NCBI GenBank assembly: GCA_018806915.1
Contig: JAGKQI010000086.1
Location: 558,001 to 622,000, forward strand
From: Phytophthora colocasiae
Taxonomy: Eukaryota; Oomycota; Peronosporomycetes; Peronosporales; Peronosporaceae
Length of the DNA stretch: 64,000 nucleotides
Direction of reading: 5' to 3'
Shown in pieces: positions 1-64,000 of this stretch (its first letter is position 1; each line of letters starts with the position of its first letter). The position numbers were made by a program, and so were the translations under genes. Below the pieces are notes generated by a model, which worked only from the letters and a program-made list of their open reading frames with translations, was not told where the DNA came from and did not search any database.

Positions 1-266
1 AAACTCCTAGTGAACGGCAGTTCACTCGGTCCCCAAAGACTTGGGGAGACTAACTAAAGATTAGGTAGATTTAAGACTGAATATATTATAGATACTTATT
101 AGCTTGGCCTGCAATACAAACTAAAAGATATCTATAGTGTAACCTATATAGAAGGTGATAGGTGGCTGCGGAGCCACCCGCCACGTGTCACCATTATGTG
201 TGCCACACCAAATGTATCCACTTCGGAAGAGTGACTAAAGTCACTCTTCAATGTAACCCCGTTACA
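1..266 (-). mobile_element. Partial Ty3/gypsy-type LTR (5' end of the LTR, minus orientation)
   Basis: The last bases, TGTAACCCCGTTACA at 252-266, match the terminus of the LTRs at 37664-38075 and 45133-45544. Read on the minus strand the LTR begins TGTAACGGGG at 266. The rest differs from those LTRs, so this is a related but separate family. Two hairpins lie near the end: GGTGGCTGCGGAGCCACC near 160-178 and GAGTGACTAAAGTCACTC near 229-247. CRN sequence resumes directly at 267, so the element inserted into the CRN gene. Whether it is a solo LTR or a full element cannot be told, because the window starts inside it. Confidence 0.65.
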
Positions 267-2250
267 ACTTGTCTGGAGACGCTGTCGATGAGTTAAGTGT
301 TGGATTTGAGCTCCCGTTCTTCGCAATTTTTGGCAATGGTAGGGGGCAACCTTCAGAGAACTGCACCCCACTGCACCTCCCAAACTCCTGCTGCTCAGTA
401 AAAAAACCGGGAAGTGTATCTTTTGGACATCCGTGTGACTTCATGTTCTGCTTGTCAAAGAGTTCTTGGAAGCGCTTCAAACAAACCCATTCAAAGACAG
501 CGGGGTAATCAAGCGATACTTTGCTCTTCGCGACTTTGAGAAGATATTTCCTCAGTGGGTAGAGGAAAGCCAAAATCATTTGTTGGATAAATGGTGGCGA
601 ATACAGCGTTGCCTCACCCAATGTTCCTTCCCACGCAATACCAACGCCCTTGGCAATGGCACCGTACAAGACCTTCTTGCCTCCATCGTCTTCCCAGGTG
701 TCTGTCATGTTGACAGGTACCGAATCCATTGCAGATGACATCATCGTTTCAAGAGGCTCAGCATAACTCGCTATGCGTTTATAAAATTCGACCCAGTCAA
801 TGTAGCTAGGCATCTCAATCTCACTGTAGTGGACCAGATCATCATAGGAGCGACACTTTTGAAATGCTGCGAGCAACGATCGTGGATGGCCAAGCGTTAC
901 GTCGAACAGATTATGGGCAACCTCGGCCACTTGTTCAGCGTTAAGATCGAAGTGCTGCTGGATAGTTTTCTTGTCGAATTCGTCAACGAGCGTCTTCTTA
1001 ATAATGTCCGCAATCGCCTCCCATGGAAGGCGATGAAGGCTGAGGCGGAAAAATTTGAACCGGCTCGCCTGAATGTCTTCTAGCCCCGGCCCCGATCTTA
1101 AACCCACATAGCTGAGAAATGAAGCGCGGCCAGCAAGGAGGAAAAACACCTTCGGTATCGGCAGCCATTTCATGAGAACCACGCGACAAAATTCCATGAA
1201 TAGTTCTCGCTGACCGAACTTATCAATATTCTCGTCTTCAAATCCATGACCAATCTCGTCCAACACGATGAACAGTGGACCAACTTCTGCAGTCAACTTC
1301 TCCAACACCTCTCCAGATGACTGCATCTTTCCCACAGAACTTTCGCTGAGAGCTTCAGGTCTGCCTTGGAGTTTGTGATCGAAGTAACGACAAATGAGCC
1401 TAACAATTCTCTTGTCCATCTCATTTTCATCGTGCGGGTTATCAGGCATGAGGGAACCTGGTTCCAGGGTAATGTGGATCGTGTGGCACTGACATAGCAC
1501 TGGCATAAACCCTTCTGGGTTTGCAAGCTTCTCTGGATTTGCGTCCACTTCAGCTTGCCATATTTCGCGGCATTTCCGAATGTAATTTTGACCAAACGTG
1601 GACTTCCCGAGGGCAAAGACGTTGTCAATGAGAGGGATTTCCCAGTCGGCACCCCCTCCATTCAGTGCACGATTGAACTTCTTCTTGTTGATGGAGGTAA
1701 GCTGGTCCGTTGCGAGACCACGGTTCACAAAAAACAATTTCTTCTTCGCAAGATAAAACGTTGGCTCCTTTTCCACCCACTTCCATTTAGGTGTGTCAGC
1801 TCTTTGCTTCTTTGTCAAACTCTGCAAGTCCTCTTGATCCATCTCCAGCATTCTTCTTCTCACTCCTAGCGAAGACGTCTGCACCTTCACCAGTACGTTC
1901 ACAGGACCATCTCCTATCACAGCTTTCTGCCTTTCCTCATCGGTTCGTTTCAGTTGCGACGCTGATAGTCCAGTATCCGCAAGAGCAGCCCCTGCATAAA
2001 GTAGCATGAATCCATCCGTATCCATCCCCCCGTTCCGAACCTGCTTCTCCGTGAGTAGCCATACTTTATCTTCCTTGTTCTTCTTCGTGAGAAAGAGCTC
2101 CAGGCTACCAGCATCGACACCCCTCAAGTCGTTCTCATGCCTTTCCTTAATTTTCTCCTTCAATTTCCCTACCAAATCGCCTTCGTTGAGCTCGACGATG
2201 AAAGCGCTTCCTTTGTCCCCCACAAACGCGCAGGCTATTCGCACAACCAT
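262..2250 (-). pseudogene. CRN (Crinkler) copy 1, C-terminally truncated by an LTR
   Basis: The reading frame is 662 codons and starts at ATG 2250. It has a ubiquitin-like CRN header with LELFLTK in place of the usual LFLAK, and a degenerate HVLV region (NVLVKV). A P-loop NTPase domain follows (ALGKST, Walker-B-like LFIVLDEIG). Copies 2 and 3 continue for about 165 more residues with a restriction-endonuclease-like domain. Here the coding sequence runs into the LTR at 266 and stops after one altered codon, so that domain is lost. The first Walker A glycine seen in copy 3 is alanine here. The initiator box found upstream of copy 3 is absent; an 86-bp hairpin element sits in its place. CRN proteins are host-translocated effectors of oomycetes. 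I infer this copy is broken. Confidence 0.8.
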
Positions 2251-2268
2251 TCTCTTTTGCAGTCGGTA

Positions 2269-2354
2269 GAAGGGGTCAAATTTGTCGTGAGTGTTAGTTT
2301 AGTGCTAACAGAAGTATTCTTGACTAACACTCACGACAAAATTTGACCCCTTTC
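2269..2354. mobile_element. 86-bp MITE-like hairpin with GTA target duplication
   Basis: The left arm, from GAAGGGGTCAAATTTGTCG, runs to about 2298. The right arm, about 2323-2354, is its near-perfect reverse complement. The arms are about 30 bp with one indel and a loop of about 24 bp. GTA occurs on both sides (2266-2268 and 2355-2357), suggesting a 3-bp target duplication. It lies 18 bp upstream of the CRN copy 1 start, where copy 3 has its initiator. Confidence 0.6.
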
Positions 2355-2376
2355 GTACTCCATCAGGGAACAGAAA

Positions 2377-2789
2377 ATGACAAGCCCAGCAGCAGAACAG
2401 GAGAAGAAACACGAGGACGAGGAGGTTTCAGAGAGGAGAAGCAGAGGGAGGTGTCAGTACGACTGTCGAGGTTTACCTTGACTGCGGCTGATGTCCAGCG
2501 TCGATTTGGAGAGGCACCTGCGGATGTTCGGCGTCAGTGCCAGACACTTGCAGCTCACGACATTGAGCGATTCAACCGGGAGGTGGTGCGCGGACGTATC
2601 TGGCAGAAGGCAATGGGTGGCAACAACGCGAAGCCTCTAGCTCCGACTCCATCGAAACCTGTAGCAGTTGCAACGACAGCTCAAAAACCTGTTGTCACCA
2701 AGAGTTCGGGTCCTACTGCCGCTCTGTTGGCCCACACGGCTGCAGTTACTGCTACTGCAGCGAAGGTGGTAAAGCCTGACGCAAAGTGA
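2377..2789 (+). CDS. Small hypothetical protein, possible one-intron gene
   Basis: An ATG at 2377 opens an acidic/basic N-terminus (MTSPAAEQEKKHEDEE). The frame then stops near 2480. A second open segment beginning at about 2493 (RRFGEAPADVRRQCQT) runs to a stop at 2789. An intron from GTTTCA after GAGGAG to CAG just before CGTCGA would join the two in phase, but the junction is a guess. The C-terminal half is Ala/Lys/Pro-rich. The second segment is repeated at 6756-7030, where upstream sequence differs. I do not recognise the family. It is convergent with the MFS fragment at 2920-3720. Confidence 0.4.
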
Positions 2790-2916
2790 AGGTAACGTTG
2801 TGATGTGCAAGAGAGATAATGCTCACGATGCACTCCTAAACAAAGGTTGGTACATTCAGTATGTTTGAATCTGTTAGGACTCAGCCGCTATCTTACATGG
2901 AACTGGACGGCTGTTC

Positions 2917-3721
2917 TCACATGGAGTGCATCTTCACCTTAAAGAGGAAGGCAGCAACAAGGAAGCCCAAGAAGCTCATGGCTCCCCCAAGAAACACCGG
3001 CAGCTTGTAGCCCAGTGATGTTTGCACCAGGGCCGAGCCGATGGCGTAGTTGAGCAATTGGCCGAAGCAATTGGACGAGTTGAGCGCGCCCACGTACATG
3101 CCGATGTCTACGTCACTCCGACCACCGAAGACGTGGATGATAGTGGGCACCATGAGTGCGAAGGCGGCGCCCTGGGCCACCGACAGAATAGCCACCACGA
3201 AAAGGTCAAAGCCCAAGCTGGAGCAGAAGGCCATGGCCATGAGCATCGCCTGGGCCAGCATCGAGCAAGCCAGAACCCAGCGAGCTCCAAACTGACGCAC
3301 TAGGAACGGCAGCATCCAAGAGAAGACGTAGCCCACGATGTTGAAGAGCAGGTCGCCGAGTCCACTGGCCTTGCTCACTCCTTTGTTGTACGCGATCTGT
3401 TCGGTTGAGCGCTGCACTACTGCCATACACTTCCAGACCGAAGAACTGCCCCTTGTTGCCGTTGTAGGCCGAGTACCCGTACAGCACGAAGAACATGATG
3501 GCGGCGTATACTGTGAGCATGGACGGGAGAGTCTGGACGCCTTTGAAGATGGTCCTGAGGCTAATGGATTCAACGCTGGATGCATCGGTTGTGGCTCTTT
3601 GAAGACGCTGAGACCTTCCTGACTTGCCAAAAGTTTTCCGAGCTTCTTGTCGCCATATCAAGCTGTCGTAACACCACAGTCGGGGGAGGGGGGGTAACGA
3701 ATCTGTAAAATAACAATGCAC
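2917..3721 (-). pseudogene. MFS (GPH/SLC45-like) transporter fragment, frameshifted
   Basis: The C-terminal half of a major-facilitator transporter is split over two frames. The first piece (about 3640-3420) carries LPSMLTVYAAIMFFVLYGY. The second (about 3400 to stop 2917) carries several hydrophobic helices, including GDLLFNIVGYVFSWMLPF and LGGAMSFLGFLVAAFLF. A cysteine-containing linker present in the sister copy at 7200-7290 is deleted here, which causes the frameshift. The N-terminal six helices are missing. Helix pattern and wording recall the glycoside-pentoside-hexuronide/sucrose transporter group; this is family memory, not a search. Its 5' part contains a tract shared with the START/FYVE gene at 23330. 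Confidence 0.65.
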
Positions 3722-3812
3722 AAGAGATGAAATGTAATTCGAATGTAATTCGTGCTAATTAGTTCACACAACATAGCTAGTAGCACTCCATCCCTTATCA
3801 AAAGTCTCGCAT

Positions 3813-6199
3813 CTAGCCATCAAATTCCACTTCTGCTCTCTCGATGATGCCTTCCAGTGCCGTCTGAAGAGCTTCGTCTTTGCTGTCGTGGATGCCAAAA
3901 AACTTTGCACGCAGTTCCGACGTCGACAAATTCAGCAGAATGACCTCGTGTACATGAGGAAAACTGTACACGTAAGCGTCACTGGGATAGACGGCCGAGT
4001 GACCACCACCCTCTTCACCAAAGTTCTTTTTGAGGACGTCCGAATAAGTCGTTGAGCACACAATCAGGACGTTTAGTCGGTCGTCAGACGTGCTGAACAT
4101 CCTGTTGAATATCTCGATCTCCTTTGTCAACATCTTCTCCGTGAATGATGTGCCTGGCTTATAAGTTTTAACTGCAAGGCCGACCGTCAACGTAGTGTTC
4201 TTCGTCAACGCAGTGTTTTCGATTTGTGTCATCAGGATGGCGTCTGCCGATGCTGACTTCGGAAGAGGTTTCAGATTCAAACGGTGGTCATTCTCAAGAA
4301 CATAGTCGATCAAAGTCATCAAAGTCGGCCACTTGTCTGGAGACGCTGTCGATGAGTTAAGTGTTGGATTTGAGCTCCCGTTCTTCGCAATTTTTGGCAA
4401 TGGTAGGGGGCAACCTTCAGAGAACTGTACCCCAGTGCACCTCCCAAACTCCTGCTGCTCAGTAAAAAAACCGGGAAGTGTATCTTTTGGACATCCGTGT
4501 GACTTCATGTTCTGCTTGTCAAAGAGTTCTTGGAAGCGCTTCAAACAAACCCATTCAAAGACAGCGGGGTAATCAAGCGATACTTTGCTCTTCGCGACTT
4601 TGAGAAGATATTTCCTCAGTGGGTAGAGGAAAGCCAAAATCATTTGTTGGATAAATGGTGGCGAATACAGCGTTGCCTCACCCAATGTTCCTTCCCACGC
4701 AATACCAACGCCCTTGGCAATGGCACCGTACAAGACCTTCTTGCCTCCATCGTCTTCCCAGGTGTCTGTCATGTTGACAGGTACCGAATCCATTGCAGAT
4801 GACATCATCGTTTCAAGAGGCTCAGCATAACTCGCTATGCGTTTATAAAATTCGACCCAGTCAATGTAGCTAGGCATCTCAATCTCACTGTAGTGGACCA
4901 GATCATCATAGGAGCGACACTTTTGAAATGCTGCGAGCAACGATCGTGGATGGCCAAGCGTTACGTCGAACAGATTATGGGCAACCTCGGCCACTTGTTC
5001 AGCGTTAAGATCGAAGTGCTGCTGGATAGTTTTCTTGTCGAATTCGTCAACGAGCGTCTTCTTAATAATGTCCGCAATCGCCTCCCATGGAAGGCGATGA
5101 AGGCTGAGGCGGAAAAATTTGAACCGGCTCGCCTGAATGTCTTCTAGCCCCGGCCCCGATCTTAAACCCACATAGCTGAGAAATGAAGCGCGGCCAGCAA
5201 GGAGGAAAAACACCTTCGGTATCGGCAGCCATTTCATGAGAACCACGCGACAAAATTCCATGAATAGTTCTCGCTGACCGAACTTATCAATATTCTCGTC
5301 TTCAAATCCATGACCAATCTCGTCCAACACGATGAACAGTGGACCAACTTCTGCAGTCAACTTCTCCAACACCTCTCCAGATGACTGCATCTTTCCCACA
5401 GAACTTTCGCTGAGAGCTTCAGGTCTGCCTTGGAGTTTGTGATCGAAGTAACGACAAATGAGCCTAACAATTCTCTTGTCCATCTCATTTTCATCGTGCG
5501 GGTTATCAGGCATGAGGGAACCTGGTTCCAGGGTAATGTGGATCGTGTGGCACTGACATAGCACTGGCATAAACCCTTCTGGGTTTGCAAGCTTCTCTGG
5601 ATTTGCGTCCACTTCAGCTTGCCATATTTCGCGGCATTTCCGAATGTAATTTTGACCAAACGTGGACTTCCCGAGGGCAAAGACGTTGTCAATGAGAGGG
5701 ATTTCCCAGTCGGCACCCCCTCCATTCAGTGCACGATTGAACTTCTTCTTGTTGATGGAGGTAAGCTGTTCCGTCGCGAGACCACGGTTCACAAAAAACA
5801 ATTTCTTCTTCGCAAGATAAAACGTTGGCTCCTTTTCCACCCACTTCCATTTAGGTGTGTCAGCTCTTTGCTTCTTTGTCAAACTCTGCAAGTCCTCTTG
5901 ATCCATCTCCAGCATTCTTCTTCTCACTCCTAGCGAAGACGTCTGCACCTTCACCAGTACGCTCACAGGACCATCTCCTATCACAGCTTTCTGCCTTTCC
6001 TCATCGGTTCGTTTCAGTTGCGACGACGATAGTCCAGTATCCGCAAGAGCAGCCCCTGCATAAAGTAGCATGAATCCATCCGTATCCATTCCCCCGTTCC
6101 GAACCTGCTTCTCCGTGAGTAGCCATACTTTATCGTCCTTGTTCTTCTTCGTGAGAAAGAGCTCCAGGCTACCAGTATCGACACCCCTCAAGTCGTTCT
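3813..6199 (-). pseudogene. CRN (Crinkler) copy 2, header replaced
   Basis: From about 6199 down to stop 3813 this is a CRN reading frame nearly identical to copy 1 in the second half of the header (LELFLTK) and NTPase, and to copy 3 in the C-terminus. The final ~170 residues resemble the restriction-endonuclease-like domain of NTPase-type CRNs (ADAILMTQ, then VGLAVKTYK). Upstream of 6199 the first ~40 residues of the ubiquitin-like header and the promoter are missing. Unrelated sequence takes their place, and the frame only continues by chance to a TTG at 6302 (first ATG at 6281). Probably a 5'-truncated pseudogene, unless the new flank supplies a promoter. Confidence 0.75.
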
Positions 6200-6757
6200 C
6201 GTTTGGTAATTTTCCGTAACTATTGCCGATATTGGCAATATCATATTGCCATAATTTATTGCTCCTCAACCCCAATAACATGCAATTTTTTACACAGGTC
6301 AATCTTGGCTATAGCCAAATGTCGTTGACATGTGTGGTTGTTTTGGCAATGGATGGTAGCGAGAACTATCGCCAAACGGGTGGTGTGGCCATGTTTGCAC
6401 ACAGGGCACACGGGTTATTACAGTTGCTTGTCATTTCCTAACTGAAATATATTATATCAGTTGATTTGTGTGTTGTATGTATGATGTCGAGGAATTCGGA
6501 CTATGACTTGTGTGTGTTGGTTGGAGAGGTTGGACGCGGTGGGAGGGTTCTCGAGGTAACCCCTCCTGAATCCAGGCGCATCGACAGCAACCAACTCGTT
6601 CAAAAACTCATGAGAAAAGACGACATAGTGTCACATATTCATGTGACCTACTGACTTGGTTGACATTGTCGAAAAAATTGGCAATAACTCAATTATTTAT
6701 TGGCTTGGATGAAGGCCTCCAATCCGTATGATATTGTATTTTTCCTATCCCTGGTCC
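6200..6757. other. Unidentified ~560-bp insert replacing the CRN copy 2 promoter
   Basis: This AT-rich stretch is absent between the other CRN copies. It has short TTGGCAAT/ATTGCCAA repeats near both ends (6208-6240 and 6675-6690). It holds a 62-codon frame at 6466-6654 that I cannot assign. Its right edge coincides with the start of the duplicated small ORF. It may be a decayed transposon end, but I found no clear terminal repeats or target duplication. Confidence 0.4.
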
Positions 6758-7037
6758 AGCGTCGATTTGGAGAGGCACCTGCGGATGTTCGGCGTCAGTG
6801 CCAGACACTTGCAGCTCACGACATTGAGCGATTCAACCGGGAGGTGGTGCGCGGACGTATCTGGCAGAAGGCAATGGGTGGCAACAACGCGAAGCCTCTA
6901 GCTCCGACTCCATCGAAACCTGTAGCAGTTGCAACGACAGCTTCGAAACCTGTTGTCACCAAGAGTTCGGGTCTACTACCGCTCTGTTGGCCCACACGGC
7001 TGTAGTTACTGCTAATGCAGCGAAGGTGGTAAAGCCT
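6756..7037 (+). pseudogene. Truncated copy of the small hypothetical ORF
   Basis: This is nearly identical to 2491-2770 (RRFGEAPADVRRQCQT onward) but lacks the upstream exon. It is frameshifted after KSSG, so it ends early at 7005. At about 7037 it is fused directly to the middle of the MFS fragment, deleting the 3' end of both. It marks the junction of the tandem duplication. Confidence 0.6.
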
Positions 7038-7667
7038 GAAGGCCATGACCATGAGCAGCGCCTGGGCCAGCATCGAGCAAGTCAGAACCCAGCGAGCTCC
7101 GAACTGACGCACTAGGAACGGCAGCATCCAAGAGAAGACGTAGCCCACAATGTTGAAGAGCAGGTCGCCGAGTCCACTGGCCTTGCCTGATGCTGAAGTT
7201 GCAGAAGCAAAATCGGTAACGCCTTTGTTGTACACAATCTGTTCGGCTGAGCAGGGGTTGCATGAGTCGGCATTGGCTGCACTACCGCCGTACACTTCCA
7301 GACCGAAGAACTGCCCCTTGTTTCCGTTGTAGGCCGAGTACCCGTACAGCACGAAGAACATGATGGCGGCGTATACTGTGAGCATGGACGGGAGAGTCTG
7401 GACGCCTTTGAAGATGGTCCTGAGGTTGACAGATTCGACGCTGGATGCGTCAGTTGTGGCTCTTTGAAGACGCTGAGACCTTCCTGACTTGCCAAACGTT
7501 TTCCGAGCTTCTTGTCGCCGTATCAAGCTGTCGTAACACCACAGTCCGGAGGGGGTAACGAATCTGTAAAATACCAATGCACAAGAGATGAAATGAATCC
7601 AAAAGTAATTCGTGCTACTTAGCTCACACAACCTAGCTAGCACTCCATCCCTTATCAAGTCTCGCAT
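7038..7667 (-). pseudogene. MFS (GPH/SLC45-like) transporter fragment, 3'-truncated
   Basis: This is the sister of the fragment at 2917-3721. It keeps the linker missing there (NADSCNPCSAEQ), so the helices up to CSMLAQALLMVMAF read in one frame. It then runs into the reverse complement of the small ORF at about 7037 and has no native C-terminus. The open frame continues by chance to 6816. No N-terminal half is present. It lies directly downstream of CRN copy 3 on the same strand. Confidence 0.65.
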
Positions 7668-10139
7668 CTAGCCATCAAATTCCACTTCTGCTTTCTCGAT
7701 GATGCCTTCCAGTGCCGTCCGAAGAGCTTCGTCTTTGCTGTCGTGGATGCCAAAAAACTTTGCACGCAGTTCCGACGTCGACAAATTCAGCAGAATGACC
7801 TCGTGTACATGAGGAAAACTGTACACGTAAGCGTCACTGGGATAGACGGCCGAGTGACCACCACCCTCTTCACCAAAGTTCTTTTTGAGGACGTCCGAAT
7901 AAGTCGTTGAGCACACAATCAGGACGTTTAGTCGGTCGTCAGACGTGCTGAACATCCTGTTGAATATCTCGATCTCCTTTGTCAACATCTTCTCCGTGAA
8001 TGATGTGCCTGGCTTATAAGTTTTAACTGCAAGGCCGACCGTCAACGTAGTGTTCTTCGTCAACGCAGTGTTTTCGATTTGTGTCATCAGGATGGCGTCT
8101 GCCGATGCTGACTTCGGAAGAGGTTTCAGATTCAAACGGTGGTCATTCTCAAGAACATAGTCGATCAAAGTCATCAAAGTCGGCCACTTGTCTGGAGACG
8201 CTGTCGATGAGTTAAGTGTTGGATTTGAGCTCCCGTTCTTCGCAATTTTTGGCAATGGTAGGGGGCAACCTTCAGAGAACTGTACCCCAGTGCACCTCCC
8301 AAACTCCTGCTGCTCAGTAAAAAAACCGGGAAGTGTATCTTTTGGACATCCGTGTGACTTCATGTTCTGCTTGTCAAAGAGTTCTTGGAAGCGCTTCAAA
8401 CAAACCCATTCAAAGACAGCGGGGTAATCAAGCGATACTTTGCTCTTCGCGACTTTGAGAAGATATTTCCTCAGTGGGTAGAGGAAAGCCAAAATCATTT
8501 GTTGGATAAACGGTAGCAAATACAGCGTTGCCTCACCCAATGTTCCTTCCCACGCAATACCAACGCCGTTGGCAATGGCATCGTAGGAGACCTTCTTGCC
8601 TCCATCGTCTTCCCAGGTGTCTGTCATGTTGACAGGTACCGAATCCATTGCAGATGACATCATCGTTTCAAGGGGCTCAGCATAACTCGCTATGCGTTTG
8701 GAAAATTCGACCCAGTCAATGTAGCTAGGCATATCAATCTCACTGTAGTGGACCAGATCATCATAGGAGCGACACTTTTGAAATGCTGCGAGCAACGATC
8801 GTGGATGACCAAGTGTTACGTCGAACAGATTATGGGCAACCTCGGCCACTTGTTCAGCGTTAAGATCGAAGTGCTGCTGGATAGTTTTCTTGTCGAATTC
8901 GTCAACAAACGTGTAGGTAATAATGTCCGCAATCGCCTCCCATGGAAGGCGATGAAGGCTGAGCCGAAAAAATTTGAACCGGCTCGCCTGAATGTCTTCT
9001 AGCCCCGGCCCCGATCTTAAACCCACATAGCTGAGAAATGAAGCGCGGCCAGCAAGGAGGAAAAATACCTTCGGTATCGGCAGCCATTTCATGAGAACCA
9101 CGCGACAAAATTCCATGAATAGTTCTCGCTGACCGAACTTATCAATATTCTCGTCTTCAAATCCATGACCAATCTCGTCCACCACGATGAACAGTGGACC
9201 AACTTCTGCAGTCAACTTCTCCAACACCTCTCCAGATGACTGCATCTTTCCCACAGAACCTTCGTTGAGAGTGTCAGGCCTGCCTTGGAGTTTGTGATCG
9301 AAGTAACGGCAAATGAGCCTAACAATTTTCTTGTCCATCTCATTTTCATCTTGCGGGTTATCAGGCAAGAGGGAACCTGGTTCCAGGGTAATGTGGATCG
9401 TGTGGCACTGACATAGCACTGGCATAAACCCTTCTGGGTTTGCAAGCTTCTCTGGATTTGCGTCCACTTCAGCTTGCCATATTTCGCGGCATTTCTGAAT
9501 GTAATTACCACCAAACGTGGACTTCCCGAGGCCACAGACGTTGTCAATGAGAGGGATTTCCCAGTCGGCACCCCCAGACTCAACTGCACGATTGAACTTC
9601 TTCTTGTTGATGGAGGTAAGCTGGTCCGTCGCGAGACCACGGTTCACAAAGAACATATCATCATCGTCGAGAAAACACGTTGGCTCCTTTTCCACCCACT
9701 TCCATTTAGGTGTGTCAGCTCTTTGCTTCTTTCTCAAACTCTGCAAGTCCTCTTGATCCATCTCCAGCATTCTTCTTCTCACTCCTAGCGAAGACTGCAC
9801 CTCCACCAGTACGTGAATTGTTCCACTGGGGAGTGGTGTGGGAAACTTCGAGCAGGCCTCGACCACCGGATCAAACAATACCTCCCCCATGTAATCACTC
9901 TCATGTTCATCGCGTTTCGTTCCCTTCCGCATCAGGTAAAAGTCCTCCAACTTAAGCCATTCGGTTCCTTTCTTTGCCAGAAAGAGCTCCAGGCTACCAG
10001 CATCGACACCCCTCAAGTCGTTCTCATGCGTTTCCTTAATTTTCTCCTTCAAGTGCCCAACCAAATCGCCTTCGTTGAGCTCGACGTAAAAAGCGCTTCC
10101 TTTGTCCCCCACAAACGCGCAGGCAATTAGTACAACCAT
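7668..10139 (-). CDS. CRN (Crinkler) effector, copy 3, apparently complete
   Basis: The protein is 823 aa from ATG 10139 (an upstream in-frame GTG at 10154 is unlikely). The ubiquitin-like header ends in LELFLAK (LFLAK at residues 52-56) and the HVLV motif is at 109-112. No signal peptide is obvious, as in many CRNs. The NTPase has a P-loop GLGKST at 203-208 and Walker-B-like LFIVVDEIG at about 316-324. The last ~170 residues resemble a restriction-endonuclease-like fold, with candidate acidic/Lys residues in ADAILMTQ and VGLAVKTYK. Known role of the family: effectors delivered into plant cells, often to the nucleus. An initiator box (CTCATTCC) lies at 10168-10175. It is the only one of the three tandem copies with promoter and both ends. 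Confidence 0.85.
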   Translation of the reverse strand: MVVLIACAFVGDKGSAFYVELNEGDLVGHLKEKIKETHENDLRGVDAGSLELFLAKKGTEWLKLEDFYLMRKGTKRDEHESDYMGEVLFDPVVEACSKFPTPLPSGTIHVLVEVQSSLGVRRRMLEMDQEDLQSLRKKQRADTPKWKWVEKEPTCFLDDDDMFFVNRGLATDQLTSINKKKFNRAVESGGADWEIPLIDNVCGLGKSTFGGNYIQKCREIWQAEVDANPEKLANPEGFMPVLCQCHTIHITLEPGSLLPDNPQDENEMDKKIVRLICRYFDHKLQGRPDTLNEGSVGKMQSSGEVLEKLTAEVGPLFIVVDEIGHGFEDENIDKFGQRELFMEFCRVVLMKWLPIPKVFFLLAGRASFLSYVGLRSGPGLEDIQASRFKFFRLSLHRLPWEAIADIITYTFVDEFDKKTIQQHFDLNAEQVAEVAHNLFDVTLGHPRSLLAAFQKCRSYDDLVHYSEIDMPSYIDWVEFSKRIASYAEPLETMMSSAMDSVPVNMTDTWEDDGGKKVSYDAIANGVGIAWEGTLGEATLYLLPFIQQMILAFLYPLRKYLLKVAKSKVSLDYPAVFEWVCLKRFQELFDKQNMKSHGCPKDTLPGFFTEQQEFGRCTGVQFSEGCPLPLPKIAKNGSSNPTLNSSTASPDKWPTLMTLIDYVLENDHRLNLKPLPKSASADAILMTQIENTALTKNTTLTVGLAVKTYKPGTSFTEKMLTKEIEIFNRMFSTSDDRLNVLIVCSTTYSDVLKKNFGEEGGGHSAVYPSDAYVYSFPHVHEVILLNLSTSELRAKFFGIHDSKDEALRTALEGIIEKAEVEFDG

Positions 10140-10167
10140 TCTCTTTTCCAGCACGGTGGAAATTCTA

Positions 10168-10175
10168 GGAATGAG
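10168..10175 (-). promoter_or_regulatory. Oomycete initiator (Inr) for CRN copy 3
   Basis: Minus strand reads CTCATTCC, matching the oomycete Inr consensus YCAYTYY, 29 bp upstream of the ATG at 10139. A T-rich tract follows, as in Inr-plus-flanking promoters. Confidence 0.55.
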
Positions 10176-10208
10176 ATTAAGAAGATGGTTTCTCCACAGG
10201 TCAAGACC

Positions 10209-10646
10209 AATCGTACTTAGCTGAGGGCAACATCTTGTTGAAGTTATATCTACTCTTTACTTACAACAACAACTCTCTCTGGATCACTTGCAACTTATAC
10301 AGCACTTCAGCCGCCGACGGTCGGTCCGAAGGATTCAACGACACACACGCCAGTCCCAGTTCCACCATGGACGCCATCGCGTTGGGGGAAAACTGTACGC
10401 GCAACTTCCCCATGGCCATCCGCTGCAGGACGGCCAAGTCTCGCATCCGTCGACCCGAACCAGAACTCTCCGTGGCGTGGGCATACGGCAACACCTGCAG
10501 GTCCAGCTCCGACAACACCACCCCGAAGGAGAATACGTCCGCCTTGTCGTCGTAGCGCTCGCCCATGAGCACCTCTGGCGCCATCCACAGCGACGTCCCC
10601 ACTCCCGCCGTCATGGTGCAGTCCGCTCGCTCTCGGGATACGCCAA
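10209..10646 (-). pseudogene. Kinase C-lobe fragment, inverted copy of 12393-12834
   Basis: On the minus strand this encodes the end of a TKL kinase from the DFG region (GVSRERADC) through APE and the C-lobe to a stop at 10261, plus about 50 bp of 3' flank. Sequence and flank match the intact gene at 12393-12834 in reverse orientation, with few differences. The homology stops sharply at 10646, just before the TIR element, so the ATP-binding lobe and catalytic loop are absent. Confidence 0.8.
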
Positions 10647-10659
10647 GGCTGCTATTTAT

Positions 10660-11288
10660 TATCTGTTGTTTTAGCACTGCCCACCTGTTCAGTACTCCTG
10701 ATCACTGATCACCTGTTGTTAGTACCGCAAACCTGTTGCGTTTCAACAGGTATTCAGCCCTGCTTTGCTGTTAATATGAATAGCTGTCGGTGACGAGCGA
10801 TCACCAGATATTGAAAGTTCCTTCCTAAGACTGGCCTTACTCAACTATGGAGGCGCTTAAGTCATATAGAAGCTCCTGTAAGGTTATATTGTATCAAGTC
10901 CATGTTCCTGATCTATGTTCTACCGACAGCACAAGAATCGAGGAAAATTTCTTAAGGATATGTCCACCACGGTGGATGCTTCAGCATCTTATCTACTCAA
11001 GAGCGTGAACTGCACGCTGTGAGCAAAACAAAAGCATCTATATTTTCCTTTTTACCCAGTGAGTGCGCGTGTGACCCGACCATGGAGAGTGGCGAAGCAG
11101 TCTCTCCCCAGTCTTCTCATTGCAGTAGTCCTCATGATGCGGGACCGCAATGGATTATCGTTTCAAGGCGGTAACCTATGAAATAGAATGCTAATGCATT
11201 TGGCAGGATAACAGGTTGGCGGTACTAACAACAGGTGGATAGGGGCCTGGAAGTACTTAACAGGTGGGTAGTGCTAGAACAACAGATA
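10660..11288. mobile_element. Non-autonomous TIR element (~630 bp)
   Basis: The ends are inverted repeats of about 75 bp: left TATCTGTTGTTTTAGCACTG from 10660, right its diverged reverse complement ending at 11288. Inside each arm the motif CACCTGTT followed by AGTAC recurs, like transposase-binding iterons. No transposase frame lies between the arms. The target duplication is unclear because both flanks are AT-rich (TTAT/TTAA). It separates the truncated and intact kinase copies. Confidence 0.6.
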
Positions 11289-11331
11289 TTAATTATTTTC
11301 CTGAACCTATCCGGCTAGTGGTGCCGCTGGT

Positions 11332-11338
11332 TCACTTT
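11332..11338 (+). promoter_or_regulatory. Possible initiator for the TKL kinase gene
   Basis: TCACTTT fits the oomycete Inr consensus YCAYTYY and lies about 31 bp upstream of the ATG at 11369. Confidence 0.3.
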
Positions 11339-11368
11339 TAAACTACCCCCTGAACCTGCAAGACCAAG

Positions 11369-12778
11369 ATGCCAACCATCACCTATACTAACACGGATAT
11401 CGCGCTTGCAATTACCGAGTCCATATCGCTGATCATGGGCTGTACAGGCCTCGCAGTGTTGGTCACGCTCGTGGAAGTTCTCGCTACTCCCGCTCTCTGC
11501 ATTCTCGCTGGGATCTCCGTGGTGATTTGTGTTGTTTGTCGGGTCTACGCCAGTGTTGCCAAGAGGAAATCAGCGGCGATTCTGGCAATTGTCGTACGTG
11601 TGCCCTTCTGCATTGGGGTCGGCATTCTCTCTATCCTAGAAATAACGCAAGAATCTCGCAACCACTGCCACAATGAGTGGTCATATTGCCTTGACTACGA
11701 CACGTGTATCATTGGTGGCAGTATCCTGGTCTTCGCTTTCAACATCATAGAGGTCGTCATTTCCTTCATTTTTTGGCGAAGGCGAGGAGTAGACGGTGAC
11801 TTCACTACCATTGATGACCTAGTCGATCCCGGCCAATGTACTATCAACCCGCCTACCAGTCCTCGTCCGTCCGTAGATCCCCCACGCAACCCTGTGAACC
11901 TCTGGGACGACGACGTTATCACAACAGCAAGAATTCCAAAGGACAAGATCGACATCGGTCCACTCCTCAGTCGTGGGGGATTTGGCGAGGTGTACAAAGG
12001 CACATACAACGGATTAACTGTCGCTGTCAAGAAGATGCTACCAGCACACCGTAAGAACGTCGCGCATGTCAACAACTTCCTCGCTGAAGTCAAGCTCCTG
12101 GCGTCACTCAAACACTCATGCATCGTCCAGTTCGTCGGCGTCGCATGGGACTCACTCAGTGACGTCTGTGCCGTGACGGAGTTCATGGATGCAGGAGATC
12201 TCAGGGGACTACTCACCGCCTACCACGACGAGAACCACCCCGTGGGTTTCGACAACGACAAAGTGACCATCGCTCTGCACGTCGCGCACGCATTGACGTA
12301 CCTCCACTCCCTCGAACCGGTGGTGATCCATCGCGACTTGAAGTCCAGGAACATCCTCCTGACGTCCGACCTGTCGGCTAAGCTGACGGACTTTGGCGTG
12401 TCCCGAGAGCGAGCAGACTGTACCATGACGGCGGGAGTGGGGACATCGCTGTGGATGGCGCCAGAGGTGCTCATGGGCGAGCGCTACGACGACAAGGCGG
12501 ACGTTTTCTCCTTCGGGGTGGTGTTGTCGGAGCTGGACCTGCAGGTGTTGCCGTATGCCCACGCCACGGAGAGTTCGGGTTCGGGTCGACGGATGCGAGA
12601 CTTGGCCGTCCTGCAGCGGATGGCCATGGGGAAGTTGCGCGTACAGTTTTCCCCCAACGCGACGGCGTCCATGGTGGAACTGGGACTGTCGTGTGTGTCG
12701 TTGAATCCTTCGGATCGACCGTCGGCGGCTGAAGTGCTGTATAAGTTGCAAGTGATCCAGAGAGAAATGGTGCTGTAA
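11369..12778 (+). CDS. Membrane-anchored TKL-type Ser/Thr protein kinase
   Basis: The protein has 469 aa in one exon. About four hydrophobic segments lie at residues 15-38, 41-60, 68-91 and 113-136, followed by a short linker and a cytoplasmic kinase domain from about residue 195. The glycine loop SRGGFGEVYKG is at 201-211. Catalytic residues are in place: VAVKK with Lys at 221, a C-helix Glu near 240, HRDLKSRN at 321-328, DFG at 341-343 and APE at 364-366. The pattern is typical of oomycete tyrosine-kinase-like kinases, which are expanded in Phytophthora. Upstream lies a TIR element, and an inverted C-terminal duplicate sits on its far side. The kinase should be active; its ligand or substrate is unknown. 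Confidence 0.88.
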   Translation: MPTITYTNTDIALAITESISLIMGCTGLAVLVTLVEVLATPALCILAGISVVICVVCRVYASVAKRKSAAILAIVVRVPFCIGVGILSILEITQESRNHCHNEWSYCLDYDTCIIGGSILVFAFNIIEVVISFIFWRRRGVDGDFTTIDDLVDPGQCTINPPTSPRPSVDPPRNPVNLWDDDVITTARIPKDKIDIGPLLSRGGFGEVYKGTYNGLTVAVKKMLPAHRKNVAHVNNFLAEVKLLASLKHSCIVQFVGVAWDSLSDVCAVTEFMDAGDLRGLLTAYHDENHPVGFDNDKVTIALHVAHALTYLHSLEPVVIHRDLKSRNILLTSDLSAKLTDFGVSRERADCTMTAGVGTSLWMAPEVLMGERYDDKADVFSFGVVLSELDLQVLPYAHATESSGSGRRMRDLAVLQRMAMGKLRVQFSPNATASMVELGLSCVSLNPSDRPSAAEVLYKLQVIQREMVL

Positions 12779-12834
12779 GTATAGAGTAGATATAGACAAC
12801 TTCAACAAGATGTTGCCCTCAGCTAAGTACGATT
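12393..12834. repeat. Right arm of kinase inverted duplication
   Basis: Covers the kinase 3' end and about 55 bp of flank. It pairs with 10209-10646 as an inverted repeat of about 440 bp, with 1.75 kb between the arms. The outer boundaries are at AATCGTACTTAGCTG. Confidence 0.8.
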
Positions 12835-12922
12835 TTAAATTTATGTTTTGTTTCATGCCAGTCATTTTTAGACAATATTTTTTTCTTGGTAGGAAGGAGT
12901 GTGTGTAAGTTTTAGGAAAAGA

Positions 12923-15505
12923 ATGGACCGCAACTTCCGCGGCGGCAGGGGAGGACGCAGCTTCGGACGTGGTGGACGTGGTGGACGAGGAAGAGGAGGA
13001 GGCAGGGGAAGGGGACGTGGCGGCGGTCGAGGCAACTTCCAGCGTCGTGAAGACCAGGGGTACGATCAGGGGTACGCCCCGCCACCTCAAGCGTACCCCC
13101 AGCAGCAGTTTGGACCACCGCAAACGTACCCCCAACAGCAATACCCTCCACAGCAACAGCAACAAGGGTACCCTCCACAATACGCACCACAGGACCAGTA
13201 TCAGTATCAGCCAAGACAGGGATATGGAGATGATGGTCGGTTCAATAATGGTAACCCTCCTCCGCCAATGGATAACAGGTATCAACAGCCAATGGACAAC
13301 TTTCAGCGGCCACAGTATCAGAATCAGCAGTTCCAGCAACCTCAGCCTCCCAATCAGCAGTGGCAACAGCCTCCAGCTCCTCAGCAATTCCAGCAGTTCC
13401 AGGATGAGAGTTCCAGGTTTCAGAATAATCCACCAATGCCACCGCCACAGCCCCCGACAGACTATGCTGAAGCTGCACGGACGAGACAACAGGCCTATGC
13501 TCCAGTTCCACCGGAAGATGATGCACCGGAGGCTTTTCAAGCTGCAAATGAAGTTCCGCAGCCGCAGGAACAGTGGCAGCAGCAACCTCCACTTCCTGCT
13601 GCACCGCAGGATCCACGAGGTGATTGGCAACAGCCTCCACCTCCGACTCAGCAATGGCAGCAACCACAGGAACAGCAATGGCAACAGCCTCCTCAGCAGC
13701 AGTGGCAACAGCCGCCACCTCAGGATCAACAGTGGCAGCAACCTCCTCCTCAGCAATTTAACGGCCAAGGATACGCGCAGGCACCGCCGCCAATGGACCA
13801 GCGTCACTTCCAGAGAGACCAGAACCCTCGGTTCCATGACCGCCGCAATGATCGTTTTGATAACCACACGTTCAAACCGAATCGAGCACCCCCGCCGTCG
13901 TACATCTGCCACAACTGCAACCAGCCAGGCCACTGGAAGCAACATTGTCCGCTTTTTGGGAATGACAAGGACGGCCACTCTCAACACGAAGGACAGCATC
14001 AGCAACGCTACGGACCTGGTGGACCTGTGGCTCCGGATCAACAGTGGGCTCCTGCTCCTGCGCCGCCATTGCCGGGAGCAAAACCACAGGATCCAAGGAG
14101 GAGTGGGGCATCTTTTGGCAACCTTCCCACAGATAACTCTGGCTTTGGAATGAATCCTTTGCCTAGTGGTCCGGCGCCTCCGCTTCCTCCGAACGCACAG
14201 CCTCCAATTCCGTACGACGGTGATGGATACCCTCAGCAACAGCAGCAGCAGCAACCCCATGCTGGACAACAAGTGTGGAAGTGTGAAACGTGTGTCAAGA
14301 GCTTCGTGATCGCCTCCCAGTACGAAGCGCACATGGGCACGCACGTCACTTGCTCGGACTGCGATTTCTCGGCTTCGAAGCGAGTCGTCACGGCTCACCA
14401 TCAGACAGCGCATGGACAATACGCTGGCCAAGGGCTGAAGGAAATCGACGTGGAAGGTCAGAAGTTTATGGTGCTCGTTGGCAACTCGGCGGAGGACATT
14501 GCAAAGTGGCGCGAAGAGCGGCGCAAGAGATGGCTAGCGATGTCTCGGCAGCCGAAGTCTGAAGCGACAGTAACAGAGACTGAGCCAGTGACTGGGAAGC
14601 GAAAGCTCTCGGTGTCTTCAGAAGATTTGGAGGAGGGGGAGATTGAGGAGGACGAGGAAGTAAAGGGTCAGATTGTGCTTCGGAATGCACTTGCGCCTCC
14701 TGAAGCAGGCGCTCCAGAGCCGCCAGCTAAGAAGCAGCGCAAGACAGCGCTGTGCAAGTGGTTCACGCGTGGCCACTGTCGGTTTGATGACGCGCATTGC
14801 AAGTACAGTCACGATCGTTCGGCTTTTGGATGCCGTGCGATGATGTTCAAGGGTTCGTGTGCGAAGGGCATGTATTGCCCGTTCTCTCATGATACAGCGG
14901 TGCTGTCTGGACAGCGTGAACGTTCGCAGAAGGCGTCGAAGGAGCGAGCTACAGAACAGCAGTGGCGTGGTGAGCAGAAGTCGCTCCTGCGCAAACTACT
15001 GTCAAAGGACGTGCGTGTTGAGCAGCGCAAGATGCTGCAGATTGTGCATTTTCTGGTCGAGAACGAGTTTTTGCGTTCGTCGGATGGTGAGAAGGTTGAT
15101 GTACATGCCAAGGAGAAGATTGAGGTGCTCAAAAGTGAAGATATTGTTCCAGTGGAAGCCAGTGAACCCATTCAATCGCAGTCGGAGGGCACAGAGTCCA
15201 ACGACGCTGTAATGGAGGAGGCTTCAGGTGAACATGTGAGCACGGATAGTGCTGTTTTTTCTGCCGCTGTGGATGAAAAGGCTTTGCCTAGTGTAGAGGC
15301 AATTGTGTGTGAGGAAGCCCAGGAGAAACCGAGCGAAGTCGTTGAATCTTCGCTCGATGGTGGTGAAATGAAGGCAGCAAAGGAAGAGGATGTATTGTCA
15401 AGTGAATCAGTGAACCCTGAAGCGGTTGCTGCTTCTGAGCCTTCAAAGGATGTGGAGGAGGTAGTTTTACCTGCTACCAACCAGGCTGAAACAAGCTACC
15501 AGTAG
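12923..15505 (+). CDS. NUFIP1-like multi-zinc-finger RNA-binding protein
   Basis: The protein has 860 aa from ATG 12923 (an upstream in-frame GTG is rejected). Order: RGG/GR-rich segment (3-35), long Gln/Pro-rich region (to about 320), CCHC knuckle CHNCNQPGHWKQHC near 327-345, C2H2-type pair CETC...HMGTH and CSDCDF...HQTAH from about 452, then the NUFIP1 signature GLKEIDVEGQKF...WREERRKRW at about 503-535. Two CCCH fingers follow: CKWFTRGHCRFDDAHCKYSH and CRAMMFKGSCAKGMYCPFSH, about 605-655. The tail is acidic and Ser/Glu-rich. NUFIP1/Rsa1 proteins assemble box C/D snoRNPs in the nucleus. The combination with CCHC and CCCH fingers suggests an RNA-binding version of that factor (inference). 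Confidence 0.75.
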   Translation: MDRNFRGGRGGRSFGRGGRGGRGRGGGRGRGRGGGRGNFQRREDQGYDQGYAPPPQAYPQQQFGPPQTYPQQQYPPQQQQQGYPPQYAPQDQYQYQPRQGYGDDGRFNNGNPPPPMDNRYQQPMDNFQRPQYQNQQFQQPQPPNQQWQQPPAPQQFQQFQDESSRFQNNPPMPPPQPPTDYAEAARTRQQAYAPVPPEDDAPEAFQAANEVPQPQEQWQQQPPLPAAPQDPRGDWQQPPPPTQQWQQPQEQQWQQPPQQQWQQPPPQDQQWQQPPPQQFNGQGYAQAPPPMDQRHFQRDQNPRFHDRRNDRFDNHTFKPNRAPPPSYICHNCNQPGHWKQHCPLFGNDKDGHSQHEGQHQQRYGPGGPVAPDQQWAPAPAPPLPGAKPQDPRRSGASFGNLPTDNSGFGMNPLPSGPAPPLPPNAQPPIPYDGDGYPQQQQQQQPHAGQQVWKCETCVKSFVIASQYEAHMGTHVTCSDCDFSASKRVVTAHHQTAHGQYAGQGLKEIDVEGQKFMVLVGNSAEDIAKWREERRKRWLAMSRQPKSEATVTETEPVTGKRKLSVSSEDLEEGEIEEDEEVKGQIVLRNALAPPEAGAPEPPAKKQRKTALCKWFTRGHCRFDDAHCKYSHDRSAFGCRAMMFKGSCAKGMYCPFSHDTAVLSGQRERSQKASKERATEQQWRGEQKSLLRKLLSKDVRVEQRKMLQIVHFLVENEFLRSSDGEKVDVHAKEKIEVLKSEDIVPVEASEPIQSQSEGTESNDAVMEEASGEHVSTDSAVFSAAVDEKALPSVEAIVCEEAQEKPSEVVESSLDGGEMKAAKEEDVLSSESVNPEAVAASEPSKDVEEVVLPATNQAETSYQ

Positions 15506-15656
15506 TGCAAGCGAAGCAAAAGCAGCTAGCTGAGAGACTCCAGCAGCTCAATTTTGCTTCGGTGACGTATTCACTCGGTTGAATTGAATAGATCTTGAGG
15601 TTAGGAGGAAAGAGACGATGTCCTATCGACTTCAGGGTGCTGAGTAGGAGCAGCTC

Positions 15657-16159
15657 CTACTCGAGCTTCTCGAGCTCTCGGATGCGATCGAGCATCTCTC
15701 TCTTGGAGGTTTCTTGCACTTCACCCCCCAGTATGTACTCGTCCAGCATGGAGTAGACCTTGTTGAAGTTGAAGACGATGTCGAGTTCGCAGACGTTGGC
15801 AAATTGCTGGTCCAACAGCTCCACGAACAGGTGGATGGTCTCAAGTCCCAGCAGCTCATTAGCGTTCAGATCCACCCCCAAAATGAAGAAGAGGCCAGCG
15901 TAGCGACGGTAGATGAGCTTGTAGTTGCGGAACTCGATGAAGTTGGTGTGTTTGGCGTCTCGAGCCACCACAAGGCGGTGAATTTCTGCCTCCAGACGTG
16001 CCTTCTCCTGGTCCTCGGGGGGCGGTACGTACCATTTGGACAACCGCGTCTTGCCCTGGCGGTTCTGCAGTAGGAAGAAGCGGATCTAACGTGGAATCTT
16101 CGTGAGGAAATGGCTGCAATAGTCAAGTATAAGACAAGGTGACACACATTATTTACCAT
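15657..16159 (-). CDS. AP2S1: AP-2 complex subunit sigma
   Basis: Two exons. Exon 1 holds only the ATG at 16159-16157, followed by GTAAAT. Exon 2 runs from 16085 (after TTAG) to stop TAG at 15657. The 143-aa product begins [20 protein letters not shown] and keeps the family signatures [23 protein letters not shown] and [14 protein letters not shown], with normal length (about 142). The sigma subunit is the small core of the AP-2 clathrin adaptor in endocytosis at the plasma membrane. It is convergent with the NUFIP1-like gene, with about 150 bp between stop codons. The one-codon first exon depends on splice sites read by eye. Confidence 0.92.
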
Positions 16160-16225
16160 TCGGTTGCAAACAGGAGATTCTCGGACAATGCGCATGAAGA
16201 GGCGGCGATCATATCGGGGGTTTCA

Positions 16226-16258
16226 GAAAATACCCCCCCCCCCCGCCCCCGCTCCCCG
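16226..16258 (+). repeat. C-rich tract
   Basis: A run of more than ten C followed by CGCCCCCGCTCCCC, in the spacer upstream of AP-2 sigma. It could form i-motif/G-quadruplex structures; nothing else is evident in 16160-16395. Confidence 0.5.
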
Positions 16259-16405
16259 GATGGTACAGATTAAGCAGAATTCTTTTAGTAACAGCTGAGC
16301 TTTCAAACAAGAAGAAGAAGGACGGGTGTTTTGATGATAAGGCAGAATCTGTTCAGAGGTTTTCACGTATACACACAAGAAGCTCATGGGCCGACCCAGC
16401 GATGA

Positions 16406-16806
16406 ACTCACTCGCTACATGTAAAATCCTATGGGGTGAACCCAGGCCTGGACGCCTTCATGACTGGAGGGGATATGTGCGAGAACGCTCACGTTGGATA
16501 AACGCCTAAGATCAAGGGCATTCGCGGTCACCGATCTGGTAAGTAAGGGAAGATTTTCGCGAGAACCAAGCGAATTATTTGACTGTGCTACCGCCAAGAT
16601 CAAGAACTGTGCGAACGAGCTACACTTCCAGACCTGCGCTTGCCTTAAGAAGCACTACGAGTCAACCCAGACCTGCGGATACTGTTCCAGACTCCACTTG
16701 AGGTTTGACGACTGCAATCTCGTGGCTATTCGTGACGTGAACGCTACATGCAACATCATAACTCGGGTTACAGCGAGCCCACGACAAAGAATAGCTAGAA
16801 ATAGTT
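16406..16806 (+). pseudogene. Decayed TnpB/Fanzor-like (OrfB) nuclease relic
   Basis: Two frames each carry a recognisable part. At about 16433-16498 the frame reads GVNPGLDAFMTGGD, resembling the RuvC-I block of TnpB/Fanzor proteins (consensus GxDPG) but with Asn for the catalytic Asp. At 16560-16760 another frame reads TCGYC, then 12 residues later DDC, then RDVNATCNI. This resembles the C-terminal zinc ribbon and RuvC-III Asp of the OrfB zinc-ribbon family, minus one cysteine. The middle of the protein is missing and stops intervene. The assignment rests on motif memory and needs a profile search. Even if right, the copy is dead. Confidence 0.45.
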
Positions 16807-16809
16807 AGC

Positions 16810-17535
16810 TTTGTTTGATCAACTGTAACGGTATCCTGATACCAGTACCAATTTTGAGATCGGTTTGCGCAGTAACTTGTCGGCAACTGGACCACAAGGT
16901 TCACGAGAACGCACCTTCGATGATTGCGCTGTTTCTTGACCCCTGTGGTGCCGGTGGTGTTCATACTTGAGGTTCATGTGCTTGTGTCGAAGGAGCGGTG
17001 GCAGGTGTTCAAAAACGATTCAAAAAATGAAGTTTCAAGATCGGTTGAGCGTGTGCTCAGCACCGTGCTGTGCTAGTAGTTAGCGGCAAACACGTTTCTG
17101 TATTGCGTTGGTTGATTGCGGGACACAGCGGGGTCTCATAATCTGCTCCGCGTTTGTTTACACAATGCCCGACTCACATAACGTGATTCGATCGGAGATT
17201 TTCTTATGACGAGAGGAATCGTTTACCTGGCACCATTATCAGAGAACTTGCATTCTCGAGCAATAATAAAAATGCAAGTGGGAAGTGTTTGCTAGGTTTC
17301 TTTTTAATGCTCGGCACGCACGAAAATGCAGCCGAACTCTGAAAAAATGATAATGCTCCGGACAAAACTGAAGCACATCTACACATTGGGTCTTGCAATG
17401 CAAGACTCTTGCATGGGATGTGACTGTACATGGAGTCGCTGTCCGTGACCAACCACGTCGTTCTTTGTCAATTCCGGCGGGTGGCCAGTAGAGTTCTCTC
17501 TCGCTCTCTTTCATCGGGGTTCATTCATCACCGAG
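16810..17535. other. Intergenic region, no gene seen
   Basis: I see no convincing gene between the TnpB-like relic and the effector promoter. Short frames on both strands have no recognisable features. The last ~100 bases probably belong to the upstream control region of the effector at 17586. Confidence 0.4.
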
Positions 17536-17543
17536 CTCATTCC
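17536..17543 (+). promoter_or_regulatory. Oomycete initiator for the RXLR gene
   Basis: CTCATTCC matches YCAYTYY and is followed by CTACTTTTGGCCG, which resembles the flanking promoter region of oomycete genes. It lies 43 bp before the ATG at 17586. Confidence 0.6.
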
Positions 17544-17585
17544 TACTTTTGGCCGCTTGAGTACACACTACACCAAAAGTCGAGA

Positions 17586-17924
17586 ATGACCTCCAGAATC
17601 TTCGCTATCTTCGTTCTACTCGCTGTTTCAGTGGTAGCAACGACTGTCAACGCGGAAGCAGCTCGACATCTCCGCGTGGAACCCTCCAGCGACCGCAACA
17701 AGCCGGTAGCGAGAAAGTTACAAAGAGTCTCGAGTAGCCTCGTCAAGAATTTTTGGAGAATCGTGAGGACCAACGTGGAGAACCAGCCGACAATCGACAA
17801 GGCCCTGGAGATGTACCGGAAACTGAGTCACGGCGGATATGTCAAGGTGCCAACCATTAATATACCGGCGAAGGCGGGCGAGGACATGTTGAAGCACAAT
17901 TTCCGCTTTTTAGATTTTCATTAA
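17586..17924 (+). CDS. RXLR-type secreted effector candidate
   Basis: The protein has 112 aa. I chose the ATG at 17586, not an upstream in-frame one at 17430, because it opens a clear signal peptide (residues 1-23, cleaved after VNA) and lies just after the initiator box. RHLR at residues 27-30 fits RXLR, unusually close to the cleavage site. No dEER motif follows. The mature part is basic, with a possible helix around SSLVKNFWRIVRTNVEN and a C-terminal FRFLDFH. RXLR proteins are translocated host-targeted effectors of oomycetes. The host target is unknown. Confidence is high for secretion and moderate for effector function. Confidence 0.75.
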   Translation: MTSRIFAIFVLLAVSVVATTVNAEAARHLRVEPSSDRNKPVARKLQRVSSSLVKNFWRIVRTNVENQPTIDKALEMYRKLSHGGYVKVPTINIPAKAGEDMLKHNFRFLDFH

Positions 17925-18451
17925 TACACTTTCCGATTCACATCGACATCAAACCCATTCTACTCTCACGACGGAAAAACTAAGGCCTTTTAGAGCCTGA
18001 GTGATTCGTGCACGTCTCATCTACAAGCGACTTGTTGAACCAGAACGGCAGCGAATCTCAATTTGTCCGACAAACTGCGATTCCGATCAAGTAGGGGTAT
18101 GAGTTGTTTACCTGTACGCAATATGTACATGTACAGAATCGCTTCCTGTAATTGTACGTATTGGATCCCATCATGGGATACCCTTGAGTAAATCTAGTCA
18201 TAGTCTATTCTACCATTTTGTCAATCTTCCGACGCGAATTCGACGGCGAAACTTATATGTGGAAGAAGTCATAAGCTTCACAGCGAAGTGCTCATACAAG
18301 ACCAGTATCGGTCTTGTACATTATTGTGCTCAGAAATATGATTGGTGGAAAACATGAAATTATTTCCACCAATCAGAAGTTGCCACTTACATTTCCGCCT
18401 TAAAAGATCGTCAGTCCGCAAAGCAGGGGAGGAAAAGCTCCAAGTGTTAAC
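17925..18451. other. Intergenic region, probable beta'-COP promoter
   Basis: No gene is seen. The only clear structure is a 12-bp inverted repeat at 18340-18351 and 18363-18374 that carries two divergent CCAAT boxes, about 80 bp upstream of the proposed beta'-COP start. Confidence 0.4.
18340..18374. promoter_or_regulatory. CCAAT-box inverted repeat
   Basis: GATTGGTGGAAA and TTTCCACCAATC form a perfect 12-bp inverted repeat with an 11-bp spacer. Each arm contains a CCAAT box. It may bind an NF-Y-type factor or form a hairpin. Confidence 0.35.
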
Positions 18452-21400
18452 ATGGTACGGCTTCATCCATGCATATCTCTTCATTTACGTGTCTATATCC
18501 GCCACTTCCATCTGCATAATGTAGCCTCTCGTCTCCTCTTTCGATCTATCTAACTTTTTCTTCGTATCTCGTTCTCCTCTCTCCATTATTGCCATTTCCC
18601 TACAGCCACTCCGTCTGGATATTAAACGCAAGCTTAGCTCGCGCTCAGAGCGCGTCAAGAGCGTGGATCTGCACCCCACCGAGCCGTGGGTGCTCTCCGC
18701 CCTCTATTCAGGTAGTCTGATGATCTGGAACTACGCTACGCAGTCGCTAGTGAAGACGCTGGAGGTCTCGAGTCTCCCAGTGCGCAACGCCAAGTTTGTG
18801 GCCCGTAAGCAGTGGATCATCGCCAGCTCAGACGACATGCAAGTGCGGGTCTTCAACTACAACACAATGGAGAAAGTCACGAGCTTTGAGGCCCACAGCG
18901 ACTACATTCGCCATATTGAAGTGCACCCGACACTTCCCTGTTTCCTCACGTGCGCTGACGACATGACTATTAAGCTGTGGGACTGGGACAAGAGCTTCAC
19001 GTGCACTCAGGTGTTCGAGGGCCACGGCCACTACGTCATGATGGTCAAGTTCAACCCTAAGGACGCACACAGCTTCGCCAGTGCCTGTCTGGACAGAACT
19101 GTCCGTGTCTGGGGCTTGGGATCCAGTCACGCTCACTTCTCACTTGAAGGACACGAGCGTGGAGTCAACTGTGTGGCCTATTACCCAGGAGGAGACAAGC
19201 CGTATCTGCTTTCAGGAAGTGACGACCGCACAGTGAAAGTCTGGGACTACCAGACAAAGGCTATTGTGCACACGTTGGACGGCCATGGGAACAACTTGAC
19301 GTCGGTACTGTACCACCCGAGACTGCCGCTGATTATCTCGGCCTGTGAAGACGGAGCCGTGCGCATGTGGCACTCGACCACGTACCGAGCGGAGACGACG
19401 CTGAACTACGGCATGGAGCGCAGTTGGTCTCTTGCAGCGCTGCCGTCAGCCAACACGTTGGCTATTGGCTACGATGAAGGTACCATTGTGCTGCGTCTAG
19501 GACATGACACTCCTGTGGTGAGTATGGATGCTGGAGGCAGCGGAAAACTCATTTGGACGACCAACAATGACGTCCACACGGCCAGTATCAAGGGTGTGGT
19601 TGCCGAAATGGGCCTGCAGGACGGAGAGAAGTTGCCGCTGGTCTCCAGAGACCTCGGAAGCTGCGAAGTGTACCCGCAGAAGGTGCAGCACAACAGCAAC
19701 GGCCGCTACGTGGTGGTCTGCGGCGACGGCGAGTACATCATCTACACGGCGCAGCAGCTGCGTAACAAGGCCTTCGGTGCGGCGCTGGACTTTTGTTGGT
19801 CGCCCACTGGAACGGGTGACTACGTCGTGCGTGAGAGCATCTCAAAGCTGACGCTGTTCCGCAACTTTAAGGAGGTGAAGAGTGAGAAGCCCCGCGTGCT
19901 GTCTGCCGAGGGATTGTTTGGAGGCACTGGTGCTATTGGTGTCAAGGGTAACGACGCGATCGCCATGTACGACTGGGAAGAGATGCGCCTGATCCGGAAG
20001 ATCGATGTAGTCGTCAAGAACGTCTTCTGGTCGGAGAACGGCAGCCTCGTCGTTCTCGCTTGCGAATCGAGCTTCTTCGTGCTGCGCTATAACAAGGAGC
20101 TGGTGGCGCAAGCCTTTGCTGCTGGTACGAACTCACCTGAGGACGGTGTTGATGGCGCTTTCGACCTGCTGCACGAGATCTCGGAGAAGGTGGGCACTGG
20201 CACTTGGGTGGGCGACTGCTTCCTGTACACGAACGCTGGTGGTAGACTTAACTACTACGTAGGCGGCGAGGTGATGACTCTCGCTCATCTGGAGCAGAAG
20301 ATGTATCTGCTGGGCTACCTGCCACGCGAGAACCTGGTGTTCCTCATGGACAAGATGAAGAACGTGGTGAGCTACACCGTGTCTCTGGTCATGTTGGAGT
20401 ACCAGACCGCGGTGGTGCGTCGGGACTTCGAGAGCGCGAACGCTATCCTGCCTAAGATCCCGGCAGATCAGATGGACTATGTAGCTCGCTTCCTGGAGTC
20501 GCAGGGATTTAAGGAGGAGGCCCTGGCGTTGAGCACTGACCCCGACCAGAAGTTCGACCTCGCCGTGCAACTTGCCAAGCTGGACGTGGCTCGAGACATC
20601 ATGCTTCAGGAGATCGACAAGGGCGACAAGGGTAAGGACATGGATATCGAGACCCAGCACAAGTGGAAGCAGCTGGGAGATCTCGCTCTGAACGACTGTC
20701 AGCTCGCTCTTGCTGAGGACTGCGCTCTGCGTGCGGATGACTTCAGTCTGCTGCTGATCCTGTACACAAGCCGGGGAGACAAGGATGGTCTGGTTCGTCT
20801 CGCTGCCCTTGCGCGTGAGAAGCGCCGCTACAACATCGCGTTCATTTGCTGGTTGTTGCTGGGTAAAACTACAGAGTGTATGGAGGTGCTGAAGGAGACT
20901 AAGCGCTTCCCGGAGGCTGCATTCTTCGCCCGCAGCTACTGCCCGTCCAAGATGCAGTTGGTCATGGACAAGTGGCGTGAAGACTTGGCGGCAGTCAGCT
21001 CCCGTGCTGCGAAGGCGCTGGCTGATCCGACCCGTAACCCTGAGCTGTTCGAGAACCTCGAGCTCTCTATGCAGGCGGAGGCTACTCTTCTGGCCCAGAA
21101 CGGTGGGGAAGCGACCAATGCTCCTGCATCCTCGTACCTGGCAAAGAAGGAAGTACTGGAAAGTGAGAACATCCTGGAATTGATTCTGAGCGGCGGGGCG
21201 GCGGCTGCTTTCACTGTTGCTGCTAGCGAGACCTTCCACGACACTGCAGCTTCGAATGCACAAGCCGAAGCACAGGCACAGGCACTGGCACAAGCTCAAG
21301 CACATGCTCAAGCGGAGGCTCAGGCTCAGGCAGAAGCTTATGCTCAAGCTCAAGCTCAGGCAGAGGCCCAGGCTCAGGCGGAAGCCTACGCACAAGCACA

Positions 21401-21962
21401 AGCGCAAGCTCAAGCCCAAGCCGCAGAGGCAGAAGCACAAGCTCAGGCGCAAGCTGCAGCACAGGCACAAGCGGAAGCTGCTGCGGCTGCTCAATTGGCG
21501 TACGAGCAGGCTCAAGCGCAGGCGGCAGCCGAAGCAGAAGCTCAGGCTCGGGCTCGGGCGGAAGAAGAGGCTCGGCAGCGTGCTGAGGCTGAAGCACACG
21601 CTCGTGCTATAGAGGAGGAGTCAGCACGTGTCCGTGCCGAGCAAGAAGCAGCCGCCGCTGCACAAGCTCAGGCAGAAGCAGAAGCTGAGTTGCAGCGTCA
21701 GCAGGCTGCGGCCATTCCTAGTAGCTTCGGCAGCAGCAACGATTTCGGATTCGCTGCGTCGTCAAGTTCCAACGAATTCGGTTTTAGCAGTCAGGATGCG
21801 TTCTCATCTTCTCAGACGTCGGGCTTTGGTGTGACAACAACTACGACCACAACGACAACAACCACCACGACCGGAACAACTGGCGAGCTGTTAGACTTCG
21901 AGCTGGACAACGCCGACATTCAATTCGAAGACGACGACGACGCAGACTGGGGAGAGATGTAA
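18452..21962 (+). CDS. COPB2: Coatomer subunit beta' (beta'-COP)
   Basis: Exon 1 is the ATG at 18452-18454, followed by GTACGG. Exon 2 starts at 18606 after CTACAG and opens [20 protein letters not shown], the conserved beta'-COP N-terminus. The product is about 1119 aa. WD40 repeats fill about residues 10-300 (for example [22 protein letters not shown]), followed by a second propeller and an alpha-solenoid to about 880. This is a core subunit of the COPI coat for retrograde Golgi-ER traffic. Family members are about 900 aa; here a 150-residue Ala/Gln/Glu tract (21260-21710), a poly-Thr run and a very acidic end [10 protein letters not shown] are added. Confidence 0.92.
21260..21710 (+). repeat. 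Coding AQ/AE low-complexity repeat in beta'-COP
   Basis: This is a six-base repeat of the GCTCAG/GCACAA type, imperfect and with synonymous variation, encoding alternating Ala-Gln with Glu, Arg and Tyr interruptions. It stays in frame for about 150 codons, which argues for selection on the protein rather than free slippage. Confidence 0.8.
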
Positions 21963-22146
21963 CTCTAGTCAGCTGCCCACAGCTCTTCATTCTTGTCAGT
22001 CCCTGATCAATCCAACTCAATATCGTTTCAAAAAGATCGAAATGTATTCATCTACTGTCGCTCATGCACCAGTTTGCCTTTACTTGTCTCCTTTAACTGA
22101 GCTTTACCACTGCACAAAAGGCAGCATCAGTACATGTAGTTAGTTC

Positions 22147-22861
22147 TCATAGACGTACGAGATCAATTATTACTGTCCACTCACACAACGTCTCGCAGAA
22201 TTCCTTAAGTTGCGGCACGGCACGAGCCGACAACGTCGGATACACGTAAGTGATGAGGCAGAAGAGCAGGCGACTGCCTTGAGCAACTTTACACACTGCA
22301 ATCCCTTCTCCTTCCTCCAGTGACGGATCTCCACGACGGCCGTAGACCAAAGGCGGGTGGAAACTACGAGGTAAACAAAAAAGGTAAACAATCAGCTTCA
22401 ACTTGATTGGAAAATGCAACAAAACTCACCGATGCACATCGTACTGTTCGCCCAACAGTACAATACCAGAAGCCATTGTGTCCTCACGCTTGTTGAAGAG
22501 CTTTAGGAAGCCACTGGAACAAAAAGTTACACTTAGTTGACATAATGGTAAAATAAAATAAATTACGGAACACGTACGCGATCTCGCCGTCCAGCGGCTT
22601 GACGTTGCTAAAGAGAAGTTTCCCGTCTCCATCGAACACAATGTGTTTGGCCCACTCCTTCTGCGCCTTGACGGTCTCTTGCAGACTCGCGAGTGTGACA
22701 GGACCGACATCCACATTGTTCCCGCTCGTAGGCGCTTCGTCCGCCGACAGGACGTTGCTGGCGCTGCTGTGGGAGCTCAGAACGGACTGGGAACTAGCAC
22801 CAGAGGCAGTTGTCCCCCCTAGCGCGCTGCTAGCCGTCTTGAGCGTCTTCCCAGCGTCCAT
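22147..22861 (-). CDS. Profilin-like protein
   Basis: Three exons: 22861-22578 (GTACGT donor), 22513-22430 (GTGAGT donor) and 22363-22147. Phases join cleanly to give 194 aa. The first ~65 residues are a Ser/Ala-rich extension. The rest shows the profilin layout: HIVFDGDGKLLFS, GFLKLFNKREDTMASGIVLLGEQYDV, then GEGIAVCKVAQGSRLLFCLITYVYP and a C-terminal helix. Profilins bind actin monomers. The actin-site residues cannot be judged by eye, so 'profilin-like fold' is the safe call. Translation may start further upstream via another small exon (an ATGATG then GTAAAT lies near 22932). Confidence 0.55.
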
Positions 22862-23145
22862 CGTCTGCTTCAAGGATGTTGTTACAAATTTGGTAAACTA
22901 AAATGTAAACTGCCACGTAAGGAATTTACCATCATGTGGTGCACACAACAATACAAATACATGTAGCAATGGTGGAATATGTACTTCAAGTAAGTGCCAT
23001 GCTACACACGTTCCACGAACGGATGGTAGTTCTACGTATGTTGTTCTCCGTTTAGGGTAAAGCACGCTCTTATCTGCGTCACTCTCCCTCTTTATTCTCG
23101 GAACGTACGTCCTCGCCATTTTCCGATCAACCCTTGAAAAAAAAA

Positions 23146-24924
23146 ATGAAAGGTGTGACTCCGTTCGACTCGGTTCTCGTTTCATCGGATCAATCTCGTC
23201 GCTTTGAACGCAAAATTCAGCAACTTCTGGATGAAACTTTACGTGAATTCGACACTCACGACTCCCTCTGTAAGAGCAACAAGAACCCGTTGCAGGACAA
23301 ATGGCAGTGGAAACCTTTGAAGACGCATGAAGGTCTCAGCGTCTTCAAAGAGCGACAACCGACACATCCAGAATTGAATCCATTCGCCTCTCGAACTCCA
23401 AAGACATCAACAGATTCCTCTTCCTCATCTTCCGACAAACCGACAACAGCAGTGGCGATGGCTGCGTACACCCCTGAAATGGCAATGGTCATGTGCAATG
23501 CGGCTGCTCCCGGGTCTTCCTCAGTCGCTTCGACTGTCGTCACAGGTCACGTTAATGGAAGTCTCAGTGACGTCCTGTATGGTCTTTTAGCACTTGATAC
23601 AGCTGATCTACAGCTCCAGTTACGGTACATGACGGACGCAGAGGTACTGGATTCGACAATGCTCAGTTGTATTCAACCGCCTACTGCTACAGACCCGTTC
23701 CGGTTCGTTGGTCTTCAGTGGATCGTTCGCGGTGAATCGTCTCGAGTGAAAGCGAGTGGCAAACGACCACGTGATTTCGTGTTACTGGTAGCGTCGGGTG
23801 TTGTTCAGCATAAAAATCAGGAGATCGGCTACTACTTGTGTCAATCGGTGGAGCTACAAGAGTGTGGAGAACTGGAGCTGCAAGGTCTCACTAGGGGGTG
23901 GCTCTCGACCTGTTCGTTGTTTACGGAGGTTAATGGCACTTCACAGGTTAACGTTTTCTCAAGGGGTTTTGCGGACTTTAAGGGCAAGTTACAGGACTAC
24001 CAGGCTGCGAATATGATGACGACGTTGGTGCTGAACGGCCTGGCAGACGCTGCTACGTGTGGACAAAGCAAGAAGTTGAACTGGTTGTTGCATTTCAAAG
24101 GAGCTGCAGCGGAATTTCGGCGTCTGCATCCTCAATCGGCGTCTTCTGGAAGTCGCTGCGGCATTTGCGAGCGGAAGTTCGGGGTACTGCACAGTGTTGC
24201 AGCCTGTAACCTGTGCCAGGTGAACATGTGCTCGAGATGCCGTGTTAGTCGTGAGTTGAGCTTCGTAAAGCGAAGAGATCCAGTCGCCAACGGTTTAAAC
24301 TGGGAAGAAGGTCAAGCTGGTGGTCAAGTGCGTTCCATGACGGTTGTTCTCTGTAAGAACTGCAAGATGAACGCCAACCACATGGACGCGAAGACCATGG
24401 CAAGTAGAGAAGTCCAAGGTGGCTCTGGAGCTCAAGAGATGGTGGCTCTTGTTGCCGTTCCGACACCTGTACAAGCCAAACAGAGTCACTCGAGTGAGAC
24501 CAAGATGAGCTTCTGGACTCCAGACTCAGCTAAACAACAGACTCTTGTCGCTTGGACGCCAGGGACCGATAAACAGGACACAGTGAAGAACAAAGCGATG
24601 GACAGTGGCAGGTCGAAGCTCGAGTCTTCTGTCAGTTCGTTTGCCTCAACGTTACCGTCACCACGGGACCAGGACAGTCAGGAAGACTCAAGCTTCGAAC
24701 TGACTCCGTATCAACCTCAATACGTTCGAGAAGATCCTGAAATCTCGTACACTTACACAGGTAACAATGGGACCCAAGCAGATCTTGTACGGAGGATGCA
24801 GGAGCTGCAGATGAAGTCCGAGTCTGTGTACAAGTTCACGAGTCAAATGAACGCCAACACGAGGTTCAGACACCAGCAGTTCGAGGCTCCAGCCACCAGA
24901 ACGTCCATTTCAGAGCTGGATTAG
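23146..24924 (+). CDS. START-like/FYVE-type zinc-finger protein
   Basis: The protein has 592 aa from ATG 23146. Layout is that of the large oomycete family with an N-terminal helical region, a START-like lipid-binding region (about 110-330, including DPFRFVGLQWIV and RPRDFVLLVASGVV) and a FYVE-related zinc finger. The cysteines are CGICERKFGVL, ACNLCQVNMCSRC and CKNC. The canonical RR/KHHCR basic patch is missing, so binding to phosphatidylinositol 3-phosphate is doubtful. The C-terminal third is Ser/Gln-rich. Its stop codon overlaps the stop of the convergent secreted-protein gene. A 62-bp tract at 23331-23392 also occurs in the MFS fragments at 3564-3625 and 7422-7483. Confidence 0.75.
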   Translation: MKGVTPFDSVLVSSDQSRRFERKIQQLLDETLREFDTHDSLCKSNKNPLQDKWQWKPLKTHEGLSVFKERQPTHPELNPFASRTPKTSTDSSSSSSDKPTTAVAMAAYTPEMAMVMCNAAAPGSSSVASTVVTGHVNGSLSDVLYGLLALDTADLQLQLRYMTDAEVLDSTMLSCIQPPTATDPFRFVGLQWIVRGESSRVKASGKRPRDFVLLVASGVVQHKNQEIGYYLCQSVELQECGELELQGLTRGWLSTCSLFTEVNGTSQVNVFSRGFADFKGKLQDYQAANMMTTLVLNGLADAATCGQSKKLNWLLHFKGAAAEFRRLHPQSASSGSRCGICERKFGVLHSVAACNLCQVNMCSRCRVSRELSFVKRRDPVANGLNWEEGQAGGQVRSMTVVLCKNCKMNANHMDAKTMASREVQGGSGAQEMVALVAVPTPVQAKQSHSSETKMSFWTPDSAKQQTLVAWTPGTDKQDTVKNKAMDSGRSKLESSVSSFASTLPSPRDQDSQEDSSFELTPYQPQYVREDPEISYTYTGNNGTQADLVRRMQELQMKSESVYKFTSQMNANTRFRHQQFEAPATRTSISELD

Positions 24925-25144
24925 TCGTTTTTACGTCGGTATTTCTCTAAAAATTGTCGAAAGTAGTCTCGAATCTTGTCACCCGTTGGTTGGTACCTCA
25001 TGTTGACTTTGGCAATAGCCAACCACCCGTACTTCCCTTGTAGTTCTCTTGAAGGTGGTACATTGTTGACACGGAGACGTTGCATGGGCTTCGAGTCAGC
25101 AGACGTCACGAAAGTTAATAACACGAGGAGAAGAAAACCCTTAA
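24921..25144 (-). pseudogene. RXLR-like secreted protein gene, 3' part (split by piggyBac)
   Basis: Reading leftward from the TTAA at 25144, the frame gives a strongly hydrophobic segment (GFLLLVLLTFV), a predicted cleavage near TSADS, a degenerate RXLR-like motif QRLR, and a basic C-terminus ending at TAA 24921. No start codon lies in this piece. The missing start is on the other side of the transposon at 49687-49665, in the same frame once a single TTAA is kept. The intact gene would encode about 80 aa with a signal peptide. It is now inactivated unless an allele lacks the insert. Its stop overlaps the START/FYVE gene. Confidence 0.7.
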
Positions 25145-25495
25145 CCCTTGTAACGCCGGCCCTTATTCTGTATAATACAGAAGAGAGAGTTGTCTTGAGT
25201 AAACTATTGACAGAGGATTGCAACACTTTATCTGTTTCAAGCCCTTCCCAGGGCGACGTGACGAAAACGTTGCGAAATCGAGGCACAGACGCGACGAATG
25301 TTACCATAAAAGTATCATTTTTCCCATCAGCTGTCAGTTTTGAGCGCTGCTATTGGCTGCTACGTATCAGACATACCTCCTGCAGTTGATTCCCCCGTCG
25401 ATTGCGATCGTCGCTTCACGGGGGAGCTGCACGTGGCGCACTCACATTCACGAAAAGTTGGTAAGCAGCATGCATGGAATTAATTTGCTTTGGTG
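25145..25495. other. piggyBac 3'-terminal non-coding region
   Basis: Lies between the left terminus and the transposase stop codon at 25496. It holds the terminal palindrome at 25163-25182 and otherwise no gene. Confidence 0.5.
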
Positions 25496-27628
25496 CTAAT
25501 CGCTATCTCCTTGGTCCAAGTAGTCGACATCGTGCTCCTCCTCGTCATCGGCCCCGTCACTCTCGACGTCTTCGTGCTTACGCTTTCTGTAGCGGATGTT
25601 CTTTCTCAAATGCGCTGGAATAAGCGAGCCGCACCCCCACACTGTGTGCCAGATCTGGCTGCAAGTGAGAGTATTACCAGTGTCTTCTCGGCGCACCTTC
25701 GCGCAGAGCGGCACGTAGCCACCACGAAGCAGCTCACAAGACGGGCAGTAGAAACTGCTTTCAAAGCTTTTCGTGTTCGGTTCAGCCAGAGCAGAGCACA
25801 CCTTGCAGGAGTGCTGCCGGCGTTTGCGTCTGTACTTGTTGGTGTTGTTACAGAGGCGGTGTTTTCCTGCGGGTATCGGAACGGAGACCAGCTCTTCAGC
25901 GTTCATGTTGGCCTCAAGGTCGCCGCGCTCACCCCCATAAGCTCACGATGCAATCTCCGCATGTACTCGGCGTGCGTGGGTACTTGGTGTCCGCTCTGCT
26001 TCATCACAAGCTTGTGGATAATAAAGCCGTTCACAATGGCCATATCCACAAACCCCAGAAAAAGCTGGCGATAATACTTCTTGAAGGCGACACACTGTTG
26101 CAGCGAGTAGCTTTGCAGTCGTAGCTGGTCATGAGTGTCTACCCCACCCATCCCAGCGTGATAATCAGCAACTAGTTGGGGCAAGGCACTTTCTCCAGAG
26201 CTCCGGTGGCTTTGTTCCGCCTAGTGACCGACGTTGAGATAGTTAAGCAGCCAATTGATATCATGTGCACTGGTGAAGAGTCCATCCACGCCAACGCTAC
26301 AAGCTCGGGGTGATCAACATCTTGGGCAATCTTGTAGGTCCCGCGTGGCATGTACGCCGGGCGCTTCTTTGCTTGAATTCAAGAGATTTCGGCCATCCGA
26401 GACGGTCGTTCCGGTGGGTGCCGACATAGTAGAAGCCCATATCCCGAAGACGGAGTGCCAAAGCACAGGAAGAGTAGAAGTTGTCGGCGATAATAAGTCT
26501 TCTTCTTGGCTGCCCGTCGAAAGTCTTGGCCAAGTTTCGAATAACAGCCTTCTGCGCCACACCTTTAGCTTTCTTCTTGTCCTTCGTCTTACCCAAGTAC
26601 ACCTCTACTCTGTACAATACAGAATACGATAAGCAGTTAGCAACTTACTCTGTACGATACTGAGCATAATAGAAAAGCAGGAAACAGCTTATTCTGTACA
26701 AGCCAGAATTGCCTATTCTGTGTGAATTTCAAAGCTCGCTCACCTTGAACAGTAACCCGTCTCAGCGCAACACGTCATATAGCATTTCGTGCCGTACTTG
26801 TGCGGCTTATCTTTGTTGTAGACTCGAATCGGATTGAACTGGCTGCGGTTAGGAATTGTGCCTTCATCAAAGCTTACACGCGCACCCAAGCGATAACCGC
26901 GCCGAAACGTTTTCTCCAATGCTTGAAGAATTGGACGGACTTTCCACGCCTTGTCGTGTGAAGCCGCCGCACCTGTTGAGTTACTTGCAAAATGAAGGTA
27001 CCTTGTGATGATACGGAAGCGTTCACGTTTCATGTAGCGACTGAATGTTCCTCGGGGAACAGCTCCATCCTCGCGAGTTGACCAATGCTTCTCTAACCCG
27101 TCCGTGTGACTGCAGAGTGTCCTCGCAGCCAGAAGGCCAATGACATGTAGAATCTCGTGCGGCTTGATAGGCTTCACACGTTCCAGCTTGAGCTTAATTT
27201 CAGTAAGGGGCTGAACCGTCTTCGATGGGTCCTTCGCTTGTGCTTCGAGCTGCTTCATGCGTATCTTCTCGGCTGCACCTGGAATGCACTCCTGGCGGTA
27301 CGCGTCACTCTCGCTTGCAATGTGCACCCACAGCGCCTTTGGAAGGAAGTAAAAATACATTCCTAGCGGTGACTTCGCGAATGCAGCTGCCGATTTCGTG
27401 ACACCATACGACCCACTGTAGAGATCAGTGGCGCCACTCAACTGTAATTCATCTGCATCCCATACAATACAGAGTTAAATTATACCGCCAACACTATTCT
27501 GTATAAGACAGCTTTACCACTTCTGTGTTGGTCGAATATGCGCCACCGCAGACGTCTCATGGCATCGTCGTCTTGTGCAAACGCGTCACTATCGTCTTCG
27601 AAATCGTCGTCAGACTCCACTTCGCTCT
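25496..27628 (-). pseudogene. piggyBac transposase, 3' exons
   Basis: Continues the gene whose 5' part is at 48560-49450. The acidic segment joins through an intron (donor GTAAAG near 27518, acceptor near 27453) to the catalytic domain. The three acidic catalytic positions are visible: RVSFDEGTIP, LIIADNFYSS and MGGVDTHDQ. The C-terminal zinc-binding region has CKVC, CPSC and LC...C. A second intron (about 26746-26615) ends in TTGTACAG. Two single-base frameshifts, near 26375 and at the CCCC run near 26178, break the frame between the second and third catalytic blocks. Either the copy is dead or these are sequence errors. It would have catalysed cut-and-paste at TTAA. Confidence 0.75.
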
Positions 27629-29427
27629 TGTGGTGAAGTGGATTCAAATCAAGCCGGACAGGACGCAGAACGACCACGATGATGGGTGACGTGCGACAGT
27701 GGTGCTACGATAAGGACAGATCCCTGGAACTGGTACCTACTCTAGGGCGGACCCTAAGTTAGGATCCACTTGGCCTGGCTGACTTAAGTTCGGATCCCAC
27801 AGTCCTAAGTGCGGATCCTTCAGACCCAAGATCCTCGGATCCGGACGTCGAGATCCAGATTCAAGATCCTCGGCTCCCGAAGCCGGATCCCCAAGATCCG
27901 AGATCCTCGGATCCTGAAGCCGGATCCCCACGATCCAGATGCCAGAGATCCAGATCCAAGATCCTCGGATCCTGAAGCCGGATCCCCAAGATCCAAGATC
28001 CAGAGATCCAGATCCAAGATCCTCGGATCCTGAAGCCGGATCCCCAAGATCCAAGATCCAGAGATCCAGATCCAAGATCCCCAAGATCCAAGATCCTCGG
28101 ATCCAAATGCCAGAGATCCAGATCCAAGATCCTCGGATCCTGAAGCCGGATCCCCAAGATCCAAGATCCAGAGATCCAGATCCAAGATCCTCGGATCCTG
28201 AAGCCGGATCCCTAAGATCCAAGATCCAGAGATCCAGATCCAAGATCCCCACATCCAGATGCCAGAGATCCAGATCCAAGATCCTCGGATCCAGATGCCA
28301 GAGATCCAGATCTAAGACCCTCGGATCCAGATGGCAGAGATCCAGATCCAAGATCCTCGGATCCTGAAGCCGGATCCCCAAGATCCAAGATCCAGAGATC
28401 CAGATCCAAGATCCCCAAGATCCAAGATCCTCGGATCCAGATGCCAGAGATCCAGATCCAAGATCCTCGGATCCTGAAGCCGGATCCCCAAGATCCAAGA
28501 TCCAGAGATCCAGATCCAAGATCCTCAAGATCCAAGATCCTCGGATCCAGATGCCAGAGATCCAGATCCAAGATCCTCGGATCCTGAAGCCGGATCCCCA
28601 AGATCCAGAGATCCAGATCCAAGATCCCCAAGATCCAAGATCCAGAGATCCTGAAGCCGGATCCTCGGATCCCGAAGCTAGATCCTCGGATCCAAACCCG
28701 GATCCTCAAGGTTTATGACATCAACGTGGTGAAGCAGTTGGAAGAGAGCCAGCATGATCTAAGATAGAGATTTGCGATGAGAAAGATAGGGTACAGGATG
28801 AGAAACTGGATAGCCATAAATCAGAGAGTCGAATTTACCTTCTAGTGCGCAAGTGGTTTCCTTCAGGACCTAAGACAAGGGAAGAGGATAGTGTATTGGC
28901 CTCCCCTTAGTCTTCCTGCAAGTTTCTTCGCCTACCTAGCTACAGCTAAGACCGGATCCCTGATTTGGCCGGCTTACCTTACGCTAGTGAAGACCCCGGA
29001 TCCAACGGTGTTGATTGCTTAACCGCAGGATCCCTCGACCTCTCAACACCCTCAAGACCAACCGCTACAGGAGGCGGCAAGCAAGACAGTAAAGGAAAGG
29101 AAAGGAACCCCACAGCCACCAAGGCAACCCCGGATCTAAGGATCCACAAGATCTTCGAGTCCAAGACCAAGATCCCCCCAACCAGGACCTGTGTGCAGGA
29201 ATACCCACGCAAGTCCAACCTCCCAAGTCCCCGCCAAGGACGTTCAAGCCCTCACGCCTGTGTACAGTCTCCCGTTCCTGAGAGAGCAGATCCCGCCCAC
29301 TGACGGGTACACAAGGTGAGCCTCAGCAACCCCACGGTTATCGGAGTACCCCCTCCGTTAGTCAGTGTCTGGGCGCCGTGTGTGAACGTTGGATCCCTGC
29401 TCATTCCAGCGGATCCACTACACCACA
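27629..29427 (+). repeat. 5' LTR of gypsy element A
   Basis: Direct repeat of 46796-48559. It begins TGTGGTGAAG and ends CCACA. It is 1799 bp here and 1764 bp at the 3' copy; the difference lies in the internal GATCC array. Outside the array the two are nearly identical, with only scattered substitutions seen, so the insertion is fairly recent. The flanking CTCT (27625-27628 and 48560-48563) is the target duplication. Confidence 0.9.
27830..28715. repeat. GATCC tandem array in the 5' LTR of element A
   Basis: Built from AGATCC, AAGATCC and GGATCC words arranged in a higher-order unit of about 58 bp (with TCGGATCCTGAAGCCGGATCCCC as the marker segment), repeated about a dozen times with deletions. 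The matching array in the 3' LTR is at 46997-47843. All six frames are mostly open because the unit contains few stops. Confidence 0.9.
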
Positions 29428-31332
29428 ATGGTGCGCGTGCCCGGATCTTTTGGGGACGGCGGATATCACCGTGAGTCCGAAGAGACTGTACAAGTGAAGG
29501 AAGAACCGGGAGAAGAAGTGCCGACGGTCGTTGGATCGCCGTCAGCACCGCTGAACGCTAGATCCACGGATCGACGGAGCCCTGGGAGGAGCTCTGTCGA
29601 CAGGAAGGAGGCGAGTCTGGCAACAGACTCGGAAGAAAAACCTCCCCCTCCTCCCCAGGTCCCTTCGGGGACCCCCGCGGATCGGAACGCGAGTTCTGAT
29701 CCGCCGGGTGGGGATTCAGCGGCGAAAGCTGTTGGATCTTCATCCACCACCACCACCGCGCAGATCTCAGGTGGTAAAACGTCGAAGAAGAAGACGAAGA
29801 CTGCGCGGAAGAAGCTGAGGGCACCAGGATCTGATGTCGACGAGAAGCCGGTGGTGAAATCGGAGTGGTCGTCGACCCAGCTGGAGGCTTCGTATCGCCG
29901 GATCGCGCTCGAGGACTTCCTCCGGGAAGACCCTGTGATGAGGATCCTACAACCCCAGTTGGTTGGATCCCTCACCGGCCCGATCGCGGCACCGGCTCAG
30001 TCTACGAACAGTTTGGACTGCGCTTTGGATCTCCTACGCCTGCTCGAGGAAGCGGGTTTTGCTGCGGGTGCTTTCGACGGAGATACCCTTTTCCGCTTAG
30101 ATCACGACAGGATCCGTATCGCAGCGGCCTCGCTCTTCAGCCGACTGAAGCCCCTCGTCGGTGAGCGACGAGTGATCCGAGATCCGATGTCCAAACTGGC
30201 GCAGTCCCCAGAGTACCAGACAGGATCCTCGCGATACGCTTCGGCGGAGTCCGAAGCAGGATCCGACAGCTCGTCGGAACCCCGACGTATGGCACTCGGC
30301 CCTACAGGTGCTGCGACGTTGGCAGCCCGTATGCCAACTGATGTCCCGGATGCCAAGCCAGCGCGAACGCGGGACACCTCGCGTGATCAACCCCGTGCCA
30401 TGGATCCGCCGCATGCATCCACCAAGGGACTGCAAGCCTACTTCCAATCAGCCATGGACAAATTCTTGAAGGAGCGGCAGATGACTACGGTCCCAAGAGC
30501 CACGACGCGCGCTTCGGATCCTGTATATCGGGACGTCGAGATGGAGTCAGTAGGATCACACCCCGAGAACTGGGAGTATGACCCTGACGACCTTGACGGA
30601 TTGGCTCTCCGGCGTACGGCGACGACCACTGCTGCACCCGTTACGGCAGGATCCAGCACGATTCAACGGATCCGGATTTCTGCGATATCGGACCTGAAGG
30701 AGTTCACGGGCAAGGAGCACGACGAGGAACGAGCAAGATCTTGGATTAGTAAAGTCAAGTCAGCCTTCACGAGAGATCAAGCATCGGACGAAGAAAAGTG
30801 CCTTACCTTCGGAGATCTCCTCACAGGTCCAGCGCGAAACTGGTACAGACAACTCAGTCGATCCACAAGGCTGAAGTGGAGTGATCTGCTGAAAGCCTTC
30901 CAGACGCAGTACTGCGGCCTAGGAGTCTCGGTGGCGTGGCAATACTACCACGCCCGCAAGAGATCCGATGAGTCGCCACTGGAATACCTGTACCGGTTGA
31001 ACGTAGCAGGTCTTCGTGCGAGAGTGATGATCAAGGATGGAGATGCCAAAGCTCGCCGCGAGCACGTCGAACACTTCATCGAGACGCTCGGGGATGCGGA
31101 TCTGGCAGACCAACTGACATTACTCCGACTTGCGGACGCGGATCAACTCGAAGACGTACTGCGGGCCCGAGATCGCGCGAGATCCAGACAGAAGAAGCCG
31201 TCGTCGGGATCCAGCAAGTTCCGGCCGAAGACCACGACGGCCCCGCAGCCAACCGGTCCAACGCGTGCGATCCGTTCCATGCAAGTTGTAGAATCGGAGG
31301 GTCCGACTCCGAGGACTCGGATCCGACGGTGA
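29428..31332 (+). CDS. Gag polyprotein of element A
   Basis: The ATG at 29428 lies immediately after the LTR and gives 634 aa. The N-terminus is disordered, Ser/Pro/Lys-rich. The retrotransposon gag (capsid) domain spans about residues 410-585, with FTGKEHDEERARSWISKVK, then LLTGPARNWYRQL and FQTQYCGLGVSVAWQ. The frame stops at 31332, before the zinc knuckles. GATC sites fall in many codons without breaking the frame. Confidence 0.8.
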   Translation: MVRVPGSFGDGGYHRESEETVQVKEEPGEEVPTVVGSPSAPLNARSTDRRSPGRSSVDRKEASLATDSEEKPPPPPQVPSGTPADRNASSDPPGGDSAAKAVGSSSTTTTAQISGGKTSKKKTKTARKKLRAPGSDVDEKPVVKSEWSSTQLEASYRRIALEDFLREDPVMRILQPQLVGSLTGPIAAPAQSTNSLDCALDLLRLLEEAGFAAGAFDGDTLFRLDHDRIRIAAASLFSRLKPLVGERRVIRDPMSKLAQSPEYQTGSSRYASAESEAGSDSSSEPRRMALGPTGAATLAARMPTDVPDAKPARTRDTSRDQPRAMDPPHASTKGLQAYFQSAMDKFLKERQMTTVPRATTRASDPVYRDVEMESVGSHPENWEYDPDDLDGLALRRTATTTAAPVTAGSSTIQRIRISAISDLKEFTGKEHDEERARSWISKVKSAFTRDQASDEEKCLTFGDLLTGPARNWYRQLSRSTRLKWSDLLKAFQTQYCGLGVSVAWQYYHARKRSDESPLEYLYRLNVAGLRARVMIKDGDAKARREHVEHFIETLGDADLADQLTLLRLADADQLEDVLRARDRARSRQKKPSSGSSKFRPKTTTAPQPTGPTRAIRSMQVVESEGPTPRTRIRR

Positions 31333-31746
31333 GCTTCTGCAGAGCATACGTAGCAGCTTCGAGTGAAAGACCGATTACCCCGACGACAGCCGGATCGACA
31401 GAGACCAAGACAGGAACTTCGGATCCTAAGAAGGATCCGGATCCAACCAAGCCAGCTCGGATCCAGTGCCACAAGATCGTCGACCACGTTTCTCCAACGA
31501 AGGACAGCGCTGCTCGCACTGCGGATCCAGGAAACATTCGGATCTTGGCTGCTGGAAGCGTCTCACCTGCCAGAAGTGCGGCAAGAGGGTCATCCGTCGG
31601 ATCGCTGCTTCTTCGTATGTCGCGGCTGCGGAGAACTTCACGATCACGGCAAGTGCCAGATGGAGGAGTTCTACAACCTCATCCGACAGTGGTTCGATCC
31701 AAGTAAGCACATGCTTCCAGAAGCTGCCGAGAAGATGTTAAACTAG
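31333..31746 (+). pseudogene. Gag zinc-knuckle region of element A, frameshifted
   Basis: Three frames each hold part of the nucleocapsid: one with a Thr/Pro-rich linker, one with CSHCGSRKHSDLGCWKRLTCQKCGKR (about 31503-31590), one with FVCRGCGELHDHGKCQMEE up to a stop at 31746. At least two frameshifts are needed to join them to gag. Either the region is decayed or the assembly has indels here. Confidence 0.65.
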
Positions 31747-31760
31747 AACGCTCGCCGGGT

Positions 31761-33101
31761 TTGAATCCGGTACGAGACGAGCGTTCAACGTCTTACATCT
31801 ATGCATATGTGAACAAGAAGGCCATGGATCAAGTTAGCAACAAGCGAACGGATCTATTGGATAATACATGTGAACTTCATGGGAAACGTACGGCTAGAGT
31901 TGCAAGCTTCCGCTCTACAGACGATGAATACCAGAGATCCGAGATCGCCATGTCCTTGGATCTCATGCCCGGAGAGTCACGCGGGTACTGGAAGTACCAT
32001 GTCCCCAGCAAACACTTCAAGCAGGCCAAGGCAACGTGCAAGATCAACAATGCCAAGTCCACCGTGCTTCTTGACTCGGGATCCGAGGTGTCGATCATCG
32101 ATGCCGCCTTTGCTCGTAAGGTTGGATCCCAGATCGACACTAGTCAAACACAAGAATGCCTCGGAATTGGTGAGCAGCTGTACATTGCAGCAGGCAAAAC
32201 AAGGATCAAGGTTACCTTGGCTGGATACTTGGTATACTTCTGCGATGTCTGGGTCGGCGAGGATCTTCCACCCGACTGCGACGCGATCCTCGGTATGGAC
32301 TTCATGGTACCAGCCGGGATCCGACTCGACTTGGGCGACGGATCCGTGTGCTTGCATGACGAGATCCGTGTGCGCCTCCATGGACGACGGCAGATCTTCA
32401 GCGGCCGGGCCCGCCCGCTACTCCTCCAGGAAGGCATACGGCTGGAACCCGGCGAGATCTTCGAGCATCCGGATCGGATCCATCTCAAGGAGTACGAGAA
32501 GCTGTGGCTACGCAGAGGCAAGCAATGGGTACCAACGTTAGCTCAAGGTCAGGCAAGATCCGCTATCTACAACTTACCAATGTCGGTGAAAGCGGTCTCC
32601 CTCAACCACAATGAGGAGATCGGCATGTGGCTGGCCGGGGATCACGTTCCTCGCACCCCGGGCTTCATTTCCGTCGGATCCCGGCGCTACAACGAGTGGC
32701 AGAACCTTTGCCGCCCAGGCGCCACGACGGAGATCCCGCCGCCACCGCGCCCGAAGGAGCCTTGGGAGATTGAGCCGGCGGTGGATCGGCCGAAGTACGC
32801 AGAGCCGAGAGGGATCCTGAAGCGCCCTGTCCACACCGCTGTCGTGTCACGCTGCCCCGGCTCGCCACCTACGTCGGACCGGATCGCGGAAGGAACGGTC
32901 GACTGGCGAGACAGGATCCAGTCCGACGGATCCGATCCGACGACGTCTAGGCTCCAAGCGCACCGCCGTGTCCGATTTGGACCAGAGGCCGCAAAGGATG
33001 CTGCGCCAGACTCGTCCGGATCGAGGGGCGTCCTCACACGCCCGGATCCGAGATCCACAGGCTCAAGGATCCTCCGGATCCTCTTCAGCTTGTCTGATTG
33101 A
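31761..33101 (+). CDS. Protease region of element A
   Basis: The 446-codon frame includes an aspartic protease core with LLDSGSEVSIID (about 32070-32105) and the later block AILGMDFMVPAGI, typical of retropepsins in gypsy elements. The C-terminal part is Pro/Arg-rich. It overlaps the pol frame at 32968-33101, which lies in the +1 frame. Programmed +1 frameshifting or decay would both explain this. Confidence 0.75.
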   Translation: MNPVRDERSTSYIYAYVNKKAMDQVSNKRTDLLDNTCELHGKRTARVASFRSTDDEYQRSEIAMSLDLMPGESRGYWKYHVPSKHFKQAKATCKINNAKSTVLLDSGSEVSIIDAAFARKVGSQIDTSQTQECLGIGEQLYIAAGKTRIKVTLAGYLVYFCDVWVGEDLPPDCDAILGMDFMVPAGIRLDLGDGSVCLHDEIRVRLHGRRQIFSGRARPLLLQEGIRLEPGEIFEHPDRIHLKEYEKLWLRRGKQWVPTLAQGQARSAIYNLPMSVKAVSLNHNEEIGMWLAGDHVPRTPGFISVGSRRYNEWQNLCRPGATTEIPPPPRPKEPWEIEPAVDRPKYAEPRGILKRPVHTAVVSRCPGSPPTSDRIAEGTVDWRDRIQSDGSDPTTSRLQAHRRVRFGPEAAKDAAPDSSGSRGVLTRPDPRSTGSRILRILFSLSD

Positions 33102-36100
33102 AGATCCGGCAACGTGTACTGTCTCTGGCCAGAGACTGGACGCCACCGTTGAGGATCGGCAGCACGTCCGTGCGACGGGCGACGACCATCACTCCGACAA
33201 ATCAGTCGGAGATGACGTTTTGGGGCGCCCTGGGGCGAATATGAATGCCCCGCTGCTGAGGTCGGTATGGACATGCAGCGCGAGGCGAGGCGCGTCTAAC
33301 GAGCCGTCGCATGCCTCAAACGGTGCCCTAGAAGCCGAAGGGCCCATGTCGACGCGCCTCCTTGAAGATCAGGAGGGCTGCCCTGTCTCTGCGCAGAGCC
33401 GGGACAATGATGTCGAAGGGTCGCCCCGTAATCATGAGACAGGTGACCATCACTCAAAGGGCACAGTCAGATCCAATTTTTCGGAGTGCCTTGAAGCCCA
33501 CAGGAATGCCCCGGAACTCGGAGAGCGCTCATTAGACGCGCCCAGTCAAGACCTTTCCAATGAGCTACCCCACACCCCCCACCGACGCCTACAAGCAAAG
33601 TCGGATCCCAACCTGACACAGGTTGAAGATTGGTGTCGCGTATGCGACAGGGGTCAAGGACGGGGCAGGCCTGAACGGGCGTCTGATCCCGCACTTAGTG
33701 GGGATCTGAGCTCCTCATATTCACACGAATACGAGCGAGCGGCAGGGACGACCAGCAGGAAGGGCGCCGCCGATTGCAAGGCACCCAGGGCGATCTACGC
33801 GTGTACCAAGGTTGCTACGGATGCGCCTCCGCAAGATGAAGATGATGGTGCGCGCCAAGGCAAGACTGAAGACTCAGGGGCGCCAGGGGATCCGGATCAA
33901 GGCGCTACGGCACAAGAAGAGCTGGACCAAGGGGCGGCGACGTACGTGGACGCGGCGAAGACCCCAGAAGACGATCCGAGAACTGGACGTGGTGCGCCGA
34001 AGGGTGATCCTGCTGTTGGATCCAGCTTGGAAGCAGGGAGCGAAGTCGGAAGACCTGCCGAGGGAGGTGCCGCTCGTGGACCGGATCCGGCCACAAGAAG
34101 GCTGGATCCTGGTAGCCATGTAACAGCCAGTGATCCGCCCAGAGTGGGGACAAGTGAGGATCCGTCACCGGCGTCAGGACATGGAGATCACAGGTTCGCC
34201 TCAGACAGGGATCTCGTGGTTGGATCCCGACCGGATCTCGTGGCTGAGTCCCAGCCGGATCTCGAGGTTGGTGCCCGGCCGGATCCTGGATCCGCAGAAG
34301 ATCACGCCGACGATGGAGTGTTTGTCCACGAGAATGGCGGATCCCACGCGGAGGATCTCGAGAAGGAAATGGCGGTGTTGCCAGAGGTTGTGACGGCGAC
34401 GGTCGAAGTGAAGATCGAGGATCTCCAAGTGGGGGATCCAGCCTCCAACACACCTGAGGAGATCCAACGACTGGCGAATGTGATCTGGAAGTACAAGCAC
34501 CTGCTGATCGGAAAGGGCAACGCCTTGCCCCCGCCTGCTGTAGGCGCGATCTGTGACATTGATGTGGGAGACGCGAAGCCAATTGCCCAGCGAGTGCGTA
34601 AGGTGGCGCCGCAGTATCGCGAGAAGCTCTCGGATCTGATCAAGGGATTGTTGCAAGCGAAGATCATCCAAGTCTCAACGTCACCATGGGCCTCGCCAAT
34701 TGTCGTGATCATCAAGAAGAACGGCGTTGATATCAGGCTCTGCATCGACTACAGGCTGGTGAATAGCTTGACGAGGCTGATGGTATATCCTATGCCTCTC
34801 ATCAATGATCTACTGGAGGATCTCGACGCCGTGTTGTGGTACTGTTCTCTCGATATGGCCAGTGGTTTCTGGGTCGTCTCTATGACGGATCGCGCAAGGG
34901 CCATCTCGGCATTTATCACTCCGTTTGGACTGTTTGAGTGGAATCGGATGCCGTTTGGTCTCAAGAATGCCCCGCAGATCTACCAGCGTTTGTTGGACAA
35001 CGCCCTCTATGGGTTCCTACGGATCCCGCCCACGGCCGGATCCGGATCCGCGTTGGATCTCTTCCGAGATGGGATCCCGGAGAGGAACGGTGAACATTCT
35101 GTACTTGGACGAAGATCGTACATCGACGACATCTTAGTGACTGCCGGATCCTGGGATCACCTGTGTGAGCGAGTGCATTTACTGCTGGAAGCCTGTGACA
35201 AGTGGAACTTGTCGATCAGCGTGGCCAAGAGTTTCTGGGGTCTGAAGAAGGTCGATTACCTGGGACACCGAGTGTCTAGCGAAGGACTAGAGGCACATCC
35301 GAAGGACCGAGAAGCGCTGGTGGGTCTTGCGTTCCCGAGATCGCTGCGCGCTATGCAATCTTTCCTGGGTAGCCTAAACTACTACGCTCGATTCATCGAG
35401 GACATGGCGGTCTACGCGTCGGTACTCTACGAACTGAGGGAGGTCGACTTCGCGGAGTTGAGGTCCAGCCGCAAGATCCTGCAGCCAACCGACTCCGTGA
35501 TCAAGGATCCTAAGGATCCATCAAGTCCGAAAGATCCAGATGAGAAGTGGATCCGTGCTTCAACCGCTTTCGAGGCCTTGAAGAGGAAGATCGCTATGAC
35601 TCCTACGCTTCGGCATTTCGATCCCGGCAGGCAACCGGCGGTGATTGTCTACGCCAGCGAATGGGCTGTTTCAGCTTCCCTGACGCAGGATCACGATGGA
35701 ATCTACATGCCGGTGATGTTCGCTAGCAGATCTCTGAAGCCGAACGAAGTGAACTACGGGATCGTAGAGAAGGAAGTATTGGCTCTGTTAAGGATCCTGG
35801 ACCTCGGATATTCCATGTTAGTTGGACGACGGATCCGGATCCTAACCAGGCACTCTACACTCGGATGGTTGTTCCGCTCTACCGGACTACAAGGAAGGTT
35901 GGGCCAATGGGCAGCGCTGTTATCACCTTGGACCTTGGAGATCACGAAGTGTACGAAAGGGGAAGACGAGATCCTTGGATCCCTCGCTGCCAGTATCACC
36001 CCGAGATCCGAAGTAGATCAAGCTTTGGTGAATATCGCCCCACGAAAGGAGCCACGCCGAGCGATCCAGATGCCAGTACCGACCGTGGAGCCGGAGGAAG

Positions 36101-37663
36101 AATTGTGGGTGGTTAGTTTCGACGGATCCGCCAGGGCGAAACGTGGCGGAGGATCTTTCAGTGCGATTGTATGGAAGTTGCCTGAATGGAAGGTGGTCAA
36201 GGCAGCGTCTCGGTATGCAGAGAACCTGACGGTCAACGAAGCGGAGTACAACGGACTTCTATTGTGTTTCGAGTTACTCGAGGATCTGACCAATGGACGA
36301 CTCATTATCTGCGGAGATTCGAATCTAGTGATCCGTCAGATGCGCGGCGAGATCGACTGCAAGGCGCCAGCCCTGACGCTACTGAGACAGAAGGCGCTAA
36401 TGCTGCTTCGGGGATGGCCGGATCATGACCTGCTACATGTGAAACGAGCGTGGAACGCAAGCGCCGACAGCTTGGCCAGTGCAGCGTTGCAACGAGGAAG
36501 CGGGACTACAATCGACCAAGGGGCGGATCGCGACGATCTTGTCACTCTGAATCGGCTGGATGAGATTCTGACATCGGGATCCGAGGATCCGACACCACGT
36601 ATCAGTGTAGTTGCTACTCGAAGACAAGCTAGAGAGGGGCGACCCCGAGTACTCGACGAGGAGTCCGTGCAACGGCTGAGGATCGACCGGATCCGACAAG
36701 CCCAGGACGAAGAAACATGGATCTCCAACCTGAAGTCGTTCCTGCGGGGACAGCTGACGGATCTGACTGCGGCCGAAGCCAAGACGTGCCGTCTGCTAGC
36801 AGACAATTTCGAGTTGGACGAAGATGAATTGTTGTTCTATTGTGCACCTTCGCGAAGGGCCGAAGCCGATCGAGATGGGTTGTTACGACTGGTTATACCG
36901 GAGACGCTCCAGACGGACCTGCTTCATCACTATCATAGCAGTTTAGAAGGAGGTCATCAAGGGATTGGCCGCACGTACCAGAGGATCAAGGATCACTTCT
37001 ACTGGAGAGGACTTTTCAGATCTGTGCAACAGTTCGTCGGAGAATGCGTGGACTGTGAGACGGGCAAGGGGCGACCTACGATCCGTGGTGTGTCGCCAGG
37101 CAACATTCAAGCCACTTACCCGTTTCAAGTGATCGCCATGGATCACATACCCTCGCTCCCAAGATCCGAGAACGGGAATACCGAACTTCTGGTATGGGTG
37201 GATCTCTTTACCGGCTACGTGATCGTCAATGCCAATAACTCGCGAACAGCACAAGCGGTGGCGGAGTCCTATGAGATCTGTGTGTTTCGTCGTTTCGGCG
37301 CCAGCCAGGTGATCCGGCACGACCGAGAACCCGGGTTCATGTCTGACTTCTTTCGTGCTTTCAACCGGATCCTAGGCCAGCGCCAGAGAGCCACTATGGC
37401 TTATCGACCACAGTCGAACGGCACGGCTGAACGGATGGTGCAGACGATTACTCGAGCAATCAAGATGTATGTTCAGGATCCCGACCAGAGAGATTGGGAC
37501 GAGTATGCCGAACGCTTGACATTTGCTTTGAACACTGCACAAGACCGGACTAGGGGCGACACGCCGTTCTACCTCGCACACGGTTGGGATCCCAAGACGA
37601 CTCTGGAAGCAACGCTCTCCGTGGGGAATACCGGACGTCGAGATACAGATCCACGACGCTGGA
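32968..37663 (+). pseudogene. Pol of element A (RT, two RNase H, integrase), split by element B
   Basis: One open frame covers more than 1560 codons. A long hydrophilic leader with an ~88-residue degenerate tandem repeat (33110-33640) precedes reverse transcriptase (about 34540-35450, active site YIDD at 35116). The first RNase H (about 35630-35990) has lost key acids: VYAS for CDAS and TRH for TDH. A second, archaeal-type RNase H follows (36100-36500) with FDGSA, NEAEYNG, CGDSN and NASAD. The integrase has the HHCC finger (LHHYHSS...GGHQ...CVDC) and DDE acids (AMDHIP, HDREPG, NGTAERM). The frame is cut at CTGGA 37663 and resumes at 45550. Confidence 0.85.
33110..33640 (+). repeat. Degenerate tandem repeat in the pol leader of element A
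   Basis: At protein level two units of about 88 residues are recognisable: each begins near LIED/LLED, then C-VS-Q, DDHH/GDHH, and an (A)SNE.PH block. A third unit starts at QVEDWCRVCDRGQGRG. The function is unknown. Confidence 0.5.
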
Positions 37664-38075
37664 TGCAGCGGGGCTGCGTAGGTGTGCACGGCACAGAGGA
37701 AGTTGGGTTGACTCGTAAAGTCCTGCTTGCAAGGCACTAGCCTTCGGTTCTATACAAGAACCAAGTAGTCCACTAAATACGGGACTCTCACAATCAGTGT
37801 CCCTATAATAAAGGAACTAACACTAATTATGTAAAATGCAAACTGATTTTTATTTATTTTATTGACCTAATCCTGAATGTAACGGATTTAGTATCTAACA
37901 TACTAAATCCTAATCAAATGTAATGTGTGGCTCTGAGCTAACAGCCAGCAACTGGCTACATATGTGACGTGTGAGAAACACTATGTGTTGTACACGGATC
38001 TGTGACTTGTGACCTGGATGGTGTATACCACACCTATTGTAGCCAAGGCGCGCAGCGCCGTGTAACCCCGTTACA
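37664..38075 (-). repeat. 3' LTR of gypsy element B
   Basis: This 412-bp LTR equals 45133-45544 in length and differs at only a few positions (I noted three). On the element's own (minus) strand it begins TGTAACGGGG and ends CCGCTGCA. The target duplication CTGGA is at 37659-37663 and 45545-45549. Confidence 0.92.
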
Positions 38076-38092
38076 CCCTCCCCCACCAAACC
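38076..38092 (-). promoter_or_regulatory. Polypurine tract of element B
   Basis: Minus strand GGTTTGGTGGGGGAGGG directly precedes the 3' LTR. This is the expected primer for plus-strand DNA synthesis and fixes the element's orientation. Confidence 0.8.
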
Positions 38093-38513
38093 GTGGATAC
38101 GGAGTATCTACAACTGTAGACATAACTGCCTTGTCAAGGCCTGTCACCGGCAACTTTCCGATAAAAGAAATCTCTCAACGAGAGTGCGCGGGTGCGCTGG
38201 CTCAACGAGCACATTCTCCAATTCTCCCCAGCGAGCCAACCGCTCCTGAGGTGTCCAGTGACCAGGCGTCTACGCCCCAGCGCCTCAGCGCTTTCCGGTC
38301 TGAGCCCTCGGCTCCTCTCACGCTCTCCGATTCGGAGTATTTCACGGCGTCTCGCCTTCGCTACGGAGCGATGTTCAAGGCCAGCCCGACGTCAAGTGGT
38401 AGCGGTGGCTCACCCTTCGAGTACACGACAGCGTCGCCGACGCGCGACCCACGTCGCTCTCCTACAGAGGAAGGCGAGGTCGAAGTGGACTACGAGGAGT
38501 CCGGAACAGGGCG

Positions 38514-39401
38514 ATGCCCATGCGTCTCCTGCTCCCTGCGAGCCCTCGGACGCCCCGATCTGAGCTGCGCTCTCCACGCGATCCGCGTCGGTACTCAATT
38601 CCTCGGCAGCTGCGGCAGCCCAATCCGTTCCCGGAGGGACCTTCGAGCCTCGTGCTCAACGCGTTGCGCAACGCACCACCGCTTCCTGCTCGCGATGAGC
38701 CAGAGTCACTCAAGGGAGTCGAAGACGCGATCACCAACCCTCTGGATGAGGCACAGGAGGCTTCCCTGAGCGGTGCTCCAGAGTCACGTCGACCGGTCCA
38801 ACGGGACATCGTGGGGACTTCGTCGCGGCGCGACTACGGCTTCGAGCCTCGCGACCCTGCCGAGCAGGTGAAGCAGTTGATGGCGCAGCCAAACCTGCAT
38901 GGTTACGCCATAGGCAATCCTCCACGTACGGTGGCTGAGACTCAGCAGCGACAGGGGCTCCATGAGCGTTTCCTGACCCCGCAGGTGTGCACACTCGCCG
39001 AGTATCGGCAACGCTTAGATAAGCAACGGCGACGGGAGTCTGTGCCTCAGATGAGGACTTATCCACTCCTGCTCCAAACCGGAGAGACCACCCGGGACTA
39101 CATGGTCCATGTGGCCACCTGGGCCGAGGCTTCACGGAAGCTCGCGTCGTTTGACCGGCTCATGGAGAGCTGCGCCGAGGTGGACGTCCGCCTCGCCCGA
39201 GGTCTACTCTTCCAGTACGCGAAGATACGCGTGCGGCCCGGCCGCTTTCCTCGTCACACGACGGCAGTGGCTCCCGCCTCTCAGGCCACTATCCCTGCTT
39301 CGCAGGATGCTCCTTCAGTCTCCGAGGGAGACTCGCTGGCTGTGCCAGCCACGGATCAGAGCCTGAGCTCGGCTGCTGAATCCGTCAGCTTCTCACACTA
39401 G
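38514..39401 (+). CDS. Antisense accessory ORF of element B
   Basis: The 295-codon frame lies opposite to gag-pol, between the chromodomain and the 3' LTR. A second open frame from about 38150 to 38510 (Ser/Pro/Glu-rich) may be its N-terminal part, separated by one frameshift. The C-terminal half looks like a folded domain: TTRDYMVHVATWAEASRKL then CAEVDVRLARGLLFQYAKI. I do not recognise a family. Some plant Tat/Grande gypsy elements carry antisense ORFs in the same place (general knowledge), but no homology is claimed. No typical core promoter was identified. Confidence 0.45.
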   Translation: MPMRLLLPASPRTPRSELRSPRDPRRYSIPRQLRQPNPFPEGPSSLVLNALRNAPPLPARDEPESLKGVEDAITNPLDEAQEASLSGAPESRRPVQRDIVGTSSRRDYGFEPRDPAEQVKQLMAQPNLHGYAIGNPPRTVAETQQRQGLHERFLTPQVCTLAEYRQRLDKQRRRESVPQMRTYPLLLQTGETTRDYMVHVATWAEASRKLASFDRLMESCAEVDVRLARGLLFQYAKIRVRPGRFPRHTTAVAPASQATIPASQDAPSVSEGDSLAVPATDQSLSSAAESVSFSH

Positions 39402-41470
39402 TGGTGAGAAGCGGGTGTCGACCGAGTGGTCGACCTCGAGCCCTTCGGGCGCCCCCGATCTTCGCGATCAAAAGCGTCCACGACGTCAGGGCAGTCCTGC
39501 CTCAGGGACCCTTCAAACTCCCACGAGTTTTGGGAATGAGGATATCCACGCCACTTCACCAGATACTGGTTTTGACTACGGTGGCGACGCCGCGCCATCA
39601 GGCGCTCCACGTGGTAGTGGGGAGTCCCCTGCTCATCGAGCAACGGCGGAGGAGGCCGATTCGCTGCGGAACGCCGTACTCGATGAGTGTGACGAGCGCT
39701 ATTTGTCGCATCGCGCCTGGTACCAACTCGATCACTCGATCGGTACTCTCCGGAGTCAGACTCCAGTCCCTTCAAGGGAACGTCGAGAGTGTTTGGCATT
39801 CGCATGCCCGTCTCGCTCATGACATGGAGGAGATTGAAAGCCGGATGAAGCTTGGCTCGAAGGTCCTCAGTCCCTGACTGCTCGCCTGCACCAGCAGGAG
39901 CTTCAGCTCGCTGAGTTGCGAGGTCAGGTGACGTTGCTGCTGCAGATGACGCAGCCTGGGCACGTGTCGTCGGTGCCAGCGCCTCCGCGCTCACCCCGCG
40001 GGGTCCCGATATGGCTTAAGCAAGCCGACGTAGAACACCGGGTGTGTTCGCATCCGCTTTGGCAAGTCAAGCGTGTATGCCAGGCCCTTCTTGGCCACGA
40101 CCGTAAATGGTCCGATGAAACGCGGACGCAATTTCGTCTTAAAGACATTTGACACTGCATGTGTAGGTAGGTTCTTAGCGTTTAATAAAACCTGGTCACC
40201 GACCTTAAATTCCCATACATTGCTTCTACCTTTTGTATCCGCTTGTTCCTTCTGAACGTCTTGGCTTTCAGCCATCCCGTCACGTACACGGCGTAATACG
40301 CTCAATCTCACCGAGAGGAAGTCATCGACTTGTTTACGCACAGCAGAAGGGCTGATATCAGCAAGCTCGGAGTCGAGCGACGGCACAGCCTCTCCCCCAC
40401 CAAGCCCAAGGCTACCGCGTGGCGGAGTGAGCGGAACGCGCGGGTGCGCAAGGCCGTTCACGTAGAACGGGGTGAAGCCTGTCGAGGCATGCACCGCATT
40501 GTTCATGGAGAACTCAACGAGAGGAGCATAGCGCTCCAACGCTTCGGCGTTTCAGCGCATACGCTGCGGAGGATGTCCTCCAGAACGCGGTTCACGCGTT
40601 CGGTCTGACCGTCGGTCTGCGGATGGTCCGCCGTGGACATGTCCAGTCGAGTGCCCAGCACCTTGAAGACGGACGTCCAGAAGTGACCCGTGAAACGGGG
40701 ATCTCGATCCGAGACAATGGTCTCAGGCAGCCCATGCTGGCGGAAGACCCGATCGATGAAGATCGTCGCTGTACCAGCACCATCGACGGTGTCCGGCACA
40801 GCCGCCATAGATGAGCCATCTTGCTCAGACGGTCAACAAAGACCACCACGCCCGTGTTGCCTGCCGAGTCCTTCGGCAGGCCAAACACAAAGTCCATACT
40901 TATGGACTGCCAACACCCAGAGGGTACAGGTAAGCTCGCCAGAGGCGCAGCCGCATGCGGCGAGGGTTTAACCCGCTGACACGTCTCGCACGTGCGCACA
41001 TATGTGCTGACCCACTTGTACATCTTCGGCCACCAGTACATGGAGCTCACCGAGCCGTACGTCTTCTCGCGACCGAGGTGGCCGCCTGTGGGTGTGTCGT
41101 GAGCCTCATAGAGGATACGGTACTTCAGATCCTCATCGTGAGGAACTACCACTCTTGGTGGGTCATCCTGACCCGTGCTGTAGTACAGCAGACCGCCTTC
41201 CAGGCTGTAGCGTTGGAGTCTCGCCTTTAGGCGTCGTGACAGAGTCACCTTTGAGTCTTTAAACTCATCGCTCCCCAGAGCTTGGAGCAACGCGACACAA
41301 GAGTCGTCCTGAGCGTACGCTGCTCGAACCATGTCCGTCACGGACGACGTCACCGAGGTGACATGAGATAACTCATAGTCCGGGCGACGTGATAACGCGT
41401 CAGCGAGGACGTTCTGCCTGCCAGGCTTGTACTTCACCTCGAAGTTATACTCCGCAAGAAGGAGAGCCAT
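39398..41470 (-). pseudogene. Integrase and chromodomain of element B (frameshifted)
   Basis: Read leftward from 41470: the end of RNase H (ADALSRR), then the integrase zinc finger (DTPTGGHLGREKTYGSV...CETCQRVKP) and catalytic core (SMDFVFGLPKD), a frameshift near 40800, RFTGHFWTSVFKVLG and HPQTDGQTERVNR at 40503-40808, then another frame with the C-terminal integrase part (39991-40539). The last frame ends in a chromodomain: YHVERLMARRRHRSQNQYLVKW at about 39590-39530. At least three frameshifts are present. Chromodomains direct integration to marked chromatin in chromoviruses. Confidence 0.8.
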
Positions 41471-44066
41471 CGGGCCATCCTCTGCGAGAGGTGAGGCGAC
41501 TGCGTCGCTGTGCGTAGTGACGCATGATCCGTGTAGATCACAAACGGCTTGGAGCCGAGCAGGTGAACCCTGAATTTGACGAGAGCGTACTTCATCGCAA
41601 GTAGCTCCTTGTCATGAACTGGATAGTTCTTCTCAGCAGCCTTGAGCTGTCGCGACTCAAACGCAATGACGCGTTCGCGCCCTTCGGCGTCCGCTTGTAG
41701 CAAAGCACTGCCGATGGCAAAGTCCGAGGCGTCGCAGACGACAATAAACGGACGAGCGGGGTCTGGCAGCGCCAGTATCGGTGCCTGAAGCAGGCTATCC
41801 TTGATACAAGTGAACGCATTCTCGTGCTCGGCACGCCATACCCACTCGGCATCCTTCTTAAGGAGATCCGTCAGTGGCCGAGCCAACTCAGCGTAGTTCT
41901 CGCTGTACTTGTGCAAGTAGTTGGCCAAACCCAGCCACTTACGCAAGTCCTTCTGGTTCAAGGAACCGGCAATCCACAATGGCCTTGACCTTTGCTGGAT
42001 CAGCACGAAGGCCATGCTTCCCAATGAAGCACCCTAGGAAGGGGATTTCTTCCGCGCCAAAGACGCACTTGTCTGCGTTGGCGTACAGCTTGTTCGTGCG
42101 CATGCACTCGAGCACAGCTCTCACGTGTTCCACGTGCACCTCAACGTCAGTCTTGCCGTGTTCGGCCTGACTGTGGACGAACACGTCGTCAAAGTACGTT
42201 TGTGCGAATGCCCGTAGGGGCCTGAACAGCTGCGTCACTAGACGATTGAACGTTGCGGGCGCGTTCGAGAGCCCTTGGGCATGACGAGCCACTCCCAGAG
42301 CATACCGCTCGGGGTGCTCACCGCTGTAAGCGGAATATCACTGGCTCGCATGAGCAGCTGATAGTACCCATCGACTAAGTCGAGTGCACTGTACATGGTG
42401 CAACCCACCATGTTGTTCTGAAGAACATCCTTCCTAGGAATCGGCGTCTGCGCCGGAGATCGTGGCAGTGTTGAGCTTGTTAAAAGCGTGAACGATACGC
42501 CACTTGCCATTCGGCTTTCTGACACAGAACGTTGGCGCGGAATGCGGAGACTTGCTCTCGCGCACGAGACCCGCCGCGTGCTTCGCACGGAAGAAGGCGT
42601 CAATGACGTCGCATTGCTCTTTAGGAAGAGGCCACTGTCGGGTCACGCAGTACTTAGTTCCGGGAACTAAGTCGATCTCATGACGAACGCCTCGGTCGGG
42701 AGGCAGGCCACTCGGTGGTTCCTTCGAGACAACGTCTCCATATTCCTTCAGCAAGGAGTGGAAGGGATCCGAGGGATTCTTGAGGATCTCCGATCCACTC
42801 CTGGCGTTCAACGCCTTCTTGACTTCGGCCAAGACGGACTCGTCAACAAGGGACGACGAGTTTAACTCCTCCTCAGGTCGAACGATGACCACCTCGGCGA
42901 ATTCGCCAGCCTTCAAGGCATCGCCAAAGTCGGCGAAGGACATCTCTTCTAGTTCAAGGAGCTTGTCAACACTTGGCAAGTCGTCCAGCAGGACACTGCC
43001 TTCGGCACTACCGCCCACTCCATCAACCAGAGTGTATAGCTGCCCACAGCCCTCCGGTGCGTCGGCGCTTGACGTCACGGATGACTCAGACGCAGAGCGT
43101 CTCGCCCGAAGGGCCTTACGACGTCTTCGCCTGGCCGAAGATCGTCTACTCGACGGAGTACGTGCCGTCGCACAAGTTTCGGCCTCTCGGCCCAGTGTCA
43201 GGGACACTCAGCGATCCACTCGGTCGACGACCGATGTCGCTCAGCGGAGTACGTGCCGCTGCACAATCAATGACCGTAACAGGTCCAGTGTCAGAGACAC
43301 TCAGCGATCGACTTGGTCACGACCAGTATCACTCGACGGAGTACGTGCCGCCCCACAGTTCACGGCCTGGTAAGGCCCGATGCCATCGGCATCCAGTGAC
43401 AGTCCATGACCGGCGTCACTCGGGTTACGTGAGCTTTGCCCACACGTTGACTCACTGCCAACCAGCGCTATGCGCTCCAACAGAACTGCGATCCTCGCAC
43501 TCGGTGCTGTCCACTAACTCGGACACACCGACTTCCAGCATCATTGCCGACTCGGCTCGATGCTCGCGCCAATAGCGCTTCTGCTTCCTAGCAGAGGTGG
43601 GTTCATGACTCGCCAAAGCTCCACTAGGAGAGAAGTGCGTAGCACCTAAGGTCTTCGACCTCCAGTCGATCCATGGCTCGTGGCGCTCCAGCCACGCCAT
43701 ACCAAGGATGAGGTCGTACCTCGAATCCAGGTCAAGGACCAAGCGGCGTTCTACGCTATCGAAGTCCAGGAACTTCAGCCGTAGGTCCATGGGGACCTTG
43801 GCCACAGTGACACGGACGCCCGTCGCTAGACGGACAGTGACGGTGTCACCTCTTCGCGCTCGAAGCGCCTCAGCATATTGCTGACTACCCTCAACGGTGG
43901 AGCGTCTGACGTAGTTGCCAGACGCTCCTGAATCGATCAACACGATCCACGGCTTCTCGAAGCCCTTCACGTCCACATGGACGACCAGCAAGCCCTGCTT
44001 GCTCATACGTTCCGTGTTCAAGAGCACGGAGCTCTTCGGGGCTGAGCCCCAGTGCCTCTCACGCAC
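41434..44066 (-). pseudogene. Protease, reverse transcriptase and RNase H of element B (frameshifted)
   Basis: Protease: frame 43452-44066 with IVLIDSGASGNYV and DLILGMAWL. RT: frames 42434-43207 (PHSAPTFCVRKPNGKWRIV), 42238-42603 and 41939-42292 (active site YFDDVFVHS). RNase H: frame 41434-42024 with complete catalytic pattern (CDASDFAIG, HDKELLAMKYAL, YTDHASLR). Each junction needs a frameshift, so the copy is not autonomous even though its LTRs are almost identical. Confidence 0.8.
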
Positions 44067-44104
44067 TGCAGAACTCAGTTCTTCCCCAGTAGACCGCCCC
44101 GCGT

Positions 44105-45081
44105 CTACTGGGAGCCGTCGTTTCCCTGGGCAGAGCCCAAAGCGGGACCCGCGACAGGGTTGCGGCCATTCTGGCCGGCGCGCTCTTTGCGCAGAGGGCA
44201 GTTGGGCCTCAGGTGTGTGGGACTACCACACGTGTAGCACCGACGAGTGCTCATACGCTGCACCGCAGCTCGTAGCTCGGCTACTTCATCTTCAGCATAG
44301 CTGAGGTCCATGGGTTCGGGTCCCCGGACCCTGTGCTATTAGCACCGACCCTCGACAACTTAAAGTTGTGTTCAGCATTCAATGCCACGCTAACAGCGTC
44401 CTCGAAGGTGCGAGGATTCTGACGGAATGCCTCCGTCCTGGCCACGCCAGCTCTCAGACCTTCCATGAAGATAGTCACAGTGACCACCTCAGGTAGAGGA
44501 TCGGCAGCCATGCCGGCAATGAGCGTGCGCAGCTCTTGGACATAGTCCACCAGGTCCTTCTTGCCCTGTCGGCAAGCGAGGAAGCGTGACCGCACGCGAT
44601 ACGCCTGGTTAGGTGGAGCAAATACTTGCGTAAGTTTGGCCTTAAGCTCACCCCAGAGTGGGGAAGGCCATTTCTACCGACGTCCCAGACGTCAAGGCCC
44701 ATTCTCGTGCTCGACCTTCGAGCTTAGAGATGGCGAACGCCACGCGTTGGCCTTCCAACTGGAGCATAGCGGCCCCCATGGCCATCTCGACCTCTCGGGT
44801 CCACAATAGGAGGTTCTCTCCTTCGTGCCCGTGAAAGGTCTTCACGCTGAGCGTGACGGGCTTAGCTCTCGGAGCGGGATTAACTCCTTTTACATTCCGC
44901 TGAATGTGCTCAACGAGAGCGTTCTCGTACGAGGCAAATGCCTCAGGCGCGCGTTGACGGCCTCCGGCCCTTGAGACGCAAGGTGCGCCATACCTTCAGG
45001 GCCCAGCAAGGACGTAAGCTTGTTAAGCGTGTCCCGCTGACTCGGAGTCAAGTGAGCGTATGCTTCTGGCTCCATTCTCAC
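44105..45081 (-). pseudogene. Gag of element B (frameshifted)
   Basis: Pieces in order on the minus strand: MRMEPEAYAHLTPSQRDTLN (start 45081), [20 protein letters not shown] (44648-44845), RSRFLACRQGKKDLVDYVQE (44281-44595), and a CCHC zinc knuckle CYTCGSPTHLRPNC (44105-44311). The capsid pattern (W-x2-E, then a YVQEL helix) is typical of chromovirus gag. Several frameshifts separate the pieces. Confidence 0.75.
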
Positions 45082-45115
45082 AGAGAAACAGTCTTCAACT
45101 CAGGAGTTGGATTGA

Positions 45116-45130
45116 CTACAAGTGCTACCA
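45116..45130 (-). promoter_or_regulatory. tRNA primer-binding site of element B
   Basis: Minus strand TGGTAGCACTTGTAG begins two bases after the 5' LTR. It starts TGG, as expected for pairing with a tRNA CCA end. Which tRNA is not determined. Confidence 0.65.
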
Positions 45131-45132
45131 GA

Positions 45133-45544
45133 TGCAGCGGGGCTGCGTAGGTGTGCACGGCACAGAGGAAGTTGGGTTGACTCGTAGAGTCCTGCTTGCA
45201 AGGCACTAGCCTTCGGTTCTATACAAGAACCAAGTAGTCCACTAAATACTGGACTCTCACAATCAGTGTCCCTATAATAAAGGAACTAACACTAATTATG
45301 TAAAATGCAAACTGATTTTTATTTATTTTATTGCCCTAATCCTGAATGTAACGGATTTAGTATCTAACATACTAAATCCTAATCAAATGTAATGTGTGGC
45401 TCTGAGCTAACAGCCAGCAACTGGCTACATATGTGACGTGTGAGAAACACTATGTGTTGTACACGGATCTGTGACTTGTGACCTGGATGGTGTATACCAC
45501 ACCTATTGTAGCCAAGGCGCGCAGCGCCGTGTAACCCCGTTACA
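45133..45544 (-). repeat. 5' LTR of gypsy element B
   Basis: 412 bp, near-identical partner of 37664-38075. On the minus strand this is the upstream LTR and should hold the element's promoter. Confidence 0.92.
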
Positions 45545-46418
45545 CTGGAGGTATAAGATCCAGCGACACTACCAACTGGCCAGGGCTGAGGTGAATGACC
45601 GCCTGAAGCAGGCGATCTCGGATCGTGCCGACCGGCAGAACGAGATGGCGACGCAGCACCCCATCGAGGCCGGATCCCAAGTGTGGCTGTTCTTAGACAG
45701 AGTGAAGGAGGGATACGCCAAGAAACTGGCTCACCTGTGGCATGGACCGTTCCGTGCGGCGGAAATGACGAACGAGTATGCAGCCCGCCTGGAGATCGCC
45801 GGTACTGACTACCAGTTGTTCCCGGTGGTGCACATCTCCAAGTTGAAGCCAGTCAAGACATTTCCGGATCGACCGAAGATCCAGTTGACGGTGGACGAGA
45901 CGGATCGTCTAGATTTTGACGAAGCCTTATTACCAGAAGACAGCTGGGATCGGGATCTGGAAGACGGCGAGTTCGAGGTTGAACAGATCGTGGATGTCAG
46001 GACGGGACGACCCACGCGATATGGCCGGATCCGGCGAGAATTCCAAGTTTTCTGGAAAGGGTACGAGGATCCTACCTGGGTAGATGAAGCAGATCTGAAC
46101 TGCGGCGCGTTACTGCATGAATTCCTCCAAGAACGAAGCAAAAGAACCGGTTCCAAGCGATGCAGTCGCTTTACGAAGAAGAGTAGGCGACGGGGTAGAT
46201 CTTCACTGGTGAGGGCGCTCGTCAGTGTGGAGAAGAGAAGACTGGCAGTTTACTGCGAGTGGACGCGATGTATGTTTGTATATGAAGAAAAGAAGACCGA
46301 TTTCTGGAGAGGGCTGGAAAGCAGGATCAGAACCTACGCTCGGATCCCGTCTAGAGCTCGACTTTGGGACGAATTTTCTACCTGGATCCTCGGGGCTCAT
46401 AATGGGATATGTCTCTGA
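45545..46418 (+). pseudogene. Pol of element A, C-terminal part (integrase end and chromodomain)
   Basis: This continues the integrase frame after element B. With one CTGGA kept, the codons on both sides stay in phase. It contains the integrase C-terminal (GPY/F-like) segment (AHLWHGPFRAAEMTNEYAAR, VVHISKLKPV) and a chromodomain (RREFQVFWKGYEDPTWVDEA, about 46030-46100). It ends at a stop at 46418. The ATG-led frame from 45471 is an artefact because it starts inside the LTR. Confidence 0.8.
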
Positions 46419-46795
46419 GTTGGATCTACGGATCCCGAGGCTGGATCCTCGGATCCTCGAAGCGGATCCATTTTGGAAGTTGGATCTCCGGATCCCGAGG
46501 CCGGATCCTCGATTTTGGAAGTTGGATCTCCGGATCCCGAGGCCGGACCCTCGGATCCTCGATTTTGGAAGTTGGATCTCGAAATGCGTCTTAGCAAAAC
46601 TGAAGATGGGGACATGGAGGTTGAGCCGCAGAGCGATCCTGACCGAAGAACACCGTGGCGTACGCGGAGGAACTGGTGTCGGCAGACCGATCCATTTGCA
46701 GAGGTCGCGATTTGAGGAATGACGAGCCAAATTGGAATTTTGTATGGGAACGACGTGATGCCGTTGTGCGGCAACAACCTCGTCCCAGGGGCGAT
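46419..46795 (+). other. 3' untranslated region of element A with ~41-bp repeats
   Basis: Non-coding sequence between pol and the 3' LTR. About 2.5-3 copies of TTGGAAGTTGGATCTCCGGATCCCGAGGCCGGA-type units lie at 46469-46580, again rich in GATCC. The polypurine tract is weak (CCCAGGGGCGAT just before the LTR). Confidence 0.6.
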
Positions 46796-48559
46796 TGTGG
46801 TGAAGTGGATTCAAATCAAGCCGGACAGGACGCAGAACGACCACGATGATGGGTGACGTGCGACAGTGGTGCTACGATAAGGACAGATCCCTGGAACTGG
46901 TACCTACTCTAGGGCGGACCCTAAGTTAGGATCCACTTGGCCTGGCTGACTTAAGTTCGGATCCCACAGTCCTAAGTGCGGATCCTTCAGACCCAAGATC
47001 CTCGGATCCGGACGTCGAGATCCAGATTCAAGATCCTCGGCTCCCGAAGCCGGATCCCCAAGATCCGAGATCCTCGGATCCTGAAGCCGGATCCCCACGA
47101 TCCAGATGCCAGAGATCCAGATCCAAGATCCTCGGATCCTGAAGCCGGATCCCCAAGATCCAAGATCCAGAGATCCAGATCCAAGATCCTCGGATCCTGA
47201 AGCCGGATCCCCAAGATCCAAGATCCAGAGATCCAGATCCAAGATCCCCAAGATCCAAGATCCTCGGATCCAAATGCCAGAGATCCAGATCCAAGATCCT
47301 CGGATCCTGAAGCCGGATCCCTAAGATCCAAGATCCAGAGATCCAGATCCAAGATCCCCACATCCAGATGCCAGAGATCCAGATCCAAGATCCTCGGATC
47401 CTGAAGCCGGATCCCCAAGATCCAAGATCCAGAGATCCAGATCTAAGACCCTCGGATCCAGATGGCAGAGATCCAGATCCAAGATCCTCGGATCCTGAAG
47501 CCGGATCCCCAAGATCCAAGATCCAGAGATCCAGATCCAAGATCCCCAAGATCCAAGATCCTCGGATCCAGATGCCAGAGATCCAGATCCAAGATCCTCG
47601 GATCCTGAAGCCGGATCCCCAAGATCCAAGATCCAGAGATCCAGATCCAAGATCCTCAAGATCCAAGATCCTCGGATCCAGATGCCAGAGATCCAGATCC
47701 AAGATCCTCGGATCCTGAAGCCGGATCTCCAAGATCCAGAGATCCAGATCCAAGATCCCCAAGATCCAAGATCCAGAGATCCTGAAGCCGGATCCTCGGA
47801 TCCCGAAGCTAGATCCTCGGATCCAAACCCGGATCCTCAAGGTTTATGACATCAACGTGGTGAAGCAGTTGGAAGAGAGCCAGCATGATCTAAGATAGAG
47901 ATTTGCGATGGGAAAGATAGGGTACAGGATGAGAAACTGGATAGCCATAAATCAGAGAGTCGAATTTACCTTCTAGTGCGCAAGTGGTTTCCTTCAGGAC
48001 CTAAGACAAGGGAAGAGGATAGTGTATTGGCCTCCCCTTAGTCTTCCTGCAAGTTTCTTCGCCTACCTAGCTACAGCTAAGACCGGATCCCTGATTTGGC
48101 CGGCTTACCTTACGCTAGTGAAGACCCCGGATCCAACGGTGTTGATTGCTTAACCGCAGGATCCCTCGACCTCTCAACACCCTCAAGACCAACCGCTACA
48201 GGAGGCGGCAAGCAAGACAGTAAAGGAAAGGAAAAGGAACCCCACAGCCACCAAGGCAACCCCGGATCTAAGGATCCACAAGATCTTCGAGTCCAAGACC
48301 AAGATCCCCCCAACCAGGACCTGTGTGCAGGAATACCCACGCAAGTCCAACCTCCCAAGTCCCCGCCAAGGACGTTCAAGCCCTCACGCCTGTGTACAGT
48401 CTCCCGTTCCTGAGAGAGCAGATCCCGCCCACTGACGGGTACACAAGGTGAGCCTCAGCAACCCCACGGTTATCGGAGTACCCCCTCCGTTAGTCAGTGT
48501 CTGGGCGCCGTGTGTGAACGTTGGATCCCTGCTCATTCCAGCGGATCCACTACACCACA
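46796..48559 (+). repeat. 3' LTR of gypsy element A
   Basis: 1764 bp, matching 27629-29427, with a GATCC array at 46997-47843 that is about 35 bp shorter. It ends in CCACA, followed by the CTCT target duplication. Confidence 0.9.
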
Positions 48560-49450
48560 CTCTCGTACTCAACAGGAGCCACAGGCACACCCAACGCTTC
48601 GCCATTTTCATCAGCATCTTCGTCTTCATCATCTTCCTCACCGGCAGCACACAAATTTATATCGTCTGGGGCAACAGGGCCAAACAGGCGCTCCGACCGC
48701 AGTGCCTCCATGAAGTGGTCTGTGTCAAAGATGTCAATATCACCCTCACCACCTTCGTCACTCATCATCTCTTCGTCTTCATCTGGAACCTCAGTGATCT
48801 CGTTTGCCTGCGCAACATGTTCTGTACATTACCGATTAGCCAATTCTGTATCAACCGGAATACATTATTCTGTACCAAACGGAATAACAAATTCTGCGCC
48901 TTCTCACCTGACTGAGTTCTGATCCCCGCGGAAGCAGGCACAGCTTCCAGTGATGCCGATTCAGGGGGAGCTGGTACTAGCCGCCCTTGGTGCTGAGATG
49001 GTCTTATCGCGGCTTGCGACTGATCTACAGTGACTGGCTGTGTTGGGTTGACGACAGTAGATGAAGCAGCAACAGGTAGTTCGAGTTCTAGGAGTCCTGA
49101 GCGCATTGCAAACGCTACTAGCTCATTCTCTCCTAAACAGCACGTATACATTAGATCAGTGAGCTTCTAGACGGCACATAATAAAACGTACCAACGAAGT
49201 GGCTTTCGCCCCGTTTGGAAGCGTCAAGTCGTCCGGTTACTCCAGGTTTCACATACGTGAAGTCCACGCTCAGGTCCCTCGGCTTCCTCGCCTTCCACCC
49301 TGCCTTTGACAGCCTACGCCAGAGCGCCTTGAACATCTTCGCGTCGGGTACGTCCATCTTAGAGATGCTGTCTCGCAGGCGGGAAAATCTTGAATGGCTG
49401 AGGTCGAATTGGGGGGAGATTAGTTGCGAAACGTGAGCTCCAAATAGCAT
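48560..49450 (-). pseudogene. piggyBac transposase, 5' exons
   Basis: Exon 1 starts at ATG 49450 and encodes an N-terminal DNA-binding-like region (LWRRLSKAGWKARKP, DFTYVKPGV) found in oomycete piggyBac-like proteins. It splices at GTACGT near 49188 to GAGAATGAG near 49134 (acceptor TTTAG). Exon 2 ends at TCAG/GTGAGA near 48906. Exon 3 resumes after TGTACAG near 48824 with an acidic segment that runs to the element A insertion at 48563. With one copy of CTCT the frame continues at 27628. Splice sites were read by eye. Confidence 0.7.
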
Positions 49451-49664
49451 TATTCAGACCTCTACCGAGCTTATATCGTATTTTCTATACTGCTAAGGAA
49501 ATCCCCGTCTATCTTCCCAGCACAGATCGGGTATGATGAGCTTCCCCAAACCTCCATCTTACAAACCTTCATATGCGAAGAAAACTAGCGCTTCGAAGCT
49601 CTCAGAATATTTTTACTTGCAATAATACTTATTCTGTATAATACAGAATACGGCGTTACATGTG

Positions 49665-49687
49665 TTAACGACACTGAAGAACGTCAT
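49665..49687 (-). pseudogene. RXLR-like secreted protein gene, 5' part (start codon)
   Basis: The ATG at 49687-49685 is followed by six codons and then the piggyBac TTAA. The frame continues into 25140-24921. An initiator box (TTCATTCCC, minus strand, 49698-49706) lies 11 bp upstream of the ATG. This strongly suggests that this is a real gene start rather than chance. Confidence 0.7.
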
Positions 49688-49697
49688 GAGGAGAATA

Positions 49698-49706
49698 GGG
49701 AATGAA
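49698..49706 (-). promoter_or_regulatory. Oomycete initiator of the disrupted secreted-protein gene
   Basis: TTCATTCCC on the minus strand matches YCAYTYY, 11 bp upstream of the ATG at 49687. Confidence 0.55.
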
Positions 49707-50017
49707 CACGGAAGAAAACTCTGCACCCCTCGCGCATCATCGCTCAAATCTCAACATCAGATCATGACTTCCCCTGGTTTAACAGCAGTAAATTAGCAGG
49801 ATTGCTCACTGTTGTCCTATGTTATGGTAGATTGATTCGAAGTTACCCAATACTCTTGGGCAAAACTCCTATCCTCCGTGTTAAACTTAAGAGAACTTTA
49901 GCTTCTTGTCCACAAGAACTATGGGTCTACGGAATCAGTTTGCAGTAGAAATCTGCAATCATCCAGCTCAAACTCCTTCCGCTGATAACGCCAGACTCGT
50001 ATTCGCTCCACAGCTCG

Positions 50018-50026
50018 TTCATTCTC
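50018..50026 (+). promoter_or_regulatory. Oomycete initiator of the lipoxygenase gene
   Basis: TTCATTCTC matches YCAYTYY and is followed by a pyrimidine-rich CCATTTCCCG stretch, 31 bp before the ATG at 50057. Confidence 0.5.
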
Positions 50027-50056
50027 CCATTTCCCGTCTACCACACACTACCAGCC

Positions 50057-51877
50057 ATGAAATTCTTCCTTGGAGCTGTCGGTGTCGCTGCTACAGTCAC
50101 GCAGAGCTGGTTCTACTTCCGTTCTGATCAACACTCTTCACTCCAGTTACCTGACGAGTTAGCAGACGTTTGCATCGTTAACTTTACTTTAACGTCAACT
50201 TGCAACACCTCAACGTCACTTAACATCCTTCATACACCCGACCGAGCTGCAGAGATCGCCTTCATGGCCAATAACCTGCAGAACGAGGAACGTGCGTGGC
50301 CTATTGACGGTCAAGATCTCCCAGTTTATATGGGCCCAGTAGCTCGTCCCGGTTCAATTGCTGAGAAACTCCAGTATCAAGACTTGAAGGAGCTCAGTGC
50401 GTTAAAACCAGACACTCCTGAACTTATGGCAGCGTTGGCTAAACGTTGGTTGCCGCAACTTAACTCTATCGAGGCCTACACGCGCTTCTACGAGCTGTTC
50501 CACCCCATTGTGGACGTTCCGACGGACTCTGTGGATCATGGGGATGAAGGTTTCGGTGCTTCTCGATTAGGTCTACGTGGTTTCAATTTGAGAGTCATTA
50601 GAGACTCTGACGTCGATCCACAGGATGAGACACTGACGGACGAGAATGTGAGTAGAATCTGCGGCTCTGGAGCTTCAATTCGCTCTCTAAGGGCTCAGAA
50701 CAAGTTGTTTGTGGTAGATTTAGCCACTATCGGACAATGGGGAGACCCTACTGTATCGAAAGTTGAGAAGGAAGAGGAGAGTAATACTCAACCTCGGAAG
50801 TACCTCCCGTCCGTTATCGGCTACTTCTGCTTCAACGACAAGCTGTTGCCTTTAGCCATTCAACTGGTGGACTCCGGACTCACCTACACGCCATTCGACT
50901 CGAAGGAAGAGTGGCAATTGGCCAAAACGGCGCTCAATGCGGCCGAAGCCACGTTCCAGCAGATGCAGCACTTCTCCGAAAGCCATACACTGTCGATCCC
51001 CATCCGTGTGGAATTATACCGTACTTTGGCTGAACGACACCCGGTGCGAGCGCTGTTGATGCGTCATTTCGCTCTGGATTTCGGTCTCGAGCAGCAAGCG
51101 GGTGTCGTTCTCTTCAATACGTCCACACCTTTAGACTTGACGTTTGGAATTGGAGCGGCCGGTTGTGTGCGGTTGTTGGAGCATCAACGCACACAGATGT
51201 CACTGCTTGACGACGTCTACAGTGACGTTAAGGCTCGAGGCATTCAGAGCCTGCCGCACAAGTACGCAGTGTACGGGAAGATGCACGCCGACGCCATTTC
51301 CGAGTTTGTCGGGCGTTTCCTGGACGTTTATTACGACGACAACGACGCAGTTAAGACGGACGTTGAGTTGCAGCAGTGGGCGGCTGCGTGTGCTAAAATC
51401 CCTCATCTTCACGACTTCCCGGCGGATTTTAAGGACAAACAGCAACTGCACAAGCTCCTGACTCGGTTGGTCTTCCAGAGCGTCATTAAGCACCACGCGA
51501 TGAACGGGGAAGTGACGTGGACGACTGTTGCCATGCCGTTCAGTGCCGCGGCGCTGTGGAAGCCGCTGCCGAGACGTAAAGAACGCGACGGACGCGCGAA
51601 GATCGACATCTTCAGCTACTTGCAGCCGCGCGAGCTCTTCCCCGCTATGGTCTTCCTCAGTGCGTTGTTCAACCGTCCACGACCGGAGGAGACGACGCTC
51701 CAGTCCGTCTACCACGTGGCCCCGTTCATCGACGACCCGCGGTTGGAGCCTGCGATTCGGACGTACGATGCTGAGCTGCAGGCTATTGACGAGTTTATTA
51801 TGGCCAACGAGGAGCACGAGAAGCAGCCGTACTACATTCTACGCCCAGGTAGCTTGCCACAGAATACGTGGATCTAA
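50057..51877 (+). CDS. Secreted lipoxygenase
   Basis: The protein has 606 aa in one exon, with an N-terminal signal-peptide-like segment (MKFFLGAVGVAATVTQSW). The lipoxygenase iron site is recognisable: H-x4-H at 305-310 (HFSESH), followed by the conserved LAERHPVRALLMRH block, then HHAMN around 479-483, and a C-terminal Ile (606), which normally supplies a carboxylate ligand. There is no N-terminal PLAT/C2 domain like that of plant enzymes. The substitution of the usual PH by RH after ALLM is notable. Predicted reaction: dioxygenation of polyunsaturated fatty acids such as arachidonate, abundant in oomycetes. Secretion suggests action outside the cell. It lies divergent to the disrupted effector. 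Confidence 0.82.
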   Translation: MKFFLGAVGVAATVTQSWFYFRSDQHSSLQLPDELADVCIVNFTLTSTCNTSTSLNILHTPDRAAEIAFMANNLQNEERAWPIDGQDLPVYMGPVARPGSIAEKLQYQDLKELSALKPDTPELMAALAKRWLPQLNSIEAYTRFYELFHPIVDVPTDSVDHGDEGFGASRLGLRGFNLRVIRDSDVDPQDETLTDENVSRICGSGASIRSLRAQNKLFVVDLATIGQWGDPTVSKVEKEEESNTQPRKYLPSVIGYFCFNDKLLPLAIQLVDSGLTYTPFDSKEEWQLAKTALNAAEATFQQMQHFSESHTLSIPIRVELYRTLAERHPVRALLMRHFALDFGLEQQAGVVLFNTSTPLDLTFGIGAAGCVRLLEHQRTQMSLLDDVYSDVKARGIQSLPHKYAVYGKMHADAISEFVGRFLDVYYDDNDAVKTDVELQQWAAACAKIPHLHDFPADFKDKQQLHKLLTRLVFQSVIKHHAMNGEVTWTTVAMPFSAAALWKPLPRRKERDGRAKIDIFSYLQPRELFPAMVFLSALFNRPRPEETTLQSVYHVAPFIDDPRLEPAIRTYDAELQAIDEFIMANEEHEKQPYYILRPGSLPQNTWI

Positions 51878-52049
51878 GGATCAGTCAGTTGTGACGTAAC
51901 CTGCATGACGAACAATGATTTAGTATATACACTTCAACTTCAACTTCATTACGTGCGATTATTGAAAGGGAGGTTATAGTCTCTCCTTCTTGCGGTCGCT
52001 GCACTTGATTGCGTCACAGTATCCACGTCAAATAATTAAGGAGGGCGTC

Positions 52050-55000
52050 TTAGAACATCTGCGGACCATTGCTGTCGTTGCTGCGGTGGCTTGTAGTGGA
52101 CGCCTTGCGATTGCGGAAGTCCAACTTCGTAGGCCGTTTGAATGCTACGCCACTGGGCGACGCGCCCGGACTGCCGTCGTCGCTGCTCTGAGCTGAAAAG
52201 TTCTTCATGAGCTGCGCCACTTTGCTGCTCGTCACACTGGGCGTTGACGAACTCGTTGCGTGCGAACTGGACGCCACAGCGTTCGCGTACCGATCGCTGA
52301 TCTTGCCCGTCTGTACCGGCGGAGGGCGACGCGACGGTGATTTCTCCTCCATCTCGTCCACCTCCGGGATGGACGGCGTGCGGTGATTGCGAGCGCCGAC
52401 CGGGAGCTTCACGTCCTTGCCGAGGAGCGCCATCTCCGTAACCATCTGCTGCACAATCACCTCCAGCTCGTCACGTTCGCGAACAGCGACCGTCACGCGC
52501 GCTCCGAGCTTCGAGAGCTTCCTGGCCTGTTCATCGTTACGTTGACAAAGCCGAGAGATCTCGCTCTCAAACTGCTTCACCTTGTCCGCCACGTCCTCGA
52601 TGTTGCCGGGAGACGTGATCTCCACACCCTGGTCGCTGAGCTGACCGCGTAGGTGCTCCACCTCGCGCTCGGCGATCATCAACTGCGCCGACTTCTGGTC
52701 CAGTTCACGCTGCATCTCGGTTAGCATAGCAGAGCTCTTGGCGTCGAGGGACGGAGCCGTGAAGCTGCTGTTGTCCGTGTTGATCGTGCGATTGCGCTGC
52801 TCGAAGAGCTGGCCTTCCAGTGCCGTCAGCTTCACCTCCAGCGTGCGCTTTTCCTTGAGAGCATCTTCTAGACGCTCGTGAACGCTCTCGAGCTGATTGC
52901 TACGGAAACGAAGCTGCATAACCTCCTGCTTGGACAACTTCAGCTGCTTCTGAACCTCCGCCAGCTCTTCGTTGTGGCCAGTGGCGTCGCTCGCAGCCGA
53001 GTAGTGAGACACAAACGACGTGGATGTCGTAGTCACAGGAGCAGCACTGGAAGACGTCATGGCCAACTGGTTCTCAAGCTGCGCCGTTGCTTCCTGAGCC
53101 ATCTTGAGCGTGAGACGAACGCCAGCGAGTTCACTCTCGAGCTCAGCCTTTGCGCTCTCTCCTGCACGCACACGAGCGTTGGCCTCCTGTACCTGTCTCT
53201 TAGTCTCTGCGAGTTCTGTCTGCTTTGAAGTCGCTTCCTCCTCTTGCTGTTCCAGCACCCGTTCCAGCTCTGTAATGTGTGCATCCATTTCAGCTGTTGT
53301 AGACTGATCCTGACCGTTGCTCTTCTGGTGCTGGAGCTCCTCATTCTGACTGCGTAGACGACTGTTCTCTTCTGTAGCGCTGGCCAACATCTCATCAAGC
53401 TGTTGTACTCGCTCTTCAAGTGCCAGTTTCGCCTTGCCCACATCAGCGTAGATCTTGTCTAAGAAACCAGGAGCTTGTACATCCTTCTCCTCCTTCGAAG
53501 CACTTCCGTTCTGCATCGTCTCGAGCTGATCCTTGAGCTTTTCAATCTCTCTTTTGGCCTTGTCCAATTCGGATTCAAGAGCAGCCGAGCGACCAGCCTC
53601 GAACTCGTGCTGCTCACGGATACGCGTAAGCAACGCTGCATCTTCGTTCTCTGGTTCGTCAATGTCCTCGCGACTGGATGTGCTCGTCGTCTCCGATACC
53701 TCAGCAGTGAGCGATAAACCGTTCGTAAGACCCGACGGGAAGCCGCCCGAGTGTTTCTTCAACGCACTGGCTGCGTTGGCCAACGCGCCTTCGAGTTCTG
53801 CTCGCAGCTTGAAGTTCTCGCGCTCGAGGTTGTTAAGCTGTTGCGTCATAGTGAGAGCCACCGGTCTCGGCTCACATTCCACAGTGACACTGCCGCTATG
53901 CGCGGACGAGATCGTCGTGCCTGAGGCATCCGTTGCTGCCCGATGCGACCGGGTGACGCCCTCAACCATCTCGTTGTCGTAGTCCATCGAACGGCCCAAG
54001 AACTCGAGTTGTTGCTGCAGGCGTTGGTTGCGCTGCAACGCCGCCTCCGTCTCCGCACGGAAATCGAAGGTAGAAGAAGCCTGTGAAGAACGAGAACTTT
54101 CTGATTGTTCGTGCAGTGGATCGGCCTCCTCGTGCAGCTTCTTCACGCGCTCGATCAGTTCCACCTGAGGCAGCAACGTCGTGTCCTGAACCTGCATCTG
54201 ATTGTTGCACAGCTGCACGGCGGCCTCCAGTTCCTGTAGCAAACGAAGACTCAGAGCTCGCTGCTGCGCTGCGTAGCGCGTTTCAGCCTTCTCACGCGTG
54301 ATCAATTCGTCGTTCTCAGTCGACAAAGCGTCGATACGCTTCTGTGACTCCTTCAGGAAGGACTCGAGCTGCAGCACCTGCACCTCCTTCCGGTCGAGCC
54401 TGCGCTTAGCTGAGCGGCAGTTGTTGCAGTTGGAGGACGAAAGCTCCTCCAGCAATTCCCGTTCGCTGCCGGCGGAGCTCAAACTCGCCGTCGTGCGACG
54501 CGAGGAGACGGACGGCGTATCGTTCGCTGTTCGTCGGGACTTGGACGCTTCGCGGCTGCGTGGGGTCTGCGCCTTTGGCGTTTGTGTCTTGGTGTTATGT
54601 GAACTTTTGTTCAGCAGTGTAGACGACGGCGGGAGACCCGCTAGTCCCGGTGTGTGCGGGTTGCTACCTGGATGCATCATCATGTTGGTCTGCGTGTTGG
54701 CCTGCGAGCTTCCAGGTGGGTGCACCAAGTCCCACGTGATATCGAACTCGAGTGTCGCCGCTAAGTCCCGGCACTTTAGAGGTGCGATGCGGAAGGACTT
54801 TTGACGGTCCTGAGGGCTGGCGTTCAGCTGTACGAGCGTCGAGAAGTCCAAGGAGAAGAGTGCGACAGCGGAATGGCTGGGCAGCTACAACATAGGTGCA
54901 ACACAAGGCATAAAGAGTCAGAGGAGACCATTTGCGGCGCGTCCGGGCGACAAGCATCTCTATCCACGCTATGAGGCCACTAACCGCACGAACCAACTGG

Positions 55001-55336
55001 CGACAGGTGCCAGTTGGAGTACAGATGGCCTCAAGTCGTGGAAGAGATGACCCAGCGCCACGAAAGACGATTCAAATATGACAAAACGCACCGCCACGAG
55101 CACGATCTCGTACTCCTTTTTAAAGAATTCGGTGGGTGTCGCGCCGGTCTGCTGCGGCTTCTTGTGACGGAGCAGCGACGTCTGAATGGCCACGTGCTGA
55201 TTCCACACGGCGCAATGCTCGGCACTCCAGCGCGCAGGCTCGGACGTGACCTCCTTGCTGTTGCGTCGGAACAGAACGATCAGGTCCTCGTCGTTCGGGC
55301 TGATGTCGCGGCCGATATTGGCCCGGTGGATGAACA
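52050..55336 (-). CDS. Long coiled-coil protein with NT-C2-like N-terminus
   Basis: The main exon, 54884-52050, encodes about 944 residues. It begins LPSHSAVALFSLDFSTLV and contains a Cys motif (NCNNCRSAKRR), then long heptad-rich coiled coils (LEALERVLEQQEEEAT-like segments over about 600 residues) and a Ser/Pro-rich tail. An upstream exon, 55336-55092 (acceptor CTGCTAG, donor GTGCGT), joins in phase and supplies RANIGRDISPNDEDLIVLFR and WNQHVAIQTSL. Together they resemble the NT-C2 domain of EEIG1/EHBP1-type proteins, which tethers membranes or cytoskeleton. The first exon(s), perhaps 55357-55560, could not be joined with a convincing donor site. Confidence 0.6.
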
Positions 55337-55563
55337 CTAGCAGAAAGCACACATCATTAGTCAGATACAACGCGAGTCGCGCGTGGCAGGCCGAACGCAC
55401 CGTCCAGGTTGACGAGAATCGTGCCGTACGTCGGCCGCGGGCCCACGCTGTCGTGCGGCGTAGGAGCTCCGCGCCGCATGCCGCGCGAGATGTTGGCTTT
55501 GCCGGCCTCGGCGGATCGGAGCAGCGTCTGGAAAATGGTGGCCGACCGGTACACGGAGCCGAA

Positions 55564-55836
55564 TTAGCCCGTGCTTCGATTCCGATGCTCTTTAATTGAG
55601 ACTGGGGGATAAGAGTCCCAAGCAAAGTAGAGAGAGAGCGAGGAGAAGTCTGTCAGGCCGCGCTGTATGGGCCAGAGACCAGTTGTAGATGACAGGGCAC
55701 GCCAGATGGTATACGTGCTCGCAGCGTTGTCGTCCGCCGCCTGACTGGAAAGCTCGATGCCACACGCAGGTAACATGTACACGTACTGAGCTGCAGTGTC
55801 AGTGAAGTTAAGCTGCACGGGTGCATTTTGGTGCAT
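55564..55836 (-). CDS. Hypothetical 90-residue ORF
   Basis: Starts at 55836 and is open to 55564. Composition looks protein-like (QLNFTDTAAQYVYMLPACGI) but I recognise no domain. It may be an upstream exon of the coiled-coil gene or a chance frame. Confidence 0.25.
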   Translation of the reverse strand: MHQNAPVQLNFTDTAAQYVYMLPACGIELSSQAADDNAASTYTIWRALSSTTGLWPIQRGLTDFSSLSLYFAWDSYPPVSIKEHRNRSTG

Positions 55837-56066
55837 TCATCTACATCTTATGCCTCTTTGGCCATATTGATACGTTTGGCGAGTTACACTTCACTGCAAT
55901 CTGACTCAACGGTGGTCGAACTTGAAAAGGTGGTCGTGCCCGTTGCTGCGCTTCCTGGTTGACAGCTTGGCTCGCAAAAGTCGGCGCGAGATTCTGGTTC
56001 CGAGAGCGGCTTTCCCTGCTTTTGAGTGTCCAAAAGCTTGCAAATCGAGAGACCAATGCAGGTTAC

Positions 56067-56697
56067 GGAAGGGGATTAATTCCGAGTACCAGTGGCCGGA
56101 TCCCGAGTACACCAACCGACTTTGAGAGGTTTTGCAAAACGAATTGAGGTCAGTTCGTACCGGTACTTTTGCGGTTTTACTAGCTCACAACGACTCGAGA
56201 ACAAGCGCGGCGGAGCACGCGGGCAACGCTGCCGATGGATCAAGCGAAGGCGAAGCCGGAGCGGGCTTAGGGTCTGCACTCGCGAGCGTAGCGAGCCGCT
56301 AGGGGTGGCTGGGATCGCGCGCAGCGCGCAGGTGGGTTGTAAAGGGCAGCAGAGAGAGGACAAGCGCGGTGGAGAACGCTGGCTGGTGGTTTAACGCTCC
56401 GTGTGCGGAGCACGCGGGCTTAAACCCCAGTAATACGGACAATAAATGAGTTAAATTAATGAATGCTTCGTTATGGCTGACTAACGTTAGTTCTTTGCGG
56501 CAAACCCGCCCTGCACTCGCCATTCTGCCAGGTTTCCCTTTTTTCCCGCCAATTTTTTGCACTCGGAATTCTGCCATTGTACATACTTGGAATTCTACCG
56601 ATGTGAACTCGGGTTTCGGCCGGCGCTGGCGGTATTGTCGGTAACCGGTATGTGTACTCGATTTCCGGCTTCCAGTACTTGGGATTAGTCCGCACCC
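56067..56697. mobile_element. MULE-like non-autonomous element with 10-bp target duplication
   Basis: TGCAGGTTAC occurs directly before (56057-56066) and after (56698-56707). The ends are imperfect inverted repeats of about 50 bp: left GGAAGGGGATTAATTCCGAG, right (reverse complement) GGGTGCGGACTAATCCCAAG, both continuing to GAGTACAC. A 9-11 bp target duplication with long TIRs is characteristic of Mutator-like elements. No transposase is encoded. The middle is GC-rich with several short hairpins. Confidence 0.7.
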
Positions 56698-56707
56698 TGC
56701 AGGTTAC

Positions 56708-57168
56708 ACCCGCGACCAGCTGACTGCTTCCACTTGCCTTGGTAACGCGTAAGGTGTCCGTACGTCGACGCCGCCGTCATCCTGTAGATCGACAATGGCG
56801 CTGAAGGCTACCAGTAGAGAGCTGCACGCTGCAACGGCACACGGCGCAAAACCTTGACGTCAGCGTTACTGTGGTCTGTCCGATCGTTGAGCTGGAGACG
56901 ATCGCCGACATTGAGAGGAGACCGAGTTGAAGTCACTCACTTGTTACGGTGTTTTATATCTTTTCTAAATCTATGCTGGACGTCCGACAGCTTCGATCCC
57001 TTCCGCTCGGGGACACCTCGAAAATACGGAGCCATCCGCATTGTAAGTTGCGGGTACTCGGGAAGTCTCCGAGTGGCGATGATCCGGTTCACTCACGAAG
57101 ACACACTTGGAACTTGCTGACAAAATTGTGCTCCTACGTCTGGGAAGCGAATAAATACATCAAAATCC
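56708..57168. other. Intergenic region, no gene seen
   Basis: I see no supported gene between the MULE-like element and the stop codon of the LRR pseudokinase; it includes the 3' flank of that gene. Confidence 0.4.
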
Positions 57169-60100
57169 TCATAGATCGGCCACCGACACAGCCATCACAG
57201 AGCACGAGCTCGGCAGCGATGACAGGTTGGACGACAGCTCCGAGCTCGACAGACTGCTCAACGCACTGGTGGCGCTCAGGTAGCTGGGGCGATTCCAGTT
57301 GGGCGGTGCCTGGCCGGTCGTGGTCAAACGGCCTTCCAGCACGCGCACCAACTCCTCCTGCACGTCAATGGCGTCCGGGCGTTCACTCGGCACTTCGTGC
57401 CAGCACTGGCGCGCCAGCTCCTGCAGCTCGTACGGGCAGTCGGCAGAGAACTTAAGCAGATGCGGGTTGCCACCGGTGCCGGCTGGAATCCTCGAGCTGG
57501 CCAGGTCCTCCTCCACGGCAATCATCGTGTCCAGCTCCCACAGGAACGTACCGAATGCGTACACGTCGTCGCGCTGGGCCGCAACAATGGATGACCCGAT
57601 GCCGCTGGACTTGAGCGAGTTCTCGTCAAACTCATCGGACGCTTCGTCGAAAGCAGGGTTGTCGCCGCTCTGGCTGTGGTTGTCGTCAAGGGTGACGCTA
57701 CTGACTGCACTCACGCCGCTCACGTCGCTCTCGCCGCTGTTGTTCGCGTAGCGACTACGGCCGAGGTTGCCCGATAGCTGGCGCTTCGGAGCTTTCGAGC
57801 GGGTAGTACGCATGCCCGTGAGCTTCTGCATCGTCCAGAGCGCACTCTCCCTCAATGAGCCACGGAAGTCGTCTGTCATGCGGTGAGCCTCTTCCTTGCT
57901 TGGCACCAGGTCTGATGGCAGCATCACATCCATCGCACTGAGCTTTGCCTCACCCTGCTCGTTCACCATCACCTTGCGCGCGCACACGCGGCCGTGCGCG
58001 TAGTTGTTCGCATGCAGGTAAACCAGACCCATAGCCACATCCAGAGCAATAGACAGTTTGCAGCGCCAGTCAGCGTTCGGGTTGGCGTTCACACTCGCGC
58101 TGGAGTTGGCGAACACCGGGTACCAACTGAAGATGTTGCCGTTGCCACTCCCGATGGCCGCCGCGACGCTACTGTTCGGGTAGAAGCCCTTGCCTTCGCG
58201 GCGGTGACGTTCAGACTCAAACATGGTGGCCAGAGAGCCGTGCTGCATGTACTCAAACACGACGCCCAGGTGCCAGGCCGGCGCGCCAATGTTCGGGTAC
58301 CTGCTCTTGGTCGTGCTACGCGCCATGCTTTCACTCATGCTGTTGGCGGGGCCGTAGCTGGAGTACGGACCTTGTGGTGCAGCCGCCGCACTGCTTCCAC
58401 GGCGTCGACTAGCTGTGGTGCTGCAACCGGTGGTCACGCCGATGAAGTGCACGATGGACGCGTGGTCCAGTGATGCAGCAAGGCGAATCTGTTCCACGAA
58501 GCGCTTCTCCAGTTCCTTCTTAGACCGCATCAACGCCTGAATCACCACCTTGTAGCTCTGGTACTCGGCCAGGAACAGCGCAGTGTCCACTTTCCTGCGC
58601 GGGTTGCCAACGCCCACGCTGCTCAAGGCTAACGCTGCCTTACTGCTCGTCTTCGACGATGACATGTGAAGAGCACGCCGCATCTGGATCTCTTCGGGCG
58701 GGATCTCGTATACCAGCAAGTCGTCCAAATCGATCTTGCTCTTGAGCTTACTGCGCGCCTGAAGAGATGCTGTGCTGGCACCTAGGAAGCTGTTGTTCTT
58801 GGGGCTCGGTTCGAGTAGGGCCACGGGGTTGTACTTGTCCAGAGGGCTCTCGTACACACCCCATGCTGCTTCACCGGGTGTGTTCACTCCACTTCCACCA
58901 AACGTGCTGTTGTTGTCGTTCTTACTGTCCGTGTCTCGGTATTCCTCTTGATTGGCACGTGCGATGCGGCCGCTGGACGTGAAGACCATGAAGTTGCCGC
59001 CGCTGCTTCCTAACCGCCGGTCGCGGTTCACCTTCATGACCGCGCGGCGCGATGGGCTATCGTTGTCGCTGTTCCTGCGCTTGTTCCAGATGAAACCAAA
59101 CACCAAGGCGCTCAACAGGATACCGACCAGGAAGAACGTACTGCCGATGATCCCTATGGACTCGGCCGAGAAGATAGATGACGAGTCGGAACTCGTGTTG
59201 GAAGATTCGGGCGCCGCTGCGTCACTGGAGCTCGAGATGTCGTTGATATCGGCCTGAGTCAAACTGCCAGAGTCCGACGTAGAAGCTATGACGCAGTCGT
59301 CGTCCTCCAGCACGCAGAAATCCACGCCCTTAATCTCCAAGCTGGTTGCCTTCGCATTCGAACAAGTGCTCGAAAGTGATGACGGGGCAGTGAATTCTGC
59401 AAGACTTTGAAATACGCTCACGTCGGAGCGGCAGATCTCAATGGTGGACAATGGGTTGTCAGCCAAGTAGACCTTGCGGAGTGTTGACGCGAACGTCACG
59501 CCGCTGATCTGTTTGATCCCATTCGACTCGAGATTCCTGTGTCACGAAGCAGGTTAGTCTCCAGTATGAACAGCGTTTAAGGATATCGGCAACGTACAGC
59601 TCCACGAGTGTCGTAAGGGACGACACGACAGTGGGGAACACCGTTAGTAGGTTGCTGCTCAGGTCCCTATAGATTAATCCGAAATGTCAGTAAGAACGTA
59701 CGTGATGCAGAAATATTCTGTACGTACAGGTACTGCAGGGCAGTGGGTAAGTTGGAGAAGTTGGTTGACGCGCTGGTGAACGAGTTTTTGGTCGCGTTCA
59801 ACGTACGCAGCGACACCGGCAGCATAAGATCGTCCAGGTTGGAGATTCCCGTGCTCGACAGCGACCTGTATCACCAAAAGTCAGTACTTTAACTTCCATT
59901 TCTTCACCAAATGTTGACGTACAAAGACTGCAGAGCCACGAGCTTCGTGAACGTGTCAACACCCACGGAGCTGAGCGCATTCCCGTGCAGCAAAAGCGTC
60001 TGTAACTCTCCCGACTCAGGCCAGGGCGTGGACGCCGACAGTTCCTTGATGGAATTGGAGCTCAAATCCAAGTAATTCAGTCGTCGAGGGAAGTTAAAGC

Positions 60101-60550
60101 TCGATAAATCCGCGATATAGTTGCTGGCCAGCTCCAAATCCTCCATATCGTTGTCTGAATCCGCTGGCGCGAACATCTCGAGCTCATTATTATTCAGCAG
60201 CCTACAAATTGTCATCACAAAATAGTCCTGTCAGTCCCACGTAACGTAGAATTCTCCCCCCTGTTGTCCGTTTCTTACAATTGATACACTCGTGGATAGC
60301 TCCGAACCTCCACAACATCCAGATTCGAGAGGTTTAAGCTCCGTTCTACCGTAGAACTCACAACCACCTGGAAACTACGTGCGTTGCAGCCTGAGTCGTA
60401 CACAATAGCCGTCGAATCCGACTCGCCCTCCACTAAAGCACTAGCGTTCGTACACGTCGCAGCTGTCACGGAGGACATGACGACACTAAATAGCAGCATC
60501 AACAACAACATGTCGAGCTGCTTTGGTCGCCTCGAGGACGAGCCATTCAT
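57169..60550 (-). CDS. LRR receptor-like pseudokinase
   Basis: Five exons: 60550-60279, 60201-59923, 59865-59728, 59666-59598 and 59536-57169, all with GT/AG borders, giving 1041 aa. Signal peptide (LLLMLLFSVVMSS), about nine leucine-rich repeats (LNYLDLSSNSIKEL, LQTLLLHGNALSSV), a Cys-containing cap (CVLEDDDC), a transmembrane helix (IGSTFFLVGILLSALVFGFIW) and a cytoplasmic kinase fold. All catalytic signatures are lost: VAVK is VVIQ, HRD is HGR and DFG is AMD. It probably acts as a non-catalytic receptor or scaffold sensing an extracellular ligand. The C-terminus is Ser-rich. Confidence 0.85.
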
Positions 60551-61619
60551 AGCCGACCAGGGGGTGGGGGGGGACTGTGACGCACAGTTAGAGAATGGCG
60601 ATCGGTGGCTTTCGAGTGCTTTTTCGAGGACCTTTACAACGCGACGTAACGAGAAACTCGGAGAAGCTGCGCACTGCTCGGCTGTCCACTGAAAGCGCTT
60701 GGGTTCCTTGATGTGGGAGTGCTGCTCAATAGAGCGAGTGGTGTCAAGGTCCGTCCTCGACTTGGTCTCTGTTCATTTGCAGTGGCTCCCCTTCCCGCTG
60801 AATGCAAGATGATACGGCTTTGACAGAACGTATGTGACAGGAGATATGAAGATAGAGGTATGAATCATAATAGAATCAAGTGAGTGAGAAAAAAGAGGAA
60901 GCTATATAAACAGCAACAGAGGTTTTTCTGACTACCTTAGCCCGCAGGCAAAAAAACATCGATTGGTAAGGTACAGACCGTCTGTTTGCTCTCTTCAACG
61001 TGGTTTGCCTCTTGCTTGGTGTATTGTCACCTTGGAGGCTGGAAATCATGCCAAAGCGTCGGAGCTGCCCGCAGAGATCGCAGAGGTTTGCTTTCTATGG
61101 GGTTTTCAGCTCAAAGAAGAGACGATGATGCGTACATGTATGCGGCGGTGCGACGTGAAAGGCGGCAATGAACTTTTGCCTGCCGTGCTCAGGCCCACCC
61201 GATCGCCACTGGCTCGGTGGGTTGCCTGGCTTCCTCCGCCGAAAGTTTCCAATCTCCCGAGTGTAGTAACGCTAGTGCTTCTAGCTGGCGGATATCCGGT
61301 ATAAGGACTTCAATATTTCGTCGGAGCTGTACGTGCGTCTAAAGACTCTCCGACCAGAGCAGTGGTTTTGGACGCATATACAGCTTCAGCACTACCGGTA
61401 GCTCGACATTAGTACGTGATAGGTTTTGTAACGTTAAATTAATCGTCGATCGCCAAAAAAATATTCATCCGCTTCAACTTGAAGCCGATCGGATCCAACA
61501 ACAGCTTGTGCTGCTTTGGAGTATTTATATGTTACGTGTTGCGCTCTTGGAGTCTATTTCCACCGACAAGATGAGACCAATGTCGTCGTCCATTTCTTCA
61601 TCTGCTGGTACTACCCACC
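60551..61619. other. Intergenic region, no gene supported
   Basis: More than 1 kb between the LRR gene and the small secreted protein. A TATATAAA-like box lies near 60902. A 113-codon frame at 60963-61304 has no recognisable features and I do not accept it. Confidence 0.4.
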
Positions 61620-62216
61620 ATGCCTTCCATTCAGACGCTGCTCAAGGTCTCTGCATTCTGCACTTTTAACGCTAGTCTCCTCTCTCGGACTCATGCACAA
61701 GTGCCTGAAGATCCGTCCTGCAGAGCGACACTGGAGATGATTCACAACGGCCTCATGGCCGTCACCGACCCGACGTGTCTTGTCGCGAACGGTGAACCAG
61801 GCTGCGACCTGTTCGGCCTTCCGGACTGTCGTGTCTGTGCTCTGACGTCCGAAAGTCTTGACGATGATATACCGTTGTGCGAATCACTGGACATTTTCAA
61901 CCACGACGATACACCAGGAGAAGAATCGTTAGCCGACGAAGGGTTCAACGATGAGCCTTTGGTTCCACCTCCTGTTGTCCCTGTAACCCCAGTAGATCCC
62001 ATCGAGCCTGTAGAGCCTGTAGAGCCTGCCAACCCCACCGAACCGAGTGTGGAAGAAGAATATGTTCCCACTGTCATTGTTCACCCCTCTGACGTATTGA
62101 TCGAACCGGAATCGTCCATTTGGGATGACAGCAAAGGTTCATCAGACTTCACAGACGACAGCGCTTCCAGGGATGAACAAGACGATGCTAGACGCCTCCT
62201 ACGCACACAGCTGTAA
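61620..62216 (+). CDS. Small secreted acidic Cys-containing protein
   Basis: The protein has 198 aa with a probable signal peptide (1-27, ending SRTHAQ). The mature N-terminus contains six cysteines in about 65 residues (CRATLEM, TCLVANGEPGC, LPDCRVC, LC), possibly three disulfides. It is followed by a Pro/Val/Glu repeat (PIEPVEPVEPANPTEP) and an acidic Ser/Asp-rich tail. It ends RRLLRTQL; this RXLR-like string is C-terminal and probably fortuitous. I do not recognise the family. An apoplastic or cell-wall-associated role is plausible but unproven. Confidence 0.6.
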   Translation: MPSIQTLLKVSAFCTFNASLLSRTHAQVPEDPSCRATLEMIHNGLMAVTDPTCLVANGEPGCDLFGLPDCRVCALTSESLDDDIPLCESLDIFNHDDTPGEESLADEGFNDEPLVPPPVVPVTPVDPIEPVEPVEPANPTEPSVEEEYVPTVIVHPSDVLIEPESSIWDDSKGSSDFTDDSASRDEQDDARRLLRTQL

Positions 62217-62321
62217 GACGCAATAACACGTCAATATACTCGATCGTTGCACCTTTGAACAGCTGGAATCTCTGAGCTCCATGGCCACGTGCTTCACTCA
62301 CTGCTTACTCCGTTCATCCCT

Positions 62322-63152
62322 ATGGCGACCCGTACGTCCAAGACGCGCAGGACCTTCACGGGGCTGGCGGTGGCCTTGCTGGCCATCGTAGTAGCCACGT
62401 TCACGCGTGACCCGAAAGCTCTGGAACTTGTTGTGCATCACTTGCTATCGGATACCAACGTGGTTGACGTTCGCAGTGCTGTGAACTGTTCCGATGCGCA
62501 TCAATTCCTGACGGAGATGATGCCCGTTAAAGGTTTCCACGTACTGTGTATCGAGACAGCGACCGACGTGTGCGTGAAGCACAGAGTTAGAACTTTTACA
62601 CATGTACTTATCAAGTCTGTTTGTGTTGTACAGACTGAAGATTACTGGGTTTAAGGACGGGATGCGTTGGATTCGTCTAGTCATTCTGTAGTCCAGGACA
62701 TCGATAAGCGTACGGCTGACCTGGTCAAAGTGCCGCTCAGCCACCAGGAGTCAGTGCAAGTGTTGCGATACGAGCGAACGCAGCACTATGACCAGCACTT
62801 GGACTACTTCTCCGTCGACCATCACCAACATTCACCAGACGTACTGGAGCAGATCGAGTACGGCTACAAGAACCGCATGATCACAGTGTTCTGGTACATG
62901 TCGGACGTAGCCAAAGGCGGCCACACGAACTTCTCCCGTGCTGGTGGCCTTCCTCATCCGCCGTCCAACAAAGGCTGTCCGCAGGGTATCAGTGTCGCCC
63001 CTAAGAAGCGCAAAGTGGTCGTGTTTTACAGCATGTTGCCGAACGGGAAAGGAGACCCCATGAGTCTTCATGCTGGTTGCCCTGTCGAAGAAGGGATCAA
63101 GTTGTCAGGCAACAAATGGGTCTGGAACAAACCGCTCAGCGATGACGACTAG
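62322..63152 (+). pseudogene. Prolyl 4-hydroxylase-like gene, probably damaged
   Basis: ATG 62322 opens a signal-anchor protein (MATRTSKTRRTFTGLAVALL) that reads to a stop at 62654. A second frame from about 62656 to 63152 holds the catalytic half of a 2-oxoglutarate/Fe(II) prolyl 4-hydroxylase: YDQHLDYF (HxD), then GGHTNFSRAG, SLHAGCPVEEGIKLSGNKWVWN with the distal His and Lys. The family's central region with the RTS motif is missing or unrecognisable. An intron ending at TTTAAG near 62655 could join the parts, but no good donor was found. Possible ER enzyme, likely a pseudogene or misassembled here. Confidence 0.55.
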
Positions 63153-63210
63153 AGTCGGGTAGTTCTGCTAATCAAGCATCTATTGCACAACAGGTTAAAA
63201 CGAAATAAGG

Positions 63211-64000
63211 TTAGATGTGCAGCTCCTGTCCATGGAGCTGTGGCAGGTCGTTAGAGAGTCTTCGCAACTCCTGCAACAGCGGCGTCTGCTCGTCTGCCTT
63301 GGTGATCCCCCACGCCGGCGGTGCAGGCTGCTGCTGCCGCTTGACGTTCATCATATAAATGACCAGCGCTCCTGGAATGAGCTCTGGAATGGCGTAGAAC
63401 AGCCACGGGTTCGACACGTGCGGGTCGAACACGTCGATGGCAGGCATGGAGAACAACAGCAGCAAACTACGATAGAAGAAGAGCAGGGACGACACGGCAC
63501 CGATCAGCGACAACCTCGACGCGATCGTAGCAGCTAGAGACGAGAACTCGATCTTGAGTAGAACAGCGCGCAACTGCAGTGCGCACCTGGCCAACATGAC
63601 CGCCAGCAGGAAGAAACACAGAGCCACGAAGCCGTACTCCAACTCAAAGAGCACCATCTTCTGCCCGGGGAAGAGCGTCTTGAGAACCAGCAGAGCGCAT
63701 TCTACCAAGTAGATCCAGACATTGGCCACCAGGAAGAGCTTCCTGGACCGGCCGGACCGTTGCGCACCGGCCCCGCGCGTGTACTCGGCAATGACGGACT
63801 GGTTAGCAGCAACTCGAGCCAATGGTTTCTCAGCACGCCACGCCTGTGCGCGCACGTCCTCCCAGAAGCGAAGCAGCAACGTGAAGGCCGAGAAGTACAA
63901 CAGCGTCGCCAGCTTCCCGAAGCTGGTCACGCCCAGCACGTAAATATCGATATCTGTGGGCAGCAGCGGCGTGACGAACACCATGTGCTCATAGCGGAAG
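63211..64000 (-). CDS. Multi-pass membrane protein (5' end outside the window)
   Basis: The frame is open through the right edge (upstream codons before the ATG at 63984 remain in frame), so the N-terminus is probably missing. About six hydrophobic segments are visible (for example GKLATLLYFSAFTLLLRF, FLVANVWIYLVECALLVL, FVALCFFLLAVMLARCAL), followed by a cytoplasmic tail with TPLLQELRRLSNDL. The pattern recalls the TOM1/TOM3/THH1 family of seven-helix proteins, but I cannot confirm this from motifs. Confidence 0.6.
   Translation of the reverse strand, partial: FRYEHMVFVTPLLPTDIDIYVLGVTSFGKLATLLYFSAFTLLLRFWEDVRAQAWRAEKPLARVAANQSVIAEYTRGAGAQRSGRSRKLFLVANVWIYLVECALLVLKTLFPGQKMVLFELEYGFVALCFFLLAVMLARCALQLRAVLLKIEFSSLAATIASRLSLIGAVSSLLFFYRSLLLLFSMPAIDVFDPHVSNPWLFYAIPELIPGALVIYMMNVKRQQQPAPPAWGITKADEQTPLLQELRRLSNDLPQLHGQELHI

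What the first reader, a model, noticed from the sequence alone, without database searches (positions are those of the whole stretch)
24921..49687. Three-level nested transposons inside the signal peptide of an RXLR-like gene
A piggyBac element (TTAA duplicated at 25141 and 49665) splits a small secreted-protein gene. Gypsy element A (CTCT duplicated) splits the piggyBac transposase. Gypsy element B (CTGGA duplicated) splits the integrase of A. At all three junctions the host frame is continuous once one copy of the target duplication is kept. This gives a clear relative chronology and a natural effector knock-out. The initiator box 11 bp before the displaced ATG supports a real gene.
Basis: seen in the sequence. 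Interest (0 to 1): 0.92.

Follow-up and report, generated by a model that had tools for sequence, protein, structure and literature searches.

The report
Nested transposons in a small gene
In a Phytophthora-like genome, a cut-and-paste transposon sits at the start of a small possible secreted-protein gene and holds a retrotransposon that holds another; the nesting is real but of a familiar kind, and the interrupted gene is not proven to be an effector.

Summary
The three-level nest is confirmed. A piggyBac element (25141-49668) has TTAA at both ends, as do 8 of 8 further full copies fetched from the same assembly. Gypsy element A (27629-48559) sits in the piggyBac transposase with CTCT duplicated; Gypsy element B (37664-45544) sits in A's pol with CTGGA duplicated. 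Uninterrupted relatives hold one copy of each target: 7 of 8 piggyBac copies and 9 of 9 A copies examined. Nesting gives the order; LTR divergence does not (A 1/917 in unique parts, B 3/412).

The host-gene claim is weaker. The two ORF pieces are in frame by coordinates and the left piece starts with a hydrophobic run. But there is no paralogue in the assembly, no protein, PDB or Pfam match, and unremarkable codon usage. The motif is QRLR without EER, and the initiator-like box implies a 16-nt leader against 32-144 nt published.

A side finding may be the more novel one: a motif from the piggyBac ends is about 40 times denser in hand-delimited transposase introns than in exons, one copy from each of four related families.

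The parts
24921..25140 (-). left piece of the interrupted small ORF (3' part, stop codon at 24921-24923)
   Evidence: translation of 24921-25130; single place in own genome; no homologue
49669..49687 (-). right piece of the interrupted small ORF: start codon, five more codons and one base
   Evidence: sequence; coordinates; single place in own genome
49699..49705 (-). initiator-like heptamer 11 nt before the start codon
   Evidence: chance rate 78 matches per 128 kb scanned
25141..49668 (-). piggyBac element including both TTAA copies; transposase on the minus strand
26610..26743 (-). transposase intron 4 (delimited by hand), with end-motif copies
27442..27517 (-). transposase intron 3 (delimited by hand), with end-motif copies
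48808..48907 (-). transposase intron 2 (delimited by hand); in the near-identical C48 copy it holds three end-motif copies 24 bp apart
27625..27628 (.). CTCT target duplication of A, left
48560..48563 (.). CTCT target duplication of A, right
27629..48559 (+). Gypsy element A: protease, RT, RNase H, integrase zinc domain and chromodomain above Pfam cut-off, gag and integrase core below it; LTRs 27629-29427 and 46796-48559 with internal tandem repeats
37659..37663 (.). CTGGA target duplication of B, left
45545..45549 (.). CTGGA target duplication of B, right
37664..45544 (-). Gypsy element B, LTRs of 412 nt; protease, RNase H, integrase zinc domain, SH3 and chromodomain lie in separate ORFs

Best explanation
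A recently active piggyBac element inserted by cut-and-paste into a TTAA just after the start codon of a small ORF, in the gap between a FYVE-type gene and a lipoxygenase gene. Gypsy element A then integrated into exon 3 of the piggyBac transposase, and Gypsy element B into the pol gene of A. The nest is shown by target duplications at all three levels and by uninterrupted relatives at levels two and three (about 0.98). That the small ORF was a real secreted-protein gene now separated from its start is inferred (about 0.55). That it was a translocated RXLR-type effector is a guess (about 0.2).
For: TTAA, CTCT and CTGGA duplications; 8 of 8 full piggyBac relatives fetched flanked by TTAA; empty sites in 7 of 8 and 9 of 9 relatives; transposase and Gypsy domains. 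The piggyBac copy differs from the C48 copy by 2 of 3498 aligned bases and 3 gaps, so the insertion is probably recent. For the gene: coordinates in frame, hydrophobic start of the left piece, best codon score of the six frames, initiator-like heptamer.
Against: No empty allele or orthologue of the host site was found: the own genome holds each flank once and no relative's DNA was available, so level one lacks the empty-site proof that levels two and three have. 26% of 1180 stop-free stretches of equal length in the window (real genes and transposon frames included) score at least as well on codon usage, and the piece scores above only 21% of stretches of the three training genes. The ORF's stop codon overlaps the conserved end of the FYVE gene on the other strand. 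B's LTRs look too diverged for the youngest element (p 0.01 to 0.09 by choice of comparison).
Confidence: 0.8

Rival explanations
1. The small ORF is not a gene: piggyBac landed in an intergenic TTAA, and the frame, hydrophobic run and initiator-like box are coincidences.
For: No paralogue, homologue or family; codon score within the range of other stop-free stretches; implied leader shorter than published; stop overlaps the FYVE stop.
Against: Frame, hydrophobic run and initiator-like box coincide; small secreted proteins of oomycetes often lack distant homologues and are often missed by annotation (general knowledge, not tested). reaches only relatives that share several exact 5-residue words.
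Confidence: 0.4
2. The nest is an assembly artefact.
For: Repeats are hard to assemble; in 4 of 8 piggyBac copies gap positions outnumber mismatches against the window's left part (L046, L047, L051, L052), which may be sequencing error.
Against: Three exact target duplications, single-place flanks on one 941-kb contig, and clean empty sites in relatives.
Confidence: 0.02
3. The insertion is an adaptive loss of an effector recognised by a host plant.
For: [quoted passage not shown]
Against: Nothing here shows effector activity, recognition, frequency or selection.
Confidence: 0.07

Closest known systems
piggyBac elements of Phytophthora (PF13843)
   Same: TTAA target, terminal repeats, DDE_Tnp_1_7 transposase; best match of the last exon piece of the C48 copy is a P. 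palmivora protein at 75% identity
   Different: this copy is interrupted by a 21-kb nest; end-motif copies in introns were not met in the search listings
Ty3/Gypsy chromodomain retrotransposons
   Same: LTRs, domain order and chromodomain
   Different: A has LTRs of about 1.8 kb with internal tandem repeats; no named family was compared
Avirulence genes broken by transposons, e.g. Fusarium AVR1 (PMC3428301, search listing)
   Same: a transposon inside a possible secreted-protein gene
   Different: gene reality, expression and recognition untested here; the insert is itself nested
QXLR proteins of downy mildews (PMC4594904, passages)
   Same: QxLR-type motif without dEER
   Different: no homology found; secretion and translocation untested

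Membership tests
piggyBac superfamily | TTAA target duplicated | tested here: met
   window copy and 8 of 8 full relatives fetched
piggyBac superfamily | DDE_Tnp_1_7 transposase | tested here: met
   E about 2e-25, window piece and two C48 pieces
Ty3/Gypsy (element A) | RT, RNase H, then integrase; LTRs TG...CA; short target duplication | tested here: met
   the integrase core match is below Pfam's cut-off, the zinc domain above it
Ty3/Gypsy (element B) | RT, RNase H, then integrase; LTRs TG...CA; short target duplication | tested here: inconclusive
   protease, RNase H, integrase zinc domain, SH3 and chromodomain in this order, LTRs and 5-bp duplication; RT and integrase core were not found in the ORFs scanned, and not all of B was scanned
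RXLR effector | R-x-L-R motif after a signal peptide | tested here: not met
   one search shows QRLR, not RXLR
RXLR effector | dEER motif downstream | tested here: not met
   absent in the 69 residues
RXLR effector | signal peptide | not tested
   would need the two gene pieces joined; only a hydrophobic run in the left piece was seen
RXLR effector | translocation into host cells | not testable with these tools
   experimental
Introner | the same intron unit present in many genes, with TSD or TIR | not tested
   only transposase introns were examined

The most novel reading that the evidence does not exclude
The piggyBac families of this genome carry arrays of their own end motif (ATTCTGTAY, half of the palindrome near each end) inside transposase introns. 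The motif stays in the introns while its positions and spacing change between families that are about 64-68% identical in DNA. The transposase may bind these sites in its own gene and limit its own expression, or the introns may have arisen from element ends.
Probability: 0.3. Interest if true: 0.6.

Novelty: new member of a known kind. Interest (0 to 1): 0.36.

Why it matters
The locus is a clean record of three successive transposition events between two ordinary genes, and it predicts an empty TTAA site in close relatives. If the small ORF is real, it adds one more naturally broken secreted-protein gene. It also shows that LTR divergence can fail to rank young nested elements. The intron motif, if functional, could be an unusual way for a DNA transposon to regulate itself.

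Tried and rejected
A paralogue or second haplotype carrying the empty host site was sought and not found: the left flank, right flank, lipoxygenase gene and kinase gene each have one full-length match in the assembly; the lipoxygenase gene has two further short 70% matches. A protein homologue of the left piece was sought and not found; the database does hold close relatives, since the neighbouring FYVE protein matches P. citrophthora at 98%, but an unannotated gene of about 80 codons, or one sharing few exact words, would be missed. Dating A against B by LTRs was tried and rejected as uninformative. The idea that B's LTR differences are old family variants was tested on ten loci, one of them the window: the four readable relatives (L066, L068, L070, L072) agree with each other at the three sites, so each difference is private to this copy; L067, L069, L071, L073 and L074 were out of register in the script and were dropped.

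Paper searches for oomycete piggyBac introns, intron-borne transposase sites and introners listed nothing whose title or abstract start describes the intron motif; those papers were not read except PMC9860276, in passages, where the words oomycete and Phytophthora do not occur in the main text.

Full report
What is there. The window lies at G000:C97:558001-622000 of a 92.5-Mb assembly of 105 contigs. The gene left of the nest encodes a FYVE-type protein 98% identical to one of Phytophthora citrophthora and 84% to one of P. capsici, so the organism is probably a close relative of P. citrophthora; this rests on one protein. The assembly is about twice the size reported for P. citrophthora (48.5 Mb, PMC10751748, abstract start in listing) and P. 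theobromicola (45.6 and 47.5 Mb, PMC12774592, passages), so the species is not settled. The gene right of the nest is a lipoxygenase (PF00305). The left flank (24500-25144, which includes the end of the FYVE gene) and the lipoxygenase gene each have one full-length match in the assembly.

Level one. A piggyBac element runs from TTAA at 25141 to TTAA at 49668. A 20-nt palindrome near its ends occurs 25 times in the genome, related families included, against 1 for the reversed control. Eight other full copies, about 3.5-4.1 kb long, have TTAA at both ends, 8 of 8; a ninth place on C81 showed only the left end in the stretch fetched. The copy on C48 differs from the window copy by 2 of 3498 aligned bases and 3 gaps, counted from 25240 on, and carries a 482-bp insert of its own. 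The transposase carries PF13843. The best database relative of the last exon piece of the C48 copy is a P. palmivora protein at 75% identity.

Level two. Gypsy element A lies in exon 3 of the transposase. CTCT occurs once at that site in relatives and twice here. Seven of 8 relatives match across the site with 0-3 mismatches in 40 nt; the eighth (L050) has 14. A has protease, RT, RNase H, integrase zinc and chromodomain matches above Pfam's cut-off, and gag and integrase core matches below it.

Level three. Gypsy element B lies in A's pol on the opposite strand, after the integrase core match and before the chromodomain. CTGGA occurs once in 9 of 9 A copies examined (of 39 other places scored) and twice here. 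B is abundant: 1063 first-look candidates for its LTR, of which 40 were scored. In B, protease, RNase H, integrase zinc, SH3 and chromodomain matches lie in separate ORFs; no RT was found in the ORFs scanned.

Chronology. Nesting alone orders the events piggyBac, A, B. The LTR clock does not reproduce this: A differs at 1 of 917 positions in its unique LTR parts (11 of 1762 and 10 gap events if the tandem repeats are counted), B at 3 of 412 (Fisher p 0.09). Compared with the piggyBac copy, B has more changes than expected (p 0.01 to 0.05 by exposure assumed). B's three differences are private to this copy against the four readable relatives. Chance, errors of reverse transcription or sequencing error could explain this.

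The host ORF. The left piece (24924-25130, minus) gives 69 residues beginning with a hydrophobic run. The right piece is 19 nt long, start codon included. By coordinates the two are in one frame. There is no paralogue at E 0.01, no database homologue within that search's reach, no Pfam match at E 10 and no PDB match at E 1. Codon usage is the best of the six frames but is equalled by 26% of 1180 stop-free stretches of the window. The motif is QRLR with no EER. PMC4594904 reports that QxLR proteins of Plasmopara halstedii had no predicted dEER (passages). The initiator-like heptamer occurs 78 times over both strands of the window, and the implied leader of 16 nt is below the 32-144 nt reported for 121 P. 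infestans genes (PMC3599244, passages). The lipoxygenase gene has such a heptamer 38 nt before its start. The ORF's stop codon overlaps that of the FYVE gene on the other strand; all 7 FYVE homologues compared (of 30 found) end in the same three residues.

Intron motif. ATTCTGTAY with up to one mismatch occurs 14 times in the C48 copy (30 shuffles gave 0-3): 4 in the end palindromes, the other 10 in introns 2, 3 and 4, one of them across an intron edge. Counting one copy from each of four families (L049, L024, L027, L030), introns hold 28 hits in 983 bp and exons 6 in 8580 bp, 3 of those 6 straddling an intron's 3' end. The rest of the window has 22 in 60,403 bp. Against the reading: introns were delimited by hand from GT-AG and open frames, without RNA; the families share ancestry, so the counts are not independent; three of the four loci are partial and were counted for introns 3 and 4 only; intron 1 has no hit; in the second family the stretch matching intron 2 is an open frame with two one-mismatch hits; and introns of ordinary genes were not counted.

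Context in print. [quoted passage not shown] PMC3522703 lists piggyBac and Gypsy in P. [quoted passage not shown] PMC12774592 reports RXLR genes close to transposable elements in P. theobromicola (abstract and passages). The finding is therefore a well-formed example of a known kind.

Noticed in passing
window 26610-26743, 27442-27517, 48808-48907: Copies of the piggyBac end motif concentrated in transposase introns, also in three related families.
   Followed up: partly
window 262-10154: Near-identical tandem copies (mostly 96-99%) of a large gene on the minus strand; two of the three ORFs scanned carry the Crinkler N-terminal domain PF20147.
   Followed up: partly
L049 386-869: The C48 piggyBac copy carries its own 482-bp insert with inverted ends near its left end.
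   Followed up: partly
window 37664-38075 and 45133-45544: LTRs of the youngest element B are more diverged than the unique LTR parts of its host A, with all three differences private to this copy against four relatives.
   Followed up: partly
L046, L047, L051, L052: In these 4 of 8 piggyBac copies gap positions outnumber mismatches in the left part, which may reflect sequencing error in repeats.
   Followed up: no
window 24921-24924: Stop codons of the FYVE gene (plus) and the small ORF (minus) overlap.
   Followed up: yes
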